A stretch of DNA of 64,000 bases. Origin: Flexivirga endophytica. Lineage in GTDB: Bacteria > Actinomycetota > Actinomycetes > Actinomycetales > Dermatophilaceae. Of the stretch, positions 1 through 64,000 are shown in pieces. How positions within the stretch are numbered: the stretch's first letter is position 1; each line of letters starts with the position of its first letter. A model generated the notes under the pieces. That model made no database searches, was not told the DNA's origin, and saw only the letters and a list, made by a program, of their open reading frames with translations. Location: positions 124,001-188,000 of the forward strand of contig NZ_BMHI01000007.1 in assembly GCF_014640635.1 (NCBI RefSeq), read 5' to 3'. The position numbers were made by a program, and so were the translations under genes.

Positions 1-261
1 TGGCACGCCGCCGGTGCGTCGTTCGTGGCCTTCACCGTGGGTGCGCTGATCCCGTTGATCGCCATACTCCTGCCGGCTCCGGGCCTTCGGGTGCCGATCT
101 GCTTCGTGGCCGTGGCGGTCGCCCTCGTGGTCACCGGTGCCGTGAGCGCGCGGCTGGGCGAGGCACCGACGCGACCGGCAGTGCTGCGCAACGTCCTCGG
201 CGGCATGCTCGCCATGGCCATCACGTATGGCGTGGGCACGCTCGTCGGCACGGCGGTCTGA
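1..261 (+). CDS. VIT1/CCC1-family metal transporter, C-terminal part
   Basis: The reading frame is open from the first base of the window and ends at 261, so only the last 86 residues are present. They form about three hydrophobic segments: one around GALIPLIAILL, a second after the PICF motif, and a third just before the C-terminus. The pattern of a GALIPL helix, a short polar linker with ARLG, and a final glycine-rich helix is that of VIT-type iron/manganese transporters, which move Fe2+ or Mn2+ across the membrane. The N-terminal half with the metal-binding helices lies outside the window, so substrate cannot be judged. The gene is convergent with the Lrp regulator that follows. Confidence 0.7.
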   Translation, partial: WHAAGASFVAFTVGALIPLIAILLPAPGLRVPICFVAVAVALVVTGAVSARLGEAPTRPAVLRNVLGGMLAMAITYGVGTLVGTAV

Positions 262-284
262 CCGGCCACCGGAGGGACCCTCGG

Positions 285-1298
285 CTAACTACCGCCACGA
301 TCCCGCTCGACCACTGCGCCGGCGCGCTTGAGGATGCGGCTGACCAGTGCCACCTGCACCTGCGCCACTCCCTCCAGACGGCCGACCTCCTCGGACACGA
401 AACGGTAGATGCTCTCGGTGTCCGGCGCGGCGACATTGGCGGTGATGCTGGTGGGGCCGCTGGTGGCCCCACAGAAGCGAACCGCCGGATGCGCACCGAC
501 GGCCTCGCCCACTGCGTGCAAGTGGGAGGGCGCAACCGTGAGGTGGAGCTGGGCGCTGAGTGCGAGACCGAACTGCCGTTCGTCGATGTCGACGTCGAAA
601 TAGAGCGCGCCCGCCTCACGCAGCTCAGTGACGCGACGACGCACCTGCGCCTCCGTCATGCCGTCACTCGCCGACCGCAGATCGGCGTACGTCGCCCTCC
701 CATCCACCATCAACGCCTGCACGAGCGGCTCGTCGGATGCGGTCAGCTCCACACTTCGGCCTGACGGGGCGGGAGTCCCACCGACGAGCCGCTGCTCCTC
801 CTCCGCGCTCAGGAAGTCCGGGCCGAGGCGCCAGTCCTTGGTGGTGGAACCGCGGTAGACGTGCAGCACGCTGGACGCCTCGATGCCGGTGATCTGCGCG
901 GTGCGCGGCAGCTGGCGCAGCAGCAACTGGTCCTGTTCGTCGATACTTCGTGGCCGCAGCACACAGTCCACCTGGGTGCCACCGCTCATCACTGCCACCC
1001 ACTGGACGTCGCGCCGGCCCGCAACGGCCCGACCGATGTTGAGCGCAGAATCCGGGCGGCAGGACAGGTGCAGCATCCAGTTCTGCCTCCCGAACGGCTC
1101 CGCGTCGACGAAGCCGATGACCCGCGCCGCTCCGGAGGACAGCAGCCTGCGGTAGCGGCGGGCGACCGTCTGTTCCGAAACCGCGAGCACCGATCCGATG
1201 ACGGCGAACGAAGCACGTGGCGCGACCTGGAGGCAATGGACGATTTTGACGTCGAGAGCGTCACGAGTGGCGTTTTCGTATGGAAGACGCATTGTCAT
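285..1298 (-). CDS. Lrp/AsnC-family transcriptional regulator, double-domain
   Basis: This 337-residue protein is about twice the usual Lrp length and contains two tandem Lrp units. The first winged helix-turn-helix lies at about residues 17-60 (LDVKIVHCLQVAPRASF) and the second at about 188-238. Each is followed by a RAM-type ligand-binding region. Fused double AsnC proteins are common in actinobacteria and usually control a neighbouring transporter or amino-acid gene. The gene diverges from the MFS exporter at 1438 across a gap of about 140 bases, so that exporter is the natural target. Two ATG codons lie six bases apart at the start (MTM), and either could be used. Confidence 0.85.
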   Translation of the reverse strand: MTMRLPYENATRDALDVKIVHCLQVAPRASFAVIGSVLAVSEQTVARRYRRLLSSGAARVIGFVDAEPFGRQNWMLHLSCRPDSALNIGRAVAGRRDVQWVAVMSGGTQVDCVLRPRSIDEQDQLLLRQLPRTAQITGIEASSVLHVYRGSTTKDWRLGPDFLSAEEEQRLVGGTPAPSGRSVELTASDEPLVQALMVDGRATYADLRSASDGMTEAQVRRRVTELREAGALYFDVDIDERQFGLALSAQLHLTVAPSHLHAVGEAVGAHPAVRFCGATSGPTSITANVAAPDTESIYRFVSEEVGRLEGVAQVQVALVSRILKRAGAVVERDRGGS

Positions 1299-1437
1299 AG
1301 TGGAAATCTACGCCAACACGCTCCTGGCTAACGCTTTCCTGCCGCCGACGATCAGAATTTTTGTCATCGGCCCGTGTCGATCTCCGGGCCGCTCGACCGT
1401 CATCTCGATGAACCACTCACTGAAGGAGCGACCGCTC

Positions 1438-2979
1438 ATGCGCAAATGGTTACCGCTGCTCACGATCTGCGTCGGCACGCTGATGTTGCTGGTCGACGTC
1501 ACGATCGTCAACGTCGCACTGCCCGACATGGCCGTCAATCTGCACACGAGCTTCAGCTCGCTGCAGTGGGTCGTCGACATCTACGCCCTCGTCCTCGCCG
1601 CGTTCCTGCTGGGCATCGGCTCCCTCGCCGACCGGTTGGGTCACCGCTCGACGTATGCCGTGGGCCTGGCGCTCTTCGCAATCGCTTCCGCCGTTTGCGG
1701 ATTCGCGGGCAACGACACCGTCTTGGTCGCCGCTCGTGGCGTGCAGGGCCTCGGCGGGGCGGCGATGTTCGCGACCACCTTCGCCCTGCTGAACAGCAGC
1801 TACGCCGGCAAGGACCGGGGCACGGCATACGGCATCTGGGGTGCGGTGTCCGGCGCGGCCGCGGGGATCGGACCGATCGCTGGTGGACTGCTGACCGAGC
1901 ACCTCTCCTGGCGGTGGATCTTCTTCGTCAACCTGCCGTTCGCGATCGCCGCGATCGTGCTCTGCTTCGTCGTGCTGGGGGCCGACAAGCGGCATCCGGC
2001 CCCGCTGGACCCGGCCGGCATCGTCACGTTCACCGCTTTCGCCGCTGCGCTCACCTACGGTCTGATCCGCGCGAACGAGGACGGCTGGGGCGATGCCGGG
2101 GTGCTGATCGCGTTCGCCGGCTCGGCATTGATGTTGGTCGCCTTCCTGTTCCTGGAGACGCGGAACGAGCACCCGATGCTCGACCTGAGGTTGCTGCGCA
2201 ACCGAGTCTTCGCTGGGTCGCTGCTCGCCGGATTCGTCCTGTCCGCAGCGGCGTTCGCCTACTTGACCTACGCCTCCATCTGGATGCAGTCGGTCCGTGA
2301 CATGTCGCCGGTCGAGGCCGGACTCGCCACCCTGCCCCTGGCCGTGGCGGCGTTCGTGACGAGCGCGACGCTCGGACGAGCGATGCATGGTGCCCGCAGC
2401 TGGATCGGCATCGGCCTCGGCATCGCCCTGACCGGTGTCGGTGGCTTGCTGGTCGCGCTGCAGCTCAGCAGTGCCGACGCGGACTGGACGGCCCTGATCG
2501 CCGGACTGACCGTCAGTGGAATCGGTGTCGGCCTGGCAGCGCCGACCCTGAGCTCCACCGCGATGTCCGTCGTTCCTGTCCGGCGCGGTGGTATGGCGGC
2601 GGGCGCCGTCAACACGGCTCGACAGCTCGGCTTCGCGCTCGGGATCGCAGCGCTGGGAACGCTTTACGCGGCGCGCATCTCGTCGGTGCTGGCCGCACAC
2701 ACCGTCCCGAATGCGTCGGCCGCGAGTGATGCCGTCGCCGGCGGACAGTCCCGCCTCCTGCTCGCCCAGGTCCCGGCCAGCGCCCGCGCGACGACCGAGC
2801 ATCTCATCCAGCTGTCATCGGTCGAGGGCCTGCGCCTCACCGCACTGGTCGCTGGTGTCCTCGGTGTCGTCGGCGGTCTGGTGGCGGGAGCGCTCATCCG
2901 GCCGGCCCGGCACGAGGCGGCCCCGGACGTGCCGGATGCGACTCCCCCCGTGGAGCGCGAGGTCGTCGGCATACATTGA
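1438..2979 (+). CDS. DHA2-family (EmrB/QacA-type) MFS drug exporter
   Basis: The 513-residue membrane protein has 14 predicted hydrophobic segments, the layout of the DHA2 proton-driven multidrug exporters. Motif A is visible after the second helix (GSLADRLGHR), and motif C appears as GPIAGG in the fifth. An acidic residue in helix 1 (LLVDVTIVNVALPDM) is also characteristic. I chose the ATG at 1438 because GGAG lies nine bases upstream; longer in-frame starts reach back into the divergent promoter region. The gene ends four bases before the peroxidase start, so the two are probably cotranscribed. The divergent double-Lrp gene is the likely regulator. The exported compound is unknown. Confidence 0.88.
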   Translation: MRKWLPLLTICVGTLMLLVDVTIVNVALPDMAVNLHTSFSSLQWVVDIYALVLAAFLLGIGSLADRLGHRSTYAVGLALFAIASAVCGFAGNDTVLVAARGVQGLGGAAMFATTFALLNSSYAGKDRGTAYGIWGAVSGAAAGIGPIAGGLLTEHLSWRWIFFVNLPFAIAAIVLCFVVLGADKRHPAPLDPAGIVTFTAFAAALTYGLIRANEDGWGDAGVLIAFAGSALMLVAFLFLETRNEHPMLDLRLLRNRVFAGSLLAGFVLSAAAFAYLTYASIWMQSVRDMSPVEAGLATLPLAVAAFVTSATLGRAMHGARSWIGIGLGIALTGVGGLLVALQLSSADADWTALIAGLTVSGIGVGLAAPTLSSTAMSVVPVRRGGMAAGAVNTARQLGFALGIAALGTLYAARISSVLAAHTVPNASAASDAVAGGQSRLLLAQVPASARATTEHLIQLSSVEGLRLTALVAGVLGVVGGLVAGALIRPARHEAAPDVPDATPPVEREVVGIH

Positions 2980-2983
2980 CACC

Positions 2984-3472
2984 ATGACGATTCTCGACGC
3001 GACCATCGCCCGACTCGACGGCACCGAAGGCACTCTCGCCGACATCACCCAGGGTCGGCCCGCCCTGCTGGTCAACGTGGCCAGCAAGTGCGGGCTGACC
3101 CCGCAGTACACGGCCCTGGAAGCGCTTCAGAAGGACTACGAGGCAAAGGGATTCACCGTCATCGGCCTCCCGTGCAACCAGTTCGCCGGGCAGGAGCCAG
3201 GCACCGCTGAGGAGATCCAGGAGTTCTGCAGCGCGACCTACGGCGTGACCTTCCCGATGACCGAGAAGATCGAAGTCAACGGCGACGGCCGGCACCCGAT
3301 CTACCAGGAACTCACCCGGGCCGCCGACCAGGAGGGCAAGGACGGCGACATCCAGTGGAACTTCGAGAAATTCGTGGTCGGCGCCGACGGCACCATCGTG
3401 CAGCGCTTCAGCCCGCAGGTCACGCCGGACGACCCGCAGGTCATCGCGGCGGTCGAGTCCACCCTGAGCTGA
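2984..3472 (+). CDS. Glutathione peroxidase family protein
   Basis: This 162-residue protein reduces hydrogen peroxide and organic hydroperoxides. Bacterial members mostly take electrons from thioredoxin rather than glutathione. The catalytic residues are visible: peroxidatic Cys36 in ASKCGLTPQY, the glutamine in the CNQFAGQEPGT loop, and the tryptophan and asparagine in IQWNFEKF. A cysteine takes the place of the selenocysteine found in animal enzymes. The length fits the family. The start ATG lies four bases after the MFS stop, and a hairpin terminator follows at 3510, closing a two-gene unit. Confidence 0.92.
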   Translation: MTILDATIARLDGTEGTLADITQGRPALLVNVASKCGLTPQYTALEALQKDYEAKGFTVIGLPCNQFAGQEPGTAEEIQEFCSATYGVTFPMTEKIEVNGDGRHPIYQELTRAADQEGKDGDIQWNFEKFVVGADGTIVQRFSPQVTPDDPQVIAAVESTLS

Positions 3473-3509
3473 TGCCGGAGGTCTCGCTGCGACCACTGGG
3501 CGAAACCGA

Positions 3510-3536
3510 CTGCCGAGGTTCACTCGGCAGTTCTTC
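3510..3536 (+). terminator. Rho-independent terminator after the peroxidase gene
   Basis: A perfect 8-bp inverted repeat (CTGCCGAG and CTCGGCAG) is separated by a 5-base loop and followed by TTCTTCT. It lies 38 bases past the peroxidase stop and before the SigK-type promoter of the next gene, so it insulates the two units. Confidence 0.65.
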
Positions 3537-3609
3537 TCGACGACCGACGCGCACCCGGACGGCTCACCGGTGACATTCCGGTTCTACCTGCGCGATATCT
3601 GACACGCAC

Positions 3610-3637
3610 CCATCCGGTATGGCGCTCGTGGCGAACC
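3610..3637 (+). promoter_or_regulatory. SigK-type promoter of the molybdenum oxidoreductase
   Basis: CCATCC and CGAACC are separated by 16 bases. The same pair recurs with the same spacing before the fasciclin gene (5220) and the FAD oxidoreductase operon (7300). It resembles the promoter described for mycobacterial SigK. The -10 element ends only six bases before the ATG at 3644, so the transcript is probably leaderless. Confidence 0.6.
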
Positions 3638-3643
3638 ACCTGC

Positions 3644-5200
3644 ATGAAAGATGCGCTTCTCTCCCGGGTCCGTGCTGCGACCGCCGGCTTGTTGTCGGTC
3701 GGAGCCGGACTGGCCGTCGGCCAGGTGGTCGCCGCGCTGCGCGATCCCGCCACATCGCCGGTGCTCGCCGTCGGGTCGGCGGTCATCGACCGCACGCCGA
3801 CTCCGTTGAAGGACTGGGCGATTCGACAGTTCGGGACCAACGACAAGCTGGTGCTGCTGTCGTCGGTCACGGTGGCCGTCCTGGTCGTCGCGATCGTCTC
3901 CGGCCTTGCGGCGCGTCACCGGGTCGGCGTCGGGGGCGCCATACAGGTCGCGATGTTGGCCGTCGCCGGCTGGGCGGTGCTCGACCGGCCCTTCGCCCGC
4001 TACCCGGACCTGATCCCGACGGTTGCCGCGGGGATCACATCCCTGCTGGTGCTGCTCGCCCTGCTCTGGCTGGACCACCAACCGACCGTGCGGCGGCTGG
4101 TCCGTCGCGGGCCGGTTGCCCTCGGCGCCTCGGGGGCCAGCCGACGTGATTTCGTTGTCGCCTCCGGTGTGACGGCCACTGCGGCGGTGGTGGGTTTCGG
4201 CGGAGCACGGCGCCTCACCAACTCACGGTCGGGCGTCGACGTGCAGATCCCGACAGCCGCCGAGCCGGCAGCGCCGCTCCCCCGCGGGCTCGATCGCTCC
4301 GTGCAAGGAGTGACGCCACTACGTACCCCGAACGCGAAGTTCTACCGGGTCGACACCGAGCTGACGGTGCCGACGCTCGATGCGTCCCGCTGGTCGCTCC
4401 AGATCGACGGTGATGTCGAAAACCCTTATGAGATCGACTATTCGGAACTGCTACGCCAGCCACTGGTCGAGCGGAACATCACCATCACGTGCGTGAGCAA
4501 CGAGGTGGGCGGCGGGTATGCCGGTGGCGCGACCTGGCGCGGCGTGCTGACCAAGGACCTGTTGTCACGGGCTCGCGTCGTGGAGCCCGATCGGCCCGAC
4601 CTCCAGGTCCTCAGCACCTCGTTCAACGGGTTCACCATCAGCACGCCATTGGGCGCGCTCACCGACGACCGCGGTGCGATGCTCGCCATCGCGATGAACG
4701 ACGCACCATTGCCACGCACCCACGGCTTCCCGGCACGCCTGATCACCCCGGGTCTCTACGGAATGCTCGGCTGCACCAAGTGGGTGACTCGGTTGACGGT
4801 CACGACATACGCCGACAAGAAGGCGTACTGGACCGAGCGCGGCTGGACCACGAAGGGCGAGATCAAACCGACCGCCCGCATCGACGTCCCACGGTCGTTC
4901 GCCTCCGTGCAGTCCGGCCGCGTCCTGATCGGCGGCACGGCCTGGGCCCAGCGCCGCGGCGTGGTACGGGTGCAGGTCAGCATCGACGACGGCCGATGGC
5001 ACGACGCGACGATGGGACCCGACGTCAACGTCGACTACTGGCGGCAGTGGTTCTACGCGTGGAACAGCACGGACAAGGGCACCCACAACGTCCGGGCCCG
5101 TGTCATCTACGGCGACCACGAGGTGCAGACGGCCAAGCGGGCCGGCGTCTTCCCCAGCGGCTCCAGTGGCATCGAGGAACGCAGCTTCGTCGTCCGCTGA
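3644..5200 (+). CDS. Membrane-anchored sulfite-oxidase-fold molybdopterin oxidoreductase
   Basis: The 518-residue protein has an N-terminal membrane part with about four hydrophobic segments (roughly residues 11-31, 70-90, 97-113 and 122-143). An internal twin-arginine-like motif SRRDF (166-170) with a short hydrophobic stretch follows, then a sulfite-oxidase-type molybdopterin domain from about residue 230. Cys283 in ITCVSNEVGG matches the cysteine that ligands molybdenum in this fold, and a C-terminal immunoglobulin-like Mo-co dimerisation region follows (GGTAWAQRRG onward). The catalytic domain is therefore expected outside the membrane. The substrate is unknown; MsrP-like repair or sulfite oxidation are possibilities. 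The SigK-type promoter directly upstream places it in the envelope-stress regulon. Confidence 0.82.
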   Translation: MKDALLSRVRAATAGLLSVGAGLAVGQVVAALRDPATSPVLAVGSAVIDRTPTPLKDWAIRQFGTNDKLVLLSSVTVAVLVVAIVSGLAARHRVGVGGAIQVAMLAVAGWAVLDRPFARYPDLIPTVAAGITSLLVLLALLWLDHQPTVRRLVRRGPVALGASGASRRDFVVASGVTATAAVVGFGGARRLTNSRSGVDVQIPTAAEPAAPLPRGLDRSVQGVTPLRTPNAKFYRVDTELTVPTLDASRWSLQIDGDVENPYEIDYSELLRQPLVERNITITCVSNEVGGGYAGGATWRGVLTKDLLSRARVVEPDRPDLQVLSTSFNGFTISTPLGALTDDRGAMLAIAMNDAPLPRTHGFPARLITPGLYGMLGCTKWVTRLTVTTYADKKAYWTERGWTTKGEIKPTARIDVPRSFASVQSGRVLIGGTAWAQRRGVVRVQVSIDDGRWHDATMGPDVNVDYWRQWFYAWNSTDKGTHNVRARVIYGDHEVQTAKRAGVFPSGSSGIEERSFVVR

Positions 5201-5219
5201 AAGTCGCAACGCGGACGAC

Positions 5220-5247
5220 CCATCCGATCTGCTGCCGGCACCGAATC
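5220..5247 (+). promoter_or_regulatory. SigK-type promoter of the fasciclin gene
   Basis: CCATCC, 16 bases, then CGAATC. This matches the elements at 3610 and 7300 in sequence and spacing. It would give a leader of about 40 bases carrying an AGGAG ribosome-binding site at 5279-5283. Confidence 0.6.
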
Positions 5248-5292
5248 ACCAGTGTTCTCAACCACAAACACCGCTCACAGGAGCTGACTCCC

Positions 5293-5958
5293 ATGAAGAC
5301 TCGTATCACCCTTTCGCTGGCCACCACGGCACTGCTGGCCGCCTCCTTGACCGCCTGCGGCTCGTCCGGCTCCAGTGGCTCCGGCGACAGCGGCGCTGCG
5401 AAGAGCCCGATGGCGAGCTCGTCCGCGATGAAGTCGTCGATGGCATCGAGCGACAGTGGCTCGAGCATGGGCGGCGCAGCCGACGCGGCGAAGCCCTTCG
5501 GCCCGGCGTGCTCGACCGTTCCCAAGAGCGGAAAGGGCTCGTTCAACGGTATGGCGCAGGACCCCGTCGCCACGGCCGCCTCCAACAACCCGGCCCTGTC
5601 CACGCTGGTGACGGCTGTCAAGAAGGCGGGCCTGGTCGACACACTGAACAGCGCGCCCGCACTCACTGTCTTCGCGCCCGCCAACTCGGCGTTCGCGAAG
5701 CTGCCGAAGTCCCAACTGAATGCGGTGCTGGCGGACAAGAAGCAGCTGACGACCCTGCTGACCGGACACGTCGTCAAGGGTCGGCTGAGCCCCAAGCAGC
5801 TGGCCGGCGACCACAAGTCGCTCGCCGGCACAACCATCAAGGTCGCCGGCTCCGGGGAGAAGTTCACGGTCGACGGCAACTCCAACGTCGTATGCGGCAA
5901 TGTGCAGACCGCGAACGCCACCGTGTACATCGTCGACACCGTCCTGATGGGCAAGTAA
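5293..5958 (+). CDS. Fasciclin-domain lipoprotein (MPT83/MPT70-like)
   Basis: The 221-residue protein begins with a lipoprotein signal peptide ending in the lipobox LTAC, with Cys22 as the lipid anchor. A low-complexity Ser/Gly/Met/Ala linker runs to about residue 70, and a single fasciclin (FAS1) domain follows, with the typical LTVFAPANSAF and GHVVKG motifs. FAS1 lipoproteins sit on the outer face of the membrane; mycobacterial MPT83 and MPT70 are the best-known relatives and are strongly SigK-dependent. The same dependence is expected here from the promoter at 5220 and the adjacent sigK-rskA pair. The ATG is nine bases after AGGAG. The binding partner is unknown. Confidence 0.9.
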   Translation: MKTRITLSLATTALLAASLTACGSSGSSGSGDSGAAKSPMASSSAMKSSMASSDSGSSMGGAADAAKPFGPACSTVPKSGKGSFNGMAQDPVATAASNNPALSTLVTAVKKAGLVDTLNSAPALTVFAPANSAFAKLPKSQLNAVLADKKQLTTLLTGHVVKGRLSPKQLAGDHKSLAGTTIKVAGSGEKFTVDGNSNVVCGNVQTANATVYIVDTVLMGK

Positions 5959-5982
5959 CCGCGTTCGTGCGGAGTCACGGCC

Positions 5983-6588
5983 ATGTCGATGCTTGTCGCG
6001 GACCGTCCCCAGGTAACAATGGGCGACGTGGCCGTCCGCGACATACCCGCGCTGGCCGACCTGCTGCGGCAGGTCGGCCAGGGCGACGACGCTGCCTTCG
6101 CCCAGCTGTATGACGCAACTGCGGCGCGGGTGCACGGTCTCATCTGCCGGATCCTGGTCGACCGGAGCATCAGCGAGGAGGTCACCCAGGAAGTGTTCCT
6201 CGAGGTCTGGCGGACCAGCCCACGGTTCGACTCCCAGCGGGGGTCCGCACTGTCGTGGCTGTTCACCATCGCGCACCGCAGAGCGGTGGACCGGGTGCGG
6301 TCCAGTGAGGCCGCACGCCACCGCGACACGGCCTACGTCGCCACGCAGGGAGAGCCGGCATACGACTCGACGGCGGAGCAGGTCGACGGGACGCTGCGTG
6401 CCGAGACCGTTCGGACTGCGATCGGGAGTCTTTCGCCGCTACAACGCGAAGCCGTCGAACTCGCCTATTTCGAAGGCATTTCGCATGTCGAGGTCGCAGA
6501 CCGGCTCGGCATACCGCTCGGCACCGCCAAGTCGCGGATCCGCGACGGGCTCCTCAAGCTTCGTTCGACATTGGGAGGTGAATCATGA
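5983..6588 (+). CDS. sigK: ECF RNA polymerase sigma factor SigK
   Basis: This 201-residue ECF sigma factor has region 2 at about residues 25-95 (with the VTQEVFLEVW core motif) and region 4 at about 140-195 (LSPLQREAVELAYFEGISH, then a helix-turn-helix through RIRDGLLKLR). Its stop overlaps the start of the anti-sigma gene by four bases (ATGA), the translational coupling usual for such pairs. Gene order around it matches the mycobacterial sigK locus: fasciclin protein, anti-sigma factor, FAD oxidoreductase, DUF1365, UfaA1-type methyltransferase and DUF1295. It should direct transcription from the three CCATCC-N16-CGAAYC promoters nearby. Confidence 0.9.
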   Translation: MSMLVADRPQVTMGDVAVRDIPALADLLRQVGQGDDAAFAQLYDATAARVHGLICRILVDRSISEEVTQEVFLEVWRTSPRFDSQRGSALSWLFTIAHRRAVDRVRSSEAARHRDTAYVATQGEPAYDSTAEQVDGTLRAETVRTAIGSLSPLQREAVELAYFEGISHVEVADRLGIPLGTAKSRIRDGLLKLRSTLGGES

Positions 6589-7298
6589 GCGACGAGCACA
6601 TCGACCCGATCGACTACACAATGGACGCGCTGAACGACGTGAGCCGTCGACGCGCCGATCAGCACCTCGCCGGCTGCGAGCAGTGCCAGGCCGAGGTGGC
6701 CGAATGGCGGGAGGTCACCGCGGGACTGGGGTCCTCGGTCGAACCGGTCGATCCACCTCCCGCGTTGCGCCAGGCGGTGCTCGCCGAGGCTGCACGCTCT
6801 GCACAGGAGCGCGCGCCGGCGAGCACCTCCGCGCACCGCACCCCATCGGCTTCCGGGCGCACCCGCCACCCCGGCCGGTGGTTGTCAGCAGCCGCCGCCG
6901 CCGTCGTCCTGATCGGCGGTGGCATCACGGTCGCGACCAAACCCTGGCAGCACGAGCCGACACCGGTCTCGTCGGTCGAGCGGGTCGAACACGCGCCCGA
7001 CGCACAGCACGCGACGGCGCCCGCTCGCGACGGATCGCTGGTGATGGTCACGTCCGAGAAGCAGGGCAAGGCGGTCGCCACGCTGCGCGGTGTGCCGAAC
7101 GCGGCTGCGGGCAAGGTCTACCAGGCGTGGATCATCACCGGCTCCGGTCCGGTGAGCGCAGGTTTCCTGGCCCCCGGCAAAGCGACTCTGCTCCAGGGCA
7201 GCATCACCGGCGCCAAGGCAGCGGCCGTCACGGTCGAACCCTCCGGAGGGTCGAAACAACCGACCAGCAAGCCGATCGCCCAGGTCTCGATGACCTGA
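6585..7298 (+). CDS. rskA: Anti-sigma-K factor RskA
   Basis: The 237-residue protein has a cytoplasmic N-terminal anti-sigma domain with an HxxxCxxC motif (His27, Cys31, Cys34), one transmembrane helix at about residues 100-117, and an external C-terminal RskA domain (VMVTSEKQGKAVATLRGVP onward). It should bind SigK and hold it inactive until regulated intramembrane proteolysis releases it. RskA proteins often have a degenerate zinc motif; here it is intact, so redox or metal sensing by the cytoplasmic domain is possible. It overlaps sigK by four bases, and a SigK-type promoter begins two bases after its stop. Confidence 0.88.
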   Translation: MSDEHIDPIDYTMDALNDVSRRRADQHLAGCEQCQAEVAEWREVTAGLGSSVEPVDPPPALRQAVLAEAARSAQERAPASTSAHRTPSASGRTRHPGRWLSAAAAAVVLIGGGITVATKPWQHEPTPVSSVERVEHAPDAQHATAPARDGSLVMVTSEKQGKAVATLRGVPNAAAGKVYQAWIITGSGPVSAGFLAPGKATLLQGSITGAKAAAVTVEPSGGSKQPTSKPIAQVSMT

Positions 7299-7299
7299 C

Positions 7300-7327
7300 C
7301 CATCCGGCCACGTCGCGGCTCCGAACC
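7300..7327 (+). promoter_or_regulatory. SigK-type promoter of the FAD oxidoreductase/CFA operon
   Basis: CCATCC, 16 bases, then CGAACC, starting immediately after the rskA stop. It would drive the five-gene lipid operon separately from sigK-rskA. The leader is about 30 bases and includes an AAAGG ribosome-binding site at 7351-7355. Confidence 0.6.
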
Positions 7328-7362
7328 ACCACTGACAGACGTTCTCGTCGAAAGGTCATGTG

Positions 7363-8622
7363 GTGCCGGATCACTTCGCAGTCATCGGCAGTGGTGTCTC
7401 CGGGCTCGTTGCTGCCCACGTACTGGCGCGCTCGGCCCGGGTGACGGTGTTCGAGGCGGACAACCGTCCCGGTGGCCATGCACACACCCACGACATCACG
7501 CTGAACGGCGAGTCCGTCGCCGTGGACAGTGGCTTCCTGGTGCACAACGAGCGGACGTACCCGACGCTGTGCCGGCTCTTCGACGAGCTCGGCGTCCGCA
7601 CGCAACCGACCGACATGAGCATGTCGGTCTTCTCCGAGCGCACCGGCTGGCAGTACGCCGGTGGCCAGGGACTGCGTGGTGTGCTTGCCGATCCACGCAC
7701 TGCACGCCGACCGGCATTCCTTCGGATGCTGCTGGAGGTGCGCCGATTCCACCGTGCGGCAACGGATCTGCTCGCCTCGCCCGATGACTACTCGTTGGTC
7801 CCGATCGGTGACTGGCTGGCTGCGCAAGGGTTCAGCGACATCTTCCTGGAGCACTTCGCACGCCCGGTGATCGCTGCGGTGTGGTCGTGCGACCCGAAGG
7901 ACGCCTTGTCCTACCCCGCGCGCAGTCTGCTGACCTTCCTGCAACACCACGGGATGCTCACGGTCACCGGATCACCCACCTGGCGCACCGTGTCCGGTGG
8001 GTCCCGCACGTATGTCGATGCGGTCCTGGCGCATCCGCGGATCTCGCTCGCCTGCGACACCGCGGTGCGCGCGGTCGCGCCTCGCTCGGACGGGGTGGCG
8101 GTGCTGACCGACGAGAACGAGGCCGACTTCACCGGCGTCGTCGTCGCGACCCATCCGGCCACTGCGCTGGAGATCCTGAAGTCACCGACCACCGCACAGG
8201 TCGAGGTGCTCGGCGCAATGCACTACTCCCGCAATCCGGCGTTGTTGCACACGGATTCGTCAATCCTGCCGACCGCGCACGCGGCACGTGCATCCTGGAA
8301 CTACCGCTTGCCCGCGACCGCCCAAGAAGGCGTCCTGGTCTCCTACGACCTCACCCGCCTGATGCGGCTGCCTGCCCCGGCGGGCCGCCGCGTGCTGGTG
8401 ACCCTCGGCGGGGACGATCGTGTCGACCCGAGCACCGTGCTCGCCGAGATGCTCTACGAGCACCCGCTCTACACAACGGAGTTCGTGTCCGCTCAGACAC
8501 GCCTGCCGCAGTTGAACGACGAGCGCATCGCCTTCGCCGGGGCTTATCACGGGTGGGGGTTCCACGAGGACGGTGCACTGTCCGGGCTCCGGGCCGCCGA
8601 AGCGCTCGGAGGGCACTGGTGA
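7363..8622 (+). CDS. FAD-dependent amine-oxidase-like oxidoreductase (Rv0449c-like)
   Basis: The 419-residue protein opens with a Rossmann dinucleotide-binding motif (VIGSGVSGLVAAHVLA) followed by the FAD-contacting EADNRPGGHAH motif. This is the flavin amine-oxidase/desaturase family found beside sigK in mycobacteria. The conserved partnership with DUF1365, cyclopropane-synthase-like and DUF1295 proteins points to modification of membrane acyl chains. In other bacteria homologous sets make furan or cyclopropane fatty acids, but the exact reaction here is not shown by sequence. GTG codons at 7360 and 7363 are both possible; 7363 has the better spacing to AAAGG. It overlaps the next gene by four bases. 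Confidence 0.83.
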   Translation: MPDHFAVIGSGVSGLVAAHVLARSARVTVFEADNRPGGHAHTHDITLNGESVAVDSGFLVHNERTYPTLCRLFDELGVRTQPTDMSMSVFSERTGWQYAGGQGLRGVLADPRTARRPAFLRMLLEVRRFHRAATDLLASPDDYSLVPIGDWLAAQGFSDIFLEHFARPVIAAVWSCDPKDALSYPARSLLTFLQHHGMLTVTGSPTWRTVSGGSRTYVDAVLAHPRISLACDTAVRAVAPRSDGVAVLTDENEADFTGVVVATHPATALEILKSPTTAQVEVLGAMHYSRNPALLHTDSSILPTAHAARASWNYRLPATAQEGVLVSYDLTRLMRLPAPAGRRVLVTLGGDDRVDPSTVLAEMLYEHPLYTTEFVSAQTRLPQLNDERIAFAGAYHGWGFHEDGALSGLRAAEALGGHW

Positions 8623-9350
8623 ACGCCACGCCATACCTCGCCACGATCCGACACATCCGGACCGGACCGGTGCGACACGACTTCACCTACCGCATCTGCT
8701 CGTGGGTGATCTCGCTCAGCCAGTCCGACCCGAACCATGAAATCGCCTGGTGGCAGCGTCCGTTCGTGCGATTCCGGGCGGCCGATCACCTGGGCGACAC
8801 CGAATCGTGGCGCACCAACATCGAGACTTTCACTCGCTCGCGGGGCCTAGACACCTCCGCCTGCGACATCACCGTGCTGACCGGCGCAGCGTCGCTCGGC
8901 CATGCCTTCGACCCGCTGACCGTCTACTGGTGCACCTCACCGCACGGTGACGTCGTGGCGGTCATCGCCGAAGTGCGCAACACGTATGGCGAGCGACACG
9001 CCTACGTCGTTCATCCCGACGAGCGCGGCGTCGCACAGGTCGACAAGACGCTCTACGTGTCGCCCTTCAACGACATGAGCGGCCGTTACACGCTGACGGT
9101 GCCACCGCCCCGGGACGGCCGCTTCGACGTCCACGTCACGTTGCACCGGCCCGGACAGCCGCCCTTCGTCACGAGCTGGTCCGGGCATCGGCCATCCACC
9201 CGACGCGAACACCTAGCTCTGGCAACTCAACTGCCATTGGCCGCTCAGCTCACCACCGCCCGGATCCGCATCCAGGGCATCTACCTGTGGGCTCGCCGGC
9301 TGCCGCTGCAACCTCGACCCGCCCATCGACCCGACCACGCGAGGAGCTGA
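8619..9350 (+). CDS. DUF1365 family protein
   Basis: The protein is 243 residues, and its GTG start overlaps the upstream stop (GTGA). The family hallmarks are visible: an N-terminal region resembling RTGPVRHDFTYRI, the central GHAFDPLTVYWC segment, an EVRNTYGERHAY motif, and a DKTLYVSPFNDM motif. No catalytic role has been proved for DUF1365 as far as I know. It accompanies FAD oxidoreductases and cyclopropane-synthase-like methyltransferases across many bacteria, so it probably acts in the same acyl-chain modification. It lies one base before the next gene. Confidence 0.82.
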   Translation: MNATPYLATIRHIRTGPVRHDFTYRICSWVISLSQSDPNHEIAWWQRPFVRFRAADHLGDTESWRTNIETFTRSRGLDTSACDITVLTGAASLGHAFDPLTVYWCTSPHGDVVAVIAEVRNTYGERHAYVVHPDERGVAQVDKTLYVSPFNDMSGRYTLTVPPPRDGRFDVHVTLHRPGQPPFVTSWSGHRPSTRREHLALATQLPLAAQLTTARIRIQGIYLWARRLPLQPRPAHRPDHARS

Positions 9351-9351
9351 C

Positions 9352-10674
9352 ATGACCCTCTTCCGGACAGCACCCGGAGCCACCCGAGCACGGGCCTTTC
9401 CACTACTGAGCGCCCGCGCAACCGCACAGCGCACACACTCCACACCTGCCATCGACGCCGAACGCTGGCCAGACGTCGCACGCGTGCCGGAAGGGCTGCT
9501 CGCTGCGCTGGTGGCGAAGATCGGCGCCAGGATCTTTCGGCGGGCGGTCGCCCGGCTCCGGATCCGAGTGCTGATGCCCGACGGTGCGGTGTTCGGCGGT
9601 GATCGCCGCGCGGACGCACCAACGATCGTCGTGCACGACGCCGACGCGCTGATGCGCCGCATCGGCCACGACCGGCTGATCGGATTCGGTGAGTCCTATC
9701 TCGCCGGCGACTGGGACAGCAACGACCTGGCGTCCGTGATCGAGCAGTTCGCACGCGGCGTGGAGGGTCTGGTGCCCGCGCCGCTACGTGCGCTGCGATC
9801 GGTCGTCCTGCCGCCGCAACCGTCCGCCGAGCGCCCCGCGCGGGAGAACTCGCGCAGCAACGTCGAACGCCACTACGACCTGTCCAACGATCTCTTCGCA
9901 GGCTTCCTCGACGAGACCATGACCTACTCGGCCGCGCTGTTCGCCGAGGGCGATGACCTGGCGACGGCTCAACGCCGGAAGATGGACCGGCTGCTCGACC
10001 AGGCCGGCGTCACGGCGGGCACCGCGGTCCTCGAAATCGGTTCGGGCTGGGGTGGTTTGGCCCTACGGGCGGGTCGTCGCGGGGCAACCGTCGACAGTGT
10101 GACCCTCTCCGAGCAGCAACAGCGGTGGGCCAACGATCTGCTGCACCGCTCGGGCGTAGCGGACCGAGCGCAGGTCTCCCTGCGCGACTACCGGGACGTT
10201 CGCGGCAGCTACGACGCGGTGCTCTCGGTGGAGATGATCGAAGCGGTCGGACTGGACTTCCTCGAGACCTACTTCCGTCAGATCGCGGACGTCCTACGGC
10301 CCGGCGGGCGCGCTGCCGTTCAAGCCATCGTGATGCCACATCACCGGGCGCTGCGGACGCATCGCAACTACACCTGGATCCACAAGTACGTCTTCCCGGG
10401 CGGTGCGATCCCGTCGCTACAGCTGATCGAGGAGACGGCCGGTCGGTCCGGCCTGCGAGTCGTCGCCGATCTGGCGATGGGTGATTCGTACGCGCGGACA
10501 CTGGACCAGTGGGCAGTGCGATTCCACGAGAACCGCTCGCGACTCGGCGAATTCGGATTCGACGAGACCTTCCGGCGGATGTGGGAGTTCTATCTGCGCT
10601 ACTCCGAGGGCGGCTTCCGTGCCGGCTACCTCGACGTGCACCAGTTGACGTTCGTCCGCGAGAGTGCGGCATGA
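9352..10674 (+). CDS. Cyclopropane-fatty-acyl-phospholipid synthase family methyltransferase (first copy)
   Basis: The 440-residue protein has a variable N-terminal domain of about 170 residues and a C-terminal SAM-dependent methyltransferase domain with the glycine-rich loop VLEIGSGWGGLALRA. CFA synthases transfer a methylene group from SAM to the double bond of membrane phospholipid acyl chains; some relatives methylate without closing the ring. A strong GAGGAG site precedes the ATG. The gene sits one base after DUF1365 and overlaps the second synthase by four bases. The two copies are clearly diverged, so they probably act at different positions or on different steps. Confidence 0.87.
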   Translation: MTLFRTAPGATRARAFPLLSARATAQRTHSTPAIDAERWPDVARVPEGLLAALVAKIGARIFRRAVARLRIRVLMPDGAVFGGDRRADAPTIVVHDADALMRRIGHDRLIGFGESYLAGDWDSNDLASVIEQFARGVEGLVPAPLRALRSVVLPPQPSAERPARENSRSNVERHYDLSNDLFAGFLDETMTYSAALFAEGDDLATAQRRKMDRLLDQAGVTAGTAVLEIGSGWGGLALRAGRRGATVDSVTLSEQQQRWANDLLHRSGVADRAQVSLRDYRDVRGSYDAVLSVEMIEAVGLDFLETYFRQIADVLRPGGRAAVQAIVMPHHRALRTHRNYTWIHKYVFPGGAIPSLQLIEETAGRSGLRVVADLAMGDSYARTLDQWAVRFHENRSRLGEFGFDETFRRMWEFYLRYSEGGFRAGYLDVHQLTFVRESAA

Positions 10675-11990
10675 CCGCCGTGCGGGTGTCGGGCGTCGCC
10701 GACACCATCCAGGAAGCACTCCGGCCCATCCTGCGGGGCCGGCTGCCCGTCCGGCTGACCGCGTGGGACCGCAGCGTCGCCGGCGATCCGGACGCGCCGG
10801 AGGTTCGGCTCAACAGCCCGAACGCGTTGCGTCGATTGCTCTGGCATCCGGGCGAACTCGGTGCTGCGCAGGCGTACGTGGCCGGCGACATCGAGCTCGA
10901 CACACCGGTCACGCAGGTGCTGCAACACGTGCGCAGGGTCGGTGCGGAGCGCGACCTGGCCGGACGGACGCCACGTCCGCAGGACCTCGCGATCGCACTT
11001 CGTGGCCTTGCCGCGACTGGTGGCCTCGGCGCGCGCCCGCCCACCCCGGGAGCGCAGATCCAGGTGCGCGGCCGGTTGCACTCCCGTCGACGCGACAGCG
11101 ACGTCATACATCATCACTACGACGTGGACAGCGACTTCTACGCGCTCGTGCTCGACGACACGATGGCCTATTCGTGCGCGTACGTGACGCGGGGTGACCT
11201 CGCCGGGTGCGAGAGCGACGGCTACCGGCTCGAGGACGCTCAGCGTGACAAGCTCGATCTCGTCTGCCGCAAGATCGGCCTCGACCAGCGCTCGGGTATG
11301 CAGATGCTGGACGTCGGCTGCGGGTGGGGTGCACTGAGCCTGCACGCCGCCGAGCACTACGGCGCGATCGTGACGGGTGTGACGATCTCGAACGAGCAGA
11401 AATCGTTCGTCGACAAGCGGATTCGCGACCGTAGCCTGCAGGACCGCGTCACCGTCGAACTGCGTGACTATCGCGACGTCGCTGGCAGGTATGACGCCGT
11501 CGCCTCACTCGAAATGGGTGAACACGCCGGGGACAAGGGCTATCCCGACTTCGCCCGTGTGCTGCACGACGCGGCGAGCGACGACGCCCGTGTCCTGATC
11601 CAGCAGATGAGCCGACGCGGGCGCCACCCCGGTGGCGGGCCGTTCATCGAGGCGTTCATCGCTCCGGACATGACGATGCGGCCGGTCGGCAACACGATCG
11701 AACTGCTCGAGCAGGGAGGCCTCGAGGTGCGCGACGTGCACGCCTTGCGGGAGCACTACGCGTGGACGGTGCGTTCGTGGCAGCGGCGTTTCGAGCAGCA
11801 CCGAGCGGCCATCGCACAGCTCGTTCCGGCAGAGACCGTCCGGGTGTGGGAGCTCTATCTGGCTGGCGGCCTGCTCGCATTCGAGGAGGGCCGCATGGGT
11901 GTCGACCAGATCGTCGCCGTGCGACGCAGACGCGGTTCCAGCGGTCTACCGGCTCGTCGGCCGGCAAGTTGGAGCGACCCGCGTGGGTGA
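10671..11990 (+). CDS. Cyclopropane-fatty-acyl-phospholipid synthase family methyltransferase (second copy)
   Basis: This protein of 439 residues starts within the stop of the first copy (ATGA). The N-terminal domain includes VRLNSPNALRRLLWHPGELG, and the C-terminal SAM-binding loop is MLDVGCGWGALSLHA. The HHHYDVDSDFYALVLDDTMAYS segment ahead of the SAM site is characteristic of the family and resembles mycobacterial UfaA1, the member encoded in the sigK cluster. The acidic and histidine residues expected near the bicarbonate site are present, but I cannot place them exactly. Its stop overlaps the likely GTG start of the DUF1295 gene. Confidence 0.87.
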   Translation: MTAVRVSGVADTIQEALRPILRGRLPVRLTAWDRSVAGDPDAPEVRLNSPNALRRLLWHPGELGAAQAYVAGDIELDTPVTQVLQHVRRVGAERDLAGRTPRPQDLAIALRGLAATGGLGARPPTPGAQIQVRGRLHSRRRDSDVIHHHYDVDSDFYALVLDDTMAYSCAYVTRGDLAGCESDGYRLEDAQRDKLDLVCRKIGLDQRSGMQMLDVGCGWGALSLHAAEHYGAIVTGVTISNEQKSFVDKRIRDRSLQDRVTVELRDYRDVAGRYDAVASLEMGEHAGDKGYPDFARVLHDAASDDARVLIQQMSRRGRHPGGGPFIEAFIAPDMTMRPVGNTIELLEQGGLEVRDVHALREHYAWTVRSWQRRFEQHRAAIAQLVPAETVRVWELYLAGGLLAFEEGRMGVDQIVAVRRRRGSSGLPARRPASWSDPRG

Positions 11991-12762
11991 CTTCGCGTGG
12001 ATGGCCCTCTCCAGCGCGATCCTGCTGGCGTTGCTACAGATCGCAGCTGCGGCCTGGTCACGCGCAGTCGGCCGCTGGGCGGTCGCCGACATCGTCTGGG
12101 GACCAGGCTTCGCCGCGTTGGCGATCCTCGGCCTGCTGACCGGTCACGGTGGCGTCGGGCGCCGACTCGTGGTCGCCGCACTGCTGACGGTGTGGGGTCT
12201 TCGCCTCGGAGCACACGTCTGGCTGCGGTCACGCGGTCACTCCGATGACGACCCACGCTACGCGCATATGGCGCAAGGGCGCTCCGCCCCATCAATGATG
12301 CTGCGGGTCTTCGGACTCCAAGGCGCCATCCAGTGGATCGTGTCGCTGCCGGTGCAGGCCATCGCCGTTTCCCCAGACCCTGACGGATTCCTCTGGTGCC
12401 TGGCGGGTTTCGGCATACTCCTCGCAGCCTCGGGAATCCTGACCGAGGCTGTCGCGGACCGGCAGTTGCAGCGGTACAAGGCACAGGATGCACGGCCGCC
12501 GATCTTGGACACCGGCCTGTGGGCGTGGTCCCGGCATCCGAACTACTTCGGCGACGCCTGCGTATGGGTCGGCGTCTACCTCATCGCCGCTTCGGCCTGG
12601 CCGGGGCCCGTGACGTTCGCATCACCAGTGGTGATGGTCGCCCTGCTCGTCTGGGGCAGCGGTGTGCGCCTCGCCGAGCGCGCGATGGCCGACCGTCCCG
12701 GATATGCCGAATATCGTTCCCGGACAAGCATCTTCGTGCCGTGGCCACCGCGCGCCGGCTGA
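11983..12762 (+). CDS. DUF1295 family membrane protein (steroid-5-alpha-reductase-like)
   Basis: This 259-residue integral membrane protein has about six hydrophobic segments. The C-terminus carries the signature of the DUF1295/steroid reductase group: GLWAWSRHPNYFGD followed by RPGYAEYRSRTS. Members of this fold use NAD(P)H to reduce lipid double bonds or act as isoprenylcysteine-type methyltransferases; which applies here is unknown. It closes the SigK-linked lipid operon. The GTG at 11983 is preceded by GGAG with eight bases between and overlaps the upstream stop. The ATG at 12001 is the alternative. Confidence 0.82.
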   Translation: MGDFAWMALSSAILLALLQIAAAAWSRAVGRWAVADIVWGPGFAALAILGLLTGHGGVGRRLVVAALLTVWGLRLGAHVWLRSRGHSDDDPRYAHMAQGRSAPSMMLRVFGLQGAIQWIVSLPVQAIAVSPDPDGFLWCLAGFGILLAASGILTEAVADRQLQRYKAQDARPPILDTGLWAWSRHPNYFGDACVWVGVYLIAASAWPGPVTFASPVVMVALLVWGSGVRLAERAMADRPGYAEYRSRTSIFVPWPPRAG

Positions 12763-12769
12763 GCGCTGG

Positions 12770-13648
12770 TCACTCGGCGGCGAGCGGGCCTTCCAACTCG
12801 GCGATCTCGGTGTCGGACAGCACGATGCGACCGGAGGCGACGTTCTCGTCCAGGTGCGCGACGGACGACGTGCCCGGGATGAGCAGCACCACGTCGGACT
12901 GACGCAACAGCCAGGCGAGGCCGATTTGGGACGGGGTCGCGCCGAGCTTGTCGGCCAGCGACCGCACCCGCGGGTCCTCCGTCACCTTGGGCATGTCCGG
13001 GAACGCCGATCCCAGGGGGAAGAACGGCACGTAGGCCACGTCTCGCTCGGCGCACAGTCGCAGTGTCGCCTCGTCGTCGCGGTGCAGCAGGTTGTAGGCG
13101 TTCTGGACGCACACCGCACCGGCGTCGATCGCCGTACGGGCCTCTGCCTGCGGCACATTGCTCACGCCGAACGCCTCGAGCAGCCCCTCCGCCACGATGT
13201 CCTGCATCGCAGCGAGCTGGTCCTCCAGCGGGTAGTGGTTCTCGGCGCCGATCTCCTCCTCCGGCATGACCCGCAGGTTGACAACCGGCAGCCGGTCGAC
13301 GCCCAGGGTGCGCAGGTTCTCGATCACCTGCTGCTTGAGCTCGTCCGGACGCTGCGCGGGCAGCCAGCCACCCGACTCGTCCCGGCGCGCACCGATCTTG
13401 GAGACCAGCACGAGGTCGTCGTCATACGGGTGGAGCGCCTCGCGAATCAGCTCATTGGACACGTCGGGTCCGTAGAACTGCGCGGTGTCGATGTGGTTAA
13501 CGCCCAGCTCGACGGCGCGCCGCAGCACGGCGATCGCCTCGTCGTGGTCCCGCGGCGGGCCCATCACGCCGGGCCCGGGAAGCTGCATCGCACCGAACCC
13601 GATGCGGCGGATGTCGTGCCCGGTAAGGGAGAAGGTCTCGGTCGTCAT
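12770..13648 (-). CDS. Aldo/keto reductase
   Basis: The 292-residue protein folds as a TIM barrel and should reduce aldehydes or ketones with NADPH. Visible family motifs are RIGFGAMQLPGPG near the N-terminus, HIDTAQFYGPDVSNE (catalytic Asp and Tyr), VLVSKIG (catalytic Lys), and a C-terminal cofactor region LLIPGTSSVAHLDEN. The usual catalytic histidine position reads VVNLRVMP, a substitution typical of a large actinobacterial subgroup. It is convergent with the DUF1295 gene, only seven bases apart, and diverges from the ribokinase. The substrate is unknown. Confidence 0.88.
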   Translation of the reverse strand: MTTETFSLTGHDIRRIGFGAMQLPGPGVMGPPRDHDEAIAVLRRAVELGVNHIDTAQFYGPDVSNELIREALHPYDDDLVLVSKIGARRDESGGWLPAQRPDELKQQVIENLRTLGVDRLPVVNLRVMPEEEIGAENHYPLEDQLAAMQDIVAEGLLEAFGVSNVPQAEARTAIDAGAVCVQNAYNLLHRDDEATLRLCAERDVAYVPFFPLGSAFPDMPKVTEDPRVRSLADKLGATPSQIGLAWLLRQSDVVLLIPGTSSVAHLDENVASGRIVLSDTEIAELEGPLAAE

Positions 13649-13745
13649 ATGTCCACCTCAGCACATTCGGACGGGACACACACGCGCACGTCCCGGATCA
13701 ATAGCCTGGAGCCTCGCAACCCATCACCGCAGGAGCTGGCACGCC

Positions 13746-14672
13746 ATGACCGCACGCGTCGTCGTCGTCGGATCGATCAACGTCGATCACACGATCGCAC
13801 TCGAGCGTTTCCCACGCCCCGGAGAGACGCTCCTGGCTTCTTCACTCAGCCACTCCGTCGGTGGCAAGGGCGCGAATCAAGCTGTGGCTGCGGCGAAGTC
13901 GGGCGCGACCGTCGCAATGGTCGGCGTGCTCGGAGACGACCCGGAGGGCGACACCGCTCTGCACGCGCTCCAGCAGGCAGGTGTCGACGGTCGGTCGGTC
14001 CGGCGGGCGAGCGGTGTGCCGACCGGAAGTGCGTGGATCTCCGTCGCGTCCGGCGACAACACGATCCTGGTCGTCTCCGGCGCGAACCACCAATGGACCG
14101 GGATCGAACCGTCTCTGCAGCAGGACGACATCGTCCTCGCTCAGCTCGAGATCCCGCTGCCGGTCGTCGAAGCGGTGGCCGCGGCGGCCGGCATGTTCGT
14201 GCTGAACGCGGCACCCTCGCAGCACCTCTCCGATGAACTCCTCGGCCACTGTGACGTCCTCATCGTCAATGAGCACGAACTCGCCGAAGTCTCCGGCCTC
14301 GGTGCTTCCGACACTGCGGATCCGGCAGCTGTGGTAGCCGCATCACACGCGCTCGTGAAACGTGGCGTGACCGCGGTGGCGACGACTCTCGGCGAGCAGG
14401 GTGCGATCCTTTGCACCGCAGACGAGACGTTCCAGGTCCGGGCTCCGGTCGTCGAGGTGGTCGACTCGACCGGCGCAGGTGACGCGTTCTGCGGTGTCTT
14501 CGCCGCACAGCTGGCTGCCGGGGCGTCCATATCGGAGGCGTTGCGCTTCGCGGTGACCGCCGGCTCGGTGTCGGTGCAGAGCGCCACCGCGCAGGGTTCG
14601 TATGCCGATCTCGCGATGTTGCCTTCTCTGGTTCACCGAACCCCGCAGGTGTCAACGCTTTTCGAGCAGTGA
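13746..14672 (+). CDS. rbsK: PfkB-family carbohydrate kinase, ribokinase-like
   Basis: The 308-residue sugar kinase has both PfkB signatures: the N-terminal GGKGANQAVAAAKSG and the C-terminal DSTGAGDAFCG with the catalytic aspartate. VVVVGSINVDHTIALERFPRPGET is close to classical ribokinases, so phosphorylation of D-ribose to ribose 5-phosphate is the most likely reaction, though other nucleoside or pentose substrates cannot be excluded. No ribose transporter or LacI regulator lies next to it. The ATG at 13746 has AGGAG upstream. It stands alone, with about 100 bases on the 5' side shared with the divergent reductase. Confidence 0.83.
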   Translation: MTARVVVVGSINVDHTIALERFPRPGETLLASSLSHSVGGKGANQAVAAAKSGATVAMVGVLGDDPEGDTALHALQQAGVDGRSVRRASGVPTGSAWISVASGDNTILVVSGANHQWTGIEPSLQQDDIVLAQLEIPLPVVEAVAAAAGMFVLNAAPSQHLSDELLGHCDVLIVNEHELAEVSGLGASDTADPAAVVAASHALVKRGVTAVATTLGEQGAILCTADETFQVRAPVVEVVDSTGAGDAFCGVFAAQLAAGASISEALRFAVTAGSVSVQSATAQGSYADLAMLPSLVHRTPQVSTLFEQ

Positions 14673-14752
14673 GCGGACCGTACGGCCCGCCTTCGCAGGG
14701 ACAGTTTGCGCTCGTCATACAGTGAAAGCCCCGACCGCATGAAGGAGACCGG

Positions 14753-15205
14753 ATGTCCTGCGTGAGCTTCCTCAGCGCCGCCCAGCGCGCAGCGCTACGC
14801 GAGTCGGACGACGAGCGACGTTCCCCCGAGGAGGTCCGCGCCGCACATCCGAGTCCACCTGCGACCGAGGGCAAGCTGCGCCGGATCCGCCTGCTCGCCA
14901 AGAGCACCGACCCGAGCATCCGGCAGAGCGCAGCGCTCAACCAGCAGTGCCCGACGGACGTGCTCGAGCTACTCGCGCGGGACACCGACCCGAGCGTCCG
15001 GCAATGCGTGGCTCGCCAGCCGAGCACACCGGAGCCACTCCTGCGTCAGCTCGCGCACGACACCACCGCGGACGTCCGGGGATGGGTCGCTGCCAATCCA
15101 CGCGTGCCGGAGTCCTTGTTGACCGAGCTCGAGACCGATCCGGACGCGACGGTCCGCGGCGTCGTGGAGTGGGCCCGCAACTGGGCAGGTTCCACGACCA
15201 GCTGA
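14753..15205 (+). CDS. Small LRV/HEAT-like repeat protein
   Basis: This 150-residue soluble protein contains three or four copies of a roughly 24-residue helical unit of the form 'L A x D T D P S V R x x V A x x P'. Clear examples are at about residues 50-70 (STDPSIRQSAALN), 75-95 (DTDPSVRQCVARQP), 100-118 (DTTADVRGWVAANP) and 123-140 (DPDATVRGVVEWA). Such leucine-rich-variant or HEAT-like stacks form protein-binding scaffolds, and no enzymatic residues are evident. The first 40 residues are charged. It has no operon partner that hints at a role, so the function is unknown. Confidence 0.7.
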   Translation: MSCVSFLSAAQRAALRESDDERRSPEEVRAAHPSPPATEGKLRRIRLLAKSTDPSIRQSAALNQQCPTDVLELLARDTDPSVRQCVARQPSTPEPLLRQLAHDTTADVRGWVAANPRVPESLLTELETDPDATVRGVVEWARNWAGSTTS

Positions 15206-15257
15206 CCGTCGGAAGTCCGCCTGCCGGCATTACCTCCGGGTCGGTGCCGACCGTTTT

Positions 15258-15276
15258 TCACAACCATCTATTGTGA
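15258..15276. promoter_or_regulatory. Inverted-repeat operator before the hemerythrin operon
   Basis: TCACAA and TTGTGA are separated by seven bases and lie 5-24 bases before the ATG at 15282. A repressor bound here would cover the translation start and likely the transcription start. The arms are the reverse arrangement of a CRP/FNR site, so an unrelated regulator is more likely. Confidence 0.45.
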
Positions 15277-15281
15277 CAAAC

Positions 15282-15752
15282 ATGTCTCACCTCGGCCACC
15301 ACCTGCTGGTGACAGTCCTTGTCCTCAGCACGAGCGTCTGGCTCGGCGGCTATGTCGCGATCGGCATCGTCGCGCGCAGCGCCACGGCCACGATGGATCC
15401 CGCACAGCGGGTCGCGTTCTTCCGCTCCCTGGGGCGCGCCTATCTCCGGGTCGGCACCCCGGCGCTCGTCATCGGCCTGGTGAGCGGTGCCCTCCTCGCG
15501 CGCGATCATCCCTGGGACGCGACGCTGATCAGCGCCGCGATCGCCGCGCTGCTGCTGGTCGTGCTGCTGGCGGCGGGCGTCCAGCAGGCACGCCGGATGA
15601 CCCGGTTGCGCCACAGCGCCCTGAAATCCGGCGACGACCCGGCGAGCGTCCCGGCCATCCGACGCGGGCGGCGCTCGGCCGCCATCCTGCGAGCCGCACT
15701 GGGCGTGCTCAGCCTGATCCTGGTCGTGCTGGGCTGCTTCATGGCCGGCTGA
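15282..15752 (+). CDS. Four-helix integral membrane protein (CopD/DUF2269-like)
   Basis: This protein of about 156 residues has four predicted membrane helices: HHLLVTVLVLSTSVWLGGYV, a segment beginning GTPALVIGLVSGALL, one at SAAIAALLLVVLLAAGV, and a final LGVLSLILVVLGCFMAG. An N-terminal histidine pair and a helix-2 arginine recall heme- or copper-linked small membrane proteins such as the CopD and DUF2269 groups, but the match is weak. It lies 22 bases before a hemerythrin gene, suggesting a joint role with oxygen, nitric oxide or iron. A GTG at 15273 is an alternative start but lies inside the palindrome. Confidence 0.6.
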   Translation: MSHLGHHLLVTVLVLSTSVWLGGYVAIGIVARSATATMDPAQRVAFFRSLGRAYLRVGTPALVIGLVSGALLARDHPWDATLISAAIAALLLVVLLAAGVQQARRMTRLRHSALKSGDDPASVPAIRRGRRSAAILRAALGVLSLILVVLGCFMAG

Positions 15753-15774
15753 CCACCCACACGAGGAGACTCCC

Positions 15775-16266
15775 ATGACAGACCCCGCGACCTCGATGGG
15801 CGAGTTGGCCACCGCCCTGACCCGCGAGCACCACGAAATCGATTCCGGCATCGAGGAATTCGTCGCCTGCGCGGAGAGCGGCGAAGTCCGTGCGGAGCCG
15901 TTGCTGCGCACGATGACCGCGCTCCGGCGGCACATCTACCTCGAGGAGACCATCCTGTTCCCCCCGCTGCGGGCGGCCGGACTCATGATGCCTGTCATGG
16001 TCATGCTGCGCGAGCACGGTGCGCTGTGGGACGCGATGGACACGCTCGAAACCGATCTGACCGGGACGGCGGACCCGTCCGCGCTGCTGGAGCAGTGTCG
16101 TCAGTTGCTCGCGATGCTCGACCAGCACAACACCAAGGAGGAGCCGGTCATCTACCCGCGGGCCGACCTCGATCTGGACGAGGCGGTCCATGACGACCTC
16201 GCCGATTTCCTGTATGCCGGCCGTATGCCGGAAGGCTGGACCTGCCAGAACGCGAGCGCTACCTAG
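15775..16266 (+). CDS. Hemerythrin-like domain protein
   Basis: The protein is 163 residues and forms a four-helix bundle. The di-iron ligands of hemerythrins can be placed: His19 or His20 in TREHHEID, His53 and Glu57 in RRHIYLEETILFP, His81 in REHGALW, and His118 with Glu122 in QHNTKEEPVIYP. Such proteins bind oxygen or nitric oxide, or help with iron storage and repair of iron-sulfur centres. Its only partner is the upstream membrane protein, and both appear governed by the palindrome at 15258. GAGGAG precedes the ATG. Confidence 0.9.
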   Translation: MTDPATSMGELATALTREHHEIDSGIEEFVACAESGEVRAEPLLRTMTALRRHIYLEETILFPPLRAAGLMMPVMVMLREHGALWDAMDTLETDLTGTADPSALLEQCRQLLAMLDQHNTKEEPVIYPRADLDLDEAVHDDLADFLYAGRMPEGWTCQNASAT

Positions 16267-16276
16267 ACTCGGGAGT

Positions 16277-16771
16277 ATGTCGATCCCCGAGTACATCGCC
16301 GGCCTGCGCGAGAAGATCGGCACCGACCTGATCTGGATGCCGGGCGCCTCGGCATACATCCTGCGCGACGGCGCCGAAGGTCCGCAGGTCCTCCTGGTGC
16401 GGCGGTCGGACAACGGCCGGTGGACCCCGGTCACCGGCATCTGCGATCCGGGTGAGGAGCCGGACACCACGGCCCAGCGCGAGGCCCTCGAGGAGGCGAT
16501 GGTCGAGATCACCGTCGAGCGGTTGTTGGCCGTGACCGCACTGCGCCCCATCGCCTACGACAACGGCGACCGTTGCCAGTACCTCGATCACGCCTTCCGG
16601 TGTCGATGGGTCTCCGGAGAGGCTCGGGTCGGCGACGAGGAATCGAGCGATGTGCGATGGTTCGGCGTCGACGACCTGCCGCCGCTGCTCCCCCGCTTCG
16701 AGAAGCAACTGGCGATGGCACTCGCCGACGACGCACCCGTGCTCTTCGGTGCCGCCGCACGAGAGCGCTGA
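16277..16771 (+). CDS. NUDIX hydrolase
   Basis: The 164-residue protein carries a Nudix box running from Gly in GICDPGEEPDTTAQ to REALEEAMVEI. The box keeps the metal-binding REXXEE core, but the normal glycine after EE-X is replaced by methionine. It should hydrolyse a nucleoside diphosphate linked to another moiety. The substrate cannot be inferred, although the N-terminal region (SIPEYIAGLREKIG) is shared with many actinobacterial Nudix proteins. A GGGAG motif immediately precedes the ATG at 16277. It is convergent with the acetyltransferase. Confidence 0.88.
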   Translation: MSIPEYIAGLREKIGTDLIWMPGASAYILRDGAEGPQVLLVRRSDNGRWTPVTGICDPGEEPDTTAQREALEEAMVEITVERLLAVTALRPIAYDNGDRCQYLDHAFRCRWVSGEARVGDEESSDVRWFGVDDLPPLLPRFEKQLAMALADDAPVLFGAAARER

Positions 16772-16773
16772 TC

Positions 16774-17301
16774 TCACGACCTCGGCGCAAGTTCTTTCTC
16801 CAGCAAGGTGAATTCGAGGTCGTCGCGTTGCGGTATGCCGAAGCGTTCGTCGCCGTAGGGGAACGGTGACCGGATGCCGGTGTCCCGATAGCCACGCCGC
16901 CAGTAGAAGGCAATGAGATCCACGCGCTGCCGGATGACGGTCATCTCCATCTGCCGGCACGACCACTGTCCCGCGACATACTCCTCGGCATACGAGATGA
17001 TCCGCTTTCCGAGTCCACCACCCTGCTCACCGGGTGACACCGCAAAGAGCCCGAAATATGCTCTGGCACCGCGCTTTTCGAGCTGACAGCAGGCGACCAG
17101 ATCGTCGCCACGGTCCACGACGAGCAGCACCGTATCGGGTGCGGCGAGCAGATCTGCCACCTGGTCGGGATCGGTGCGCTGCCCGCGCAGCAGGTCCGCC
17201 TCGGTGGTCCAACCTTCGCGGCTGGAGCCACCTCGATATGCCGACTCCACCAACGTGACGACCGCCAGCACGTCGGCGGAACCCGCCTCGCGAAACTGCA
17301 C
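16774..17301 (-). CDS. GNAT-family N-acetyltransferase
   Basis: This protein of about 175 residues contains a GNAT fold. The N-terminal substrate strand is QFREAGSADVLAVVTLVESAYRGG, and the acetyl-CoA loop lies in LFAVSPGEQGGGLGKRII (a Q/R-x-x-G-x-G/A variant). The segment DLIAFYWRRGYRDTGIR near the end is the typical C-terminal strand. I chose the GTG at 17301 because GGAGG lies five bases before it; the frame is open to an ATG at 17397, but that would overlap the HxlR gene deeply. It probably forms a unit with the HxlR gene. The substrate is unknown. Confidence 0.8.
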   Translation of the reverse strand: MQFREAGSADVLAVVTLVESAYRGGSSREGWTTEADLLRGQRTDPDQVADLLAAPDTVLLVVDRGDDLVACCQLEKRGARAYFGLFAVSPGEQGGGLGKRIISYAEEYVAGQWSCRQMEMTVIRQRVDLIAFYWRRGYRDTGIRSPFPYGDERFGIPQRDDLEFTLLEKELAPRS

Positions 17302-17344
17302 GGGCGCCTCCGGATCCGACGCACCCGTCCATGCCGAGAACGGG

Positions 17345-17836
17345 TCACCGGTCGCCAAGAGTCGCCTCGTATGCGCATTGCAGGCGGTCGGACGCACTCT
17401 GCCGATCGGGATGCGGTCGCCGGGTGCCGAGATGCAGCTCGCGCAGCTCGTCCATGAGATCTGCTGTCAGGGTGGGACTTTCGGCGAGTATCCGCGCGCG
17501 CACGGTGAGCTCCGGCGTCGTCGGTCGATTGTTCATGCCCCATGTGCCCAGCGCGACCATCACCGGAACGGTCTGTATGCCTGCCTCGGTGAGCGAGTAG
17601 GTCGCTCGCTGCCCTCTCGAAGCGTCGTCACGGGTCAGCAGCCCGTGGCGCACGAGCTGCCGCAGCCGACTCGAGAGCACGTTGGACGCGATGCCTTCGT
17701 CATTGAGCGTGAGCAATTCTCGGAAGTGACGACGCCCACCGAAGACGATGTCCCGCAGCACGATCAGGCTCCAAGCGTCCCCCAGCACCTCGACCGCCGC
17801 GTTGATGGCGCAGCCGGACCGTGGTTGCTCCCGCAA
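17345..17836 (-). CDS. HxlR-family transcriptional regulator
   Basis: The protein of about 163 residues has the HxlR winged-helix layout: CAINAAVEVLGDAWSLIVLRD, FRELLTLNDEGIASNVLSSRL for the recognition helix region, then a wing and the YSLTEAG motif. HxlR proteins respond to aldehydes, quinones or redox stress and usually repress a divergent gene, here the reductase at 17925. The TTG at 17836 has GGAGGG nine bases upstream. Another in-frame TTG at 17863 lies in the operator. No conserved redox cysteine beyond the N-terminal one is obvious. Confidence 0.85.
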   Translation of the reverse strand: MREQPRSGCAINAAVEVLGDAWSLIVLRDIVFGGRRHFRELLTLNDEGIASNVLSSRLRQLVRHGLLTRDDASRGQRATYSLTEAGIQTVPVMVALGTWGMNNRPTTPELTVRARILAESPTLTADLMDELRELHLGTRRPHPDRQSASDRLQCAYEATLGDR

Positions 17837-17850
17837 CTTTTCATCCCTCC

Positions 17851-17913
17851 AAAGTGATTGCAAACACGAATCACTTTACTCTACTGTTCAAGTGCTCTTG
17901 TTTTGCAATCACT
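17851..17913. promoter_or_regulatory. Operator region between HxlR and reductase genes
   Basis: AAAGTGATT (17851-17859) is matched by AATCACTTT (17869-17877) across nine bases. A third half-site TTTGCAATCACT at 17902-17913 is the reverse complement of AGTGATTGCAAA at 17853-17864. The sites flank both start regions, as expected for a dimeric repressor controlling itself and the divergent gene. Confidence 0.6.
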
Positions 17914-17924
17914 CTGGAGGGGCG

Positions 17925-18569
17925 ATGAGCCGCACCCGTGTCCACAACCTGTTCGTCTCGCTGGACGGATTCGCCGCCGGCGAGCACGTGACCTTCGATG
18001 AGCCGATAGGCGGAGCGGAACGCCTCTTCGGGCAGTTCGACGGTCGCGCCATACACGGCATGCAGGGGGTGGACGCGCCCTTCACGGTCGATCGCGCGCT
18101 GACCACCCTGTGGGGTCAAGGCATCGGTGCCGAGATCATGGGCCGGCGCAAGTTCGGGCCGCAGACCGGCCCGTGGCCGGACGACGACTGGCAGGGCTGG
18201 TGGGGCGACGAACCACCTTTCCGCACACCGGTGTTCGTGCTGACACATCACCACCACGAGCCGATCGAATTCGCCAACGGCACGAGTTTCCACTTCGTGG
18301 ACGGGACACCCGCGGAGGCCTTGCGCCTTGCGGCCGAGGCCGCCGGAGGCCAGGACGTCCGCATCGGTGGTGGCCCCTCGACGGTGCAGCAGTTCCTGAA
18401 GGCGGGCCTCATCGACTTCCTGCACTTGGCCATCGTGCCGATCGCCCTGGGACGTGGCACCCCGCTCTTCGGCGACCTGACCGGCGTCGAGAGCCGCTTC
18501 GACATCGAGACGGTCACCTCACCCAGCGGGGTCACCCATCAGCTCTGGAACAAGAAGTCGGGCACCTGA
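17925..18569 (+). CDS. Dihydrofolate-reductase-fold (RibD C-terminal-like) protein
   Basis: The 214-residue protein belongs to the RibD-C/DHFR-like superfamily. It starts with VHNLFVSLDGFAAGEHVTF and contains EIMGRRKFGPQTGPW, VFVLTHH and the C-terminal IGGGPSTVQQFLKAGLIDFLHLAIVPIALGRGTPLF, all recurrent in actinobacterial members annotated as dihydrofolate reductase family. These proteins bind NADPH and presumably reduce a pteridine- or flavin-like or xenobiotic substrate; true DHFR activity is unproven. GGAGG lies just before the ATG. Control by the divergent HxlR repressor is strongly suggested by the shared operator. Confidence 0.85.
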   Translation: MSRTRVHNLFVSLDGFAAGEHVTFDEPIGGAERLFGQFDGRAIHGMQGVDAPFTVDRALTTLWGQGIGAEIMGRRKFGPQTGPWPDDDWQGWWGDEPPFRTPVFVLTHHHHEPIEFANGTSFHFVDGTPAEALRLAAEAAGGQDVRIGGGPSTVQQFLKAGLIDFLHLAIVPIALGRGTPLFGDLTGVESRFDIETVTSPSGVTHQLWNKKSGT

Positions 18570-18681
18570 CCGGAGCCAATCGACTTACGGCGGAACGGTT
18601 TTCGATCTGCGATCCAGAGCTCGCGAAGATCACTCGGCCCACTGTTCGCAGGTTCCCGGGCCATCGGGATACGGTGCTGGG

Positions 18682-19710
18682 ATGACCGATGAGCAGTCTG
18701 CCGACCCCGGTACGGCACCGATCCTCAGCGGCGCCGCGGCCGAACGGATAAGAACACGAGTGAAACTACTGGTGGACATCACCTCGAAGGCGGGAGGCTT
18801 CCGCGACGGGTTGGAGCTCGCCGGCGAACGCCTGACCCCGGCCGAGGCCACCATCATCGCCGACCTGGAGAGGCACGGTCTCGACGTGCCCCAGCTGCGC
18901 GAAGTGCTCTGGGGCGGACACGTCCTCGTCGACGACACCGAGCTCTACGAGCGTTGGCGCTTCCCCAAGACGCACCAGCGCCTGTCGAGTCACCACCCGA
19001 ACATCGACAAGAAGCGATACCCGGATCTCGGTCTCAAAGGACCGCTGGTCCGCGAGAAGCTGCACGGCCGGACCGCGAAGGGGACGTGGGTGCAGTTGGA
19101 GAAGACACCCGCGGCCATGGGTCCCGGGTTCCACCTGCCGACGATGAACGACATACGACACCTGTGTGATTACGTCGTCTACCGATTCACCAAGAGCAAC
19201 GTCGGCCCGTGGGGCCTGTCCAAGCAGACCGAACGCCGACCCGTCTACCTCGCTCCTGCTCTGTCGGCGACGGTGCCGGTCCCGGCCACCGCTGAAGGCA
19301 ATCTGACCGACACCCTCGAGCGGGTCGAGGACCTGGATGACACGACCTCGGCCTCCCCCGACCTGGCCAGGCGATTCCCACCGCCGGATCGCCGGAACAC
19401 CCTGGCGGAGTTGGTTTTCAACCCCCTTTCGCGCAACGGGCGTGGGCTGTTCGGCTCGTCGGAGGTTTATGTCGAAGCGGCGCCGGCCGAGTCGGCGCGC
19501 GCTGTTCTGGATGAGGTGAGCGGGTTCACGCCGACGTGGACGCTCCCGGACGCCGGGGAGACCACCTCCACCACGCTGCGAGGTGGGGATCGTGAGATCC
19601 GCAGCGCCCTACGTCGGGTGCCGGGCGACACGGTGACCAGCAATCACCTCTCGGGCGACCAAATGTCGAGCACCAGCGCGCCGGGCGACAAGGGCAAGGA
19701 GACGAAGTGA
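18682..19710 (+). CDS. Hypothetical protein, coupled to the next gene
   Basis: I do not recognise this 342-residue soluble protein. It has no signal peptide or membrane segment. The N-terminal 90 residues look helical and charged. A central region at about 110-180 is the best conserved-looking part, with LHGRTAKGTWVQLEKTPAA and later DYVVYRFTKSNVGPWG, which could be a compact beta-rich domain. The last 120 residues are rich in Pro, Ser and Thr and appear disordered, apart from one segment at about 260-285. The stop overlaps the GTG of the following gene, so the two are translated together and probably work together. Confidence 0.6.
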   Translation: MTDEQSADPGTAPILSGAAAERIRTRVKLLVDITSKAGGFRDGLELAGERLTPAEATIIADLERHGLDVPQLREVLWGGHVLVDDTELYERWRFPKTHQRLSSHHPNIDKKRYPDLGLKGPLVREKLHGRTAKGTWVQLEKTPAAMGPGFHLPTMNDIRHLCDYVVYRFTKSNVGPWGLSKQTERRPVYLAPALSATVPVPATAEGNLTDTLERVEDLDDTTSASPDLARRFPPPDRRNTLAELVFNPLSRNGRGLFGSSEVYVEAAPAESARAVLDEVSGFTPTWTLPDAGETTSTTLRGGDREIRSALRRVPGDTVTSNHLSGDQMSSTSAPGDKGKETK

Positions 19711-20480
19711 ACCCCACCCCACGAAGTTCTCCCCCGCTTCACTCCTCCGATTCTTCGCGGGGGCCCCGGACGAGCGCGCACACCGACGAGACCGGCATCC
19801 CCGAGGAGTCGCTGGAAGCACTCGTGCAGCTGGTCGACACCGGTCCCGTGCCATTGGGCGGTTACACACTCGCCGAGATCTACGCCGTCGGCGGGATCGC
19901 CCACCTGCTCGAGCAGGAGCCCGACCCGGCGCTGGTCGCCGAAGCGGTGCGCTCACTGGTCGCACGCAACCTGATCACTACCGAGGCAGGGTCCGACGAG
20001 CTGGAGATCCGCGGCGACCTGGGGATCGCGACAGCTCTGCAACACCGGGCCAGCACGGTGATCGACACGCGCGTCACCGGCTCCGAGCCCGACCACCCCT
20101 GGCGCTTCATCCTGATGCCCCAACCGGACGGCGTCACCCTCGAGGTGCTGATCGATGCCCTCGGGATCCACTTCTATTCGCTGCGCAAGACCGATGACAC
20201 CTACGACCGGCTCTGGGAGCGGCTGCCGTCCGGTGACCGCGGGCCGGATGACGCCGATGCCGAGTCGGTGCTGTCCGCCAGCGCGTACACCGCGCTGGTG
20301 AGTGTGAGCCGCTGGAACGACGCCGGTGACCGGGACACTCACGACATGGTGCTGGCGCAGGAGGGTGAGCGTTGCCACGCGTTCGTGCGTTCGGCCGACG
20401 ATCCCACCACGCTCGTGCCGGCCGGTATGGCGGAGGACGAGTGGCGCGACGCGATCAAGCGCCTGGCCACGGTGAGCTGA
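19707..20480 (+). CDS. Hypothetical protein with winged-helix-like N-terminal part
   Basis: This 257-residue protein has no recognised family. The first 25 residues are encoded by a copy of a dispersed hairpin repeat, so the true functional protein may begin near residue 30. Residues 35-105 look like a winged-helix unit (LLEQEPDPALVAEAVRSL, then VARNLITTEAGSDELEI). Residues 115-250 are alternating strands and helices (STVIDTRVTGSEPDHPWRFI). The arrangement loosely recalls EspG-type chaperones of type VII secretion, but no secretion genes are nearby and I would not name it so. The GTG overlaps the previous stop. Confidence 0.55.
   Translation: MNPTPRSSPPLHSSDSSRGPRTSAHTDETGIPEESLEALVQLVDTGPVPLGGYTLAEIYAVGGIAHLLEQEPDPALVAEAVRSLVARNLITTEAGSDELEIRGDLGIATALQHRASTVIDTRVTGSEPDHPWRFILMPQPDGVTLEVLIDALGIHFYSLRKTDDTYDRLWERLPSGDRGPDDADAESVLSASAYTALVSVSRWNDAGDRDTHDMVLAQEGERCHAFVRSADDPTTLVPAGMAEDEWRDAIKRLATVS
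19717..19768 (+). repeat. Dispersed hairpin repeat, family 1, copy 1
   Basis: CCCCACGAAG at 19717 pairs with CTTCGCGGGG at 19753 with one mismatch, around a 26-base pyrimidine-rich loop (TTCTCCCCCGCTTCACTCC...). The same structure occurs at 34399 (opposite orientation) and 46348. It falls at the junction of two coupled genes and supplies the 5' coding bases of the second. Confidence 0.6.
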
Positions 20481-20497
20481 ACCGCGATGGGTACCCC

Positions 20498-20968
20498 ATG
20501 ACACAGGAGATGGGCTCGCCGGCCGACTGGTTCTTCGAGGACTTCGCCGTCGGTCAGACCTTCCGGACTCAGGGCCGCACGATCACCGAGGCCGACATCG
20601 TGTCCTTCGCCGGCTGGAGTTGGGACACCAACCCGGTGCACACGGACGCCGTGCACAGCGCGGACGGGCGCTTCGGGCAGCCCATCGCGCACGGGCTGCT
20701 CGGTCTGTCCGTCACCCTCGGCCTCGTCTCCCGCCTGGGCATCTTCGAGCGCTGCTCGATCGCGCTGCTCGGCATCGACGGCTGGCGCTTCGAGCACCCG
20801 GTCGTCGCGGGCGACACGGTGCGGTGCACCCTGCGGATCGCCGGAGCTCGTGCGACGCGCAACGGCAAGGCCGGCATCCTCGATCGCGAGCTCACGGTCA
20901 CCAATCAGGACGACGTCGTGGTGCAGCGCGGCAACATCGGGCTGATGGTCGCTCGCCGCCCGAGCTAG
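20498..20968 (+). CDS. MaoC-like hotdog-fold dehydratase
   Basis: The 156-residue protein has the MaoC hydratase fold. The catalytic Asp-His motif is seen in GWSWDTNPVHTD, followed by FGQPIAHGLLGLS, the helix that packs against the acyl chain. It probably hydrates or dehydrates an enoyl/3-hydroxyacyl-CoA. The opening WFFEDFAVGQTFRTQGRTITEADIV is typical of stand-alone MaoC proteins. A second ATG at 20510 is possible. It ends in a 4-bp overlap with the convergent acetyltransferase, leaving no room for a terminator. Confidence 0.88.
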   Translation: MTQEMGSPADWFFEDFAVGQTFRTQGRTITEADIVSFAGWSWDTNPVHTDAVHSADGRFGQPIAHGLLGLSVTLGLVSRLGIFERCSIALLGIDGWRFEHPVVAGDTVRCTLRIAGARATRNGKAGILDRELTVTNQDDVVVQRGNIGLMVARRPS

Positions 20969-21417
20969 TCCGCGGTCTTCTCCAGCAGTCGCGGCGACGC
21001 GGCGAATCCCAACCGCTCGTAGACCGGGACAGCTCTGCGACCGGAGCTGACCGTCACCCGGCTCACCCCGACTCCGAACGCGTGCGTGGTCGCGGCATCG
21101 ACGAGCGCCGAGCCGACGCCCTGCCCACGCTGCTCCGGTATGACGAAAACGCTTTGTATGTCGGCAGATCGGCGCATCGTTGTGCCCGGGCGTGGGATCC
21201 GCGGGAGCAGCGCCAGCCACGCCATACCGATCAGCGCACCGCCGGCAGCAGGCGCGACGAATGCCAGGTGGGATTGCGCGTGGGCGGACCACCACGCAGT
21301 GAGGCCGACCTCGAACTCCTCACGGGGCTGCGCTGCTTGCTCCTCCGATGACGCGTGCCACCAGAGCAGTCGCGCGAGCTCCGCGACGTCGTCGAGGTCA
21401 GCGCGGCGAATCTCCAT
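20965..21417 (-). CDS. GNAT-family N-acetyltransferase
   Basis: This 150-residue acetyltransferase begins MEIRRADLDDVAELARLL and has the acetyl-CoA binding motif in FVIPEQRGQGVGSALVDAA (Q-R-G-Q-G-V-G). The C-terminal VPVYERLGF motif is also classical. The acceptor substrate is unknown. I chose the ATG at 21417 because earlier in-frame codons encode nothing GNAT-like. The remnant hydrolase upstream ends inside this gene, overlapping by 20 bases, so the two may be on one transcript. Confidence 0.87.
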   Translation of the reverse strand: MEIRRADLDDVAELARLLWWHASSEEQAAQPREEFEVGLTAWWSAHAQSHLAFVAPAAGGALIGMAWLALLPRIPRPGTTMRRSADIQSVFVIPEQRGQGVGSALVDAATTHAFGVGVSRVTVSSGRRAVPVYERLGFAASPRLLEKTAD

Positions 21418-21691
21418 GTGGCAGATCGTCGCACGCTGCGGCCGCCCAGCCGTATGACGCCGCCACCGCATCATCGACGTCCGGGCAGTCGTGGAACAGC
21501 ACCTCCGGCGCGCGGTCCGGCTTCATGATCATGATCCGTTCGTCGACCATCTCCCGGTCGGTCTGCGGATGGATGTTCGGCTCCTCGGCCGGTGGCTCGA
21601 ACCCGCCCTTCGCGACTTCGTGCCAGTGCCACGGATCGTGCCATGCCCCATGCACGAGCACGACCGACGGCTCAGTCCCCTTCTCAGCCAT
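21398..21691 (-). pseudogene. Internally deleted alpha/beta-hydrolase remnant
   Basis: The 97-residue reading frame starts like an alpha/beta hydrolase of the salicylate-esterase type (PSVVLVHGAWHDPWHWHEV, containing the oxyanion HGAW motif). It then jumps directly to sequence resembling the middle of such proteins (PDRAPEVLFHDCPDVDDAVAA). A typical member has 230-260 residues with a GHSxGG nucleophile motif, which is missing, as are the acid and histidine. It is therefore most likely a remnant left by an internal deletion and cannot be an active esterase. The reading frame remains open and a GGGGGAG site precedes the ATG, so a short protein could still be made. Confidence 0.5.
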
Positions 21692-21802
21692 CAGAATCAC
21701 TCCCCCGGAGCAGCTTCCTCGCGTTCCATGTCGCAGTCAAGCAACTTCCGAAACGTCGGAACCGTAGGTGGCAGTGGGTCTTCCGACGTAGGGCTCGGAG
21801 GC

Positions 21803-22372
21803 TCAGCCGAGATCAGCGAGGAAGGAGAGCGTCCGCTCCAGCAGGAGTCCGGCAGCCTGCGCGTCATACGACGTGAGCGACGAATCGGCGAAGAGATGCT
21901 TGGTGCCGGAGTAGCGGAAGAGCTCGGCGTTCGGGCTGGAACCGGCGAGCTTCTCGGCGAACTCCAGGTCTTCCGCGAACCACTCGTCATCGACACCGCC
22001 GTGGATCTGGACCGGAATGCCCTCGGGCCACGCACCGAACTCCTCGACCGGGAGACACGACTCGTAGAAGAGCGCGCCGACCGTGCCGGCACGGGTCTGC
22101 GCGAGCTTTTGCGCCGACATCACTCCCATCGAAAATCCCGCATAGACAATGGTGTTCGGCAACTCATCGGCTGCGGCAACACCGCGCGCCAGGAGAGCGT
22201 CGAAGCCGATCTCTCGAGCATGATCGACACCGGACTCGACGTCGGCGAAGGTGCGGCCGTCGAACAGGTCGGGCAGATGGACGGTGTGGCCGGCTGCGGT
22301 CAGCTCGTCGGCGAACGCACGCACGCCCGCGGTGAGCCCCTGAGCGTGGTGGAACAACAGAATCTCGGTCAT
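21803..22372 (-). CDS. Dienelactone hydrolase family protein
   Basis: The 189-residue alpha/beta hydrolase has the nucleophile elbow as GFSMG, so a serine replaces the cysteine of classical dienelactone hydrolases. ILLFHHAQGLTAGVRAFADEL, VQIHGGVDDEWFAED (acid residue) and YSGTKHLFADSS (catalytic His) complete the triad region. The biological substrate is unknown. AGAAGG precedes the ATG at 22372. It diverges from the winged-helix regulator at 22436 across 63 bases that contain an 8-bp palindrome GAACGTTC at 22406, a plausible regulatory site. Confidence 0.85.
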   Translation of the reverse strand: MTEILLFHHAQGLTAGVRAFADELTAAGHTVHLPDLFDGRTFADVESGVDHAREIGFDALLARGVAAADELPNTIVYAGFSMGVMSAQKLAQTRAGTVGALFYESCLPVEEFGAWPEGIPVQIHGGVDDEWFAEDLEFAEKLAGSSPNAELFRYSGTKHLFADSSLTSYDAQAAGLLLERTLSFLADLG

Positions 22373-22435
22373 GGCGCCTTCTTCGGTCAATGATCCGTAA
22401 ATTTCGAACGTTCTGAAACGCTAGTATGTCGAGCC

Positions 22436-23005
22436 ATGGAAGGCAAGACGCCGGACTACGACCTCGAGGACCAGCGCGCACTGACCACGCCGGCCCAGGT
22501 GCGCGCACTCGGCAACCCGCTGCGCAACACCATCCTCGGGCTGCTGCACGAACGCGCCGCCAGCGTCACCGAGCTGAGCACGGCGGTCGGCCGACCGAAG
22601 AGCACCGTCGCCCACCACGTGAAGGTGCTGACCGATGCGGGAATGCTTCGAGTGGTCCGGACGCGTCGTGTGCGGGCCATCGACGAGGCCTTCTACGGGC
22701 GCACCGCCCGGATGTTCTACGTGTCGCTCGACGAAGGAGGCGACAACGACGAAAGACCGCTCGACTTCAACGATTTCGAGGTCGCGGCTCGCGAGTCGCG
22801 GCCGGCATACAGCGATGGGCAGCTCTGGGGTTTCATCCGGCACGCCACGATCGACGACAACCAGAAGAAGGAGTTCTGGCGGCGTATGACGGCACTGGTG
22901 GACGAGTTCGACACGCTCCCCCGCCAGGGCGACATCGTGCACGGATTCGCGCTCGGCATCTATCCGATCCCGGACTATCCGCAACTTCCGCGATCCGCGG
23001 ACTGA
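22436..23005 (+). CDS. ArsR-type winged-helix transcriptional regulator
   Basis: The 189-residue protein has an ArsR-like helix-turn-helix at about residues 20-75 (VRALGNPLRNTILGLLHERAAS, then VGRPKSTVAHHVKVLTDAGML). A larger C-terminal ligand or dimer domain with no metal-binding cysteines follows. It resembles regulators that pair a DNA-binding domain with a helical effector region. The divergent dienelactone hydrolase is the likely target. A palindrome GAACGTTC lies between the genes. The ATG at 22436 is taken as the start. Confidence 0.82.
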   Translation: MEGKTPDYDLEDQRALTTPAQVRALGNPLRNTILGLLHERAASVTELSTAVGRPKSTVAHHVKVLTDAGMLRVVRTRRVRAIDEAFYGRTARMFYVSLDEGGDNDERPLDFNDFEVAARESRPAYSDGQLWGFIRHATIDDNQKKEFWRRMTALVDEFDTLPRQGDIVHGFALGIYPIPDYPQLPRSAD

Positions 23006-23018
23006 CAGACTGGTCGGC

Positions 23019-23459
23019 GTGGACGACCTGCAGATACCACCGGGACCCGGTGCACCTCAGGGATTGACCGTTCCGGCCGGCGAGCTTCTCGAGCAGTTCT
23101 CGCACGCATCCGGACCGGGCGGCCAGGGCGTCAACACGGCCGACTCACGCGTGCAGCTCAGCCTCGACATCGGGACCACGACGGCACTGACCGAGGCCCA
23201 ACGCACCTTGGCTCTGGAGCGACTCGCCACCCGGCTGTCGGGCACGGTGCTCACGATCAGCGCCGCCGAGCATCGCTCCCAGCGCCGCAATCGAACCGCA
23301 GCGAGGGAGCGGCTCGCCATACTGCTGCGTGCTGCCGTTGCTCCCACGCCCACTCGGCGCCCGACCCGCCCGACGCGCGGCTCGCAGCGTCGGCGGCTGG
23401 ACGCAAAGCGCGAGCGCGCCGAGGTCAAGCAGAGCCGCAGGCCGCCGCGCCCGGACTGA
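23019..23459 (+). CDS. arfB: Ribosome-rescue peptidyl-tRNA hydrolase ArfB-like
   Basis: The 146-residue protein has the class I release-factor catalytic motif GGQ at residues 34-36 within HASGPGGQGVNTADSRV and lacks codon-recognition domains. The C-terminal tail is very basic (RGSQRRRLDAKRERAEVKQSRR), as needed to enter the empty mRNA channel. It should hydrolyse peptidyl-tRNA on ribosomes stalled without a stop codon. Length and layout fit ArfB/YaeJ. The start is a GTG at 23019, fourteen bases after the regulator stop. Confidence 0.88.
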   Translation: MDDLQIPPGPGAPQGLTVPAGELLEQFSHASGPGGQGVNTADSRVQLSLDIGTTTALTEAQRTLALERLATRLSGTVLTISAAEHRSQRRNRTAARERLAILLRAAVAPTPTRRPTRPTRGSQRRRLDAKRERAEVKQSRRPPRPD

Positions 23460-23487
23460 TCCCGAGACGCGGCGCCCCTCAGGCTGA

Positions 23488-23590
23488 TTGGCCCGGGGGC
23501 GATGACGTCGAGCCCAGCCCCACGAGCAGCGTCGGCGAGCCGGTGATCATACGTGAGCACTGCTGCGACAGGCTCTCGATCTGCGATTCA
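23488..23590 (-). pseudogene. Remnant of a VapC-type PIN-domain toxin
   Basis: Read leftward, about 34 codons encode EPVAAVLTYDHRLADAARG and then AGLDVIAPG, which is the C-terminal end of PIN-domain ribonucleases (final acidic residue in TYD). A stop codon lies just upstream, and the other three-quarters of the domain with the remaining acidic residues is absent. No antitoxin partner is visible. It is most likely the decayed end of a toxin gene, consistent with the higBA module 350 bases away. Confidence 0.45.
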
Positions 23591-23641
23591 TCACCACTCA
23601 TGACAACCACCTAGCACCCGTGCGACACGTAGCCCGTGTGA

Positions 23642-23767
23642 CGTTCATAACCCTCCCCAGTGTCGAGCCGTGAACACTGGCAGCCCCAGCGCCGTTCATA
23701 ACCCTCCCCAGTGTCGAGCCATGAACACTGGCAGCCCCAGCACCGTTCATAGCCCTCCCCAGTGTCG
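23642..23767. repeat. 51-bp tandem repeat
   Basis: Two full copies and a partial third of a 51-bp unit begin at 23642, 23693 and 23744, with few differences. Each unit has CGTTCATAACCCTCCCC followed by an inverted repeat CCAGTGT and ACACTGG around about nine bases. It lies between the PIN remnant and the small higBA-linked gene. No coding function is evident. Confidence 0.75.
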
Positions 23768-23788
23768 AGATCCGCCCGGAATCCGAGG

Positions 23789-23941
23789 TCAGAGACGGCT
23801 TTCGTAGTCGACGATGAGACACCCTCCAGGCCCGACCTTGACCTCGATGCGTGCTGTGCAATGACCGCTCTCGACTCCTTCGACGACGCCGCGATACATC
23901 CCAACCGGGATCGCGTGCACCTGGCTGGAATCACCGCACAT
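23789..23941 (-). CDS. Small protein, third gene of the higBA unit
   Basis: This 50-residue protein starts two bases after the higA stop (TGA-GC-ATG), so translation is very likely coupled to the antitoxin. Its sequence is well balanced and looks like a beta-rich mini-domain: VHAIPVGMYRGVVEGVE, then HCTARIEVKVGPGG and CLIVDYESRL. I do not recognise a family and see no membrane segment. Three cysteines (residues 2, 28 and 41) are present. It could stabilise or modulate the toxin-antitoxin pair, but that is only inferred from position. Confidence 0.5.
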   Translation of the reverse strand: MCGDSSQVHAIPVGMYRGVVEGVESGHCTARIEVKVGPGGCLIVDYESRL

Positions 23942-23943
23942 GC

Positions 23944-24243
23944 TCATGCGGTCTTCAGCGGCGCAATCGCCTCGATCTGATCGGCGACACGATCCTCAGC
24001 AAGCTCCAGCTCGTACCGCGTCTGCAGGTTGAGCCAGAACTGCGGGTCGACGCCGAAATAGCGCCCCAGCCGCAGCGCCGTATCAGCCGTGATGGCTCGC
24101 TTCCCGTGCACAATCTCGTTGATCCTGCGCGGAGGAACACCGATCGCCACAGCGAGCTTGTTCTGGGTGATACCGAATCCCTCGATGAAATCCTCCATCA
24201 GAACCTCACCCGGGTGGATCGGTGCGTACAACTTCTCGACCAT
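23944..24243 (-). CDS. higA: HigA-type antitoxin (HigA family addiction module)
   Basis: The protein of about 99 residues begins VEKLYAPIHPGEVLMEDF, the signature of the HigA/VapI family, and has a Cro-type helix-turn-helix (ITQNKLAVAIGVPPRRINEIVHGKR). It should neutralise HigB and bind the operator upstream of the pair. Two ATG codons are adjacent at 24246 and 24243. The second has better spacing from AGGAGG. It lies ten bases after the toxin gene, in the toxin-first order typical of higBA. Confidence 0.9.
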   Translation of the reverse strand: MVEKLYAPIHPGEVLMEDFIEGFGITQNKLAVAIGVPPRRINEIVHGKRAITADTALRLGRYFGVDPQFWLNLQTRYELELAEDRVADQIEAIAPLKTA

Positions 24244-24253
24244 CATTTCCTCC

Positions 24254-24535
24254 TCAGTGGTAGTCGACGATCTGGACGTCCTCGGGTCCCGCATCCGTCC
24301 AGTGAAAGCAGATCCGCCACTGGTCGTTGATCCGAATGCTGTGCTGCCCCGACCGATCACCCTTCAGCGCCTCGAGACGATTGCCGGGCGGCACTCGCAG
24401 GGCGTCGAGCGAAGTCGCGGCGTCCAAGAGACGGAGCCTCCTGTTGGCCACCTTGTGGATTCGCGGATCAACTCGTTTCGCCGACTCGCGGCGCCATACG
24501 CGCTCGGTATCGCGGTCAGCAAACGATCTGATCAC
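24254..24535 (-). CDS. higB: HigB-type RelE/ParE-fold toxin
   Basis: The 93-residue protein has the RelE-fold toxin layout: MIRSFADRDTERVW at the start, LEALKGDRSGQHSIRIN and QWRICFHWTDAGPEDVQIVDYH at the end. This family (Plasmid maintenance system killer) cleaves mRNA on the ribosome. Basic residues in the central strand and the C-terminal histidine fit. The start is GTG at 24535, and a double inverted repeat lies immediately upstream. The order is HigB first, then HigA, and then the small gene. Confidence 0.9.
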   Translation of the reverse strand: MIRSFADRDTERVWRRESAKRVDPRIHKVANRRLRLLDAATSLDALRVPPGNRLEALKGDRSGQHSIRINDQWRICFHWTDAGPEDVQIVDYH

Positions 24536-24549
24536 AGGATCATCATATA

Positions 24550-24579
24550 ACGCAGAGCGTCATTAACGCTAGACGTTAA
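24550..24579. promoter_or_regulatory. Double operator of the higBA unit
   Basis: Two adjacent inverted repeats occur: ACGC-AGA-GCGT (24550-24560) and TTAACG-CTAGA-CGTTAA (24563-24579). The second covers the ychF stop codon. They share the core ACGC..GCGT/ACG..CGT and lie 15-44 bases before higB, the usual place for HigA autorepression. Confidence 0.55.
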
Positions 24580-25642
24580 ACCGGAACTCCACCACGTCGC
24601 CGTCGGCCATCACGTAGTCCTTGCCCTCCATGCGCGCTTTGCCGTGCGACCTGGCTTCGGCGACGGAGCCGAGCTCGACGAGGTCGTCATACGAGATGAC
24701 TTCGGCCTTGATGAAGCCCTTCTGGAAGTCGGTGTGTATGACGCCTGCCGCTTGCGGCGCGGTCCAGCCACGGTGGATGGTCCACGCGCGCGCTTCCTTC
24801 GGGCCCACGGTCAGGTAGGTCTGCAGGCCGAGGGTGTTGAAACCCTTGTGTGCCAGCTGCGCGAGCCCGGACTCGGTCGCGCCGAAGCCCTGCAGCATCT
24901 CCAGCGCGTCCTCGTCGGACATCTCGGTGAGGTCCATCTCGAGCTTGGCGTTGAGGAAGATCGCCTCGGCGGGCTCGACGAGCGCCTGCAGGGACGCCTG
25001 CAGCTCCTCGTCGGTCAGCTGGTCCTCGTCGACGTTGAAGACGTAGAGGAACGGCTTACCTGTCAGCAGCCCGAGCTCACGGATCGGGGTGACGTCGAAA
25101 CCCTTGGAGAACAACGTGTCTCCGGCTTCCAGGATCGCCTGCGCCTCCTTGGCGGCGTCATACACCGACTTGTCGGTCTTCTTGCCCTTGACCTCTTTCT
25201 CGAGGCGCGGCAGTGCCTTCTCGAGGGTCTGCATGTCGGCCAGCACCAGCTCGGTGTTGATCGTCTCCATGTCCGACTCCGGCGAGACCTTGCCGTCGAC
25301 GTGCACGACGTCGTCGTCGTTGAAGACGCGGATGACCTGGCAGATCGCGTCGGCCTCGCGGATGTTGGCCAGGAACTTGTTGCCCAGGCCCTCCCCCTCG
25401 GAGGCGCCGCGCACGATGCCGGCGATGTCGACGAAGGACACAGTCGCCGGGACGGTCTTCTCCGACTTGAAGACGCCGGCGAGCGTGTCCAGCCGTTCGT
25501 CGGGCAGCGGCACCACCCCGACGTTCGGCTCGATCGTCGCGAACGGGTAGTTCGCCGCGAGCACGTTGTTCTTGGTCAGGGCGTTGAACATGGTCGACTT
25601 GCCGACGTTGGGAAGTCCGACGATTCCGATAGTGAGTGCCAC
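24569..25642 (-). CDS. ychF: Ribosome-associated GTPase/ATPase YchF
   Basis: The 357-residue protein is a standard YchF/OLA1 ATPase: Walker A GLPNVGKSTMFNAL, switch/DxxG region SFVDIAGIVRGASEGEGLGNKF, and the C-terminal TGS domain (TYLTVGPKEARAWTI). It binds ribosomes and links ATP hydrolysis to translation or oxidative-stress control. The length is typical and all motifs are intact. It diverges from the guanidine exporter, and higB follows it on the same strand 33 bases downstream. Confidence 0.96.
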   Translation of the reverse strand: MALTIGIVGLPNVGKSTMFNALTKNNVLAANYPFATIEPNVGVVPLPDERLDTLAGVFKSEKTVPATVSFVDIAGIVRGASEGEGLGNKFLANIREADAICQVIRVFNDDDVVHVDGKVSPESDMETINTELVLADMQTLEKALPRLEKEVKGKKTDKSVYDAAKEAQAILEAGDTLFSKGFDVTPIRELGLLTGKPFLYVFNVDEDQLTDEELQASLQALVEPAEAIFLNAKLEMDLTEMSDEDALEMLQGFGATESGLAQLAHKGFNTLGLQTYLTVGPKEARAWTIHRGWTAPQAAGVIHTDFQKGFIKAEVISYDDLVELGSVAEARSHGKARMEGKDYVMADGDVVEFRFNV

Positions 25643-25808
25643 GGGATCAGGAGTCTAGTGCGTGCGTGAGCCCTCTATCTGACTCACCGCACTGTGGCCC
25701 GCCGGAAGACTCCGGACACGCTGCGAAGCGGCTGCGACATACCGACTCGACTTGCCGGCCGCGAGAGCGCGTGAAACCGTGGGATCGGGCCGCAGCACGG
25801 AGCGGTCC

Positions 25809-25848
25809 CCGGACGATGGAGCCGTACCCGGAGAGCGACAAGACGGCC
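25809..25848 (+). promoter_or_regulatory. Guanidine-III riboswitch
   Basis: The 40-base sequence contains CCGGACGA, then GCCGTACCCGG, then CGACAAGACGGCC. This is the ordered core of the ykkC-III/guanidine-III class, a pseudoknot in which CCGG pairs with CCGG and GCCG with CGGC. It lies 20 bases before the ATG of the SMR exporter, so guanidinium binding probably opens the ribosome-binding site. Confidence 0.85.
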
Positions 25849-25868
25849 AGTCCGAAGAGGTGTTCTCC

Positions 25869-26183
25869 ATGGCATGGGTCGTTCTCGTGGTCTCCGGGAT
25901 GCTGGAGGCCGTGTGGGCCACCGCGCTCGACAAGTCGCACGGTCTGTCCAGACCGATTCCGGCTATCGTCTTCCTCGTCGCGCTGGCCGCGAGCATGACG
26001 GGCCTCGGCGTCGCGATGCGCAGCCTGCCGGTCGGCACCGCGTATGCCGTCTGGGTCGGCATCGGCGCCGTGCTCACCGTCGTCTATGCGATGGCAACCG
26101 GCACCGAGTCGATCTCGGCTTTGAAGGTCGTCTTCCTGCTCGGCATCGTGGGCTGCGTGGTCGGCCTCAAACTCAGCCACTAG
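25869..26183 (+). CDS. gdx: SMR-family guanidinium exporter Gdx
   Basis: The 104-residue protein has four transmembrane helices and the small-multidrug-resistance motif SGMLEAVWATALDKS, with the essential Glu13. The guanidine-III riboswitch directly upstream identifies it as a guanidinium/proton antiporter (Gdx, formerly SugE) rather than an EmrE-type drug pump. Such proteins work as antiparallel homodimers, which fits a single gene here. The ATG at 25869 is the start; a longer upstream frame runs through the riboswitch and is not coding. Confidence 0.92.
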   Translation: MAWVVLVVSGMLEAVWATALDKSHGLSRPIPAIVFLVALAASMTGLGVAMRSLPVGTAYAVWVGIGAVLTVVYAMATGTESISALKVVFLLGIVGCVVGLKLSH

Positions 26184-26222
26184 TTCCCCGTCCGCACACA
26201 CCGATGCTCATAGGGTTCGAGC

Positions 26223-27179
26223 ATGCTGGTGCACCTGCGACTCACCGTCCCGACGGAACTGTCCGACGACGTCGTGGAACTCCTCGGGGCGAGCCAGTGC
26301 GTGACCAACCTCGTCGTCATACCCGGTGCGTGCCGTACGCCGCGCGGTGACCTCATCGAGTGCGACGCGGCTCGCGAGACAACTGGGGAGCTCGTCGACA
26401 GCCTCAACGAACTCGGACTCGGCGACCGGGGCGGCATCGTCATCAGCCGGCCCAGCAGCACGCCGTTCCGCCGCGCGACCGAACTCGAGGACGCCGCGCC
26501 CGGGGAGCCGGACGACGCGGTGATCTGGGATGAGGTGCTCGACACGGCCGAGTCATCGAGCCGATCCACGATCGGCTACCACATATTCCTTGTAATGGCA
26601 ACGATTCTCGCTGCGATCGCGGTCATCACCGACTCCTCCGTGCTGGTCGTCGGCGCAATGGTCGTCAGTCCGGACTTCGCACCCGTCGCGGCGCTGTGCA
26701 CGGGCGTGGTCTTCGCCCGCTTCGGCCTCGTCGGGCGCAGCGCACTGCTCATCGTGCTGTCCTTCGTCCTGGCGATCGCGACCGTCGCGGTCCTCGGTCT
26801 GATCGCACGGGCCACGCACCTGATCAGCGCGGCGGACGTGACCCGTCCGCGACCCCAGACCGCCTTCATCTGGCACCCGGACCAGTGGTCGTTCATCGTC
26901 GCGCTCGTCGCCGGTGCGGTGGGCGTCCTTGCGATGTCGACCGACAAGGCGACCGCGATGGTCGGCGTCTTCATCTCCGTGACGACCGTGCCCGCGGCGG
27001 GCAACCTGGCGCTCGGCCTGGCGACGTGGGAGCGAGGCGAGATCACCGGGTCGGCGGCGCAACTCGGCGTCAACCTCGCAGGTATGACGCTCGCCGGGAT
27101 CGTGACCCTGGCGATCCAACGCGTCGTCTGGAATCACCTGATGCACCGGACCCAGCGCCTCTTCGGCCGACTGTCCTAG
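26223..27179 (+). CDS. DUF389 membrane protein
   Basis: The 318-residue protein has a cytosolic N-terminal domain of about 110 residues and then six or so membrane helices starting at TIGYHIFLVMATILAAIAVIT. The motif LVVGAMVVSPDFAPVAALCTG is the DUF389 hallmark, and the repeat-like STDKATAMVGVFISVTTVPAAGN follows. The family (including cyanobacterial and actinobacterial forms) has no firmly known transport substrate. It is 40 bases past gdx and could share its transcript. It is convergent with TetR, overlapping by four bases. Confidence 0.85.
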   Translation: MLVHLRLTVPTELSDDVVELLGASQCVTNLVVIPGACRTPRGDLIECDAARETTGELVDSLNELGLGDRGGIVISRPSSTPFRRATELEDAAPGEPDDAVIWDEVLDTAESSSRSTIGYHIFLVMATILAAIAVITDSSVLVVGAMVVSPDFAPVAALCTGVVFARFGLVGRSALLIVLSFVLAIATVAVLGLIARATHLISAADVTRPRPQTAFIWHPDQWSFIVALVAGAVGVLAMSTDKATAMVGVFISVTTVPAAGNLALGLATWERGEITGSAAQLGVNLAGMTLAGIVTLAIQRVVWNHLMHRTQRLFGRLS

Positions 27180-27829
27180 GCCGGTCGCCGCTTCGGCCGG
27201 GTACCGAGATCAGCGTGTCTGCCGACGGTGGCATCCAGGGCTGCCAGGGACAGCGAGAGGGTCTGCGCAGGCGTGATCGTCTGCTCCACGAACGCCGCCA
27301 GAGCTGTCGCACGCACGAATGCGATCCAGCCGTCGAACGCCGCCTCCGCTATCGCCCGCTCGGCGCCCGCGCATCCCGCGGCGTCCAGAAGCAGCTTCCC
27401 CATGGACCGGAAATGCGCCGAAACCGGTTCGCGGACGGTCGGATCCGTCGACACCGAGCTGCGATTGGCGATGTATACGAGGTGCGGGTGCCGGGCATAG
27501 AAGTCGAGGTATGCCGCCAGCCGATCTGCCGCCCAGGCGCGCACCGTGGCATCGGGTGACGGTTCGGAGATGCCGCGAAGGCTTTCATGTGCGCGCTGCC
27601 AGATCGCTGCGAAGTAGTCGGCCTTGGAGGTGAAGTAGTGGTAGAGCAGCGCGCGAGTCACGCCGGCACGACCGGCGATCTCGTCCATCGACAACTCTTC
27701 GAAACGGCCCTCGTCGAAGATCGCCTCGCCGACGTCGAGCAATTGCGCCCGCCGCTGCGCAGGGGTCATCCGTCGGCGGGTCGGCACGGGACTCAACCCT
27801 AGTTGCGGACGTTGCGGCCGTGGGCTCAT
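27176..27829 (-). CDS. TetR-family transcriptional regulator
   Basis: The 217-residue protein carries a TetR helix-turn-helix at about residues 20-65 (QLLDVGEAIFDEGRFEELSMDEIAGRAGVTRALLYHYF in pieces). A helical ligand domain with YLDFYARHPHLVYI follows. It diverges from the alpha/beta hydrolase at 27871 across 41 bases holding a 9-bp inverted repeat. Such pairs usually mean that the hydrolase substrate or product is the inducer. The ATG at 27829 is adjacent to the palindrome, implying tight autoregulation. Confidence 0.88.
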   Translation of the reverse strand: MSPRPQRPQLGLSPVPTRRRMTPAQRRAQLLDVGEAIFDEGRFEELSMDEIAGRAGVTRALLYHYFTSKADYFAAIWQRAHESLRGISEPSPDATVRAWAADRLAAYLDFYARHPHLVYIANRSSVSTDPTVREPVSAHFRSMGKLLLDAAGCAGAERAIAEAAFDGWIAFVRATALAAFVEQTITPAQTLSLSLAALDATVGRHADLGTRPKRRPA

Positions 27830-27830
27830 C

Positions 27831-27860
27831 CAAGTTATTTTACGTGCGTCTAATAACTTG
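27831..27860. promoter_or_regulatory. TetR operator between regulator and hydrolase
   Basis: CAAGTTATT and AATAACTTG form a perfect 9-bp inverted repeat with a 12-base centre. It fills nearly the whole gap between the two divergent genes, so one dimer pair could block both promoters. Confidence 0.6.
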
Positions 27861-27870
27861 GAGGCAGTTG

Positions 27871-28650
27871 ATGATCGCATCCATCGAGCGTGGCGACCCG
27901 TCGCCGACCAGTCCGTCGATCGTGTTCGTGCACGGTGCGATGCACGGGGCATGGTCGTGGGACGAACACTTCCTCGGCTACTTCGCGGACCGCGGCCGGC
28001 ACGTCATCGCCCTCGATCTGCGTGGCCACGGCGACAGTCCCATCGACAGGTCCGTGCTGTGGGCCAGCGTCCGCGACTACCTGGACGACCTGGCCGAAGT
28101 CGCCGACCGTCTACCGAATCCGCCTGTGTTGGTGGGCCATTCGCTCGGTGGTTTCGTCGTCCAGCGCCGACTGGAAGAACACCCCGCGCCGGCGGCCGTG
28201 CTGGTCGGTGCCACACCGCCCAGCGGTGCGATGCGGTTGACGTTGCGCGCCATACGCCATGATCCGGCGGGTGCAGCGCGTGCCTTCGCTACGTTGCGGC
28301 TGCTGCCGATGTTCGGTTCGCCCGAGGCGGCGCACCACTGGTTCTTCTCCGCCGACACTCCGGCGGGTCAGGTCGCCGGTTGGTCGGACCGCTTGTGCGA
28401 CGAGAGCTTCCGCGCCGTCGTCGACACCCTCGTCCGCCCGGTGCGCACGAAGCGGGTCACCACACCCCTACTCGTTCTGGGCGGATCCGCGGACCGCACC
28501 GCGCCTCCGCAGGATGTCGCGTTCACCGCACACCGGTACGGCGTCGAGCCCGTCGTACTCGACGGATTGCCGCACGATCTGATGCTCGACGGCGGGTGGC
28601 AGCGCGCGGCGGCACACATCGCGAACTGGCTGGACGACACGCTCGGCTGA
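27871..28650 (+). CDS. Alpha/beta hydrolase
   Basis: The 259-residue hydrolase has the oxyanion motif FVHGAMHGAWSW, the nucleophile elbow GHSLGG, an acid residue in LGGSADRTAPP and the final histidine in LDGLPHDLMLDGG. It resembles the salicylate-esterase/methylesterase group. GGAGG precedes the ATG. The divergent TetR gene and operator suggest that it is induced by its own substrate, perhaps an ester or a lactone, but the compound cannot be told from sequence. Confidence 0.87.
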   Translation: MIASIERGDPSPTSPSIVFVHGAMHGAWSWDEHFLGYFADRGRHVIALDLRGHGDSPIDRSVLWASVRDYLDDLAEVADRLPNPPVLVGHSLGGFVVQRRLEEHPAPAAVLVGATPPSGAMRLTLRAIRHDPAGAARAFATLRLLPMFGSPEAAHHWFFSADTPAGQVAGWSDRLCDESFRAVVDTLVRPVRTKRVTTPLLVLGGSADRTAPPQDVAFTAHRYGVEPVVLDGLPHDLMLDGGWQRAAAHIANWLDDTLG

Positions 28651-28696
28651 CCGCGTCCTACCGACCGTTGTCGGCGGTGGCTGCTTGGCTGCATCC

Positions 28697-29908
28697 ATGA
28701 CCGGATTCGTGATGGGCGCCCTGGTGGGTGCACTGCTCGCCGCCGCTGCCACCTGGCTGCTGCTGCGTCAGTCGTATGCCGCCGGGCGCGCCTCGCTGAG
28801 CACCGAGCGAGACTTGTTGCGCGAGCGCGTCATCGATCTGGAGTCGACCGTCGCGGACGACCAGCAGACCGCGGCGGTACTCGGGCCGCTGAGCGCCATG
28901 CTCGGGCGGGTCGAGAAGCAGGTCGCGACGCTGGAGCGTGACCGCGTCGAGCAGTACGGCGAGCTCGGTGAGCGGTTGGCCGAGGTCGGACGGGTCACCG
29001 GCGCACTGCACCAGGAGACGACCCAATTGGCCGGCGCGCTGCGGGCGACCTCGACCGGCGGCACATGGGGTGAGGTCCAGCTGCGACGGGTGCTGGAGCA
29101 CGCCGGCATGCTCGCGCACTGCGACTTCGAGGAGCAGGTGACCGCGGTCAGCAGGCACGACGCGCGCGTCCGCCCCGACGTCGTGGTGCGGCTGCCCGGC
29201 GACCGGGTGCTGGTCATCGACGCCAAGGCACCGGCGCGCGCCTTCCTGGACTCGCAGGCCGAGGGCCTCGCCCCTCAGGACCGAGACCGTCTGCTCGAGC
29301 AGCACGCGAAAGCTTTGGTGCGACACGTGGATTCGCTTGCTGCGAAGGCATATTGGAGCGCCTTCGAGCAGTCGCCGCAGCTGGTCGTGTGCTTCGTGCC
29401 GGCCGATGCGATGCTGGCCGCCGCGCTGCGACAGGATCCGTCGTTGCTCGACCGGGCGATGAGTCGCAAGGTGGTGCCGGTCTCCCCCAGCACTCTGCTG
29501 GCGCTGCTGCGCACGAGTGCGGCTGCGTGGCAGCAGGACAGCCTGGCACGGGGCGCGCGTGAGCTGTTGACGTTGGGCCAGACCCTCTACGACCGGCTCG
29601 GCACGATGAGCCGGCACACCGCACGCGTCGGGCAGTCGCTGACCCGGTCGGTCGAGGCCTACAACGCGATGATCGGCACGCTCGAGTCCCGGGTGCTGGT
29701 GACCGCCCGGCAGATGCACGCGCTCGGGCTGGCACAGGATGCCCCACCCGAGCAGTTGCGACCGATCGAGACCCCGGCGCGGCCGCTGACCGCGCACGAG
29801 CTGATCGAAGCGCTGGACGAGGACGTCGCGCGACCCACCCTCGATCTGGACGTCGCGCGCGGGACCGACCCGATCGCCGGCGAGGCCGACGCACGGGATG
29901 CCGGCTGA
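28697..29908 (+). CDS. rmuC: DNA recombination protein RmuC
   Basis: The 403-residue protein has an N-terminal transmembrane helix (VMGALVGALLAAAATWLLL), a coiled-coil stretch from about residue 30 to 110, and the RmuC nuclease-fold domain containing GTWGEVQLRRVLEHAGML, RPDVVVRLPGDRVLVIDAKAP and the closing AYWSAFEQSPQLVVCFVPAD. RmuC suppresses inversions at short inverted repeats and is thought to be a PD-(D/E)xK-like nuclease. The ATG at 28697 is the first methionine compatible with the helix. Confidence 0.93.
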   Translation: MTGFVMGALVGALLAAAATWLLLRQSYAAGRASLSTERDLLRERVIDLESTVADDQQTAAVLGPLSAMLGRVEKQVATLERDRVEQYGELGERLAEVGRVTGALHQETTQLAGALRATSTGGTWGEVQLRRVLEHAGMLAHCDFEEQVTAVSRHDARVRPDVVVRLPGDRVLVIDAKAPARAFLDSQAEGLAPQDRDRLLEQHAKALVRHVDSLAAKAYWSAFEQSPQLVVCFVPADAMLAAALRQDPSLLDRAMSRKVVPVSPSTLLALLRTSAAAWQQDSLARGARELLTLGQTLYDRLGTMSRHTARVGQSLTRSVEAYNAMIGTLESRVLVTARQMHALGLAQDAPPEQLRPIETPARPLTAHELIEALDEDVARPTLDLDVARGTDPIAGEADARDAG

Positions 29909-29940
29909 CCGGTCCGTGCGGCGTGGGTCCGCGGGCCGAG

Positions 29941-30981
29941 CTAGTGCAGTGATCCGGCGTCGTGCCGGACCTGCGCCGAGTCGCCCTGCCCGCGTGCCTT
30001 GAGGTCACGGCGCAGCTCGGTCGGCAGTGCGAAGAGCAGACTCTCCTCGGCCGCGGTGATCGTCTCGACGTCGGCATACCCGCGCTCCGCGAGATAGCCG
30101 AGCACGTCGCGCACGAGGATCTCGGGCACCGAAGCGCCCGAGGTGACGCCGATGGTGCTCACGCCGTCGAGCCAGCTGTCCTCGATCTCGTCCGCGTAAT
30201 CGACCAGGTGACCGTCGCGAGCGCCGTGCTCGAGCGCTACCTCGACCAGCCGCACGGAGTTCGAGGAGTTGCGACTGCCGACCACGAGCATCAGATCGGT
30301 GCGCGGTGCCATCTGCTTCACGGCGTGCTGGCGGTTCTGGGTCGCATAGCAGATGTCGTCCGAGGGCGGGTCCTGCAGATTGGGGAAGCGCTCCTTGAGC
30401 CGGCGCACCGTCTCCATGGTCTCGTCGACCGACAGCGTGGTCTGCGACAGCCAGACGAGCTTGTCCGGGTGCTGCACCTCGACGGTGTCGGCGTGCTCCG
30501 GCGACTGCACCAGGATGATGTTGTCGGGCGCCTCACCGGCGGTGCCGACGACCTCCTCGTGGCCCTCGTGGCCGATCAGCAGGATGTCGTATTCGTCGGA
30601 GGCGAAGCGGGTTGCCTCACGGTGCACCTTGGTGACCAGCGGGCAGGTCGCGTCGATGGTCTTCAGGGACAGCGCCTTGGCCTGCTCGCGCACCTCGGGC
30701 GCGATGCCGTGTGCCGAGAAGATCACCGTGGCGCCCTCGGGCACCTCGTCGGTCTCCTCCACGAAGATCGCGCCACGCTTCTCCAGGGTCGCCACGACAT
30801 GCTTGTTGTGGACGATCTGCTTGCGCACGTAGACCGGCGGGCCGTAGAGGTCGAGGGACTTCTCCACCGTCACGACGGCGCGGTCGACGCCGGCGCAGTA
30901 GCCGCGCGGCGCCGCGAGCAGCACACGCTTGCTGTGCTCGGCGGCGGCCTGGTCGGTCTCGGTCGTTGCGGGCGAAGTCAT
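29941..30981 (-). CDS. ispH: 4-hydroxy-3-methylbut-2-enyl diphosphate reductase IspH
   Basis: The 346-residue enzyme makes isopentenyl and dimethylallyl diphosphate in the last step of the MEP pathway, using a [4Fe-4S] cluster. The three cluster cysteines are in [25 protein letters not shown] and [10 protein letters not shown], and the TQTTLS-type substrate motif appears as [10 protein letters not shown]. The glutamate in the EETDEVP loop is the expected proton donor region. It is convergent with rmuC, 32 bases apart, and is followed on the same strand by no obvious partner. Confidence 0.96.
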
Positions 30982-31043
30982 GTCTCCATGCTAGGTGCGG
31001 TGCTGCGACCCGACGAACCCGACCGATCTGTTCGACACGCCGA

Positions 31044-32300
31044 TCAGATTTTGCCGGCGACCATGTCCATCAGCCGCTCGACGACCGAGCCCGAGCGCAG
31101 TCCGTCGTGCTCGAACTCGTTGGTGACCCACGGACGGACGTTTCCGACCCGTCGCGCGGTGTCCAGTGAGAGGTCAGCGTCGACATACATGTCGTCGAAA
31201 TACACCGCGGCCGCAACGGGCACCGTGTTGGCCGCGAGACGCTCCTCGTCATACAACGCGGGCCAGTCGTCGACGGCCGCGAGGATGTCGGCGGCCTCGG
31301 CGAACGGCTGCAGCAACGGGATCTGGTCGAACATCCACCGGAACATCGTCTCGCCGGTGAACAGCAGCGGGTCGGCGTCGGCCGCGAACTCCGGGCGCGC
31401 TGCGATCTCGTGGTCCGCCGCCCAACCGGTCGGCGTCCCGGGCAGCCCGTAGCAGTACTCCTGCAGTGCGTAGATCGGGCCGTTCGCGTATGACGTCTCG
31501 GCCAGCACCGACTGCCGGAAGCGGTCCGAGATGTCATCACCGTCCCACGCGGTGTCCAGCAGCCAGTGCACGTGCTCGAAGCCGTAGCTCATCCCGAAGA
31601 TGCTGCCGATCAGGCGGAAGCGCTCCGGGGTGAGGCGCGAACCGTCGGGCAGGAGGACCTCGTGCGCGGCGAGATGATCGGCGATGTGGCGCACCGCGGC
31701 CACGTCGTCCGGGTAACGCTCGTAGTAGGCGGCGTTCTTGCGCGCGATCCGCGGGAAGGTGTGCGCGTAGACGTCCGCGGCGCTCGCGTCGATGCCGGAC
31801 AGCCCGCCGGTCACCAGGCAGGCGGTGAGCCCCTCGGGCGCCTGCGACAGATAGGTCAAGGTGATGAAGCCGCCATAGCTCTGGCCGAGCGTCGTCCACG
31901 GCTTGCCGCCGGCGACCTTCTCCCGGAACATCTCGGCGTCGGCGACGATGCTGTCGGCGCGGAAGTGTCGGACGTACGCCGCGATCTCCGCCGCCGACAT
32001 ACCGTCGGTGGACCGCGCGGTCACGGGCGTCGACCGGCCGCAGCCTCGCTGGTCCAACAGCAGCACGCGATGTGTCTTGGTGACGTGCCCGAGCCAGCCG
32101 TCGGCCTTCATCGGGCGGGGGCTCTCGCCACCGGGGCCGCCCTGCAGGAAGACCAACCACGGCAGGTCGTCGTCGATCTTGTCGACGGCGACCGCCTCCC
32201 GGGCGAAGACCTCGATCGTCGGACCGCCCGGGTCCGCGTGGTCGAGCGGGACCTGCAGAGTGTGATCGGTGAGCGCGAGGCCGGGGATGCGGATCGTCAT
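31044..32300 (-). CDS. Peptidase S33 prolyl-aminopeptidase-like alpha/beta hydrolase
   Basis: The 418-residue protein opens with the S33 oxyanion motif LVFLQGGPGGESPRP, then LLLDQRGCGRSTP, and has the nucleophile elbow GQSYGGF. These mark proline iminopeptidase-like enzymes, which remove N-terminal proline. A cap domain of about 130 residues follows, and the catalytic histidine should be near the C-terminus (TNEFEHDGLRSG). The ATG at 32300 gives the standard length. Actinobacterial members form a distinct long subgroup whose natural substrates are untested. Confidence 0.88.
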   Translation of the reverse strand: MTIRIPGLALTDHTLQVPLDHADPGGPTIEVFAREAVAVDKIDDDLPWLVFLQGGPGGESPRPMKADGWLGHVTKTHRVLLLDQRGCGRSTPVTARSTDGMSAAEIAAYVRHFRADSIVADAEMFREKVAGGKPWTTLGQSYGGFITLTYLSQAPEGLTACLVTGGLSGIDASAADVYAHTFPRIARKNAAYYERYPDDVAAVRHIADHLAAHEVLLPDGSRLTPERFRLIGSIFGMSYGFEHVHWLLDTAWDGDDISDRFRQSVLAETSYANGPIYALQEYCYGLPGTPTGWAADHEIAARPEFAADADPLLFTGETMFRWMFDQIPLLQPFAEAADILAAVDDWPALYDEERLAANTVPVAAAVYFDDMYVDADLSLDTARRVGNVRPWVTNEFEHDGLRSGSVVERLMDMVAGKI

Positions 32301-32350
32301 ACAGCCGAGGCTAGTTCGCGGAGGGTCGGCTCGTCTGCCCGACCACGTGA

Positions 32351-33058
32351 TCAGCCGAAGAGCTGTCGCGCGTCCATCAGTCGAGCCGTGACCTGCGAGG
32401 CGCCCAGCACCGCGAGCGCGGCCGCAGTGTCCGGTCCGATGTCGAGATCGCGCAGGACGCACGGCAGTCGATCGCCGCGGTAGGAGACCAGCGACGCCCC
32501 GTCGCCCAGCACGACCTCGGACATCGGGGTCCGCAGTCCGTCACCGGTCGCCTTCAGCACCGCTTCCTTGCGCGTCCAGACCGCGAACCAACGCTGCGGC
32601 GACCGCGGTGCATCCTCTGCGGACTCCTCGGGCGCGAGCACGGTCGGTGCGAGGGCAGCGAAATCGAGATCCGTCACCGCCTCCGCGTCGACGCCGACCG
32701 CGCCGGCCGCGGTCGCCGCAACCACCACCAGCGAATCTGCCCCGACGCCCGTGTGCGTGACGGACAGGTGCGGGCCGCCGGAGACCCGCGGCGGCCCGTG
32801 CTGTGCACCGCAGGTCGAACAGGTGCGGTCGACGGACAGTTCGCGCGCGACGTCGGCACGTTCGACTGGACCGGCGCCGCGCCAGTCCGCGACCACCAGT
32901 CGCACCAGCGCCGCCGCCGTCACCGAGCAGGTGCGGTCGGCGACATGCCGAAGGCGGGCCGCGCGCTCGCGTTCGGCGGGGCTGAGCAGCCCGTCGGCGA
33001 GGGGTGGCACGGCACTCCCTCGCCAGCACCACGCCAGACAGGTGTCTGCGACATTCAT
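32351..33058 (-). CDS. 4'-phosphopantetheinyl transferase superfamily protein
   Basis: The 235-residue protein belongs to the Sfp-type transferases, which load carrier proteins with phosphopantetheine from CoA. Visible motifs are GVDAEAV (magnesium-binding Asp and Glu) and WTRKEAVLKATG (the W-x-x-K-E-A-x-x-K signature). AGGAGG precedes the ATG at 33058 by seven bases. No carrier protein, polyketide or nonribosomal peptide gene lies in the window, so its client is elsewhere; it is short and close to the 5' end of xseA on the other strand. Confidence 0.9.
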   Translation of the reverse strand: MNVADTCLAWCWRGSAVPPLADGLLSPAERERAARLRHVADRTCSVTAAALVRLVVADWRGAGPVERADVARELSVDRTCSTCGAQHGPPRVSGGPHLSVTHTGVGADSLVVVAATAAGAVGVDAEAVTDLDFAALAPTVLAPEESAEDAPRSPQRWFAVWTRKEAVLKATGDGLRTPMSEVVLGDGASLVSYRGDRLPCVLRDLDIGPDTAAALAVLGASQVTARLMDARQLFG

Positions 33059-33158
33059 CGCTGCGCCTCCTGCCCGGTGAGAACTGTCCCGTCGATTATC
33101 AGCGGGTGCCGCTGGTGCTCCACCGCTGGTCGCGTCGGCGTCGTCCCCCGCGCCTAGA

Positions 33159-34418
33159 GTGACCGGGGTGACGAACTCACTCCCCGAGAAGGCCGCCGAC
33201 ACGACGGCCGAGCAACCGTGGCCGGTTCGCAAACTGTCGGTCAAGATCAGCGACTACGTCGACAAGATGTCCGCGTTGTGGGTCGAGGGCCAGATCGTCC
33301 AGCTCAACCGGCGGCCGGGAGCACCCACGGCATACGTCACCCTGCGTGACCCGGAGGTCGACATGTCGCTGTCGGTCACCGTCCACGTCAACACGCTCGA
33401 TGCGATGGGCCCTGGTCTGCAGCAGGGCGCTCGCGTCGTGGTGCAGGCCAAGCCGCAGTTCTGGACCAAGCGCGGCTCGCTGCACCTCAACGCCCGGCAG
33501 ATGCGTCCGGTGGGTGTCGGCGAGCTGCTCGCCCGCCTGGAGCATCTCAAGCAGTTGCTGCGCAGCGAGGGGATCTTCGATGCCGCCCGCAAGAAGCCAC
33601 TGCCGTTCCTTCCGCACACGGTCGGGCTCATCTGCGGACGCGCCAGCGCGGCCGAGAAAGATGTCGTCGAGAACGCCCGACGTCGTTGGCCGGCAACGCA
33701 ATTCGAGATCCGCCAGGTCGCGGTGCAGGGGCCCAACACGGTGGCCGAGGTGTCCGCCGCGCTCGCCGAGTTGGACGCCGCACCGCACGTGCAGGTGATC
33801 GTGGTCTCCCGGGGCGGCGGCGGGTTCGAGGATCTGCTGCCCTTCAGCAACGAAGCACTGGTGCGCGCCGTCTCGGCGACCCGCACGCCGGTGGTCAGCG
33901 CGATCGGCCATGACGAGGACACCCCGCTGCTGGACTTCGTCGCCGACGTCCGCGCGTCGACGCCGACCGACGCCGCCAAGCGCGTCGTGCCGGACCTGGC
34001 CGACGAGCTGCACGGCCTGGCCCAGACCCGCGCCGCCGGGGCTCGCGCGTTGCGACACCGCCTCGTCGCGGAGCGTCGGCACCTGGAGCAGCTGCGCAGC
34101 CGGCCGGTCCTGGTCGCACCCGAGACGATGGTCGCGACCCGGCGCGCCACCGTCGAGGCGCTGCGGGACCGAGCACGCGCCCGGATGACGCACCGGCTGG
34201 ACCGTGCGCACGACCAGGTCGGTCACCTGCGGGGCCAGCTGCGGGCGCTGTCACCCCTGCAGACGCTCGAGCGTGGGTATGCCGTCGTGCGCCATGCGGG
34301 CGGCGAGGTCGTCACCGACGTCGCGACGGTCGAGAGCGACGAACTCCTGCGGGTGACCGTCGCGTCCGGTGACTTCGCGGTACGCCCGGTCTCGGGGTCC
34401 CCGCGAAGTTCCGAGTGA
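33159..34418 (+). CDS. xseA: Exodeoxyribonuclease VII large subunit
   Basis: The 419-residue protein has an OB-fold N-terminal domain (SALWVEGQIVQLNRRPGAPTA), a catalytic core with VVSRGGGGFEDLLPFSNEAL and VVSAIGHDEDTPLLDFVADVRASTP, and a long coiled C-terminal region ending LSPLQTLERGYAVVRH. With XseB it degrades single-stranded DNA. The final SGSPRSSE residues are encoded by a dispersed hairpin repeat. Its usual partner xseB does not follow; a LigD-like gene on the opposite strand intervenes. The GTG at 33168 is an alternative start. Confidence 0.95.
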   Translation: MTGVTNSLPEKAADTTAEQPWPVRKLSVKISDYVDKMSALWVEGQIVQLNRRPGAPTAYVTLRDPEVDMSLSVTVHVNTLDAMGPGLQQGARVVVQAKPQFWTKRGSLHLNARQMRPVGVGELLARLEHLKQLLRSEGIFDAARKKPLPFLPHTVGLICGRASAAEKDVVENARRRWPATQFEIRQVAVQGPNTVAEVSAALAELDAAPHVQVIVVSRGGGGFEDLLPFSNEALVRAVSATRTPVVSAIGHDEDTPLLDFVADVRASTPTDAAKRVVPDLADELHGLAQTRAAGARALRHRLVAERRHLEQLRSRPVLVAPETMVATRRATVEALRDRARARMTHRLDRAHDQVGHLRGQLRALSPLQTLERGYAVVRHAGGEVVTDVATVESDELLRVTVASGDFAVRPVSGSPRSSE

Positions 34419-34442
34419 GGGACGAGCGAGGACTTCGTTGGG
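34399..34442 (-). repeat. Dispersed hairpin repeat, family 1, copy 2
   Basis: CCCCGCGAAGT (34399) pairs with ACTTCGTTGGG (34432) around a 22-base loop with two mismatches. Read on the minus strand it aligns with the copies at 19717 and 46348, including the CTCGCTC... loop. It overlaps the end of xseA and the gap before the LigD-like gene, which converges on it. Confidence 0.6.
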
Positions 34443-34461
34443 TGAGGTGTCCCGAGCCGGC

Positions 34462-36069
34462 TCAGTGCAGACGTGGCAGGCGCTGCTCGCCATACAACAC
34501 GCCGCGGAAGAGGTCGCCGCGCTCGGCGAGGCGGTCTCCGATCGTGCGGATCGTGAAGTGGTCCGGCCGTAGGTCCGCGTCGTCGAGCTCGTCCCAGCTG
34601 ATCGGCGCGGACACGGGTGCCCCCGCCGCCGGACGCGGGCTGTATGGCGCGACCAGCGTCTTGTTGATCGCGTTCTGCGTGTAGTCCAGGCGAGCCCGCC
34701 CACGGCGCTCGTTCTTGACCCACTTCCAGCTCACCAACTCCGGCATGACCGCGCCGACCGTCCGCGACACCTGCTCGACCCAAGCGCGGGTCTGCTCGAA
34801 GGTCGGCCCGCGGGCGATCGGCACCCAGACGTGGATGCCCCGGCGTCCGGTGAGCTTCGGGAACGCCGTCACGCCCAGATGCTCGAACGCTGTCCGGTGC
34901 AGCCGGGCGAGCTCGAGCACTTCTTCCCAAGAAGTCTTCTCCCCCGGGTCCAGGTCGAAGAGCGCGTAGGTCGGCTGCTCCGGCTCATCGGTGCGCGAGG
35001 TCCACGGATGCCATTCCAGGGCACCGTAATTCGCGGCCCAGACCAGCGCGGCCGGTTCGTTCACGACGAGGTAGGTGTGCGCCTCGTCGGAGTCGGCTGC
35101 TTCGTTGTCCCACCGCGGCAACCACGTCGGCGCACGGCTCGGCACCGACTTGTGCCAGAAGCCCTTGTGGTCCGCGCCGTCCGGGTAGCGGTGCACGTTC
35201 AACGCCCGGCCGGCGACGTAGGGCAACACCGTCGGAGCGATCGTGGCGGCATACCGCAGCAGTTCGCGTTTGGTGACCGGCTCGGCGTCGTCCGTGCCGG
35301 GGAAAAGGACTTTGTCCAGGTTCGTCACCTTCAGTGACCGCCCGAACACCTGCCATGTGCCGTGGTCGCCCATCTCGTCCAGCGCGGCAAGCGCCTCCTG
35401 GTCGGGCTCGGTTACGGCGTCGCCGTCCAGGTCGACCGATGCGGCCGCCGCCGGCAGGTCCGAGCGCCACAGCCGGTCCGGCGCGGACTTCACCTCGTCA
35501 TTGGTGCGCCCGCTGAGCACCGACCTCGGATGGTCCTCCGGGTCCCAGCCGCGCACCGCGTCGTCGTCGTGTTTGTGCAGCAGCAGCCACTGCTCGCGGT
35601 CCGACGCCTCGCCCCGGCGAACCAGCACGAACCGGCCGCGCAGCTTCTCGCCATAAAGATCCGCGTGGAAGTCGCCGTCCGCGACGGCCTTGGCCGGGTC
35701 GTCCGTGGCGTGCGGCTCCCAGGTGCCGCGATCCCAGACGATCACGTCACCACCGCCGTACTCACCGCGCGGTATGACGCCTTCGAAGTCCTGGTATTCC
35801 AGCGGGTGGTCCTCGACGTGGACCGCCATCCGACGCACGTCGGGGTCGAGCGTCGGCCCCTTGGGCACCGCCCAACTCACCAGGACGCCGTCGATCTCGA
35901 AGCGCAGGTCGTAGTGCAGCCGCCGCGCGCGATGCCGTTGCACCACGAAGCGGCGCTCACCGGGGATTGCGGCTCCCTGCTCGTTGTCGCCCGACGGCTC
36001 CGGCGTGCGGTCGAACTTCCGCTTCTCCCGGTAGGTCGTCAACGAGCCGTCGTCGGCTCTGCTCGGCAC
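34462..36069 (-). CDS. LigD-like protein: 3'-phosphoesterase and polymerase domains, no ligase
   Basis: This 535-residue protein has an N-terminal LigD 3'-phosphoesterase domain (RRFVVQRHRARRLHYDLR, HPLEYQDFEGVIPRGEYGGG) at about residues 35-190. A primase-polymerase (LigD-Pol) domain follows from about 240, with ALNVHRYPDGADHKGFWHK, the metal-binding FDLDPGE and KLTGRRGIHVWVPI. Full-length mycobacterial LigD also has an ATP-dependent ligase domain, missing here, so a stand-alone ligase and Ku would be needed for non-homologous end joining. None is in this window. The GTG at 36069 is preceded by GGGAGG. It lies between xseA and xseB. Confidence 0.9.
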   Translation of the reverse strand: MPSRADDGSLTTYREKRKFDRTPEPSGDNEQGAAIPGERRFVVQRHRARRLHYDLRFEIDGVLVSWAVPKGPTLDPDVRRMAVHVEDHPLEYQDFEGVIPRGEYGGGDVIVWDRGTWEPHATDDPAKAVADGDFHADLYGEKLRGRFVLVRRGEASDREQWLLLHKHDDDAVRGWDPEDHPRSVLSGRTNDEVKSAPDRLWRSDLPAAAASVDLDGDAVTEPDQEALAALDEMGDHGTWQVFGRSLKVTNLDKVLFPGTDDAEPVTKRELLRYAATIAPTVLPYVAGRALNVHRYPDGADHKGFWHKSVPSRAPTWLPRWDNEAADSDEAHTYLVVNEPAALVWAANYGALEWHPWTSRTDEPEQPTYALFDLDPGEKTSWEEVLELARLHRTAFEHLGVTAFPKLTGRRGIHVWVPIARGPTFEQTRAWVEQVSRTVGAVMPELVSWKWVKNERRGRARLDYTQNAINKTLVAPYSPRPAAGAPVSAPISWDELDDADLRPDHFTIRTIGDRLAERGDLFRGVLYGEQRLPRLH

Positions 36070-36172
36070 AACTTCCACCTCCCGAGCAGTCCTACCCCGA
36101 GCCGGACGCCCTGACGCTCCCGCGCACGTGATGCGCGTCAGGAGATCGTACGACTCATCTAGGCTGCCCCGT

Positions 36173-36424
36173 ATGCCGAAGAAGGACACCATCGCCGACG
36201 AAACGGCCGACGCCAACGCGGACGTCGCCGACCTGGGCTACGAGGCCGCGCGCGACGAGCTGGCGTCGATCGTCAGCCGGCTGGAGGGCGGAACCGAGAC
36301 GCTCGAGGAGTCGATGCGACTCTGGGAGCGCGGCGAGGCGCTGGCCACGCACTGCGAGCGCTGGCTGGACGGCGCACAGCGCACGATCACCGCGATGACC
36401 GACGAGGCCGAGCCGGAGGACTGA
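36173..36424 (+). CDS. xseB: Exodeoxyribonuclease VII small subunit
   Basis: This 83-residue protein has the XseB helical-hairpin sequence [37 protein letters not shown] and an acidic tail. It assembles several copies around XseA. The ATG at 36173 begins MPKKDTI; the longer open frame upstream is not needed. It sits about 1.75 kb from xseA instead of adjacent, separated by the divergent/convergent LigD-like gene, so co-expression must be arranged differently from the normal xseAB operon. Confidence 0.93.
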
Positions 36425-36435
36425 GGCGGGCCCGC

Positions 36436-37113
36436 TCAGGAGCCGGCCGGCGCCGTCGGCCCGACGCTCTTGAAATCACTCTTGCTGAGCGGCTTCAGCG
36501 ACGCCGCGAACTTCTGCACCTGCGACCAGTCACCGGTCCCGGTGACCACCGTCGTCAACCCCGCGAGCGGCTCGGACCGCACGAGGCTGCGTTCGCCGCC
36601 GTCGGCACGGTCGAGCTTGTCCCATCGCACGCCGTCGATCGTGACCGATCCGGCCGCCCTGCTGTCGTCCGTCTGCGCCTGCACCCAGCTCGGGCTGCCG
36701 TCCTTGGTCTGCACGACGCGCGCGTAGCTGCCGCCCGGGGCGTCATACCCCGCCTGCCAGGTGTCGGGCTGTTTGTCGGCCGGGACGAGCCGGACGTTGA
36801 CCGGCTGCCAGCCCTTCGGGAGGCCGGAGGCAACCGCAGGGTCCCAGTGCTTGCTGAGCCCGACTTCGCGGGCGATCCCGGCGACGTCCTCAACCCGCTG
36901 CTGGGTCTGGTCGGCGCGCGGCACCCACGCCCACCACGCCACGACGGCGAGCACGACCAGCACCATCGAGATGATCATGCTGCGCACCGACCCCAGTCCG
37001 CGGCGCGGCGCCGGTTGCCCGGCCGATTCCTCCGCCGTGGGCTCGTCGCCGGCCGATGCCTGTGCTGCGCCGGGCTCGGCGGCGGGGGTCTCACTGTCGC
37101 TCACGCCTCTCAT
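36436..37113 (-). CDS. DUF4245 membrane-anchored protein
   Basis: The 225-residue protein has a disordered Ala/Glu/Pro-rich cytosolic N-terminus and one transmembrane helix ([19 protein letters not shown]). An exported domain with [26 protein letters not shown] and the closing [15 protein letters not shown] follows, which is the DUF4245 pattern. The family is actinobacterial and is commonly found next to glpX and xseB, as here, but has no known function. The ATG at 37113 or the GTG at 37104 may be the start. It is convergent with xseB. Confidence 0.85.
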
Positions 37114-37230
37114 CGTCCCAAACGATGCCCGTGCTGCGCCGGGCGACCTCGCGGCCCCGGCCGCGCGACGGTCCCTGCTCCTGCCGATAGAGTCGTGGCC
37201 GAACCCATCCGAGTTCTCCGAGGAGATTCC

Positions 37231-38250
37231 ATGCCGTCCGACATGCCGTCCGACACCGTCATCCCGGAGACCCCGGACAGAAACCTTGCGCTGGAGCTCG
37301 TGCGCGTGACCGAGGCCGCCGCGATGGCCGGTGGCCGCTGGGTCGGCCGCGGCGACAAGAACGCCGCCGACGGTGCCGCGGTCGCGGCGATGCGGCACCT
37401 GATCTCGTCGGTGTCGATGAGCGGGGTCGTGGTGATCGGCGAGGGCGAGAAGGACGACGCCCCCATGCTGTTCAACGGCGAGAAGGTCGGTGACGGCACC
37501 GGACCGCACGTCGATGTCGCCGTCGACCCGATCGACGGCACCACCCTGACCGCCAAGGGTATGACCAACGCCGTGTCCGTCATGGCGGTGAGCGAACGCG
37601 GTTCGATGTACGACCCGAGCGCCGTCTTCTACATGGACAAACTGGCCACCGGCCCCGAGGCCGCGGACGTGGTCGATATCCGGCTGCCGGTCGCCGAGAA
37701 CATCCGACGCGTCGCGAAGGCCAAGCACGGCTCGGTCTCGGACGTGACCGTCGTCCTGCTGGATCGTCCGCGCCACCAGAAGCTCGCCGAGGAGATCCGC
37801 ACTGCCGGGGCGCGCATCCGCTACATCTCCGACGGTGACGTCGCCGGCTCGATCATGGCGGCCCGGCCCGACACCGGCATCGACCTGCTGCTCGGCATCG
37901 GCGGCACCCCCGAGGGCATCATCAGCGCGTGCGCGATGAAGTGCACCGGTGGCGTGCTGCAGGGGCGGCTGTGGCCCAAGGACGACGACGAGCGACAGCG
38001 CGCGATCGACGCGGGGCACGACCTGGACGCCGTGCTGACTACCGACGAGTTGGTGACGAGCGACAACTGCTTCTTCGTCGCGACCGGCATCACCGATGGC
38101 GAACTACTGCGCGGCATCCGCTACCGCGCCGGCGGGTGCACCACGCACTCCCTGGTCATGCGCTCCAAGAGCGGCACGATCCGCTCGATCGAAGCCGTTC
38201 ACCCGATGGCCAAGCTGCAGCAGCTCAGCGGCGGCCTCCTCGACGGCTGA
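37231..38250 (+). CDS. glpX: Class II fructose-1,6-bisphosphatase GlpX
   Basis: The 339-residue enzyme converts fructose 1,6-bisphosphate to fructose 6-phosphate in gluconeogenesis. The class II signature is clear: [32 protein letters not shown] and [15 protein letters not shown] supply the metal and phosphate ligands, and the C-terminal half carries [15 protein letters not shown]. Length and motifs are standard. AGGAG precedes the ATG at 37231. A PfkB sugar kinase follows 20 bases downstream and may be in the same transcript, linking the two to hexose phosphate balance. Confidence 0.96.
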
Positions 38251-38269
38251 CGCCGAAGGAATTCATTCG

Positions 38270-39187
38270 ATGGTCGACACCCTGGTGGTCGGAGAAGCCC
38301 TCATCGACATCGTCCGGCCGGTCGGCGCACCGACCACGGAGCACGTCGGAGGCAGTCCGCTCAACGTCGCGATCGGGCTGGCGCGCCTGGGACACCCCGC
38401 GCGCCTGGCGGCATACTTCGCGAACGACACGTATGGCGACCTCATCGCCCGGCACCTCGCCGCCGATGACGTCGCCCTCGTCGAAGGCAGTCTCGGTGCC
38501 GAGCGGACACCGACCGCTGCCGCCACTTTGGACGAAACCGGTTCCGCCACTTACGAGTTCGACCTCGCCTGGGATCTCCCCTACCCGCTGCCGACCGACA
38601 TCGGTCACCTGCACACCGGCTCGATCGCCGCGGCGCTGCAGCCCGGCGCGGAGAAGGTCGCCGAGGCGATGCTCGCGGCACGCGACCACGCGACCGTCTC
38701 CTTCGACCCCAACCCGCGACCGACCCTGATCGGCGACGCGCACGACGTGCGCGCCCGACTGGAGCAGCTGATCGGCTACTCCGACGTCGTCAAGGCCAGC
38801 GACGAGGACATCGCCTGGCTGTATGGCGCGGGCGGCGACCCGGGCCAGGTGCTCGCGTTGTGGGGCCAGCTCGGCCCTTCGCTGGTGGTCATGACCCGCG
38901 GTGGCGACGGCGCGCTGATGCACGTGACAGCCACCGGCGAGACCGAATCCGTCGCCGGCAGAAGCGTTTCCGTTGTCGACACGGTGGGCGCGGGGGACTC
39001 TTTCCAGTCCGGTCTGCTGTCCGGTCTGCTCGACTCAGGACTACTCGGCTCCGCCGACGCACGCTCTCGCCTGCGTGCCGCGAACCTGTCCGACCTGCGC
39101 CCCGCAGTGGACCGCGCGATCGAGACCTCGGCGATCACCGTCTCCCGGGCCGGCGCCAACCCACCGAGCCGCGCCGAATTGCGCTGA
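38270..39187 (+). CDS. PfkB-family carbohydrate kinase, fructokinase-like
   Basis: The 305-residue protein has PfkB motifs: TEHVGGSPLNVAIGLARLG at the N-terminus and DTVGAGDSFQSGLL with the catalytic aspartate at the C-terminus. The beginning VVGEALIDIVRP is close to fructokinases. It phosphorylates a hexose or related sugar, but the substrate is not certain. AAGGA is found a few bases before the ATG at 38270. Its placement 20 bases after glpX suggests a function in sugar phosphate metabolism. Confidence 0.86.
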   Translation: MVDTLVVGEALIDIVRPVGAPTTEHVGGSPLNVAIGLARLGHPARLAAYFANDTYGDLIARHLAADDVALVEGSLGAERTPTAAATLDETGSATYEFDLAWDLPYPLPTDIGHLHTGSIAAALQPGAEKVAEAMLAARDHATVSFDPNPRPTLIGDAHDVRARLEQLIGYSDVVKASDEDIAWLYGAGGDPGQVLALWGQLGPSLVVMTRGGDGALMHVTATGETESVAGRSVSVVDTVGAGDSFQSGLLSGLLDSGLLGSADARSRLRAANLSDLRPAVDRAIETSAITVSRAGANPPSRAELR

Positions 39188-39194
39188 CACGGCC

Positions 39195-39890
39195 TCAGCG
39201 GGGTCGGATCGACAGGTCCTCCACCGAAGCCTCCGACGGCGCAGTCAGTGCGAAACGCACTGCGGCTGCGACGGATTCGGGGCGAAGGTAGGCGTCTTCG
39301 TCATACTCCCCGCCTTCGAAGTCGCGCAACTCACGTTGCATGTCCGTGGCGACCCGACCGGGGTAGACGGTCGACACCCGCACGCCGTTGCCACGCTCTT
39401 CCTGACGCAACCCGTCAGCGAACGCACGCACCGCGAACTTCGATGCCGAGTAGAGGCTGCCCTGTGCGCCGGACCGCAGGCCGGATCCGGAGTTGACGAC
39501 CACGACGGTGCCGCGCGCGACCCGCAACACCGGCAACAGAGTCCGCGTCAGGTCGGCGACGGCCACCACGTTGACCTCGAGCGTATGACGCCAGGCGTCG
39601 CGACCGAGATCCGCGACCGCGCCGCTGCCGAGCACGCCAGCCGAGTGCACGACACCGTCCAACCGCTGCAGTCCGGCCGATGCCACGGCGGCGGACATCG
39701 AGTCGGCGTCCGTGAGGTCGGCCACGAACGGTGTCGCGCCGGGCAGGGATCCGCAGACCGCGGCGACGGCGGCCTGGTCGCGGCCACCGATCAGCAGGTC
39801 GTGGTCCGGCGCCAGGGCATCGGCCACCGCCCGCCCGATGCCGCGGGTGCCGCCGGTGATCAGGACGACAGGACGAGTCTCAGCAGTCAT
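39195..39890 (-). CDS. Short-chain dehydrogenase/reductase
   Basis: The 231-residue SDR has the cofactor motif GGTRGIGRAVADAL, the NSGSG serine region and the catalytic YSASK tetrad motif. The basic residues right after the first strand (GGRDQ) suggest NADP(H) preference. The substrate is unknown. It ends eight bases from the convergent kinase. Its upstream region, 39891-40038, contains the nested palindrome element and no other recognisable promoter. Confidence 0.9.
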   Translation of the reverse strand: MTAETRPVVLITGGTRGIGRAVADALAPDHDLLIGGRDQAAVAAVCGSLPGATPFVADLTDADSMSAAVASAGLQRLDGVVHSAGVLGSGAVADLGRDAWRHTLEVNVVAVADLTRTLLPVLRVARGTVVVVNSGSGLRSGAQGSLYSASKFAVRAFADGLRQEERGNGVRVSTVYPGRVATDMQRELRDFEGGEYDEDAYLRPESVAAAVRFALTAPSEASVEDLSIRPR

Positions 39891-39907
39891 GGATCCACGC
39901 TATGGGT

Positions 39908-40006
39908 TTCGCCGAGAGGACAGCAAATGATCGAGAGGACAGGGAAATCGGGTCGTTTTGACCGCTATTCCCTGTCCTCTCGGTAAAAGGGTGTCCTCTC
40001 GGCGAA
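39908..40006. repeat. Nested palindrome element, family 2, copy A
   Basis: Four copies of a CCGAGAGGACA-like 11-mer occur, two direct and two inverted, each pair 19 bases apart. The outer arms are a perfect 15-bp inverted repeat at 39908 and 39992. The inner arms are a perfect 15-bp inverted repeat at 39932 and 39968, continuing inward with GGTC-GTTTT-GACC. It lies between the ABC ATPase stop and the SDR start. Confidence 0.75.
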
Positions 40007-40038
40007 GGGGGTTGTCCCTCGCAGGCGCCCGGCCGCGG

Positions 40039-41301
40039 CTAGGCGGACTTCTCGGCCTGCTCCGCGTCGCGCTTGCGCGCCCGCTCGAGCGCGGCCTTAC
40101 GCATCTTCTCCGAATCAGCCGCGATCTCGGCCGCCCTCGCGTCGTCGCGCGTGAGGTTGTCACCGCTCTGCGGATCGAAGACGTGCATGGATGCCGGGTT
40201 GAACGCCAGCTGCGCCTCGTCACCCTCGAGCACCCGCGAGCGCGGATCCAAGTTGACGATCATCTGCGTCCGCAGCCCCTCGCCGTCCAGGTCGCGGTCG
40301 AGTTCCTCGAGTTGATCCCGCACCGCACCGTCGGCTTCGTAAGGGATGTAGGCGTACTGCTCGTTGCCCAGCCACTCGGTCTGGTCGACGACGGCGTTGA
40401 ACTTGACCGAGTGCTCCGGCCCCGTCTCGACGGTCGTGTCCTTCAGGTGCTCCGGACGCAGGCCGACGATGACGATGTCCTTGCCCTTGACCTTCTCGGC
40501 CAGCGGCCCGTCGAGTGGCACGTCGACGAAGGGCAGCTTCAGCGAATTGCCCTCCACCTTCGCCGGCAGGAAGTTCATCGGCGGTGAGCCGATGAAGCCT
40601 GCGACGAACAGATTGGTCGGCTGTTCGTAAAGCTCACGCGGCGACGCGACCTGCTGCAGGATGCCCCGCTTCAACACGCAGACGCGGTCACCGAGCGTCA
40701 TCGCCTCGGTCTGGTCGTGGGTGACGTAGACGGTGGTGATGCCGAGCCGGCGCTGCATACGCGCGATCTCGGTGCGCATCTGACCACGCAGCTTGGCGTC
40801 CAGGTTGGACAGCGGTTCGTCGAAGAGGAACGCGTCGGCCTCGCGGACGATCGCGCGGCCCATCGCAACCCGCTGTCGTTGGCCGCCGGACAGGTTTCCC
40901 GGCTTGCGCTCCAGGTGCTCGTCCAACTCCAGCATCGCGGAGGCGTCGCGCACCTTCTTGTCGATCTCCTCGTTGCTGTGCTTGCCCTTCTGCAGCCGCA
41001 GCGGGAACGCGATGTTCTCGAAGACGGTCAGGTGCGGGTAGAGCGCGTAGTTCTGGAAGACCATCGCCAGGTTGCGGTCGCGCGGCGCGAGGTCGTTGAC
41101 CCGCTTCCCGTCGATCTCCATCTCGCCGGACGTGATGTCCTCGAGCCCGACGATCATCCGCAGCAGCGTGGACTTGCCGCAGCCGGACGGGCCGACGAGT
41201 ATGACGAACTCGCCGTCCTTGATGTCCAGGTTGACGTCGTTGACGGCCGGGAAGCCGTCGCCGTACTTCTTGACAATGTGCTTGAGTTCGATGCTCGACA
41301 T
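40039..41301 (-). CDS. Sugar ABC transporter ATPase (SugC/UgpC/MsmK-type)
   Basis: The 420-residue ATPase has Walker A GPSGCGKST, the LSGGQRQRVAMGRAIVREAD signature and Walker B with FLFDEPLSNLDAKLR. A C-terminal regulatory TOBE domain of about 180 residues follows (GLRPEHLKDT, and a later DLDPRSRVLEGDEAQ stretch), as in the MalK family. It powers uptake by the two permeases and binding protein encoded upstream. AAGGAGAG precedes the ATG at 41301. The last 40 residues are a charged helical tail (EKMRKAALERARKRDAEQAE) not common in the family. Confidence 0.92.
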   Translation of the reverse strand: MSSIELKHIVKKYGDGFPAVNDVNLDIKDGEFVILVGPSGCGKSTLLRMIVGLEDITSGEMEIDGKRVNDLAPRDRNLAMVFQNYALYPHLTVFENIAFPLRLQKGKHSNEEIDKKVRDASAMLELDEHLERKPGNLSGGQRQRVAMGRAIVREADAFLFDEPLSNLDAKLRGQMRTEIARMQRRLGITTVYVTHDQTEAMTLGDRVCVLKRGILQQVASPRELYEQPTNLFVAGFIGSPPMNFLPAKVEGNSLKLPFVDVPLDGPLAEKVKGKDIVIVGLRPEHLKDTTVETGPEHSVKFNAVVDQTEWLGNEQYAYIPYEADGAVRDQLEELDRDLDGEGLRTQMIVNLDPRSRVLEGDEAQLAFNPASMHVFDPQSGDNLTRDDARAAEIAADSEKMRKAALERARKRDAEQAEKSA

Positions 41302-41318
41302 TGCTCTCTCCTTGGGCC

Positions 41319-42179
41319 TTAACCCTTGACTGCGCCGGACGTGAGTCCGGCAACGATCCGCTTCTGGAAGACCAGCACGAGGATCACGACGGGAATGGTG
41401 ACGACGACCGCGGCCGCGCAGATGGCGCCGGTCGGTTGGACGAACTGGCTGGCGCCGGTGAAGAAGCTCAGTGCCGCCGGAACCGTCTGAGCATGCTGCG
41501 CTGTGAGGTTGGACGAGAAGACGAAGTCGTTCCAGGCGGTGAAGAAGGCGATGATCGCCGTCGTGAAGACACCCGGCGCCGCGAGCGGCGCCACCACCTT
41601 CACGAAGGCCTGCCAACTCGTCGCCCCGTCGACCTGGGCCGCCTGCTCCATCTCCCACGGGATCTGCTGGAAGAACGCCGACAGGATCCAGATCGACAAC
41701 GGCAGGGTGAGCGCCAGATAGGGGATGATCAGACCGGGCAGCGTGTCGAAGAGACCGATCTGCCGCCACAGGTTGAACAGCGGCGTGACCATCGCGATCA
41801 CTGGGAAGAACGACACGGCCAGCGCCGTCGTGAGGATCAGCTTCTTACCCGGGAAGTCCAGCCGCGAGATCGCGTAGGCGCAGAACGTCGCCAACACCAC
41901 ACTGATCACGGTCGACACCACACAGACGATGATCGAGTGCCACAACGCCGGCATGAACAGGTCCGAGGCCCCACCGGAGAAGATCAGCTTGTAGTTGTCC
42001 CAGCTGATGTCCTTCGGCCAGAAGTTGCCCAGGACGTTCTTGCTCGAATCGCCCAGTGCCGCATCGGATTTCAACGATGTAGCAAGGATCCACAACAGTG
42101 GTATGACGGTCCAGATCATGATGACGATCGAGACGACACCGAGACCGTTCTTCGCCTTGGTACTGATGTTGGTCTCCAC
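41319..42179 (-). CDS. Sugar ABC transporter permease (SugB/MalG-type)
   Basis: The 286-residue permease has six predicted membrane helices and the EAA loop EQAAQVDGATSWQAFVKVVAPLAAPG, which contacts the ATPase. It begins after a short N-terminal polar stretch (METNISTKAK). The MalG-type cytosolic ending with VAGLTSGAVKG is present. It forms the membrane channel together with the gene at 42183, three bases away. Substrate is inferred from the LpqY-like binding protein to be trehalose or a similar disaccharide. Confidence 0.9.
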   Translation of the reverse strand: METNISTKAKNGLGVVSIVIMIWTVIPLLWILATSLKSDAALGDSSKNVLGNFWPKDISWDNYKLIFSGGASDLFMPALWHSIIVCVVSTVISVVLATFCAYAISRLDFPGKKLILTTALAVSFFPVIAMVTPLFNLWRQIGLFDTLPGLIIPYLALTLPLSIWILSAFFQQIPWEMEQAAQVDGATSWQAFVKVVAPLAAPGVFTTAIIAFFTAWNDFVFSSNLTAQHAQTVPAALSFFTGASQFVQPTGAICAAAVVVTIPVVILVLVFQKRIVAGLTSGAVKG

Positions 42180-42182
42180 AGC

Positions 42183-43139
42183 TCAACTCCTCCCGCTCGT
42201 GGTGAGATCGACCTTGAAGAGCTTGACGAATATGAACGCGATGATCAGCACGATCAGGAAGAGGATCACCGCCAGGGCGGAGCCCATGCCGATCTCGACC
42301 CGGCTCACCGTCTCGGTGCCAACCAGCATCGACAACGTCTGCGTCTTGTTCGCTCCACCGGTCATGACATACGGATTGTCATAGATACGAACGGCATCCA
42401 ACGTGCGGAACAGCAGCGCCACCATCAGCGCGGCCTTCATGTTGGGCAGGATCACCTTGGTGAAGCGCTGCATCCAGGTGGCACCGTCCACCTTGGCCGC
42501 CTCCTCCTGCGCCGAATCGACCTGAGCCAGGCCGGCCAGTAGCAGCAGCGACATGAACGGCGTGGTCTTCCAGATCTCCGACAGGCAGATGATGGTCAGC
42601 GACGACCAGCGACCACCGAACCAGTTGAAGTTCTCGCTGAATCCGCCGAAGGTGAGGAAGTGCAGCCAGTGGTTGAAGAAGCCGGTGTCGATCTGCGCGG
42701 CATACAGCCACGAGAACCCGGACACGACGGTGACGATCGCGTAGGGGATCAGGACCACTGTGCGCAACGTGCGCCGCGGCCAGACGACCCGGTGCATGAC
42801 CATGGCGATCGCCATACCGAGGATCAGCTCGAAGACGAGAGTCACGATCACGATCACCAGGGTCGTGACGAACGCCTGCCAGAAGAGCGGATCGGACAGT
42901 GCGGTGATGTAGTTCTGCAGCCACACCATCTTCTTGCCGGCCGGATCGGTCAACCGGTAGTTGAACAGGGAGAGATAGACCGCGTAGCCGATCGGGTAGA
43001 GCGTGACCAGCAGCATGACGATGAACGCCGGTCCGGCCAGGCGCCAGCCGAGGTTGCGCTCGCCCTTGGCCCGATCGGACAGGTGCGCCTGCTCCTCGGA
43101 GGTCAGGTCGGCCTTGGTGGTTTCCGCAACGGTACTCAT
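42183..43139 (-). CDS. Sugar ABC transporter permease (SugA/MalF-type)
   Basis: This 318-residue permease has a short N-terminal cytosolic region, six transmembrane helices and the EAA loop QEEAAKVDGATWMQRFTKVILPNMK. The topology is MalF-like without the large periplasmic loop seen in enteric MalF. Its start overlaps the stop of the binding-protein gene by four bases, and it is three bases from the second permease, a tightly coupled operon. Confidence 0.9.
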   Translation of the reverse strand: MSTVAETTKADLTSEEQAHLSDRAKGERNLGWRLAGPAFIVMLLVTLYPIGYAVYLSLFNYRLTDPAGKKMVWLQNYITALSDPLFWQAFVTTLVIVIVTLVFELILGMAIAMVMHRVVWPRRTLRTVVLIPYAIVTVVSGFSWLYAAQIDTGFFNHWLHFLTFGGFSENFNWFGGRWSSLTIICLSEIWKTTPFMSLLLLAGLAQVDSAQEEAAKVDGATWMQRFTKVILPNMKAALMVALLFRTLDAVRIYDNPYVMTGGANKTQTLSMLVGTETVSRVEIGMGSALAVILFLIVLIIAFIFVKLFKVDLTTSGRS

Positions 43140-44446
43140 AGGAGGGCCTTCCCGTTCAAGACCTTCAGGATGAAGGACTGCGTCTTGGCGGGCGTCTGCT
43201 GGTTGACCGAACTCGGTGGGCTGAACTTCTGCTGCAGCGCCGTCGAGATGTCACCCCAGTACGGGGTCAGCGGGCGGGCCGCCGCGACATCCAGCGACTT
43301 CCGGATCTCGGCCGCGATGCCGTTCGGGAACGCCTTCTTGACCTCGGCGGTCTCATAGGCGCCCTTGCGGCTGGCCGGGTTGCCCGAGGCGGCCATGTAG
43401 TCCGCCTGGTGCTTCTGGTTGGTGATACAGGCAGCCGCCTGGTAGGCGAGATCGGCGTGCTGGCTGTCCTTGCCGACGGCCAGCTGGATACCACCGTATG
43501 GCGGGGCTGCCTTCTCACCCTGCACGGTCTGCGGGTACATGGTTGCGGCCACATCGGCCTTGTCCTTGCCTGCGTACGCGCCGTAGGTGTAGGGCCAATT
43601 GACCAGGAAGCCGCCCTTCTTGCTGCTGAAGAGGTTGAGCGACTCGGTCTCGGTGGAGTTGCCCATCGCCGGTCCACCGACGCCGGTCGAGGAGACGTCG
43701 TGGATGATCTTGGCCGCGTCCTTGCCCGCCTTCGTGTCCAGACCCAGCTTGATGTTCTCGTAGGTGGCGTTCGGGTTCTTGACGACCTCCCCGCCCGCGC
43801 CCGCGACCAGTGCGTTGATCCAGACCGAGTAGCCCTCGTAGAGCTTCGCCTGCACACCGATCTGCATCTTGGCCCGCTGGGCTCCCTTGATCAATTGGTC
43901 CCAGGTGATCGGTTTGCTCATGTCGAGGCCGGCCTTCTTGGCGACCGACTTCTTGTACCAGAGCAACTGCGTGTTGGACCAGAACGGCACCGACATCAGT
44001 TTGCCGCCGTACGTCGACGCGTCGATCGACGACTGCACCCGATCGGCCTTGAAGTCGTCGATCATATTCTTGGGGACGGGGGCAAAATAACCGGCAGCCG
44101 CGAACTCACTGACGAACGCCGGATCGACACTCATCAGATCCATCGTCTTGTCACCGCCGGCCAGTCGCCGCAGCAACTGGATCCGCTGGTCACTAGCCGA
44201 GTTGGGCAACAACTGCACCTTGATCCGGTACTTGCCGCCGGACGCCTGCGAGCACTCCTTCGCAAGGGTGGCCTGGCCGCCCTTGCTCGCGTCCGCGTTG
44301 CCGACATCCGGGTTGATGTACCAGGTGAGGTGGGCCGGTCCGGATCCGCTGCCGCCGCTTCCACCACAGGCGGCGAGCCCGGTGGTGGCCATCAGCACAG
44401 CGGCCGATATTGCGATGCCACGTCGAGGTGGCCTGAGCCGTTTCAT
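43136..44446 (-). CDS. Extracellular sugar-binding lipoprotein (LpqY-like)
   Basis: The 436-residue protein has a lipoprotein signal with the lipobox LAAC followed by a Gly/Ser linker, then a two-lobed binding fold. Residues near IQLLRRLAGGDKTMDLMSVD and PFWSNTQLLWYKKS closely resemble the mycobacterial trehalose-binding protein LpqY in its LpqY-SugABC importer. Binding trehalose is therefore my best inference; other disaccharides are possible. The ATG at 44446 follows GGAG by nine bases. It overlaps the first permease by four bases. No regulator is encoded beside the operon. Confidence 0.85.
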   Translation of the reverse strand: MKRLRPPRRGIAISAAVLMATTGLAACGGSGGSGSGPAHLTWYINPDVGNADASKGGQATLAKECSQASGGKYRIKVQLLPNSASDQRIQLLRRLAGGDKTMDLMSVDPAFVSEFAAAGYFAPVPKNMIDDFKADRVQSSIDASTYGGKLMSVPFWSNTQLLWYKKSVAKKAGLDMSKPITWDQLIKGAQRAKMQIGVQAKLYEGYSVWINALVAGAGGEVVKNPNATYENIKLGLDTKAGKDAAKIIHDVSSTGVGGPAMGNSTETESLNLFSSKKGGFLVNWPYTYGAYAGKDKADVAATMYPQTVQGEKAAPPYGGIQLAVGKDSQHADLAYQAAACITNQKHQADYMAASGNPASRKGAYETAEVKKAFPNGIAAEIRKSLDVAAARPLTPYWGDISTALQQKFSPPSSVNQQTPAKTQSFILKVLNGKALL

Positions 44447-44664
44447 ATGCATCCGCTCCATCCAGGGGGTGTGAGCTACAACACGTTCCACACGGTCTAC
44501 ACCTTTCCATCCCCGCTGTCTCGTGGACAGCCCATTGAGTTGGCAAACCGTTGCGAACCCCCGAACGGCTCCGGCAGTCCGCGGCAGCACTCCCGCCGGC
44601 CCGTTCGCGGCGCCCGGCTACTCTCTGAACGGACCCGCAATAAGCAAGGAGATAGCCAAGAGTC

Positions 44665-46344
<1,680 letters not shown>

Positions 46345-46347
46345 TCA

Positions 46348-46391
46348 CCCCGCAAAGTTCTCGCTCCTTCGTCGCTCGATACTTTGCGGGG
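46348..46391 (+). repeat. Dispersed hairpin repeat, family 1, copy 3
   Basis: CCCCGCAAAGT (46348) and ACTTTGCGGGG (46381) form a perfect 11-bp inverted repeat around a 22-base loop. The A-T pair here replaces the G-C pair of the other copies, a compensatory change that argues for selection on the hairpin. It begins three bases after the fumarase stop. Confidence 0.7.
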
Positions 46392-46420
46392 ACCCCTCTC
46401 ATCGACGGAAAGGTAGTCCG

Positions 46421-47053
46421 GTGACGGAACGCATATCACCGCAGCAGGCGTGGGATCAGCTCATCGAGGGCAACGGCCGGTTCGTCTCGAACACTCCACG
46501 CCACCCCAACCAGGACCTGGAGCGACGCAACCTGCTCGAGCACGGGCAGCGACCGACAGCCGTGCTCTTCGGCTGCGGTGACAGCCGGGTCGCGTCGGAG
46601 ATCATCTTCGACCAGGGCCTGGGCGACCTCTTCGTCGTCCGTACTGCCGGCCACATCATCGACGACGCAGTGCTCGGCTCGATCGAGTTCGGCGTGGAGT
46701 TGCTCGACGTCCCGCTGATCGTGATCCTCGGTCACCAGTCCTGTGGCGCCATCGCTGCCGGCATCGCAGCTGCTGAGAGCGGTGAGATGCCGCCGGGTTA
46801 CGTTCGCGACATCGCCGTCCAGGTCATGCCGAGCGTCGCCCGCGCACATGCTGCGGGAGATGCTTCGCCGGCGGCGGTCGGGGCGCTGCATGTGCGGGCC
46901 ACCGCGGATCTGCTGTTCGAGCGGTCCCGCATCTGCCACGACGCAGTCGAGCGCGGCGACCTCGCGATCGTCGGCGCCACCTATGCGCTGCACGACGGCA
47001 AGGCTTCTGCCCTCACCGCCACACCGGCGGTCCGCACCGGCGGCACGGACTGA
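46421..47053 (+). CDS. Beta-class carbonic anhydrase
   Basis: This 210-residue zinc enzyme interconverts carbon dioxide and bicarbonate. Zinc ligands and the catalytic dyad are in FGCGDSRVASE (Cys, Asp-Arg) and LGHQSCGAIA (His, Cys). VRTAGHIIDDAVLGSIEF is the usual middle segment. The start is GTG at 46421, seven bases after AAAGG; the frame is open further upstream but reads through the repeat. Nearby genes do not share an obvious pathway. Confidence 0.94.
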   Translation: MTERISPQQAWDQLIEGNGRFVSNTPRHPNQDLERRNLLEHGQRPTAVLFGCGDSRVASEIIFDQGLGDLFVVRTAGHIIDDAVLGSIEFGVELLDVPLIVILGHQSCGAIAAGIAAAESGEMPPGYVRDIAVQVMPSVARAHAAGDASPAAVGALHVRATADLLFERSRICHDAVERGDLAIVGATYALHDGKASALTATPAVRTGGTD

Positions 47054-47054
47054 C

Positions 47055-47870
47055 ATGCAGGTCGTCTCACTGCGCATCCATCCGGTGAAAAGCACGGCCA
47101 TCACGCCGGTTTCGAGCGCGTATATCGGCTTCGCAGGCTTGCGAGGCGACCGCGAGTGGATGGTCGTCGACGAGAACGCCGCGATGGTCAGCGCGCGGGA
47201 GTTACCCGGGTTGTTCCGAGTCCAGGCAGCACCTTTGCAGGGCGAGTCCGCTGCCGTCACTTTGTCGGCGGCTGGCTCGTCATACACAGTGCGTGCCGGT
47301 GACTCGGAGCTGAGCGCGACGATGTTCACCCGGCCACCGATGCGGGTTCGAGAGACAACCGAGTCGGCGTCGCAGTGGCTGGAGCAGGTGACGGGGCGGG
47401 CCGGGCTGGAGATCGTCCAGTGTGCGTACCCCGAGGCGCGGCGGCTCAACCCGGAGTTCTCCCGGCCGGACGATCGCGCGGCGTTCCAGGACGGTTACCC
47501 GGTCACGGTGGCATCGCTGGCGTCGCTGCGGCAGCTCAACGCGTGGATCGAGGAGGCCGGTGGCGATCCGGTCCAAATCGACCGCTTCCGGCCGAATGTC
47601 GTGATCGACGGTGACGAGCCTTTCGCGGAGGACAACTGGACGTCGGTGCAGATCGGCGGCGTGCGGTTGCGTGCCGCGAAGCCGGTGGACCGGTGCGTGA
47701 TGACGCTCGTGGACCCTGCTTCGCCGCAGCTCGCAAAGGGCAAGGAGCCGATCCGGACACTCAGCCGGCACCGCAAGTGGGACGGCAAGACGTGGTTCTG
47801 CCACCACCTGATACCCGATACCGAGGGTGAGATCGCCATCGGGGACCCGGTAGTCCCGCAGCAGCGCTGA
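47055..47870 (+). CDS. MOSC-domain protein (MOSC N-terminal beta-barrel type)
   Basis: This 271-residue protein begins one base after the carbonic anhydrase stop. Residues 1-115 form the MOSC_N beta-barrel (SLRIHPVKSTAITPV), and the rest is the MOSC domain with DRFRPNVVIDGDEPFAEDNW, PVDRCVMTLVDP and the final WFCHHLIPDTEGEIAIGD. Relatives include the mARC-type molybdenum enzymes that reduce N-hydroxylated compounds; the cysteine in PVDRC is the candidate metal ligand. The redox partner and substrate are unknown. Confidence 0.88.
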   Translation: MQVVSLRIHPVKSTAITPVSSAYIGFAGLRGDREWMVVDENAAMVSARELPGLFRVQAAPLQGESAAVTLSAAGSSYTVRAGDSELSATMFTRPPMRVRETTESASQWLEQVTGRAGLEIVQCAYPEARRLNPEFSRPDDRAAFQDGYPVTVASLASLRQLNAWIEEAGGDPVQIDRFRPNVVIDGDEPFAEDNWTSVQIGGVRLRAAKPVDRCVMTLVDPASPQLAKGKEPIRTLSRHRKWDGKTWFCHHLIPDTEGEIAIGDPVVPQQR

Positions 47871-47876
47871 CCCACC

Positions 47877-47986
47877 CCCCATTTACCGACAGGACACCCG
47901 ATTGCCGAAAGGACACCGGATTCAGGGCAAAAACCCCCGAATCCGGTGTCCTCTCGATGCATCGCCTGTCCTCTCGGCAAATGGGG
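47877..47986. repeat. Nested palindrome element, family 2, copy B
   Basis: The outer arms begin CCCCATTT (47877) and end AAATGGGG (47979). The inner arms are a perfect 14-bp inverted repeat (47910-47923 and 47939-47952). The CCGAGAGGACA-like 11-mer occurs four times, in the same two-direct, two-inverted layout as copy A and at 19-20 base spacing. It lies between convergent genes. Confidence 0.75.
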
Positions 47987-48017
47987 CGGGAGGCCTCACG
48001 AGCCGAGCGCGGGCTTC

Positions 48018-48443
48018 TCAGGCGGGCTCGCCGACCACGGTGACCTCGATGTTGCCGCGGGTCGCCTTGGAGTAGGGGCAGAAGCCGTGTGCCTTGTCGG
48101 CGAGCTCCTGCGCCTTGGCCGCGTCGACGCCCGGAATCTTGGCGGTCAGCGCGACCGCGATGCCGAAGCCGGTGTCGGTCTTGCCGAAGGTCACGTCCGC
48201 CGTGACGGTCGACTCGCTTGCGTCCACGCCGTCCTGCTGCGCCATGGCGTTCAGCGCGCCGGAGAAGCATGCGGAATAGCCTGCGGCGAAAAGGGTCTCG
48301 GGGTTCGCCTTCGGGTTGGCCTGGCTGCCCGGCTTGCCCAGCGGCAGGTCGACCACGCCGTCTGCGCTCTTGACATTGCCTTCGCGGCCGCCCTTGGCGG
48401 TTGCCGCCGTCGTGTAGAGAACCTCAGTGACTTTCTCGGACAT
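48018..48443 (-). CDS. ohr: Organic hydroperoxide resistance protein (Ohr/OsmC family)
   Basis: The 141-residue protein is a thiol peroxidase of the Ohr/OsmC fold. The catalytic cysteines are in AAGYSACFSGALNA and GFCPYSKATRGN, and PGSQANPKANPETLFAAGY is the Ohr signature. It reduces organic hydroperoxides with lipoylated partners. The ATG at 48443 is the standard start. No OhrR regulator is adjacent. It is convergent with the MOSC gene across the nested palindrome. Confidence 0.93.
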   Translation of the reverse strand: MSEKVTEVLYTTAATAKGGREGNVKSADGVVDLPLGKPGSQANPKANPETLFAAGYSACFSGALNAMAQQDGVDASESTVTADVTFGKTDTGFGIAVALTAKIPGVDAAKAQELADKAHGFCPYSKATRGNIEVTVVGEPA

Positions 48444-48586
48444 CCTGATGCCTTTCTCGATTCGATGATCGCAAGGTGTTGGCACGGCGCACGTCGCCTG
48501 TGCAGGTGCCGCGGCCGCAGGCCTTCACAGTACGACGCTCGTCGGTGCATGCCCACGGCGAGGCCACCCGTCGGACGCGATGCCAT

Positions 48587-49699
48587 TCACCCGGTCGCGA
48601 GGAAGGTCTCCCCGGACGAGGCCGCCCGAGCACGGCTGTCGTCATCGAGCGGACCCGGCCCCCAGACGGGCGGGTCGGGCAACTCCGAGCGCAGGGTCGG
48701 CAGCACGGCATCGGCGAAGAGCTCGAGGCTTCGGTGATGATCGCCCTCTGACACTCCCTGGGCATCGGCGCCCACATGGAGCACGGTGTGTCCGAATCTC
48801 TCGTGATAGCGACGGACCTTCTCCAACACCTGTGCCGGGCTGCCGATGAGTGCCGAACTGCGCTCGACGTAGTCGTCCAGTGTCGCGAAGACCGGCTCGA
48901 CACCGAGACGTCGTTGCGCGGCGAGGTAGCCCGCGAAGGCCGGCTGGAACGCGGCGCGGGCCTCCTGCGAGGTCGCGGCCACCGACAGGCCGGCACTGCC
49001 CGCACCCACCGTCAGCGCCTTGGGGTCGTGACCGTAGTGGGTCCAGCGCTCGCGGTAGTGGTCGATCAGCGCTGCATACGGCTCGATCGGATTGGTGACG
49101 TTCGCGGAGAAGAGCGGTTCACCGAATCGCGCTGCCAGGTCGACGGATGCCTTGCTCGTGGCGCTCCCGTGCCACACCCGCACCGGCCGCTGATAAGGGC
49201 GCGGCCACACTTCCGCGTCGCGCAACGGCGGACGGAACCGGGTGTCCGCGGTGACCGTGTCCTGCCGCCAGAGCGCCCGGAACACCTCGTAGGACTCGGC
49301 ATTGCGGTCCCATTGATCGTCTTCGGTGACGGCGAAGAGCTGACGCTGCGCACTGCCGTTGCCCTTTCCGACGATGAGCTCGAGCCTGCCCTCGGACAGG
49401 TGGTCGAGGGTCGCGTAGTCCTCGTAGGCGCGCACCGGGTCGAGCAGGCTGAGCGTGGTGACCGCGGTGAACAACCGGATCCGCCGGGTGCGCGCCGCCA
49501 AGTGCGACAGCACGACCGTCGGCGCCGAAGAGATGAAGGGCCGTTCGTGACGCTCCCCCACCCCGAACCCGTCGAGACCGATCTGCTCGACGAACTCAGC
49601 TGCTCGAACGACCTGCGCGAACCGCTCATGCGTCGAAACCTGCTCACCTGTCACCGGGTCCGGCGCGTGAACAATCAGTGAGATCGCAATCGCCTTCAT
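48587..49699 (-). CDS. Luciferase-like (LLM) flavin-dependent monooxygenase
   Basis: This 370-residue TIM-barrel protein is a bacterial luciferase-like monooxygenase that oxidises its substrate with reduced FMN and oxygen. Typical segments are FVEQIGLDGFGVGERHE, PTVVLSHLAARTRRIRLFTAVT and YATLDHLSEGRLELIVGKG. It is the last gene of the SAM-riboswitch-controlled operon, after the ABC transporter and DUF1684 protein, so oxidising an imported organosulfur compound is the best inference. The start overlaps the DUF1684 stop (ATGA). Reduced flavin must come from elsewhere, possibly from the reductase at 58093. Confidence 0.88.
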   Translation of the reverse strand: MKAIAISLIVHAPDPVTGEQVSTHERFAQVVRAAEFVEQIGLDGFGVGERHERPFISSAPTVVLSHLAARTRRIRLFTAVTTLSLLDPVRAYEDYATLDHLSEGRLELIVGKGNGSAQRQLFAVTEDDQWDRNAESYEVFRALWRQDTVTADTRFRPPLRDAEVWPRPYQRPVRVWHGSATSKASVDLAARFGEPLFSANVTNPIEPYAALIDHYRERWTHYGHDPKALTVGAGSAGLSVAATSQEARAAFQPAFAGYLAAQRRLGVEPVFATLDDYVERSSALIGSPAQVLEKVRRYHERFGHTVLHVGADAQGVSEGDHHRSLELFADAVLPTLRSELPDPPVWGPGPLDDDSRARAASSGETFLATG

Positions 49700-50544
49700 C
49701 CCGCGATCCGCTCGACGATCTCCGCGTCGAGAGACGGGTCGAGCTCGCCTGCGGTCACTGCGATCGGGAGTCTGTTCTCGATCGGTGGCAGCGGGCACGT
49801 CGCGTAGGGCGTATGGGCGCACGGCAGATTGCTCGCGCGATTGAAGTCGAGGCGCACCTCACCGTCGGCGTCAGGAGCCGGCACCGACAACGACCGCACA
49901 GCGGGGTAGGTGGTCACGCCTGCCGTTTCGTCGGTGAACAGCACGAGCAGTTCCCCGTCGGTGTGACCTGGAAAAGCCACGAGCGACAACGTCTTTCCGG
50001 CGCGCGTGAAGGTGAGCTCACCCACGGCGTCATACACGTGCTCGAGTCCCTCGACCGCCGCGCCGACGGTGGTCGGCCGGGGTTTGATGAATGGCGCGAA
50101 GAGTGCGGGCACGACCCAGTCCGGATCCGCCGGGAAGGCAGTGCTGCCGCTGAATGCCGCACGCCGCGGATTTGCGGGATCACGAGGTCGGAGTATGTCG
50201 AAGCCGCCGCGCTTGGCGACCTCGATGTGAACGTCTCCGCTCTCCACGACGACGCCGGAGCGCTCGGCCAGAACGCCGAAATCGTGATGTCCGAAGATCG
50301 GGCGGCCCTCCAGCGTCACCGTCTCCGTCTCGTCCAGGTCGACGTGCACGCCGGCGGAGTCGGTGCGCCATACACCGGGGACACCGGCAAACGACGTTGG
50401 GTCAGCGGTGAGGAAGTGTAGACCGGTCACGGCGAGGAACCCGTGCGGCGCCGCCAGGGCTCGATCGTGCTCCAGCCGCCACTGTTGCCAATCACGGTGA
50501 AAGTCAACGGTTTCAGCATCTTCAGTGATCTGATCAATTGTCAT
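49696..50544 (-). CDS. DUF1684 protein
   Basis: The 282-residue protein shows the DUF1684 hallmarks: FHRDWQQWRLEHDRALAAPHGFLAVTGLHFL at the start and FNRASNLPCAHTPYATCPLPPIENRLPIAV near the end. DUF1684 has no demonstrated function that I know of. The conserved CxHTPYATCPLPP segment could bind a ligand or metal. Here it is cotranscribed with a transporter and a flavin monooxygenase under a SAM riboswitch, so a step in breaking down an organosulfur compound is likely. It overlaps the monooxygenase by four bases. Confidence 0.85.
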   Translation of the reverse strand: MTIDQITEDAETVDFHRDWQQWRLEHDRALAAPHGFLAVTGLHFLTADPTSFAGVPGVWRTDSAGVHVDLDETETVTLEGRPIFGHHDFGVLAERSGVVVESGDVHIEVAKRGGFDILRPRDPANPRRAAFSGSTAFPADPDWVVPALFAPFIKPRPTTVGAAVEGLEHVYDAVGELTFTRAGKTLSLVAFPGHTDGELLVLFTDETAGVTTYPAVRSLSVPAPDADGEVRLDFNRASNLPCAHTPYATCPLPPIENRLPIAVTAGELDPSLDAEIVERIAG

Positions 50545-50562
50545 GTCTCGGCCTTTCCGGGG

Positions 50563-51537
50563 TCAGAACGTAGCGGGCGGGTTGAGTTGCGATGTGCTGA
50601 TGACCGACGATCCGACCTTCCACTTCGCGAAGATCTTGGCGTAGGTGCCGTCCTTGATCAGGTCGTTGACGGCCGCCTGGATCGCCGGGGCGATCGGCGA
50701 CTTCTTCGCGGTCACCAGGCCCACCGGCGTCTGGGCGACCTGGCCGAGGAACTTTGTGCCCTTGATCTTCTGCACGACGACCTTCTGGCTCAGCGTCGGC
50801 CCGAAGAACGCATCGACCTTGCCGTTCTGCAGACCGAGATAGATCGGTGCGGTGTCAGAGAAGTACTGGACCTTGTAGGGCTTCTTCCCGGCCGCCGCGC
50901 ACTTCGGTGCGGAGGTCGTCAACAACTTCTGGAAGGTCGTGCCGCTGGTCGTCGCGACATTCAGGCCGCACACGTCCAGCAGGCTCTTCACGTGCGAGAC
51001 CTTGACGTCCTTGCTGCCGACGAAAGCTTGGCCGTCATTCAGGTATGTCGCGAAGTCGACGACCTTCTCCCGCTCCTTCGTGACGCCGAAATTTCCTTGT
51101 CCCACTTGGTATTTCCCACTCTGCACGCCAGGGATGATGGTCTGGAACGTGCCGTTCTCGACCTGCCACTTGATGCCGAGCTTCTTCGCGATCGCGGCGC
51201 GGATGTCGAGGTCGAGACCGACCTCCTTGCCGTCGACCACGCCGGCGTGCGGCAGCCCCGCCGTGCCGGTCACCTGGGTGGTCCCCAGGATGAGCATCCC
51301 GGACTTCACAACGCTCTTGGGCAACAACTTCCGGGCTGTCGGGTCCGCAGTGATCTTGCCGGTGAAGTCGGCCGGTGCCGCTGCGGCCGCCTTGCCGCCG
51401 CCAGCAGCTCCCCCGCCGGACGTCGAACCTCCCGACGACGAACCGCAGGCGGCGAGGGAGCCAGCCAGGGCGAGCGCGGTCGCAGCCGTGAGGGCTGTGC
51501 GCGGTCGGAGGCGGGAACGGGTGATTGCGGTGTTCAT
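50563..51537 (-). CDS. ABC transporter substrate-binding lipoprotein (amino-acid type)
   Basis: The 324-residue protein has a lipobox LAAC with Cys31 and a Ser/Gly linker. A family-3 periplasmic binding fold follows, with GLDLDIRAAIAKKLGIKWQ, TFQTIIPGVQSGKYQVGQG and EREKVVDFATYLND. This family binds amino acids and small polar compounds such as cystine or sulfur-containing derivatives. The SAM-IV riboswitch ahead of the operon argues for a sulfur source. GGAG lies seven bases before the ATG. Confidence 0.88.
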   Translation of the reverse strand: MNTAITRSRLRPRTALTAATALALAGSLAACGSSSGGSTSGGGAAGGGKAAAAAPADFTGKITADPTARKLLPKSVVKSGMLILGTTQVTGTAGLPHAGVVDGKEVGLDLDIRAAIAKKLGIKWQVENGTFQTIIPGVQSGKYQVGQGNFGVTKEREKVVDFATYLNDGQAFVGSKDVKVSHVKSLLDVCGLNVATTSGTTFQKLLTTSAPKCAAAGKKPYKVQYFSDTAPIYLGLQNGKVDAFFGPTLSQKVVVQKIKGTKFLGQVAQTPVGLVTAKKSPIAPAIQAAVNDLIKDGTYAKIFAKWKVGSSVISTSQLNPPATF

Positions 51538-51554
51538 GATCTTCTCCAGATTCG

Positions 51555-52334
51555 CTAAAGGACTGCTGCCACAAAGGCACGGGCGCGTTCGTTGTCGGTG
51601 TTGTCGAGGACGTCCGCGGGTGCACCGCGGTCGACTATCTGACCGCCGTCGAGGAAGACGAGCTGGTCCGCCACCTCACGGGCGAAACCGATCTCATGTG
51701 TGACGATCGCCATCGTGATGCCGGTGGTCGCCAATTGTTTGATGACTGCGAGCACTTCACCGACGAGCTCCGGGTCGAGCGCACTCGTGGGCTCGTCGAA
51801 AAGGATCAGCCTGGGGTCCCGCGCCAACGCCCGCGCGATGGCGACCCGCTGCTGCTGCCCGCCGGACAGCTCGCTCGGATACGCACCCTCCCGACCAGCG
51901 AGTCCGACCCGCTTCAACAACTCGCCCGCTCGTGCCCTCGCGGCCGCGGCAGGAACGCCCGCGGCGAGCTGTCCCTCGGCGATGTTCTGCGCGGCGGTGC
52001 GGTGCCCGAAGAGGTTGAACTGCTGGAAGACCATCCCGATGGAGGCGCGTTGCCGCGCGATGTCTCGCGACGACCGCTCGCGCAGCCGCCCCTTCTCCGG
52101 CCGGTAACCGATCACCTCGCCACCGACTTCGACGTAACCGGAATCGGGGCGCTCCAGATGGTTGATGCAGCGCAACAGCGTCGACTTGCCGGATCCGGAC
52201 GGTCCGATGATGGCCGTGACGCTGCCCGCCGGGATGTCCAGGTCGATGCCACTGAGAACCTCGCGGCCACCGAAAACCTTGTGCAGGTTGCGGATCCGGA
52301 CCTCAGAACTCGCGACTGCGATCGTGTCGCTCAT
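51555..52334 (-). CDS. ABC transporter ATPase (polar amino-acid family)
   Basis: The 259-residue ATPase has Walker A GPSGSGKST, the signature LSGGQQQRVAIARALARD, and Walker B with LILFDEPTSALDPELV, plus the histidine in IVTHEIG. This is the GlnQ/TcyC-type ATPase class. The extra stretch GYRPEKGRLRERSSRD after Walker A is common in actinobacterial members. The start overlaps the permease stop by four bases (ATGA). Confidence 0.92.
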   Translation of the reverse strand: MSDTIAVASSEVRIRNLHKVFGGREVLSGIDLDIPAGSVTAIIGPSGSGKSTLLRCINHLERPDSGYVEVGGEVIGYRPEKGRLRERSSRDIARQRASIGMVFQQFNLFGHRTAAQNIAEGQLAAGVPAAAARARAGELLKRVGLAGREGAYPSELSGGQQQRVAIARALARDPRLILFDEPTSALDPELVGEVLAVIKQLATTGITMAIVTHEIGFAREVADQLVFLDGGQIVDRGAPADVLDNTDNERARAFVAAVL

Positions 52335-53317
52335 GCCGCACCACCCGCCTTCGCCACGCGGCGGTGCGGGAGCAGGCTGAGACTGTCCCGCCATACCGTC
52401 GGCAGTGATCTGGTCGGTCCGCGCCGCTTTCCCCGGGCGAAATGCCGCTCCAGCAGGAACTGCCCGATCGACAGGAGGGTGGTGAGCACGAGATACCAGA
52501 TCGTCGCCACCAGCAGCAGCGGGATGATCTTGAAGTTGTCGTTGTAGATCAGCTCGCTGGCGCCGAGCAGATCCTGCACGGCGATGACGCTCACCAGCGA
52601 GGTGGCCTTGAGCATCCCGATGAGCATGTTGCCCGAAGCGGGAATGATCGAGGGCATCGCCTGCGGGAGCACCACCCGACGGAAGGTCCGCCACCGGGAC
52701 AGGCCTATCGAGGAGGCCGCCTCGGTCTGGCCGTGGTCGACCGACAGCAGCCCACCACGGATGATCTCGGAGGCGAAGGCTGCGGCGTCGATCGTCAACG
52801 CCACGTATGCCGCGGCGAGCGCCGAGAAGAGATGGGCGGTCTGGAAGGACACGAACTCCGGCCCGAACGGTATGCCGAACGACAGTCGCGGATAGAGCGA
52901 CGCGATCTCGAACCAGAAGAGCAGTTGCACCAGTGGCGGGACCGACCGCACGAGCCAGACGAAGCCGAAGGACGCGGTGCGGAGGATCGCGTTGTCGGAC
53001 AGTCGCAGCGCCGCCAGCCCGATGCCGAGGACGTATCCGCTCACCATCACGGCTGCGGTCAGCCACAGGGTGAGCACCAGACCACGCAGGATCGCCGAGC
53101 TACCGAGGTAGTCACCGACGACACCCCACTCGAAGCGAGGGTTGGTGATCAGTGTGTTGACCAGCATGGCAGCCAGGACGAGTGCCAACGCGGCCGCCAC
53201 CCACCGTGCAGGGCGCCGCCGGGTGACGAGTCGGGCGCCGACCAGGCCGTCGGTCGCGCTCTCCGACGGCTGCTCGTTCGGGGTTGCCGACACCCGGTCG
53301 GCGAGTACTTGGGACAT
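52331..53317 (-). CDS. ABC transporter permease (polar amino-acid family)
   Basis: The 328-residue permease is a HisM/GlnP-type protein with an extended 60-residue cytosolic N-terminus, five to six helices and the loop EIIRGGLLSVDHGQTEAASSIGLSRWRTFRRVVLPQ that contacts the ATPase. A single permease gene implies a homodimeric channel. It is the first gene of the leftward operon. Its translation start lies about 100 bases past the SAM-IV aptamer, leaving room for an expression platform. Confidence 0.92.
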   Translation of the reverse strand: MSQVLADRVSATPNEQPSESATDGLVGARLVTRRRPARWVAAALALVLAAMLVNTLITNPRFEWGVVGDYLGSSAILRGLVLTLWLTAAVMVSGYVLGIGLAALRLSDNAILRTASFGFVWLVRSVPPLVQLLFWFEIASLYPRLSFGIPFGPEFVSFQTAHLFSALAAAYVALTIDAAAFASEIIRGGLLSVDHGQTEAASSIGLSRWRTFRRVVLPQAMPSIIPASGNMLIGMLKATSLVSVIAVQDLLGASELIYNDNFKIIPLLLVATIWYLVLTTLLSIGQFLLERHFARGKRRGPTRSLPTVWRDSLSLLPHRRVAKAGGAA

Positions 53318-53413
53318 CTGGAGAAATCCTCACGCTGCAATCGCTCTCGTGGATCACGTGATGGTCACCTGGACACCACCGGTCGCCTCTGGGACGAACG
53401 GAATGTGCCGGCA

Positions 53414-53538
53414 CCGTCGCGCTTATGGGAGCCACGAAGCCCGTGGTCCCATCTGGTGGTCACCTGGAGCACCCCGCCGCGAAAGGAGGGTTGCCGGACA
53501 GCCAGCCAGGGCTTGACGCTGTCGCTCATCACCTGCCG
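53414..53538 (-). promoter_or_regulatory. SAM-IV riboswitch of the leftward sulfur operon
   Basis: Read leftward, the sequence carries AGCGTCAAGCCCTGGCTGG, then GTCCGGCAACCCTCC, then GGCGGGGTGCTCCAGGTGA, a hairpin (ATGGGACCACG...) and the AAGCGCGA tail. This order of elements is that of the actinobacterial SAM-IV class, which binds S-adenosylmethionine. It precedes the ABC transporter, DUF1684 and monooxygenase genes. An abundant supply of SAM should shut the operon. Confidence 0.88.
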
Positions 53539-53540
53539 AA

Positions 53541-53569
53541 AACATAACCGTCTGTTTTGACTTAGGCAA
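53541..53569 (-). promoter_or_regulatory. Sigma-70-type promoter of the leftward sulfur operon
   Basis: On the minus strand TTGCCT and TATGTT are separated by 17 bases, placing the transcription start within a few bases of the 5' end of the SAM-IV aptamer. An ACTT-AGGC-AAGT inverted repeat overlaps the -35 box and could be bound by the adjacent Rrf2 protein. Confidence 0.5.
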
Positions 53570-53675
53570 GTATTTCTAATGCTCTATCCATTTAGTGGGA
53601 TATGGGCACCATCCCCACCCTCCGACAGACCGTTATCGTGAGAGCCCTCAGCCGACCGCCAGAGAGGTTCCTTCC

Positions 53676-54131
53676 GTGCAAATCACGGCACGCAGCGACT
53701 ACGCGGTCCGTAGTGCCCTCGAGCTCGCTGCGGCATACCCGCATCTGTTGACGATCGATCGCATCGTCAGCGACCAGGACATGCCACGCAAATTCGTGGA
53801 AGCGATCCTCAGTCAGCTGCGACGCAGCGGACTGGTCCAGACCCAGCGGGGCTGCGCGGGTGGTTACGCACTGACCCGGGACCCCTCGAAGATCTTCGTG
53901 GGCGAGGTCATCCGTAGCGTGGACGGGCCACTCGCGGAAGTGCATGGCATCCGACCTCATGAGCTCGAATACGAAGGCGTGGCAACGCATCTGCCGGATC
54001 TCTGGGTTGCACTCCGCTCGAGCATGCGGACTGTGCTGGACACGGTGAGCCTTGCCCAACTGGTCGCGGGTCGACTGCCGGCGAGAGTCCGCAAGCTGAA
54101 TGACGCCGACGACGCCTGGCTGCCACGTTGA
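53676..54131 (+). CDS. Rrf2-family transcriptional regulator
   Basis: This 151-residue protein has the Rrf2 winged helix (ITARSDYAVRSALELAAAY, FVEAILSQLRRSGLVQTQRG and CAGGYALTRDPSKIFVGEV). It has only one cysteine, so the iron-sulfur cluster of IscR or NsrR is absent. It resembles instead the cluster-free branch, including CymR, which controls cysteine and sulfur genes. Its location between two SAM-riboswitch operons supports a sulfur role. The start is GTG at 53676 after AGAGAGG. Confidence 0.88.
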   Translation: MQITARSDYAVRSALELAAAYPHLLTIDRIVSDQDMPRKFVEAILSQLRRSGLVQTQRGCAGGYALTRDPSKIFVGEVIRSVDGPLAEVHGIRPHELEYEGVATHLPDLWVALRSSMRTVLDTVSLAQLVAGRLPARVRKLNDADDAWLPR

Positions 54132-54189
54132 TCCACCGGCGAATCGGGCAGCACGACCCTCTTCGCAATCCCTACCTTTCCGCTATGCA

Positions 54190-54219
54190 TTAGACAGATT
54201 GCGACGAGCGGGCTAGTCT
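54190..54219 (+). promoter_or_regulatory. Likely promoter of the rightward sulfur operon
   Basis: TTAGAC and TAGTCT are 18 bases apart, directly upstream of the SAM-IV aptamer. It would place the start at about 54225, at the 5' edge of the aptamer. Confidence 0.4.
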
Positions 54220-54224
54220 CGCTC

Positions 54225-54342
54225 CCAGGTCACGAGAGGCAGCGTCAAGCCCTGGCTTGCTGTCCGGCAACCCTCCTCCGCGGTGGGGTGCTCCAGGTGA
54301 TGACCCGGCGGCACCGCCGGTGCCGCAAGCGCGAATCCCGGT
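54225..54342 (+). promoter_or_regulatory. SAM-IV riboswitch of the rightward sulfur operon
   Basis: The sequence has GGTCACGAGAGGCAGCG, TCAAGCCCTGGCTTGCTG, TCCGGCAACCCTCC, GGTGGGGTGCTCCAGGTGAT, GACC closing the first stem (GGTCA with TGACC), a GGCGGCACCGCC hairpin and the AAGCGCGA tail. This is the SAM-IV architecture. It precedes three luciferase-like monooxygenases and a flavin reductase. A CACCGG/CCGGTG hairpin just downstream may be part of the expression platform. Confidence 0.9.
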
Positions 54343-54408
54343 CTCCCCCACCGGATTTCCCGGTGCTGGCCTCTTCGCGACTCCGCATCTGAGACGAAGG
54401 TGATGCTG

Positions 54409-55590
54409 ATGTCCACCGACTACCCCATTCATCTCGCAGTGGCCCTCGACGGTGCGGGATGGCATCCGGCCGCCTGGCGCCACGAGACGTTGCAGCCGGC
54501 CGAGCTGTTCAGCCCTCAGTTCTGGACGGAGCTGGTCCAGGAGGCCGAGCGCGGGCTGCTGGACCTCGTGACCCTCGAGGATCGGTTCGCAGCGAGCCGG
54601 CAGCAAGACGGCGACACCGTCGACATCGTGCACGGCACCCTCGATCCGGCATTGATCGCTGCGCGGATCGGTCCGGTCACACACCGGATCGGCCTCGTAC
54701 CCACGGCGATCGCCCCACACACCGAGCCGTTCCACATCTCCAAGTCGATCGCGACCCTGGATCATGTGACCTCGGGCCGCGCAGGGCTGCGCGTCCGCAC
54801 GAGCGCTGACCCACGCGAGTTCGCCAACATCGGCCGGAGACCGACACCCCGATTTCACGGGGCGGAAGCAGGCTCCGCTGACGCCGAGGAGGCGTTCGGT
54901 GAGGTCTCCGACTACATCGAGGTCGTCCGCCGTCTGTGGGACAGCTGGGAGGACGACGCAGAGATCCGAGACGTCGACACCGGACGATTCATCGACCGAG
55001 ACCGGCTGCACTACATCGACTTCCAGAGTCCGAACTTCTCCGTCCGCGGGCCGTCCATCACACCGCGACCCCCACAAGGCCAGCCGGTCATTACGGTCCG
55101 TGCCCATGACGAGCGCGGTTACGCATTGATCGGTCGCGACGCCGACATCGGTCTGACGACACCCCGAGACGCCGCCGACGCCGCCCGCATCGCCACCGCG
55201 ATACGCAAAGAGGCGGTCGCCGCAGACCGCGACCCCGGCGACATCCGAGTGCTCGCGGACCTCGTCGTCTTCTTGGACCGGACGTCCACGGCAGCACACG
55301 CCCGCAAGGATGACCTCGACGAACTCGCCGGTGGCGAATTCGCTAGTGATGCAGCAGTTTTCGTCGGCACTCCAGACGGTCTCACCGACCAACTCCTCGA
55401 GTGGTCAGCAGCCGGCGTCGACGGCTTCCGGCTGCGTCCCGCCTCGGCGCGCTACGACTTGGAGCGGATCACCCGCGATCTCGTGCCGAGACTGCAACAA
55501 CGTGGGGCTTTCCGACCGCACTACACGACGACCACACTGCGCGAGCATTTCGGGCTCCCGCGCCCCGCCAGCCGCTACTCGGCCGCGTGA
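54409..55590 (+). CDS. Luciferase-like flavin-dependent monooxygenase
   Basis: The 393-residue TIM-barrel protein shows LLM motifs: FWTELVQEAERGLLDLVTLED, PFHISKSIATLDHVTSGRAGLRVRT and the C-terminal FVGTPDGLTDQLLEW. It is distinct from the other monooxygenases in the region. It should use FMNH2 and oxygen on an alkyl sulfur compound, judging from the SAM-IV control. The precise substrate is unknown. Possible ATG starts are 54403 and 54409; the second has spacing of about ten bases from GAAGG. Confidence 0.87.
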   Translation: MSTDYPIHLAVALDGAGWHPAAWRHETLQPAELFSPQFWTELVQEAERGLLDLVTLEDRFAASRQQDGDTVDIVHGTLDPALIAARIGPVTHRIGLVPTAIAPHTEPFHISKSIATLDHVTSGRAGLRVRTSADPREFANIGRRPTPRFHGAEAGSADAEEAFGEVSDYIEVVRRLWDSWEDDAEIRDVDTGRFIDRDRLHYIDFQSPNFSVRGPSITPRPPQGQPVITVRAHDERGYALIGRDADIGLTTPRDAADAARIATAIRKEAVAADRDPGDIRVLADLVVFLDRTSTAAHARKDDLDELAGGEFASDAAVFVGTPDGLTDQLLEWSAAGVDGFRLRPASARYDLERITRDLVPRLQQRGAFRPHYTTTTLREHFGLPRPASRYSAA

Positions 55591-55606
55591 AAGGACGAAC
55601 TCGATC

Positions 55607-56990
55607 ATGAGCAACGTCAAGCAGATCCGACTCGGCGCCCACTTCCCGGGCGTCAACAACACCACCGTCTGGAGCGACCCCGCAGGAGGGAGCCACATCG
55701 AGTTCGAGTCATTCCGGCACTTCGCCCAGAACGCGGAGCGCGGCAAGTTCGACTTCCCTCTTCCTCGCCGAGGGCCTCCGCCTGCGCGAACAACACGGGC
55801 GGATCTACGACCTCGATGTCGTGGGACGCCCCGATACCTTCTCAGTGCTCGCTGCGCTTGCCGCGGTCACCGATCACCTCGGACTGGTCGGCACGATCAA
55901 CTCCACCTTCAACGAGCCGTTCGACGTGGCAAGGGAATTCGCCACTCTCGATCACCTGTCGGATGGCCGGGCGGGGTGGAACGTCGTCACCTCCTGGGAC
56001 GCCTTCACCGGGGAGAACTTCCGCCGTGGCGGCTATCTCGCGCAAGAGGATCGCTACACGCGTGCCCAGTCGTTCCTGAGCGCCGCCCGCGAGTTGTGGA
56101 ACTCCTGGTCCGCCGGAGACCTCGGCACCGACAGCGGCACGGATCCCTTCGTGACCGATCCGGCCGCAGGGTCCTACGAATTCGCGGATCGGCACTTCGA
56201 CATACGGGGCCGCTTCAGCGTCCCGCGCTCCCCACAGGGGAATCCCGTCGTCTTCCAGGCGGGGGACTCCGACGAGGGTCGTGAGTTCGCGGCAGCGAAC
56301 GCCGACGCGATCTTCAGTCGACACAGCACGTATGACGCCGGAAGGGCGTTCTACACCGACGTGAAGCGCCGACTGGCACAGCACGGTCGCAGCCCTGAGG
56401 ATCTGCTCATCCTCCCGGGCGCGACCTTCGTCGTCGGCGACACGGACCACGAGGCGCAGGAGCAGGCGCACGCCATACGGCGGCAGCAGGTGAGCGGGCA
56501 GACCGCCATCAACGTGCTCGAGCAGTTGTGGAACCGGGACCTCTCGTCGTACGACCCCGAGGGCCCTCTGCCCGAGGTCGACCCGGTGCCGGGACAGAAC
56601 ACCCTCGCCAAGGGACGCGCGAGTGTCCGTCGCCACGAAGATGTCGTCGCGACCGCCCGAGAGTGGCGCGAGCGCGCAGTCGCAGAGAAGCTCTCGATCC
56701 GTGAGCTGGTCATCGAGGTCACCGGGAGACAGAGCTTCGTCGGGTCACCCCTGACGATCGCGTCGCAGCTGAATCATTTCGTGCAGAACGACGCCTGCGA
56801 CGGCTTCATCCTCGTGCCGCATCTGACGCCGACGGGGCTCGACCCCTTCGTGGACCGGGTGATCCCGCTGCTCCAGGAGCTCGGCGTCTACCGCACGTCG
56901 TACGAAGGGACGACGCTGCGGGAGAATCTCGGCCTGCCACCGCTCCGTGACGGCGTCGGCTCGGCGCGTGCCCACGGAGTTGCATCGTGA
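55607..56990 (+). pseudogene. NtaA/SnaA/DszA-family monooxygenase interrupted by a +1 frameshift
   Basis: The gene starts at 55607 (MSNVKQIRLGAHFPGVNN) and reads well to GKFDF. At a CCC run at 55756-55758 the frame changes. Removing one C restores GKFDFLFLAEGLRLREQHG and the rest of a 460-residue protein through to VASS-type end at 56990. FMN monooxygenases of this group oxidise chelators, pristinamycin, dibenzothiophene sulfone and alkyl sulfur compounds. The downstream part keeps FATLDHLSDGRAGWNVVTSWD, the family motif. The shift could be a sequencing error in the run, a programmed event or real decay. As given, only the first 50 residues are translated. Confidence 0.8.
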
Positions 56991-58096
56991 CCGGCGTTCC
57001 ACTGTCCGTCCTGGACCTGGTGCACGTGTCGTCGGGATCGAATCCGCGGGACGCGCTGCGCAACAGCGTGGACCTGGCGCGGCAGGCTGAGGAATTCGGT
57101 TACGCCCGTTACTGGTTCGCCGAACATCACCTGAACCCCGGCGTTGCAGGGGTGTCGCCCGCATTGACGATCGGCCTCGCCGCTGCGGCGACGAACGGCA
57201 TCCGCGTCGGTGCCGCGGCAGTGCAGATGGGTCACCGCTCCGCACTGACGACGATCGAGGAGTTCGGGCTGTTGGATGCGGCACACCCGGGACGTATCGA
57301 TCTGGGGCTGGGCCGATCGGGTGGGCGCCCACCGGTCACGCCTACACCGCGACGTTCGCAGACCGAGGTGTTGCCCGGTGGCCTGGTCGTGCCTCCTCCG
57401 TTCTCTTTCGAGCGTCTCGCAGCTTCGCCCCGCTTCGCCCTCCAACGGGACCTGCTGACCGGGCCCGACCACAAGCCGCAGCCGTATGGCGAGCAGGTGG
57501 CCGACCTGCTGGCCCTGCGCGACGGCACCTACCGCCACCCGAACGGCGAGGCCGCCACCGTCGCAGGAGAGGGGGCTCCGCTACAGGTCTGGGTCCATGG
57601 CAGCAGCGCCGGCGAGAGCGCACAGCTCGCGGGCCGTCATGGACTGCGTTTCGGCGCGAATTACCACGTGGCGCCGGCGAGCGTCATCGAGGCCGTTGCG
57701 GCATACCGGTCGCACTTCCGGCCCAGCGCTGAGCTGGAAAGCCCGCACGTCATCGTCTCCGCAGATGTCGTCGTCGCCGAAACAGCCGATGCGGCAAAGG
57801 AACTCGCGACCGGATATGCACCGTGGGTGCGCAGCATCCGGACGGGCGCGGGCGCCATACCGTTCCCGACCCCGGAAGAGGCACGAGCCCTGCCGCGGTC
57901 GGACGACGATCTCGCCCTGGTCGCCGATCGCCTCGCCACGCAGTTCGTCGGTACGCCAGGACAGGTCGCGGACCAGCTGCAGGTGCTGCAGGAAACGACC
58001 GGCGCCGACGAACTACTGGTCACCACGATCACCCACGACCACGACGACCGTGTCCGATCCTTCCAACTGCTCGCAAAGGAGTGGCAGCAGCGATGA
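56987..58096 (+). CDS. MsnO8-type luciferase-like monooxygenase
   Basis: The 369-residue protein carries the MsnO8 subfamily pattern: LSVLDLVHVSSGSNPRDALRN, YARYWFAEHHLNPGVAGVSP and HPGRIDLGLGRSGG. MsnO8-family enzymes are flavin monooxygenases linked to methanesulfonate-type and other sulfonate or sulfide metabolism. The GTG start overlaps the upstream stop by four bases (GTGA), and the stop overlaps the flavin reductase start. Thus all three products are probably made together from one mRNA. Confidence 0.88.
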   Translation: MTGVPLSVLDLVHVSSGSNPRDALRNSVDLARQAEEFGYARYWFAEHHLNPGVAGVSPALTIGLAAAATNGIRVGAAAVQMGHRSALTTIEEFGLLDAAHPGRIDLGLGRSGGRPPVTPTPRRSQTEVLPGGLVVPPPFSFERLAASPRFALQRDLLTGPDHKPQPYGEQVADLLALRDGTYRHPNGEAATVAGEGAPLQVWVHGSSAGESAQLAGRHGLRFGANYHVAPASVIEAVAAYRSHFRPSAELESPHVIVSADVVVAETADAAKELATGYAPWVRSIRTGAGAIPFPTPEEARALPRSDDDLALVADRLATQFVGTPGQVADQLQVLQETTGADELLVTTITHDHDDRVRSFQLLAKEWQQR

Positions 58097-58582
58097 GCGT
58101 CATCACGAATCCCTCCATCGACACCGGTCATCTGCGCCGGGTCTTCGGGGCGCACTCGACGGGCGTGACCGCGCTCGCCGCCGTGGTCGACGGCCATCCG
58201 CAAGAATGGTCGCCAGCCTTCACGTCGGGCTCCCTGCAGCCCGCACTCGTCTCGGTGTGCGTTGCACACACCTCCACGACCTGGCCCGCGTTGCGTGCCG
58301 CGTCGCACCTGGGCGTCAGCGTGCTGTCCGTGGCACAGCAACACGCCGGGCGCGTGCCCAGCGCGCGGCGTCGACCGGTTCGCCGACGTCGACTGGCGTG
58401 CGACCACCCGCCGAGCAGTGTTCCTGGACGGTGCGACCGCGTTGCTGGAAACGACCGTCCGGGATGTCGTCACGGCCGGCGATCACGACATCGTCGTGCT
58501 GGGCGTCCATGACCTCGACCTGGACGAATCCCGGCCGCCGTTGGTGTTCCACGGCAGTGCATTCCGTCGTTTGGCGTCATGA
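58093..58582 (+). pseudogene. FMN reductase of the sulfur operon interrupted by a +1 frameshift
   Basis: The ATG at 58093 overlaps the previous stop (ATGA). The N-terminal part (LRRVFGAHSTGVTALAAVVDG, then SLQPALVSVCVAHTSTTWPAL) is flavin-reductase-like. Near 58361-58368, in GCGCGCGG, the frame shifts; the other frame continues VDRFADVDWRATTRRAVFLDG and DHDIVVLGVHDLDLDESRPP to the normal C-terminus at 58582. A corrected protein would be 162 residues. It would provide reduced FMN to the four monooxygenases. The same uncertainty applies as for the interrupted monooxygenase upstream. Confidence 0.78.
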
Positions 58583-58614
58583 TCCGTGCCGGTTCGTCCC
58601 GACGCCGGCTGCGC

Positions 58615-59214
58615 TCAGCGCACGAGCGAAACCGCCACGCGCTGCCAGCCGGCAACCACGTGCTCCAGGGTGACGTTGCGCGTCGAGAGGAGGTGATCGG
58701 TGACGTCGGGTTCCAGTGGTGCGAGCAGCATTTCGGCAAGGACGTCCACATTGTCGCGAACACCGCACTGCCGCAACAGCATTCGCACATGCGTTGCGGA
58801 CAACTGACGCGCAGGGACGTCGAACCTGCCGCTCCCGTCCTGGGACCCGGCCTTCAACAGCGGTCCGTGCACGGCGTAGAGACGCAGGCGCCCCTCGCCA
58901 TACGCCAGCAGCCTTTGCAGTGGCGGCGCATCAGGCCCGAGCGGTGGCGGGCCCGAGAGGAACTCCTGCTGGAAGGTCCGCTCGGCCTCGTCCGTCAGCG
59001 CCGCGAACAGGCCCGACCGGTTGCCGAAGGCCCGGAAGATCGTGCCCTTGCCGACTCCGGCCCGCGCCGCAAGATGGTCCATGGTCAGCGACTCGATGCC
59101 CTCACAGCGGATGACATCGCGCGCCGCAGCCAGGATGCGGTCGGAGTTGGCCGCTGCATCGCGGCGGACCCGTGGCGGCGCGGCCGCCATGGGTAGCTGT
59201 CGCGGTGTGGTCAT
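58615..59214 (-). CDS. TetR-family transcriptional regulator
   Basis: The 199-residue protein has a TetR DNA-binding domain at about residues 20-65 (ILAAARDVIRCEGIESLTMDH, then RAGVGKGTIFRAFGNR) and a C-terminal ligand domain. It is divergent from the FMN reductase at 59325, and a perfect palindrome lies in the gap. An inducer linked to the reductase (a quinone, nitroaromatic or similar) is likely. An in-frame GTG at 59220 is an alternative to the ATG at 59214. Confidence 0.88.
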   Translation of the reverse strand: MTTPRQLPMAAAPPRVRRDAAANSDRILAAARDVIRCEGIESLTMDHLAARAGVGKGTIFRAFGNRSGLFAALTDEAERTFQQEFLSGPPPLGPDAPPLQRLLAYGEGRLRLYAVHGPLLKAGSQDGSGRFDVPARQLSATHVRMLLRQCGVRDNVDVLAEMLLAPLEPDVTDHLLSTRNVTLEHVVAGWQRVAVSLVR

Positions 59215-59262
59215 GACCACATTCTCCCATCCGGACGACCTCGGGGTTGCACACCGGAAGAA

Positions 59263-59282
59263 AAACGGACTATGGTCCGTTT
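59263..59282. promoter_or_regulatory. TetR operator
   Basis: AAACGGAC-TATG-GTCCGTTT is a perfect 8-bp inverted repeat. It lies between the divergent TetR and FMN reductase genes and overlaps the expected promoter of the reductase. Confidence 0.7.
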
Positions 59283-59324
59283 AGCTCCTCGGAATGTCCC
59301 CCACCGCTTTGAAAGGTACCTCCC

Positions 59325-59873
59325 ATGACCACCAAGCTCGCAGTGCTAGTCGGCAGCCCCCGGTCCGCCTCCATCCATCGCCGGCTCGCCGACGTCGCTG
59401 CCGGTCTCGCGCCGGAGGGCACCGAGGTCGAGATCGTCGACTACCTCGACACCCTTCCCTTCTACAACGAGGACCAGGACATCGAGCCGGCACCGGAAGC
59501 CGTTCAGCGCCTCCGCACCCAGCTCGGTGAAGCCGACGCAGCGCTCCTGCTGTCACCTGCCAACAACGGCACACTCTCCGCGGTGCTCAAGAACGCCATC
59601 GACTGGGCGTCCCGCCCCTACGGCCAGTCGTCGCTGAGCGGCAAGCCGGTCGCCGTGTCCTCGGCCGCACACAACACCTCGACCGTGGTCGAACACACCC
59701 ACCTCGCCGTCACCATCGCCGGCGGCCTGCCCCTGGCCGATGCGAGTGCGACGTTCGCACTGGCTGAGCTCGACGGCGTCGACCTCAGCACGCACCAGCC
59801 GGTCGGCACGGCCCTGCAGGCCACCGTCGACGCGCTGGTGCACGCAGCAGCCGCCGCCACCGCGGCCGCCTGA
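59325..59873 (+). CDS. NADPH-dependent FMN reductase family protein
   Basis: The 182-residue flavodoxin-fold protein starts KLAVLVGSPRSASIHRRLAD, with the phosphate-binding loop, and contains LLLSPANNGTLSAVLKNAIDWASRP, which binds the flavin ring, and GKPVAVSSAAHNTS. The family includes quinone and azo reductases. Expression is presumably controlled by the divergent TetR regulator. It ends before a strong hairpin terminator shared with glmM. Confidence 0.9.
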   Translation: MTTKLAVLVGSPRSASIHRRLADVAAGLAPEGTEVEIVDYLDTLPFYNEDQDIEPAPEAVQRLRTQLGEADAALLLSPANNGTLSAVLKNAIDWASRPYGQSSLSGKPVAVSSAAHNTSTVVEHTHLAVTIAGGLPLADASATFALAELDGVDLSTHQPVGTALQATVDALVHAAAAATAAA

Positions 59874-59902
59874 GCCGAAGCACTTTCTTCGTCATACGAC
59901 GA

Positions 59903-59938
59903 AAGGGGTGTGCGGAGCGATCGCTCCGCACACCCCTT
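59903..59938. terminator. Bidirectional terminator between FMN reductase and glmM
   Basis: A perfect 18-bp inverted repeat without a loop (AAGGGGTGTGCGGAGCGA and its complement) lies between the convergent genes. A bidirectional role is likely because both genes point at it. Confidence 0.75.
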
Positions 59939-59955
59939 CGGTGTCTGTAGGCCGA

Positions 59956-61311
59956 TCAGGCGGGCGCCAACGCCAGCTCACTGGCGACGACCGCGGCCAA
60001 CTGCTGGGCGATCTGCTGGGCACGCTCGGGCGACGCGGCCTCGACCATCACACGCACGACCGGCTCGGTGCCGGACTTGCGCAACAGCACCCGACCCAGG
60101 CCGGCCAGGTCGCGCTGCGCCTGGGCGACGGCGGACTGCACCACCGGATGTCCGTCGACCGCGTGCTTGTCGACACCAGGGACGTTGACCAGGCACTGCG
60201 GCAGGCGCGTCATACAGGCGGCGAGGTCGGCGAGCGTGGTGCCGGTCGCAGCGACGCGCGCGGCGAGCATCAGCCCGGTGAGCACGCCGTCGCCCGTGGT
60301 GCCGTGCTCGAGCATGATGACGTGGCCGGACTGCTCGCCGCCGAGCGAGAACCCGCCGCGGCGCATCTCCGCCAGCACGTAGCGGTCGCCGACGTCGGTG
60401 CGCATCACGGTGATGCCCGCGCCGGTCATCGCCTGCATCAGGCCCTCGTTGCTCATCACGGTCGCGACCAGCGTGTCACCGGCGAGCGCGTGCCGTTCGT
60501 GCAGGTCGAGCGCCAGGATCGCCATGATCTGGTCACCGTCAACCTCGGCGCCGGTCGCGTCGACGGCCAGGCAGCGGTCGGCGTCCCCGTCGAAGGCGAG
60601 GCCGAGATCGGCGCCGACCTCCGGCACCATCCGGCGCAGGTGCTCCAGGTGGGTCGAGCCCACCCCGTCGTTGATGTTGAGGCCGTCCGGTGCGGCGCCG
60701 ACGAGCGTGACCTGGGCGCCGGCGCGCTCGAACGCCTTGGGCGCGATCTCACTCGCCGCACCATGCGCGGTGTCGAGCACCACGTGCAGCCCGTCCAGGC
60801 GATGCGGTATGGCGCCCAGCAGGTGGGCGACATACTGCTCGGCGCCCTCGGGGAACGGCTTGACCCGGCCGACCTGATCGCCGACCGGTCGCTCCCAGTC
60901 ACCACGCAGCCGCGCCTCGATGGCGTCCTCGGTCGCGTCCGGCAGCTTGTGCCCGCCGTGCGAGAAGAACTTGATGCCGTTGTCGGGCATCGGGTTGTGC
61001 GACGCGGACAACATCGCGCCGATATCGGCACCCGCTGCAGCCGTCAGGAAGGCAATCGCGGGAGTCGGCAGGACCCCGGCGTCGAAGACGTCGACGCCGG
61101 CCGATGCCAGGCCGGCGATGGTCGCCGCGGCCAGGAACTCACCCGACGCGCGCGGGTCGCGCCCGACGACGGCAGTGGGCCGGTGTCCGGCCAACTCGCC
61201 CTCCTCGGCCAATACCCGCACGGCTGCGACCGACAGGTCGAGCGCGAGCTCGGCCGTGATGTCCCGATTGGCCAAGCCGCGCACACCGTCGGTGCCGAAC
61301 AAGCGCCCCAT
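59956..61311 (-). CDS. glmM: Phosphoglucosamine mutase GlmM
   Basis: The 451-residue enzyme converts glucosamine 6-phosphate to glucosamine 1-phosphate for peptidoglycan precursor synthesis. The phosphoserine site is Ser104 in [16 protein letters not shown], the metal loop is [11 protein letters not shown], and the phosphate-binding end is [15 protein letters not shown]. It lies downstream of rplM-rpsI as in most actinobacteria, but about 600 bases of repeats separate the two, so it likely has its own promoter. Confidence 0.97.
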
Positions 61312-61396
61312 GGATCACCTCAAACTCTCGAAGATTCCGGTGCATCACGCGCCACCGGCGGCCGCAGAACAGCCCTCAGCAGGGTAAGCGACGGCG

Positions 61397-61423
61397 GGTC
61401 CCGTCGGTAAATCCGACGGGACC
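61397..61423. repeat. Hairpin upstream of glmM
   Basis: GGTCCCGTCGG and CCGACGGGACC form a perfect 11-bp inverted repeat with a TAAAT loop, 85 bases before the glmM start. It lies in the likely 5' leader of glmM and shares GTCC/CGG words with the tandem repeat beyond it. Confidence 0.6.
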
Positions 61424-61500
61424 GAAGTGCGCCCCGTCACATCGTGTATGACGTATGACACGCCCCGAAGGTTGTATGGCGTATGTCGATCCCGTTCCAA

Positions 61501-61680
61501 CGGACCGACCGTCGGCACTTCGGCACTCTTCCCGCGCCGGACACCGTCCCGACGGACCGACCGTCGGCACTTCGGCACTCTTCCCGCGCCGGACACCGTC
61601 CCGACGGACCGACCGTCCGCACTTCGGCACTCTTCCCGCGCCGGACGCCGTCCCAACGGACCGACCGTCGGCACTTCGGG
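61501..61680. repeat. 52-bp tandem repeat between glmM and rpsI
   Basis: Units begin at 61501, 61553, 61605 and 61657 (about 3.5 copies). Each contains GGACCGACCGTCGGCACTTC and the CTCTTCCCGCGCCGGA segment. A period of 52 is not a multiple of three, so the open frames through it are chance. The copies differ by only a few bases. Confidence 0.8.
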
Positions 61681-61736
61681 ACGTAAGGCGACAGCACAGG
61701 CCGACGCAACTGAAGGACCAGCCGACCTGCCATCCG

Positions 61737-61829
61737 GATGACGACCGACGCGTTGCGAGGAATGATGACGACCGACGTGTCGCGAGGAATGATGACGACC
61801 CACGCGTTGCGAGGAATGTTGCGAGGAAT
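61737..61829. repeat. 27-bp tandem repeat between glmM and rpsI
   Basis: Units of GATGACGACC-xACGxGTxGCGAGGAAT begin at 61737, 61764 and 61791, followed by a partial GTTGCGAGGAAT. It lies 57 bases past the end of the 52-bp repeat and ends 30 bases before the rpsI terminator. Confidence 0.75.
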
Positions 61830-61859
61830 ACGGATCAACGCCTACATCTGCACGACGGC

Positions 61860-61913
61860 AAGCACATGCAAGGGCCCCGGCGAACTGGTTCGCCGGGGCC
61901 CTTGCATGTGCTT
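61860..61913 (-). terminator. Terminator of the rplM-rpsI operon
   Basis: Two 26-base arms form a perfect inverted repeat with a 2-base loop, immediately after the rpsI stop on the minus strand. The stem includes AGGGCCCCGG and its complement. The length and perfection are unusual for a simple terminator. Confidence 0.8.
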
Positions 61914-61925
61914 CGAGGCGTCAGA

Positions 61926-62432
61926 TCAGCGCTTGCTGTACTGCGGAGCCTTACGGGCCTTCTTGAGACCGGCCTTCTTGCGCTCCGGGACGCGAGCGTC
62001 ACGGGACAGGAAGCCTGCCTTCTTCAGGGTCGGGCGGTTCAGCTCCTCGTCGACGCCGTTCAGCGAACGGGCGACACCGAGGCGGACGGCACCGGCCTGG
62101 CCGGAGGGGCCACCGCCGTGCACGCGCACGAGGACGTCATACGCACCATCGAGCTCGAGAACCTTCAGCGGCTCGTTGACGATCTGCTGGTGCACCTTGT
62201 TGGGGAAGTAGGCCTCGAGGGTGCGGCCGTTGATCTTCCACTCACCCGTGCCGGGCACGATGCGCACGCGGGCGATGGCCTGCTTGCGACGGCCGGTGGC
62301 GGCGCCAGGCGCGGAGGCGCTGGGGCGAGCCTTGGGCTCGTCACCGGCGACGTCCGTGGACGACTCCGAGGTGTAGTTGGTCAGCTGGGGCTCGTCGTCC
62401 TCCAGGACGTCGACCTGAGTCTGGTCGGTCAT
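61926..62432 (-). CDS. rpsI: 30S ribosomal protein S9
   Basis: The 168-residue protein has the S9 core [21 protein letters not shown] and [23 protein letters not shown], and the very basic C-terminus ending KAPQYSKR, which reaches the P-site tRNA. An N-terminal acidic extension of about 35 residues is typical of actinobacteria. It follows rplM by 33 bases and is the last gene of the operon. Confidence 0.97.
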
Positions 62433-62465
62433 CTTGTCAATTCTCCTTGGAAGTCCGGCGGGCGC

Positions 62466-62915
62466 TTACTGCGCGACCTGGGTGATCTCGAACGGCTTGG
62501 GCTGCTGCGCGGCGTGCGGGTGCTCCGGGCCGGCGTAAACCTTCAGCTTGGCCAGCTGCTGGCGTCCGAGGGAGTTGTGCGGAATCATGCCGGTGATGGC
62601 CTTCTCGACCGCCTTGGCCGGGTTCTTGGCCATCAGCTCGGTGTAGGAGGTGGTCTTCAGTCCGCCCGGGAAACCGGAGTGGGTGTAGGCCTTCTTCTTC
62701 TGGAGCTTGGCGCCGGTGAGGGCGACCTTGTCGGCGTTGATGATGATGACGAAGTCACCGGTGTCGGCGTTCGGCGCGAAGGTCGGCTTGTGCTTCCCGC
62801 GCAGCAGGATCGCGGCCTGGGAGGCCAGGCGGCCGAGAACGACGTCGGAGGCGTCAATGACGTGCCACACGCGGTCCTGCTGGACCTGCGCCGGCTTGGG
62901 CGTGAAGGTACGCAC
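62466..62915 (-). CDS. rplM: 50S ribosomal protein L13
   Basis: The 149-residue protein has the L13 motifs [38 protein letters not shown] and [20 protein letters not shown]. It binds 23S rRNA early in assembly. It heads the rplM-rpsI operon, whose promoter is predicted at 63006-63034, leaving a leader of about 85 bases. Confidence 0.97.
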
Positions 62916-63005
62916 GAGTCTGCCTTTTCTTGTTGATCGTGGACTCGGAGCGACCGGTGGTCGCCCTGTGTGTCAGTGGTTGCGCACGAAGCACAACAGT
63001 CGTCA

Positions 63006-63034
63006 ATTCTACGGGCCGCCGACATACCGCCCAA
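63006..63034 (-). promoter_or_regulatory. Sigma-70-type promoter of rplM-rpsI
   Basis: On the minus strand TTGGGC and TAGAAT are separated by 17 bases. It is the only good match in the 215-base gap before rplM. Confidence 0.6.
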
Positions 63035-63109
63035 ATCGACCGGATCCGCCGTGCCACCAACGGTTTTCGGCTGTATGACGCCTGGCGGCCGATGGTTTAC
63101 ACCTTAAGT

Positions 63110-63128
63110 ATGCACAACTATTGTGCAT
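63110..63128. promoter_or_regulatory. ArsR-type operator at the regulator start
   Basis: ATGCACAA-CTA-TTGTGCAT is a perfect 8-bp inverted repeat that ends two bases before the ATG at 63131. Binding of the regulator here would block its own transcription. Confidence 0.65.
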
Positions 63129-63130
63129 GT

Positions 63131-63691
63131 ATGTCGCCGTCCCGATCCACCGGATCCGATCAACTGCGCGCCCTCGCACACCCGCTGCGGTCCCGGCTGC
63201 TGGCACAACTGCGGGTGCACGGTGGCGCCACCGCGACCGAACTCGCCGTGGCGCTCGGCACGCACACCGGCGCCACCAGCTACCACCTGCGCCGCCTGGC
63301 GGAGGCGGGACTGATCGAGGACACCGGCACCGGCACCGGCCGGCGCCGGGTATGGGCGGCCGCCGAGCCCGCCGGCCGCGCAGAGCCCGAGCCGATGGAC
63401 GAGGACGACCTCGCGGCCGAGCAGTGGTTGCAGCGCGACTACGTCGAGCACTTCGCCGAGCGCGCCGGCGCCTGGATCGACGACAGCGCGAGCTGGCCGG
63501 ACACCTGGCAGGAACATTGCGGGCTCGCCGACCATGCCGTGCTCGTGACCACCGAGCAACTGACGGCTCTCGCGGCGGAGATGGCCGAAGTCATGGAGCG
63601 TTACCGCCGGGCCGGCGCGGGCTCCCCCGGGGCGCGGCGCGTGGCGGCATACACCGCGTTGTTGCCGGTGGATCCGCCACCGGCCGGCTGA
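63131..63691 (+). CDS. ArsR-type winged-helix regulator
   Basis: The 186-residue protein has an ArsR-like helix-turn-helix (LRALAHPLRSRLLAQLRVHGG, then GTHTGATSYHLRRLAEAGLIE) and a long helical C-terminal region with no metal-binding cysteines. It resembles regulators related to YdfF/ArsR-like drug responders. A palindrome at 63110 provides the probable autoregulatory operator, and it may control the downstream carboxymuconolactone-like gene. Translation may begin without a leader, because no ribosome-binding site is visible. Confidence 0.83.
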   Translation: MSPSRSTGSDQLRALAHPLRSRLLAQLRVHGGATATELAVALGTHTGATSYHLRRLAEAGLIEDTGTGTGRRRVWAAAEPAGRAEPEPMDEDDLAAEQWLQRDYVEHFAERAGAWIDDSASWPDTWQEHCGLADHAVLVTTEQLTALAAEMAEVMERYRRAGAGSPGARRVAAYTALLPVDPPPAG

Positions 63692-63755
63692 CGCTGTCAC
63701 AGATCGGGCGCGGGCGGTGTCTGGTGGGCAACAGACCCGACGAAAGGCGGCTGAC

Positions 63756-64000
63756 ATGCCCACCACCAGTTCGTTCCGCATCCCCAAGGCACCCATCACC
63801 GGCCTGTACGGCGCCGCGATGCGCGCCTACGCCCGCCGCAAGTGGGGCGAGATCCCCGACAACGGCTACGTCTACTTCCACAACAAGCCGGTCATGCGTG
63901 CGGTGCTCGGCATCGAGCAGAAGGTGCAGCGCTGGAAGAAGCTGGACCCGAGCCTGCACAGCTACGCGACGATGGCGGCTGCCGGCGTCATCGGCTGCAG
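63756..64000 (+). CDS. Carboxymuconolactone-decarboxylase-family protein, N-terminal part
   Basis: The 82 residues present begin MPTTSSFRIPKAPITGLYGAAMR and continue YVYFHNKPVMRAVLGIEQKV and WKKLDPSLHSYATMAAAGVIGC. This is the alkylhydroperoxidase D-like (carboxymuconolactone decarboxylase) family, whose CxxC motif usually follows a GC dipeptide like the one at the window end. It may function in peroxide defence or in lactone metabolism. GAAAGG is nine bases before the ATG. The gene runs past the window. Confidence 0.7.
   Translation, partial: MPTTSSFRIPKAPITGLYGAAMRAYARRKWGEIPDNGYVYFHNKPVMRAVLGIEQKVQRWKKLDPSLHSYATMAAAGVIGC

What the first reader, a model, noticed from the sequence alone, without database searches (positions are those of the whole stretch)
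1..64000. Octamer GTATGNCG (reverse CGNCATAC) is scattered far above expectation on both strands
Although TA steps are rare in this GC-rich DNA, GTATG/CATAC recurs. In the first 13 kb I counted by hand 25 occurrences; 21 extend to the full octamer GTATGNCG (10 in one orientation, 11 in the other), where base composition alone (about 68% GC assumed) predicts one or two. The octamer also occurs in intergenic DNA (for example near 61448, 61470, 63007 and 63073). In coding regions it appears in several frames and forces rare ATA isoleucine codons (for example near 3941 and 6045). A DNA-level signal is implied: an uptake sequence, a methylation or restriction site, or a site for a nucleoid or segregation protein.
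Basis: partly seen in the sequence, partly recalled or inferred. Interest (0 to 1): 0.8.

Follow-up and report, generated by a model that had tools for sequence, protein, structure and literature searches.

The report
Two-dialect genome watermark in soil actinobacteria
These soil bacteria carry thousands of copies of one short DNA word, spelled with T in some species and with C in others at one letter, and neighbouring copies tend to point in opposite directions, which suggests a tag that lets the cell recognise its own DNA, read by a machine that travels along it.

Summary
GTATGNCG occurs 110 times in the window (4.6 expected) and 8,019 times in the 4.72-Mb genome, equally on both strands, in all six reading frames and between genes; 139 of 190 ATA codons in the sampled genes lie inside it. 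The nearest named relatives are Dermatophilaceae (Actinobacteria). Three things go beyond the finding. (1) There is a second spelling, GTACGNCG: of 186 family genomes 105 are T-type, 10 C-type, 1 both, 70 neither. One genus holds both types, and at aligned sites the base flips while some sites stay. (2) Kribbella and several other actinobacterial families are rich in the C spelling. (3) Neighbouring T sites alternate orientation (419 opposite, 253 same; none of ten control words does), so the word seems to be read directionally. Four low-density stretches examined carry mobile or defence genes. Codon usage, replication polarity and RecBCD-Chi do not explain it. Best reading: a directional self-DNA signal in DNA import and recombination, working like Neisseria uptake sequences. 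Uptake is not shown: type IVa pili are mostly absent, and no import gene tested tracks the word well. A Chi-like signal for another nuclease is the main rival. My searches found no report of it.

The parts
225..63136 (+). 52 forward sites GTATGNCG (8 bases each), starting at 225, 1653, 2591, 3617, 4516, 5549, 6108, 8010, 8984, 11489, 14600, 16212, 16223, 16275, 16833, 20425, 21138, 21156, 21452, 22424, 22884, 24736, 26042, 27082, 27509, 28774, 31488, 34277, 34642, 35772, 36171, 38431, 38821, 39583, 41199, 42101, 43496, 45072, 45177, 46023, 50193, 51043, 52805, 52870, 56330, 57484, 60807, 61446, 61474, 61481, 63073, 63129
60..63652 (-). 58 reverse sites (CGNCATAC on the + strand), starting at 60, 1823, 2967, 3937, 4803, 6039, 6356, 6507, 8629, 11102, 12411, 13420, 14713, 16350, 16974, 16986, 18047, 19149, 21220, 21862, 22803, 23315, 24492, 24685, 25156, 25735, 26315, 28248, 30072, 31181, 31247, 31995, 32295, 33328, 34488, 35247, 36741, 38409, 39299, 42698, 42810, 45353, 47278, 50028, 50366, 52389, 53731, 56198, 56471, 57699, 57853, 58896, 59890, 60208, 60828, 62135, 63020, 63645
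61446..61488 (+). cluster of three tandem copies between called genes (61446, 61474, 61481)
63020..63080 (.). diverging pair (reverse 63020, forward 63073) between called genes
3937..3944 (-). copy inside the called gene 3644-5200 (+) that forces a rare ATA isoleucine codon

Best explanation
GTAYGNCG is a genome-wide self-recognition word of some Actinobacteria that works like a DNA uptake sequence but is read directionally. During natural transformation a DNA-reading step of import or of strand integration prefers DNA that carries the word and acts on the DNA to one side of it. Conspecific DNA is therefore favoured, and alleles holding the word replace those without it; over time this drive builds thousands of copies wherever proteins tolerate them. 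Because a copy serves one direction only, a second copy in the same direction nearby adds little while one in the opposite direction is still useful, so copies alternate. SHOWN by computation: sharp extreme enrichment, DNA-level nature, absence of strand polarity, alternation of T sites, scarcity in islands, patchy presence, two nearly exclusive dialects, switching at orthologous sites.
For: Enrichment: 688 against 16.2 expected in 364 kb, and the 21 one-mismatch neighbours together not in excess (783 against 737); same top word in blind scans of G000, G047 and G121. DNA level: six frames, intergenic 1.99/kb against 1.82/kb coding; codon shuffle 591 against 70 +- 8. No polarity: 4048 to 3971, no stretch-wise bias. 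Alternation: G000 419 opposite to 253 same, permuted null 341 +- 13; also in the window alone (72 of 105), G047 (184 of 275), G121 (276 of 484), ten pooled named loci (63 of 94) and congeners (85 of 130), while ten control words give 42-52%. Dialects: 105 T, 10 C, 1 both, 70 neither of 186 genomes; Spearman T against C -0.58; C form below its codon-shuffle null in T genomes (34 against 97 in G121, 92 against 137 in G000); base flips within one genus (7 of 58 aligned sites, controls 5 of 231; unchanged 0 of 58, controls 57 of 231). Four low-density stretches carry mobile or defence genes. comEA and comEC adjacent in 30 of 30 loci looked at, ComEC in 180 of 186 genomes. Natural transformation with ComEA/ComEC and Tad pili is known in the actinobacterium Micrococcus luteus (PMC4322843, passages).
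Against: No import gene tested follows the word: ComEC is near-universal also in genomes without it, and five of the six genomes lacking a ComEC match are T-type drafts; a PilT over the cut-off is found in 2 of 186; Flp pilin in 66 of 116 word-bearing and 25 of 70 word-less genomes, and absent from all four congeners. Directional reading is not known to me as a property of the Neisseria signal and would suit a Chi-like signal at least as well. The C-dialect alternation is weak once palindromic overlaps are removed (reached by 28, 57, 192 and 87 of 1000 permutations in four sets) and a Micromonospora control set shows a similar value (30 of 1000). Extra site conservation is seen among congeners of the window (56 of 118 against 9.6 expected) but not in eight pairs of other genera (19 of 44 against 223 of 574 for control words). 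No uptake, binding or transformation was measured.
Confidence: 0.43

Rival explanations
1. Chi-like site: a DNA-end-processing nuclease/helicase other than RecBCD (AdnAB or AddAB type) is switched at the word when it meets it in one orientation, protecting self DNA and starting recombination. Its recognition base differs between lineages.
For: Alternating orientation fits a machine that enters from either end and needs a properly oriented site each way. Over-representation and scarcity in islands also fit.
Against: No replication-strand bias, which Chi of E. coli has (recalled). RecC is if anything rarer with the word (48 of 116 against 41 of 70), and the four T-type g38 genomes lack it while word-less G046 has it. 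AdnAB and AddAB were not searched.
Confidence: 0.28
2. Modified or HIP1-like site: a methyltransferase or other DNA-modifying enzyme acts on the word and some use of the mark selects for many copies; the enzyme's specificity shifts between T and C.
For: High density, free N and single-base specificity would suit a modification enzyme; the C-to-T change lies in a CpG step. GTATGNTG is depleted in G000 (1 against 9.6) and G047 (0 against 3.5).
Against: The depletion is absent in G121 (19 against 15.9). Restriction normally selects against sites. No methylome data could be consulted. Alternation of orientation is not expected.
Confidence: 0.12
3. Chromosome-structuring site: an abundant nucleoid or segregation protein binds the word about every 0.6 kb, and selection for coverage maintains it; its specificity changes between lineages.
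For: Roughly uniform density over the sampled chromosome stretches; scarcity in islands.
Against: No polarity, which disfavours KOPS-like signals. Complete absence from close relatives such as G046 and G131 is odd for a structural need.
Confidence: 0.08
4. By-product of codon or codon-pair usage (or of composition) without any DNA-level role.
For: One frame (G TAT GNC G) is favoured: 220 of 591 coding sites. Part of the C-form background in other high-GC genomes may be of this kind (Streptomyces 58 against 37 +- 5, Micromonospora 79 against 43 +- 6).
Against: All frames and intergenic DNA are enriched; codon shuffling leaves 591 against 70; T and C exclude each other between congeners; orientation alternates even inside single genes (230 opposite, 110 same).
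Confidence: 0.02

Closest known systems
DNA uptake sequence (DUS) dialects of Neisseriaceae
   Same: Short non-palindromic word in thousands of copies; dialects in related species that share a core; patchy in the family (passages of PMC3630211: eight dialects, shared CTG, up to 5918 copies in 2.4 Mb).
   Different: Other phylum; no type IVa pilus in most genomes; neighbouring copies alternate orientation; uptake preference not shown. The ComP receptor of that system is named in the passages; a counterpart was not found or sought by sequence here.
Uptake signal sequence (USS) of Pasteurellaceae
   Same: About 1300 copies of AAGTGCGGT in H. influenzae (passage of PMC5217627); self-DNA tag (abstract of PMC7811141 in a listing).
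   Different: Different word and phylum; USS pairs often form terminators (same passage); no clear excess of short facing pairs here.
Chi sites of RecBCD/AddAB (recalled)
   Same: Over-represented 5- to 8-base word acting in one orientation.
   Different: No replication-strand bias here; no link to RecC.
Tad/Flp-pilus natural transformation of Micrococcus luteus
   Same: An actinobacterial uptake machine with ComEA/ComEC (passages of PMC4322843); G000 has comEA-comEC, TadA-like ATPases and one Flp pilin match.
   Different: The main text of that paper has no occurrence of 'uptake sequence'; Flp pilin does not follow the word well here.
HIP1 of cyanobacteria (recalled)
   Same: Very abundant octamer of disputed function.
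   Different: HIP1 (GCGATCGC) is a palindrome; this word is not, and it alternates and has dialects.

Membership tests
DNA uptake sequence (DUS/USS) | Short non-palindromic word far above expectation genome-wide | tested here: met
DNA uptake sequence (DUS/USS) | Both strands equally, independent of replication direction | tested here: met
   4048 to 3971; 16 stretches of G000 and 39 readable stretches of two other genomes without a one-sided bias
DNA uptake sequence (DUS/USS) | Dialects in relatives that share a core | tested here: met
DNA uptake sequence (DUS/USS) | Scarce in recently acquired DNA | tested here: met
   four low-density stretches examined, each with mobile or defence genes; a fifth, L203, was not annotated
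DNA uptake sequence (DUS/USS) | Type IV (competence) pilus machinery of the Gram-negative kind | tested here: not met
   PilT over cut-off in 2 of 186 genomes, not in G000; so it is not filed as a member
DNA uptake sequence (DUS/USS) | DNA with the word is taken up preferentially | not testable with these tools
   needs an uptake or transformation assay
Chi site | Acts in one orientation | tested here: inconclusive
   alternation of neighbouring T sites suggests directional reading but does not show action
Chi site | Skewed to one replication strand (recalled for E. coli) | tested here: not met
Chi site | Goes with its reader RecBCD (RecC) | tested here: not met
   RecC in 48 of 116 word-bearing and 41 of 70 word-less genomes; AdnAB/AddAB not tested
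KOPS/SRS-type segregation signal | Polar orientation from origin to terminus (recalled) | tested here: not met
HIP1 | Palindromic GCGATCGC (recalled) | tested here: not met
   the word is not palindromic (sequence)
Methylation motif | A base in the word is modified in vivo | not testable with these tools
   no methylome data

The most novel reading that the evidence does not exclude
Actinobacteria have their own self-DNA language, GTAYGNCG, independent of Neisseriaceae and Pasteurellaceae. It marks entry points that are read in one direction by a non-type-IVa import or end-processing machine, spans several families, and splits by a single-base change of its reader into T and C dialects that could act as a sexual barrier even between species of one genus.
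Probability: 0.4. Interest if true: 0.94.

Novelty: new variant of a known kind. Interest (0 to 1): 0.88.

Why it matters
In the papers my searches showed, uptake sequences are described for Neisseriaceae and Pasteurellaceae only. A comparable signal in soil Actinobacteria would be an independent case. Even if the function is not uptake, an 8,000-copy word with a one-base switch and alternating orientation points to an unidentified DNA-reading protein of wide distribution.

Tried and rejected
Codon or composition artefact: rejected for the T form. RecBCD-Chi: RecC does not track the word. Type IVa pilus: PilT over cut-off in 2 of 186, split pieces in a third (G009). Flp pilin as determinant: weak association only (odds ratio 2.4, not corrected for kinship). 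The com operon as determinant: intact in both states in the 30 best-scoring ComEC loci. Vsr-type correction: GTATGNTG is depleted in G000 and G047 but not in G121. Terminator-like pairs: within 50 bp 16 facing, 12 diverging, 19 tandem. Dialect scan of 74 of 80 named loci (six under 10 kb left out): besides Kribbella no equally clear word that I could separate from codon-pair words. One-stretch scan of 53 of 60 further genomes (seven contigs under 4 kb left out). The first gene caller was poor and was replaced. Four small contigs of G000 (C10-C13: an island, a partly masked one and two masked ones) were left out of the 364-kb counts; with them the count is 691 in 391 kb. Literature: eight searches, of which I saw the listings. 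Spellings with N or Y gave one unrelated seaweed paper; plain 8-mers gave 2,134 papers, of which 20 were listed and looked unrelated. Passages only were read of PMC3630211, PMC4322843 and PMC5217627. Subscription papers and preprints are not in that library. While re-checking for this report I found the alternation of orientation; because of it I lowered the plain uptake reading from about even odds and raised the Chi-like rival.
Full report
WHAT IS THERE. GTATGNCG occurs 110 times in the window, 52 forward and 58 reverse, against 4.59 +- 2.05 in 100 dinucleotide shuffles. 110 of 125 GTATG extend to the octamer. The whole genome (G000, 4.72 Mb, 13 contigs) holds 4048 + 3971; the backwards control gives 642 + 607. 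In 364 kb from nine contigs of G000, the window included, there are 688 against 16.2 expected from a third-order Markov model trained with the word masked. The 21 one-mismatch neighbours together are not in excess (783 against 737), so seven positions are read sharply; position 6 is free. Flanks show codon periodicity and a mild preference for A or C at +8.

DNA LEVEL, NOT PROTEIN LEVEL. By my own gene caller (no standard annotation was available) the word is as dense between genes (79 sites, 1.99/kb) as inside them (1.82/kb) and occurs in all six frames: 17, 64, 220 on the coding strand and 11, 140, 139 on the other. In G047, another genus, it is denser between genes (1.69 against 0.59/kb); in G121 it is about equal (1.14 against 1.26). 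Shuffling synonymous codons within genes gives 70 +- 8 against 591 observed, and this null is inflated because 139 of 190 ATA and 220 of 503 TAT codons of the sampled G000 genes lie inside the word.

DIRECTION. Overall the two orientations are equal, and no sampled stretch of G000, G047 or G121 is one-sided in the way a replication-polar signal would be. Locally, however, neighbouring sites alternate: in G000 419 neighbours are opposite and 253 the same, against 341 +- 13 opposite when orientations are permuted within stretches, and same-orientation gaps are more even than permuted (CV 0.87 against 1.00). This holds in the window alone (72 of 105), in G000 without it (347 of 561), in G047 (184 of 275), G121 (276 of 484), ten pooled named T loci (63 of 94) and congeners (85 of 130); ten control words in G000 give 42-52%. 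It fades beyond about 1 kb and is present inside single genes (230 opposite, 110 same). Evenness in G121 alone is not significant (81 of 500). For the C word, whose GTAC core lets two copies overlap head to head, the effect is weak after such overlaps are removed (144 of 253 in Kribbella, 84 of 149 in f37, 19 of 31 in G106, 51 of 88 in three other families; reached by 28, 57, 192 and 87 of 1000 permutations), and Micromonospora, meant as a control, shows a similar value (52 of 84, 30 of 1000) while Streptomyces does not (30 of 60).

WHO HAS IT. The closest named relatives by IspH are Dermatophilaceae: Segeticoccus, Janibacter, Arsenicicoccus, Pedococcus, Phycicoccus, Terrabacter. Whole-genome T counts of named records: Segeticoccus 2596, Arsenicicoccus bolidensis 3210, Pedococcus bigeumensis 2696, Terrabacter Root181 2312, Serinicoccus kebangsaanensis 1900; but Janibacter corallicola 74, Marihabitans 90, Mobilicoccus 97, Phycicoccus avicenniae 52 (19 of 20 loci given were held). 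Fourteen genomes from 14 other families of the order have at most 0.09 per kb. Within the family the pattern is patchy (186 genomes).

THE SECOND DIALECT. A blind scan of 74 named loci gave GTACGNCG as the top word in four of five Kribbella loci and second in the fifth. The five pooled hold 326 in 104 kb against 31 expected, again with a free N, in all six frames, 309 against 76 +- 7 by codon shuffle. Class-wide counts in 393 genomes and one stretch each from 53 of 60 further genomes show it high in several families and at background in others. The codon shuffle supports f17 (38 against 9), f20 (23 against 6), f28 (41 against 11) and pooled f37 g106/g149 (200 against 70), but not f37 g96 (7 against 7); f25, Streptomyces and Micromonospora are only about two-fold above it, which may be codon-pair effects.

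MUTUAL EXCLUSION AND SWITCHING. I then counted the C form in the same 186 family genomes. By thresholds chosen after seeing the counts, 105 are T-type, 10 C-type, 1 both, 70 neither; T and C densities correlate negatively (Spearman -0.58, not corrected for kinship, from hand-copied forward-strand counts). G161 (by equal counts the Phycicoccus Soil748 record), with moderate excess of both, fell just below the thresholds. T genomes G121 and G000 carry the C form below its codon-shuffle null (34 against 97; 92 against 137). Genus g55 contains a C genome (G106: T 68, C 8164), a T genome (G107: T 3862, C 698) and an intermediate (G108: T 1230, C 1579). A 20-kb stretch of G106 has 42 C and no T. Of its 30 and 28 C sites aligned with G107 and G108, none is C there and 3 and 4 are T; of the 10 and 7 aligned T sites of the relatives, 3 and 4 are C in G106. 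Eight control words kept their letters in 57 of 231 comparisons and made the same transition in 5. The two comparisons share the G106 sites and are not independent. Most sites are thus gained or lost, and a minority persist and flip the base. In mixed L036, C sites correspond in relatives to T, to C, but mostly to other near words such as CTACGNCG.

CONSERVATION. Against four congeners at 80-82% identity, 56 of 118 aligned comparisons of window sites keep all seven letters, where gene- and codon-position-matched identity predicts 9.6; twelve control words keep 120 of 411 against 87 predicted. One of these controls, GCNGTATG, contains GTATG and does better (7 of 20 against 1.8); the four comparisons share sites. 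In eight pairs of other genera the word is kept in 19 of 44 and control words in 223 of 574, so extra conservation is not seen there.

ISLANDS. Low-density stretches carry mobile or defence genes: a 19-kb contig of G000 with 3 copies (integrase-core transposase, MTaX1, weak STAND-like ATPase), L186 of G047 with 3 (Mutator transposase, metal P-type ATPase), L206 of G121 with 1 (Wadjet JetD, OLD-like, SNF2), and L123 with none between 354 and 9771, next to a phage integrase. A fifth stretch of intermediate density (L203, 8 copies) was not annotated.

MECHANISM. Over-representation without replication polarity, scarcity in newcomers, and lineage dialects sharing a core resemble DNA uptake sequences (PMC3630211, passages). 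Genes for import are present: ComEC in 180 of 186 genomes (five of the six misses are T-type drafts), comEA beside comEC in the 30 best-scoring loci, 18 T, 1 C, 1 mixed and 10 without the word, TadA-like ATPase matches in 183 of 186 but a PilT over the cut-off in 2. In Micrococcus luteus, also an actinobacterium, transformation needs the tad clusters together with ComEC (PMC4322843, passages). But no import gene tested follows the word: Flp pilin is in 66 of 116 word-bearing and 25 of 70 word-less genomes and in none of the four congeners. The alternation says that one copy serves one direction. That suits an entry point from which DNA on one side is imported, a check made on one imported strand, or an end-processing enzyme that needs a properly oriented site from either side. 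The reader protein is unknown.

NOVELTY. Eight literature searches showed no report of GTATGNCG or GTACGNCG as a genomic signal, nor of an uptake sequence in Actinobacteria, among the listings I saw; a paper on spaced motifs in prokaryotic genomes (PMC5217627, passages) does not mention the genera asked for. I call it a new variant of a known kind: it works like an uptake sequence, but a defining feature of the known systems (type IV pilus machinery) was tested and not met, so it is not filed as a member.

Noticed in passing
window about 39909-40010 and 47877-47986: A dispersed, palindromic repeat of about 100 bp with dozens of partial matches elsewhere in G000 on both strands. No copy of the octamer starts inside these two stretches.
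   Followed up: no
window about 34393-34445 and 46342-46396: A repeat of about 52 bp, 86-93% alike, with many copies in G000 and its congeners, sometimes as close tandem pairs.
   Followed up: no
window 53414-53533 (-) and 54228-54337 (+): Two SAM-IV riboswitches pointing away from each other, about 0.7 kb apart.
   Followed up: no
window 25784-25851 (+): A guanidine-III riboswitch.
   Followed up: no
sampled genes of G000: 139 of 190 ATA isoleucine codons and 220 of 503 TAT tyrosine codons lie inside the word, so the signal shapes the usage of rare codons.
   Followed up: yes
G000 and G047 samples (window, L111-L125, L179-L198): The neighbour GTATGNTG is nearly absent (1 against 9.6; 0 against 3.5 expected) although other one-mismatch neighbours are not; in G121 it is not depleted (19 against 15.9). 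Unexplained.
   Followed up: partly
L199-L218 (G121): Relaxed forms GTATGNGG (57 against 15) and GTATGNCC (60 against 20) are also enriched, and N is mostly C (352 of 506).
   Followed up: no
L049-L051, L053, L054 (Kribbella): Relaxed forms GTACTNCG (60 against 14.7) and GTACGNCT (35 against 8.0) are also enriched.
   Followed up: no
L067 (Hamadaea tsunoensis): Another GTAC-centred word, CGCGTAC / GNGTACGC, is the top word of this locus (65 against 12; 51 against 9).
   Followed up: no
G046 against G043-G045 and G047 (genus g38): G046 lacks both dialects and has RecC, while its four congeners have the T word and lack RecC.
   Followed up: partly
L055 and L057: Metagenome records titled Spirochaetaceae and Bifidobacterium breve encode IspH 76% and 73% identical to this actinobacterial one; the titles may be wrong.
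   Followed up: no
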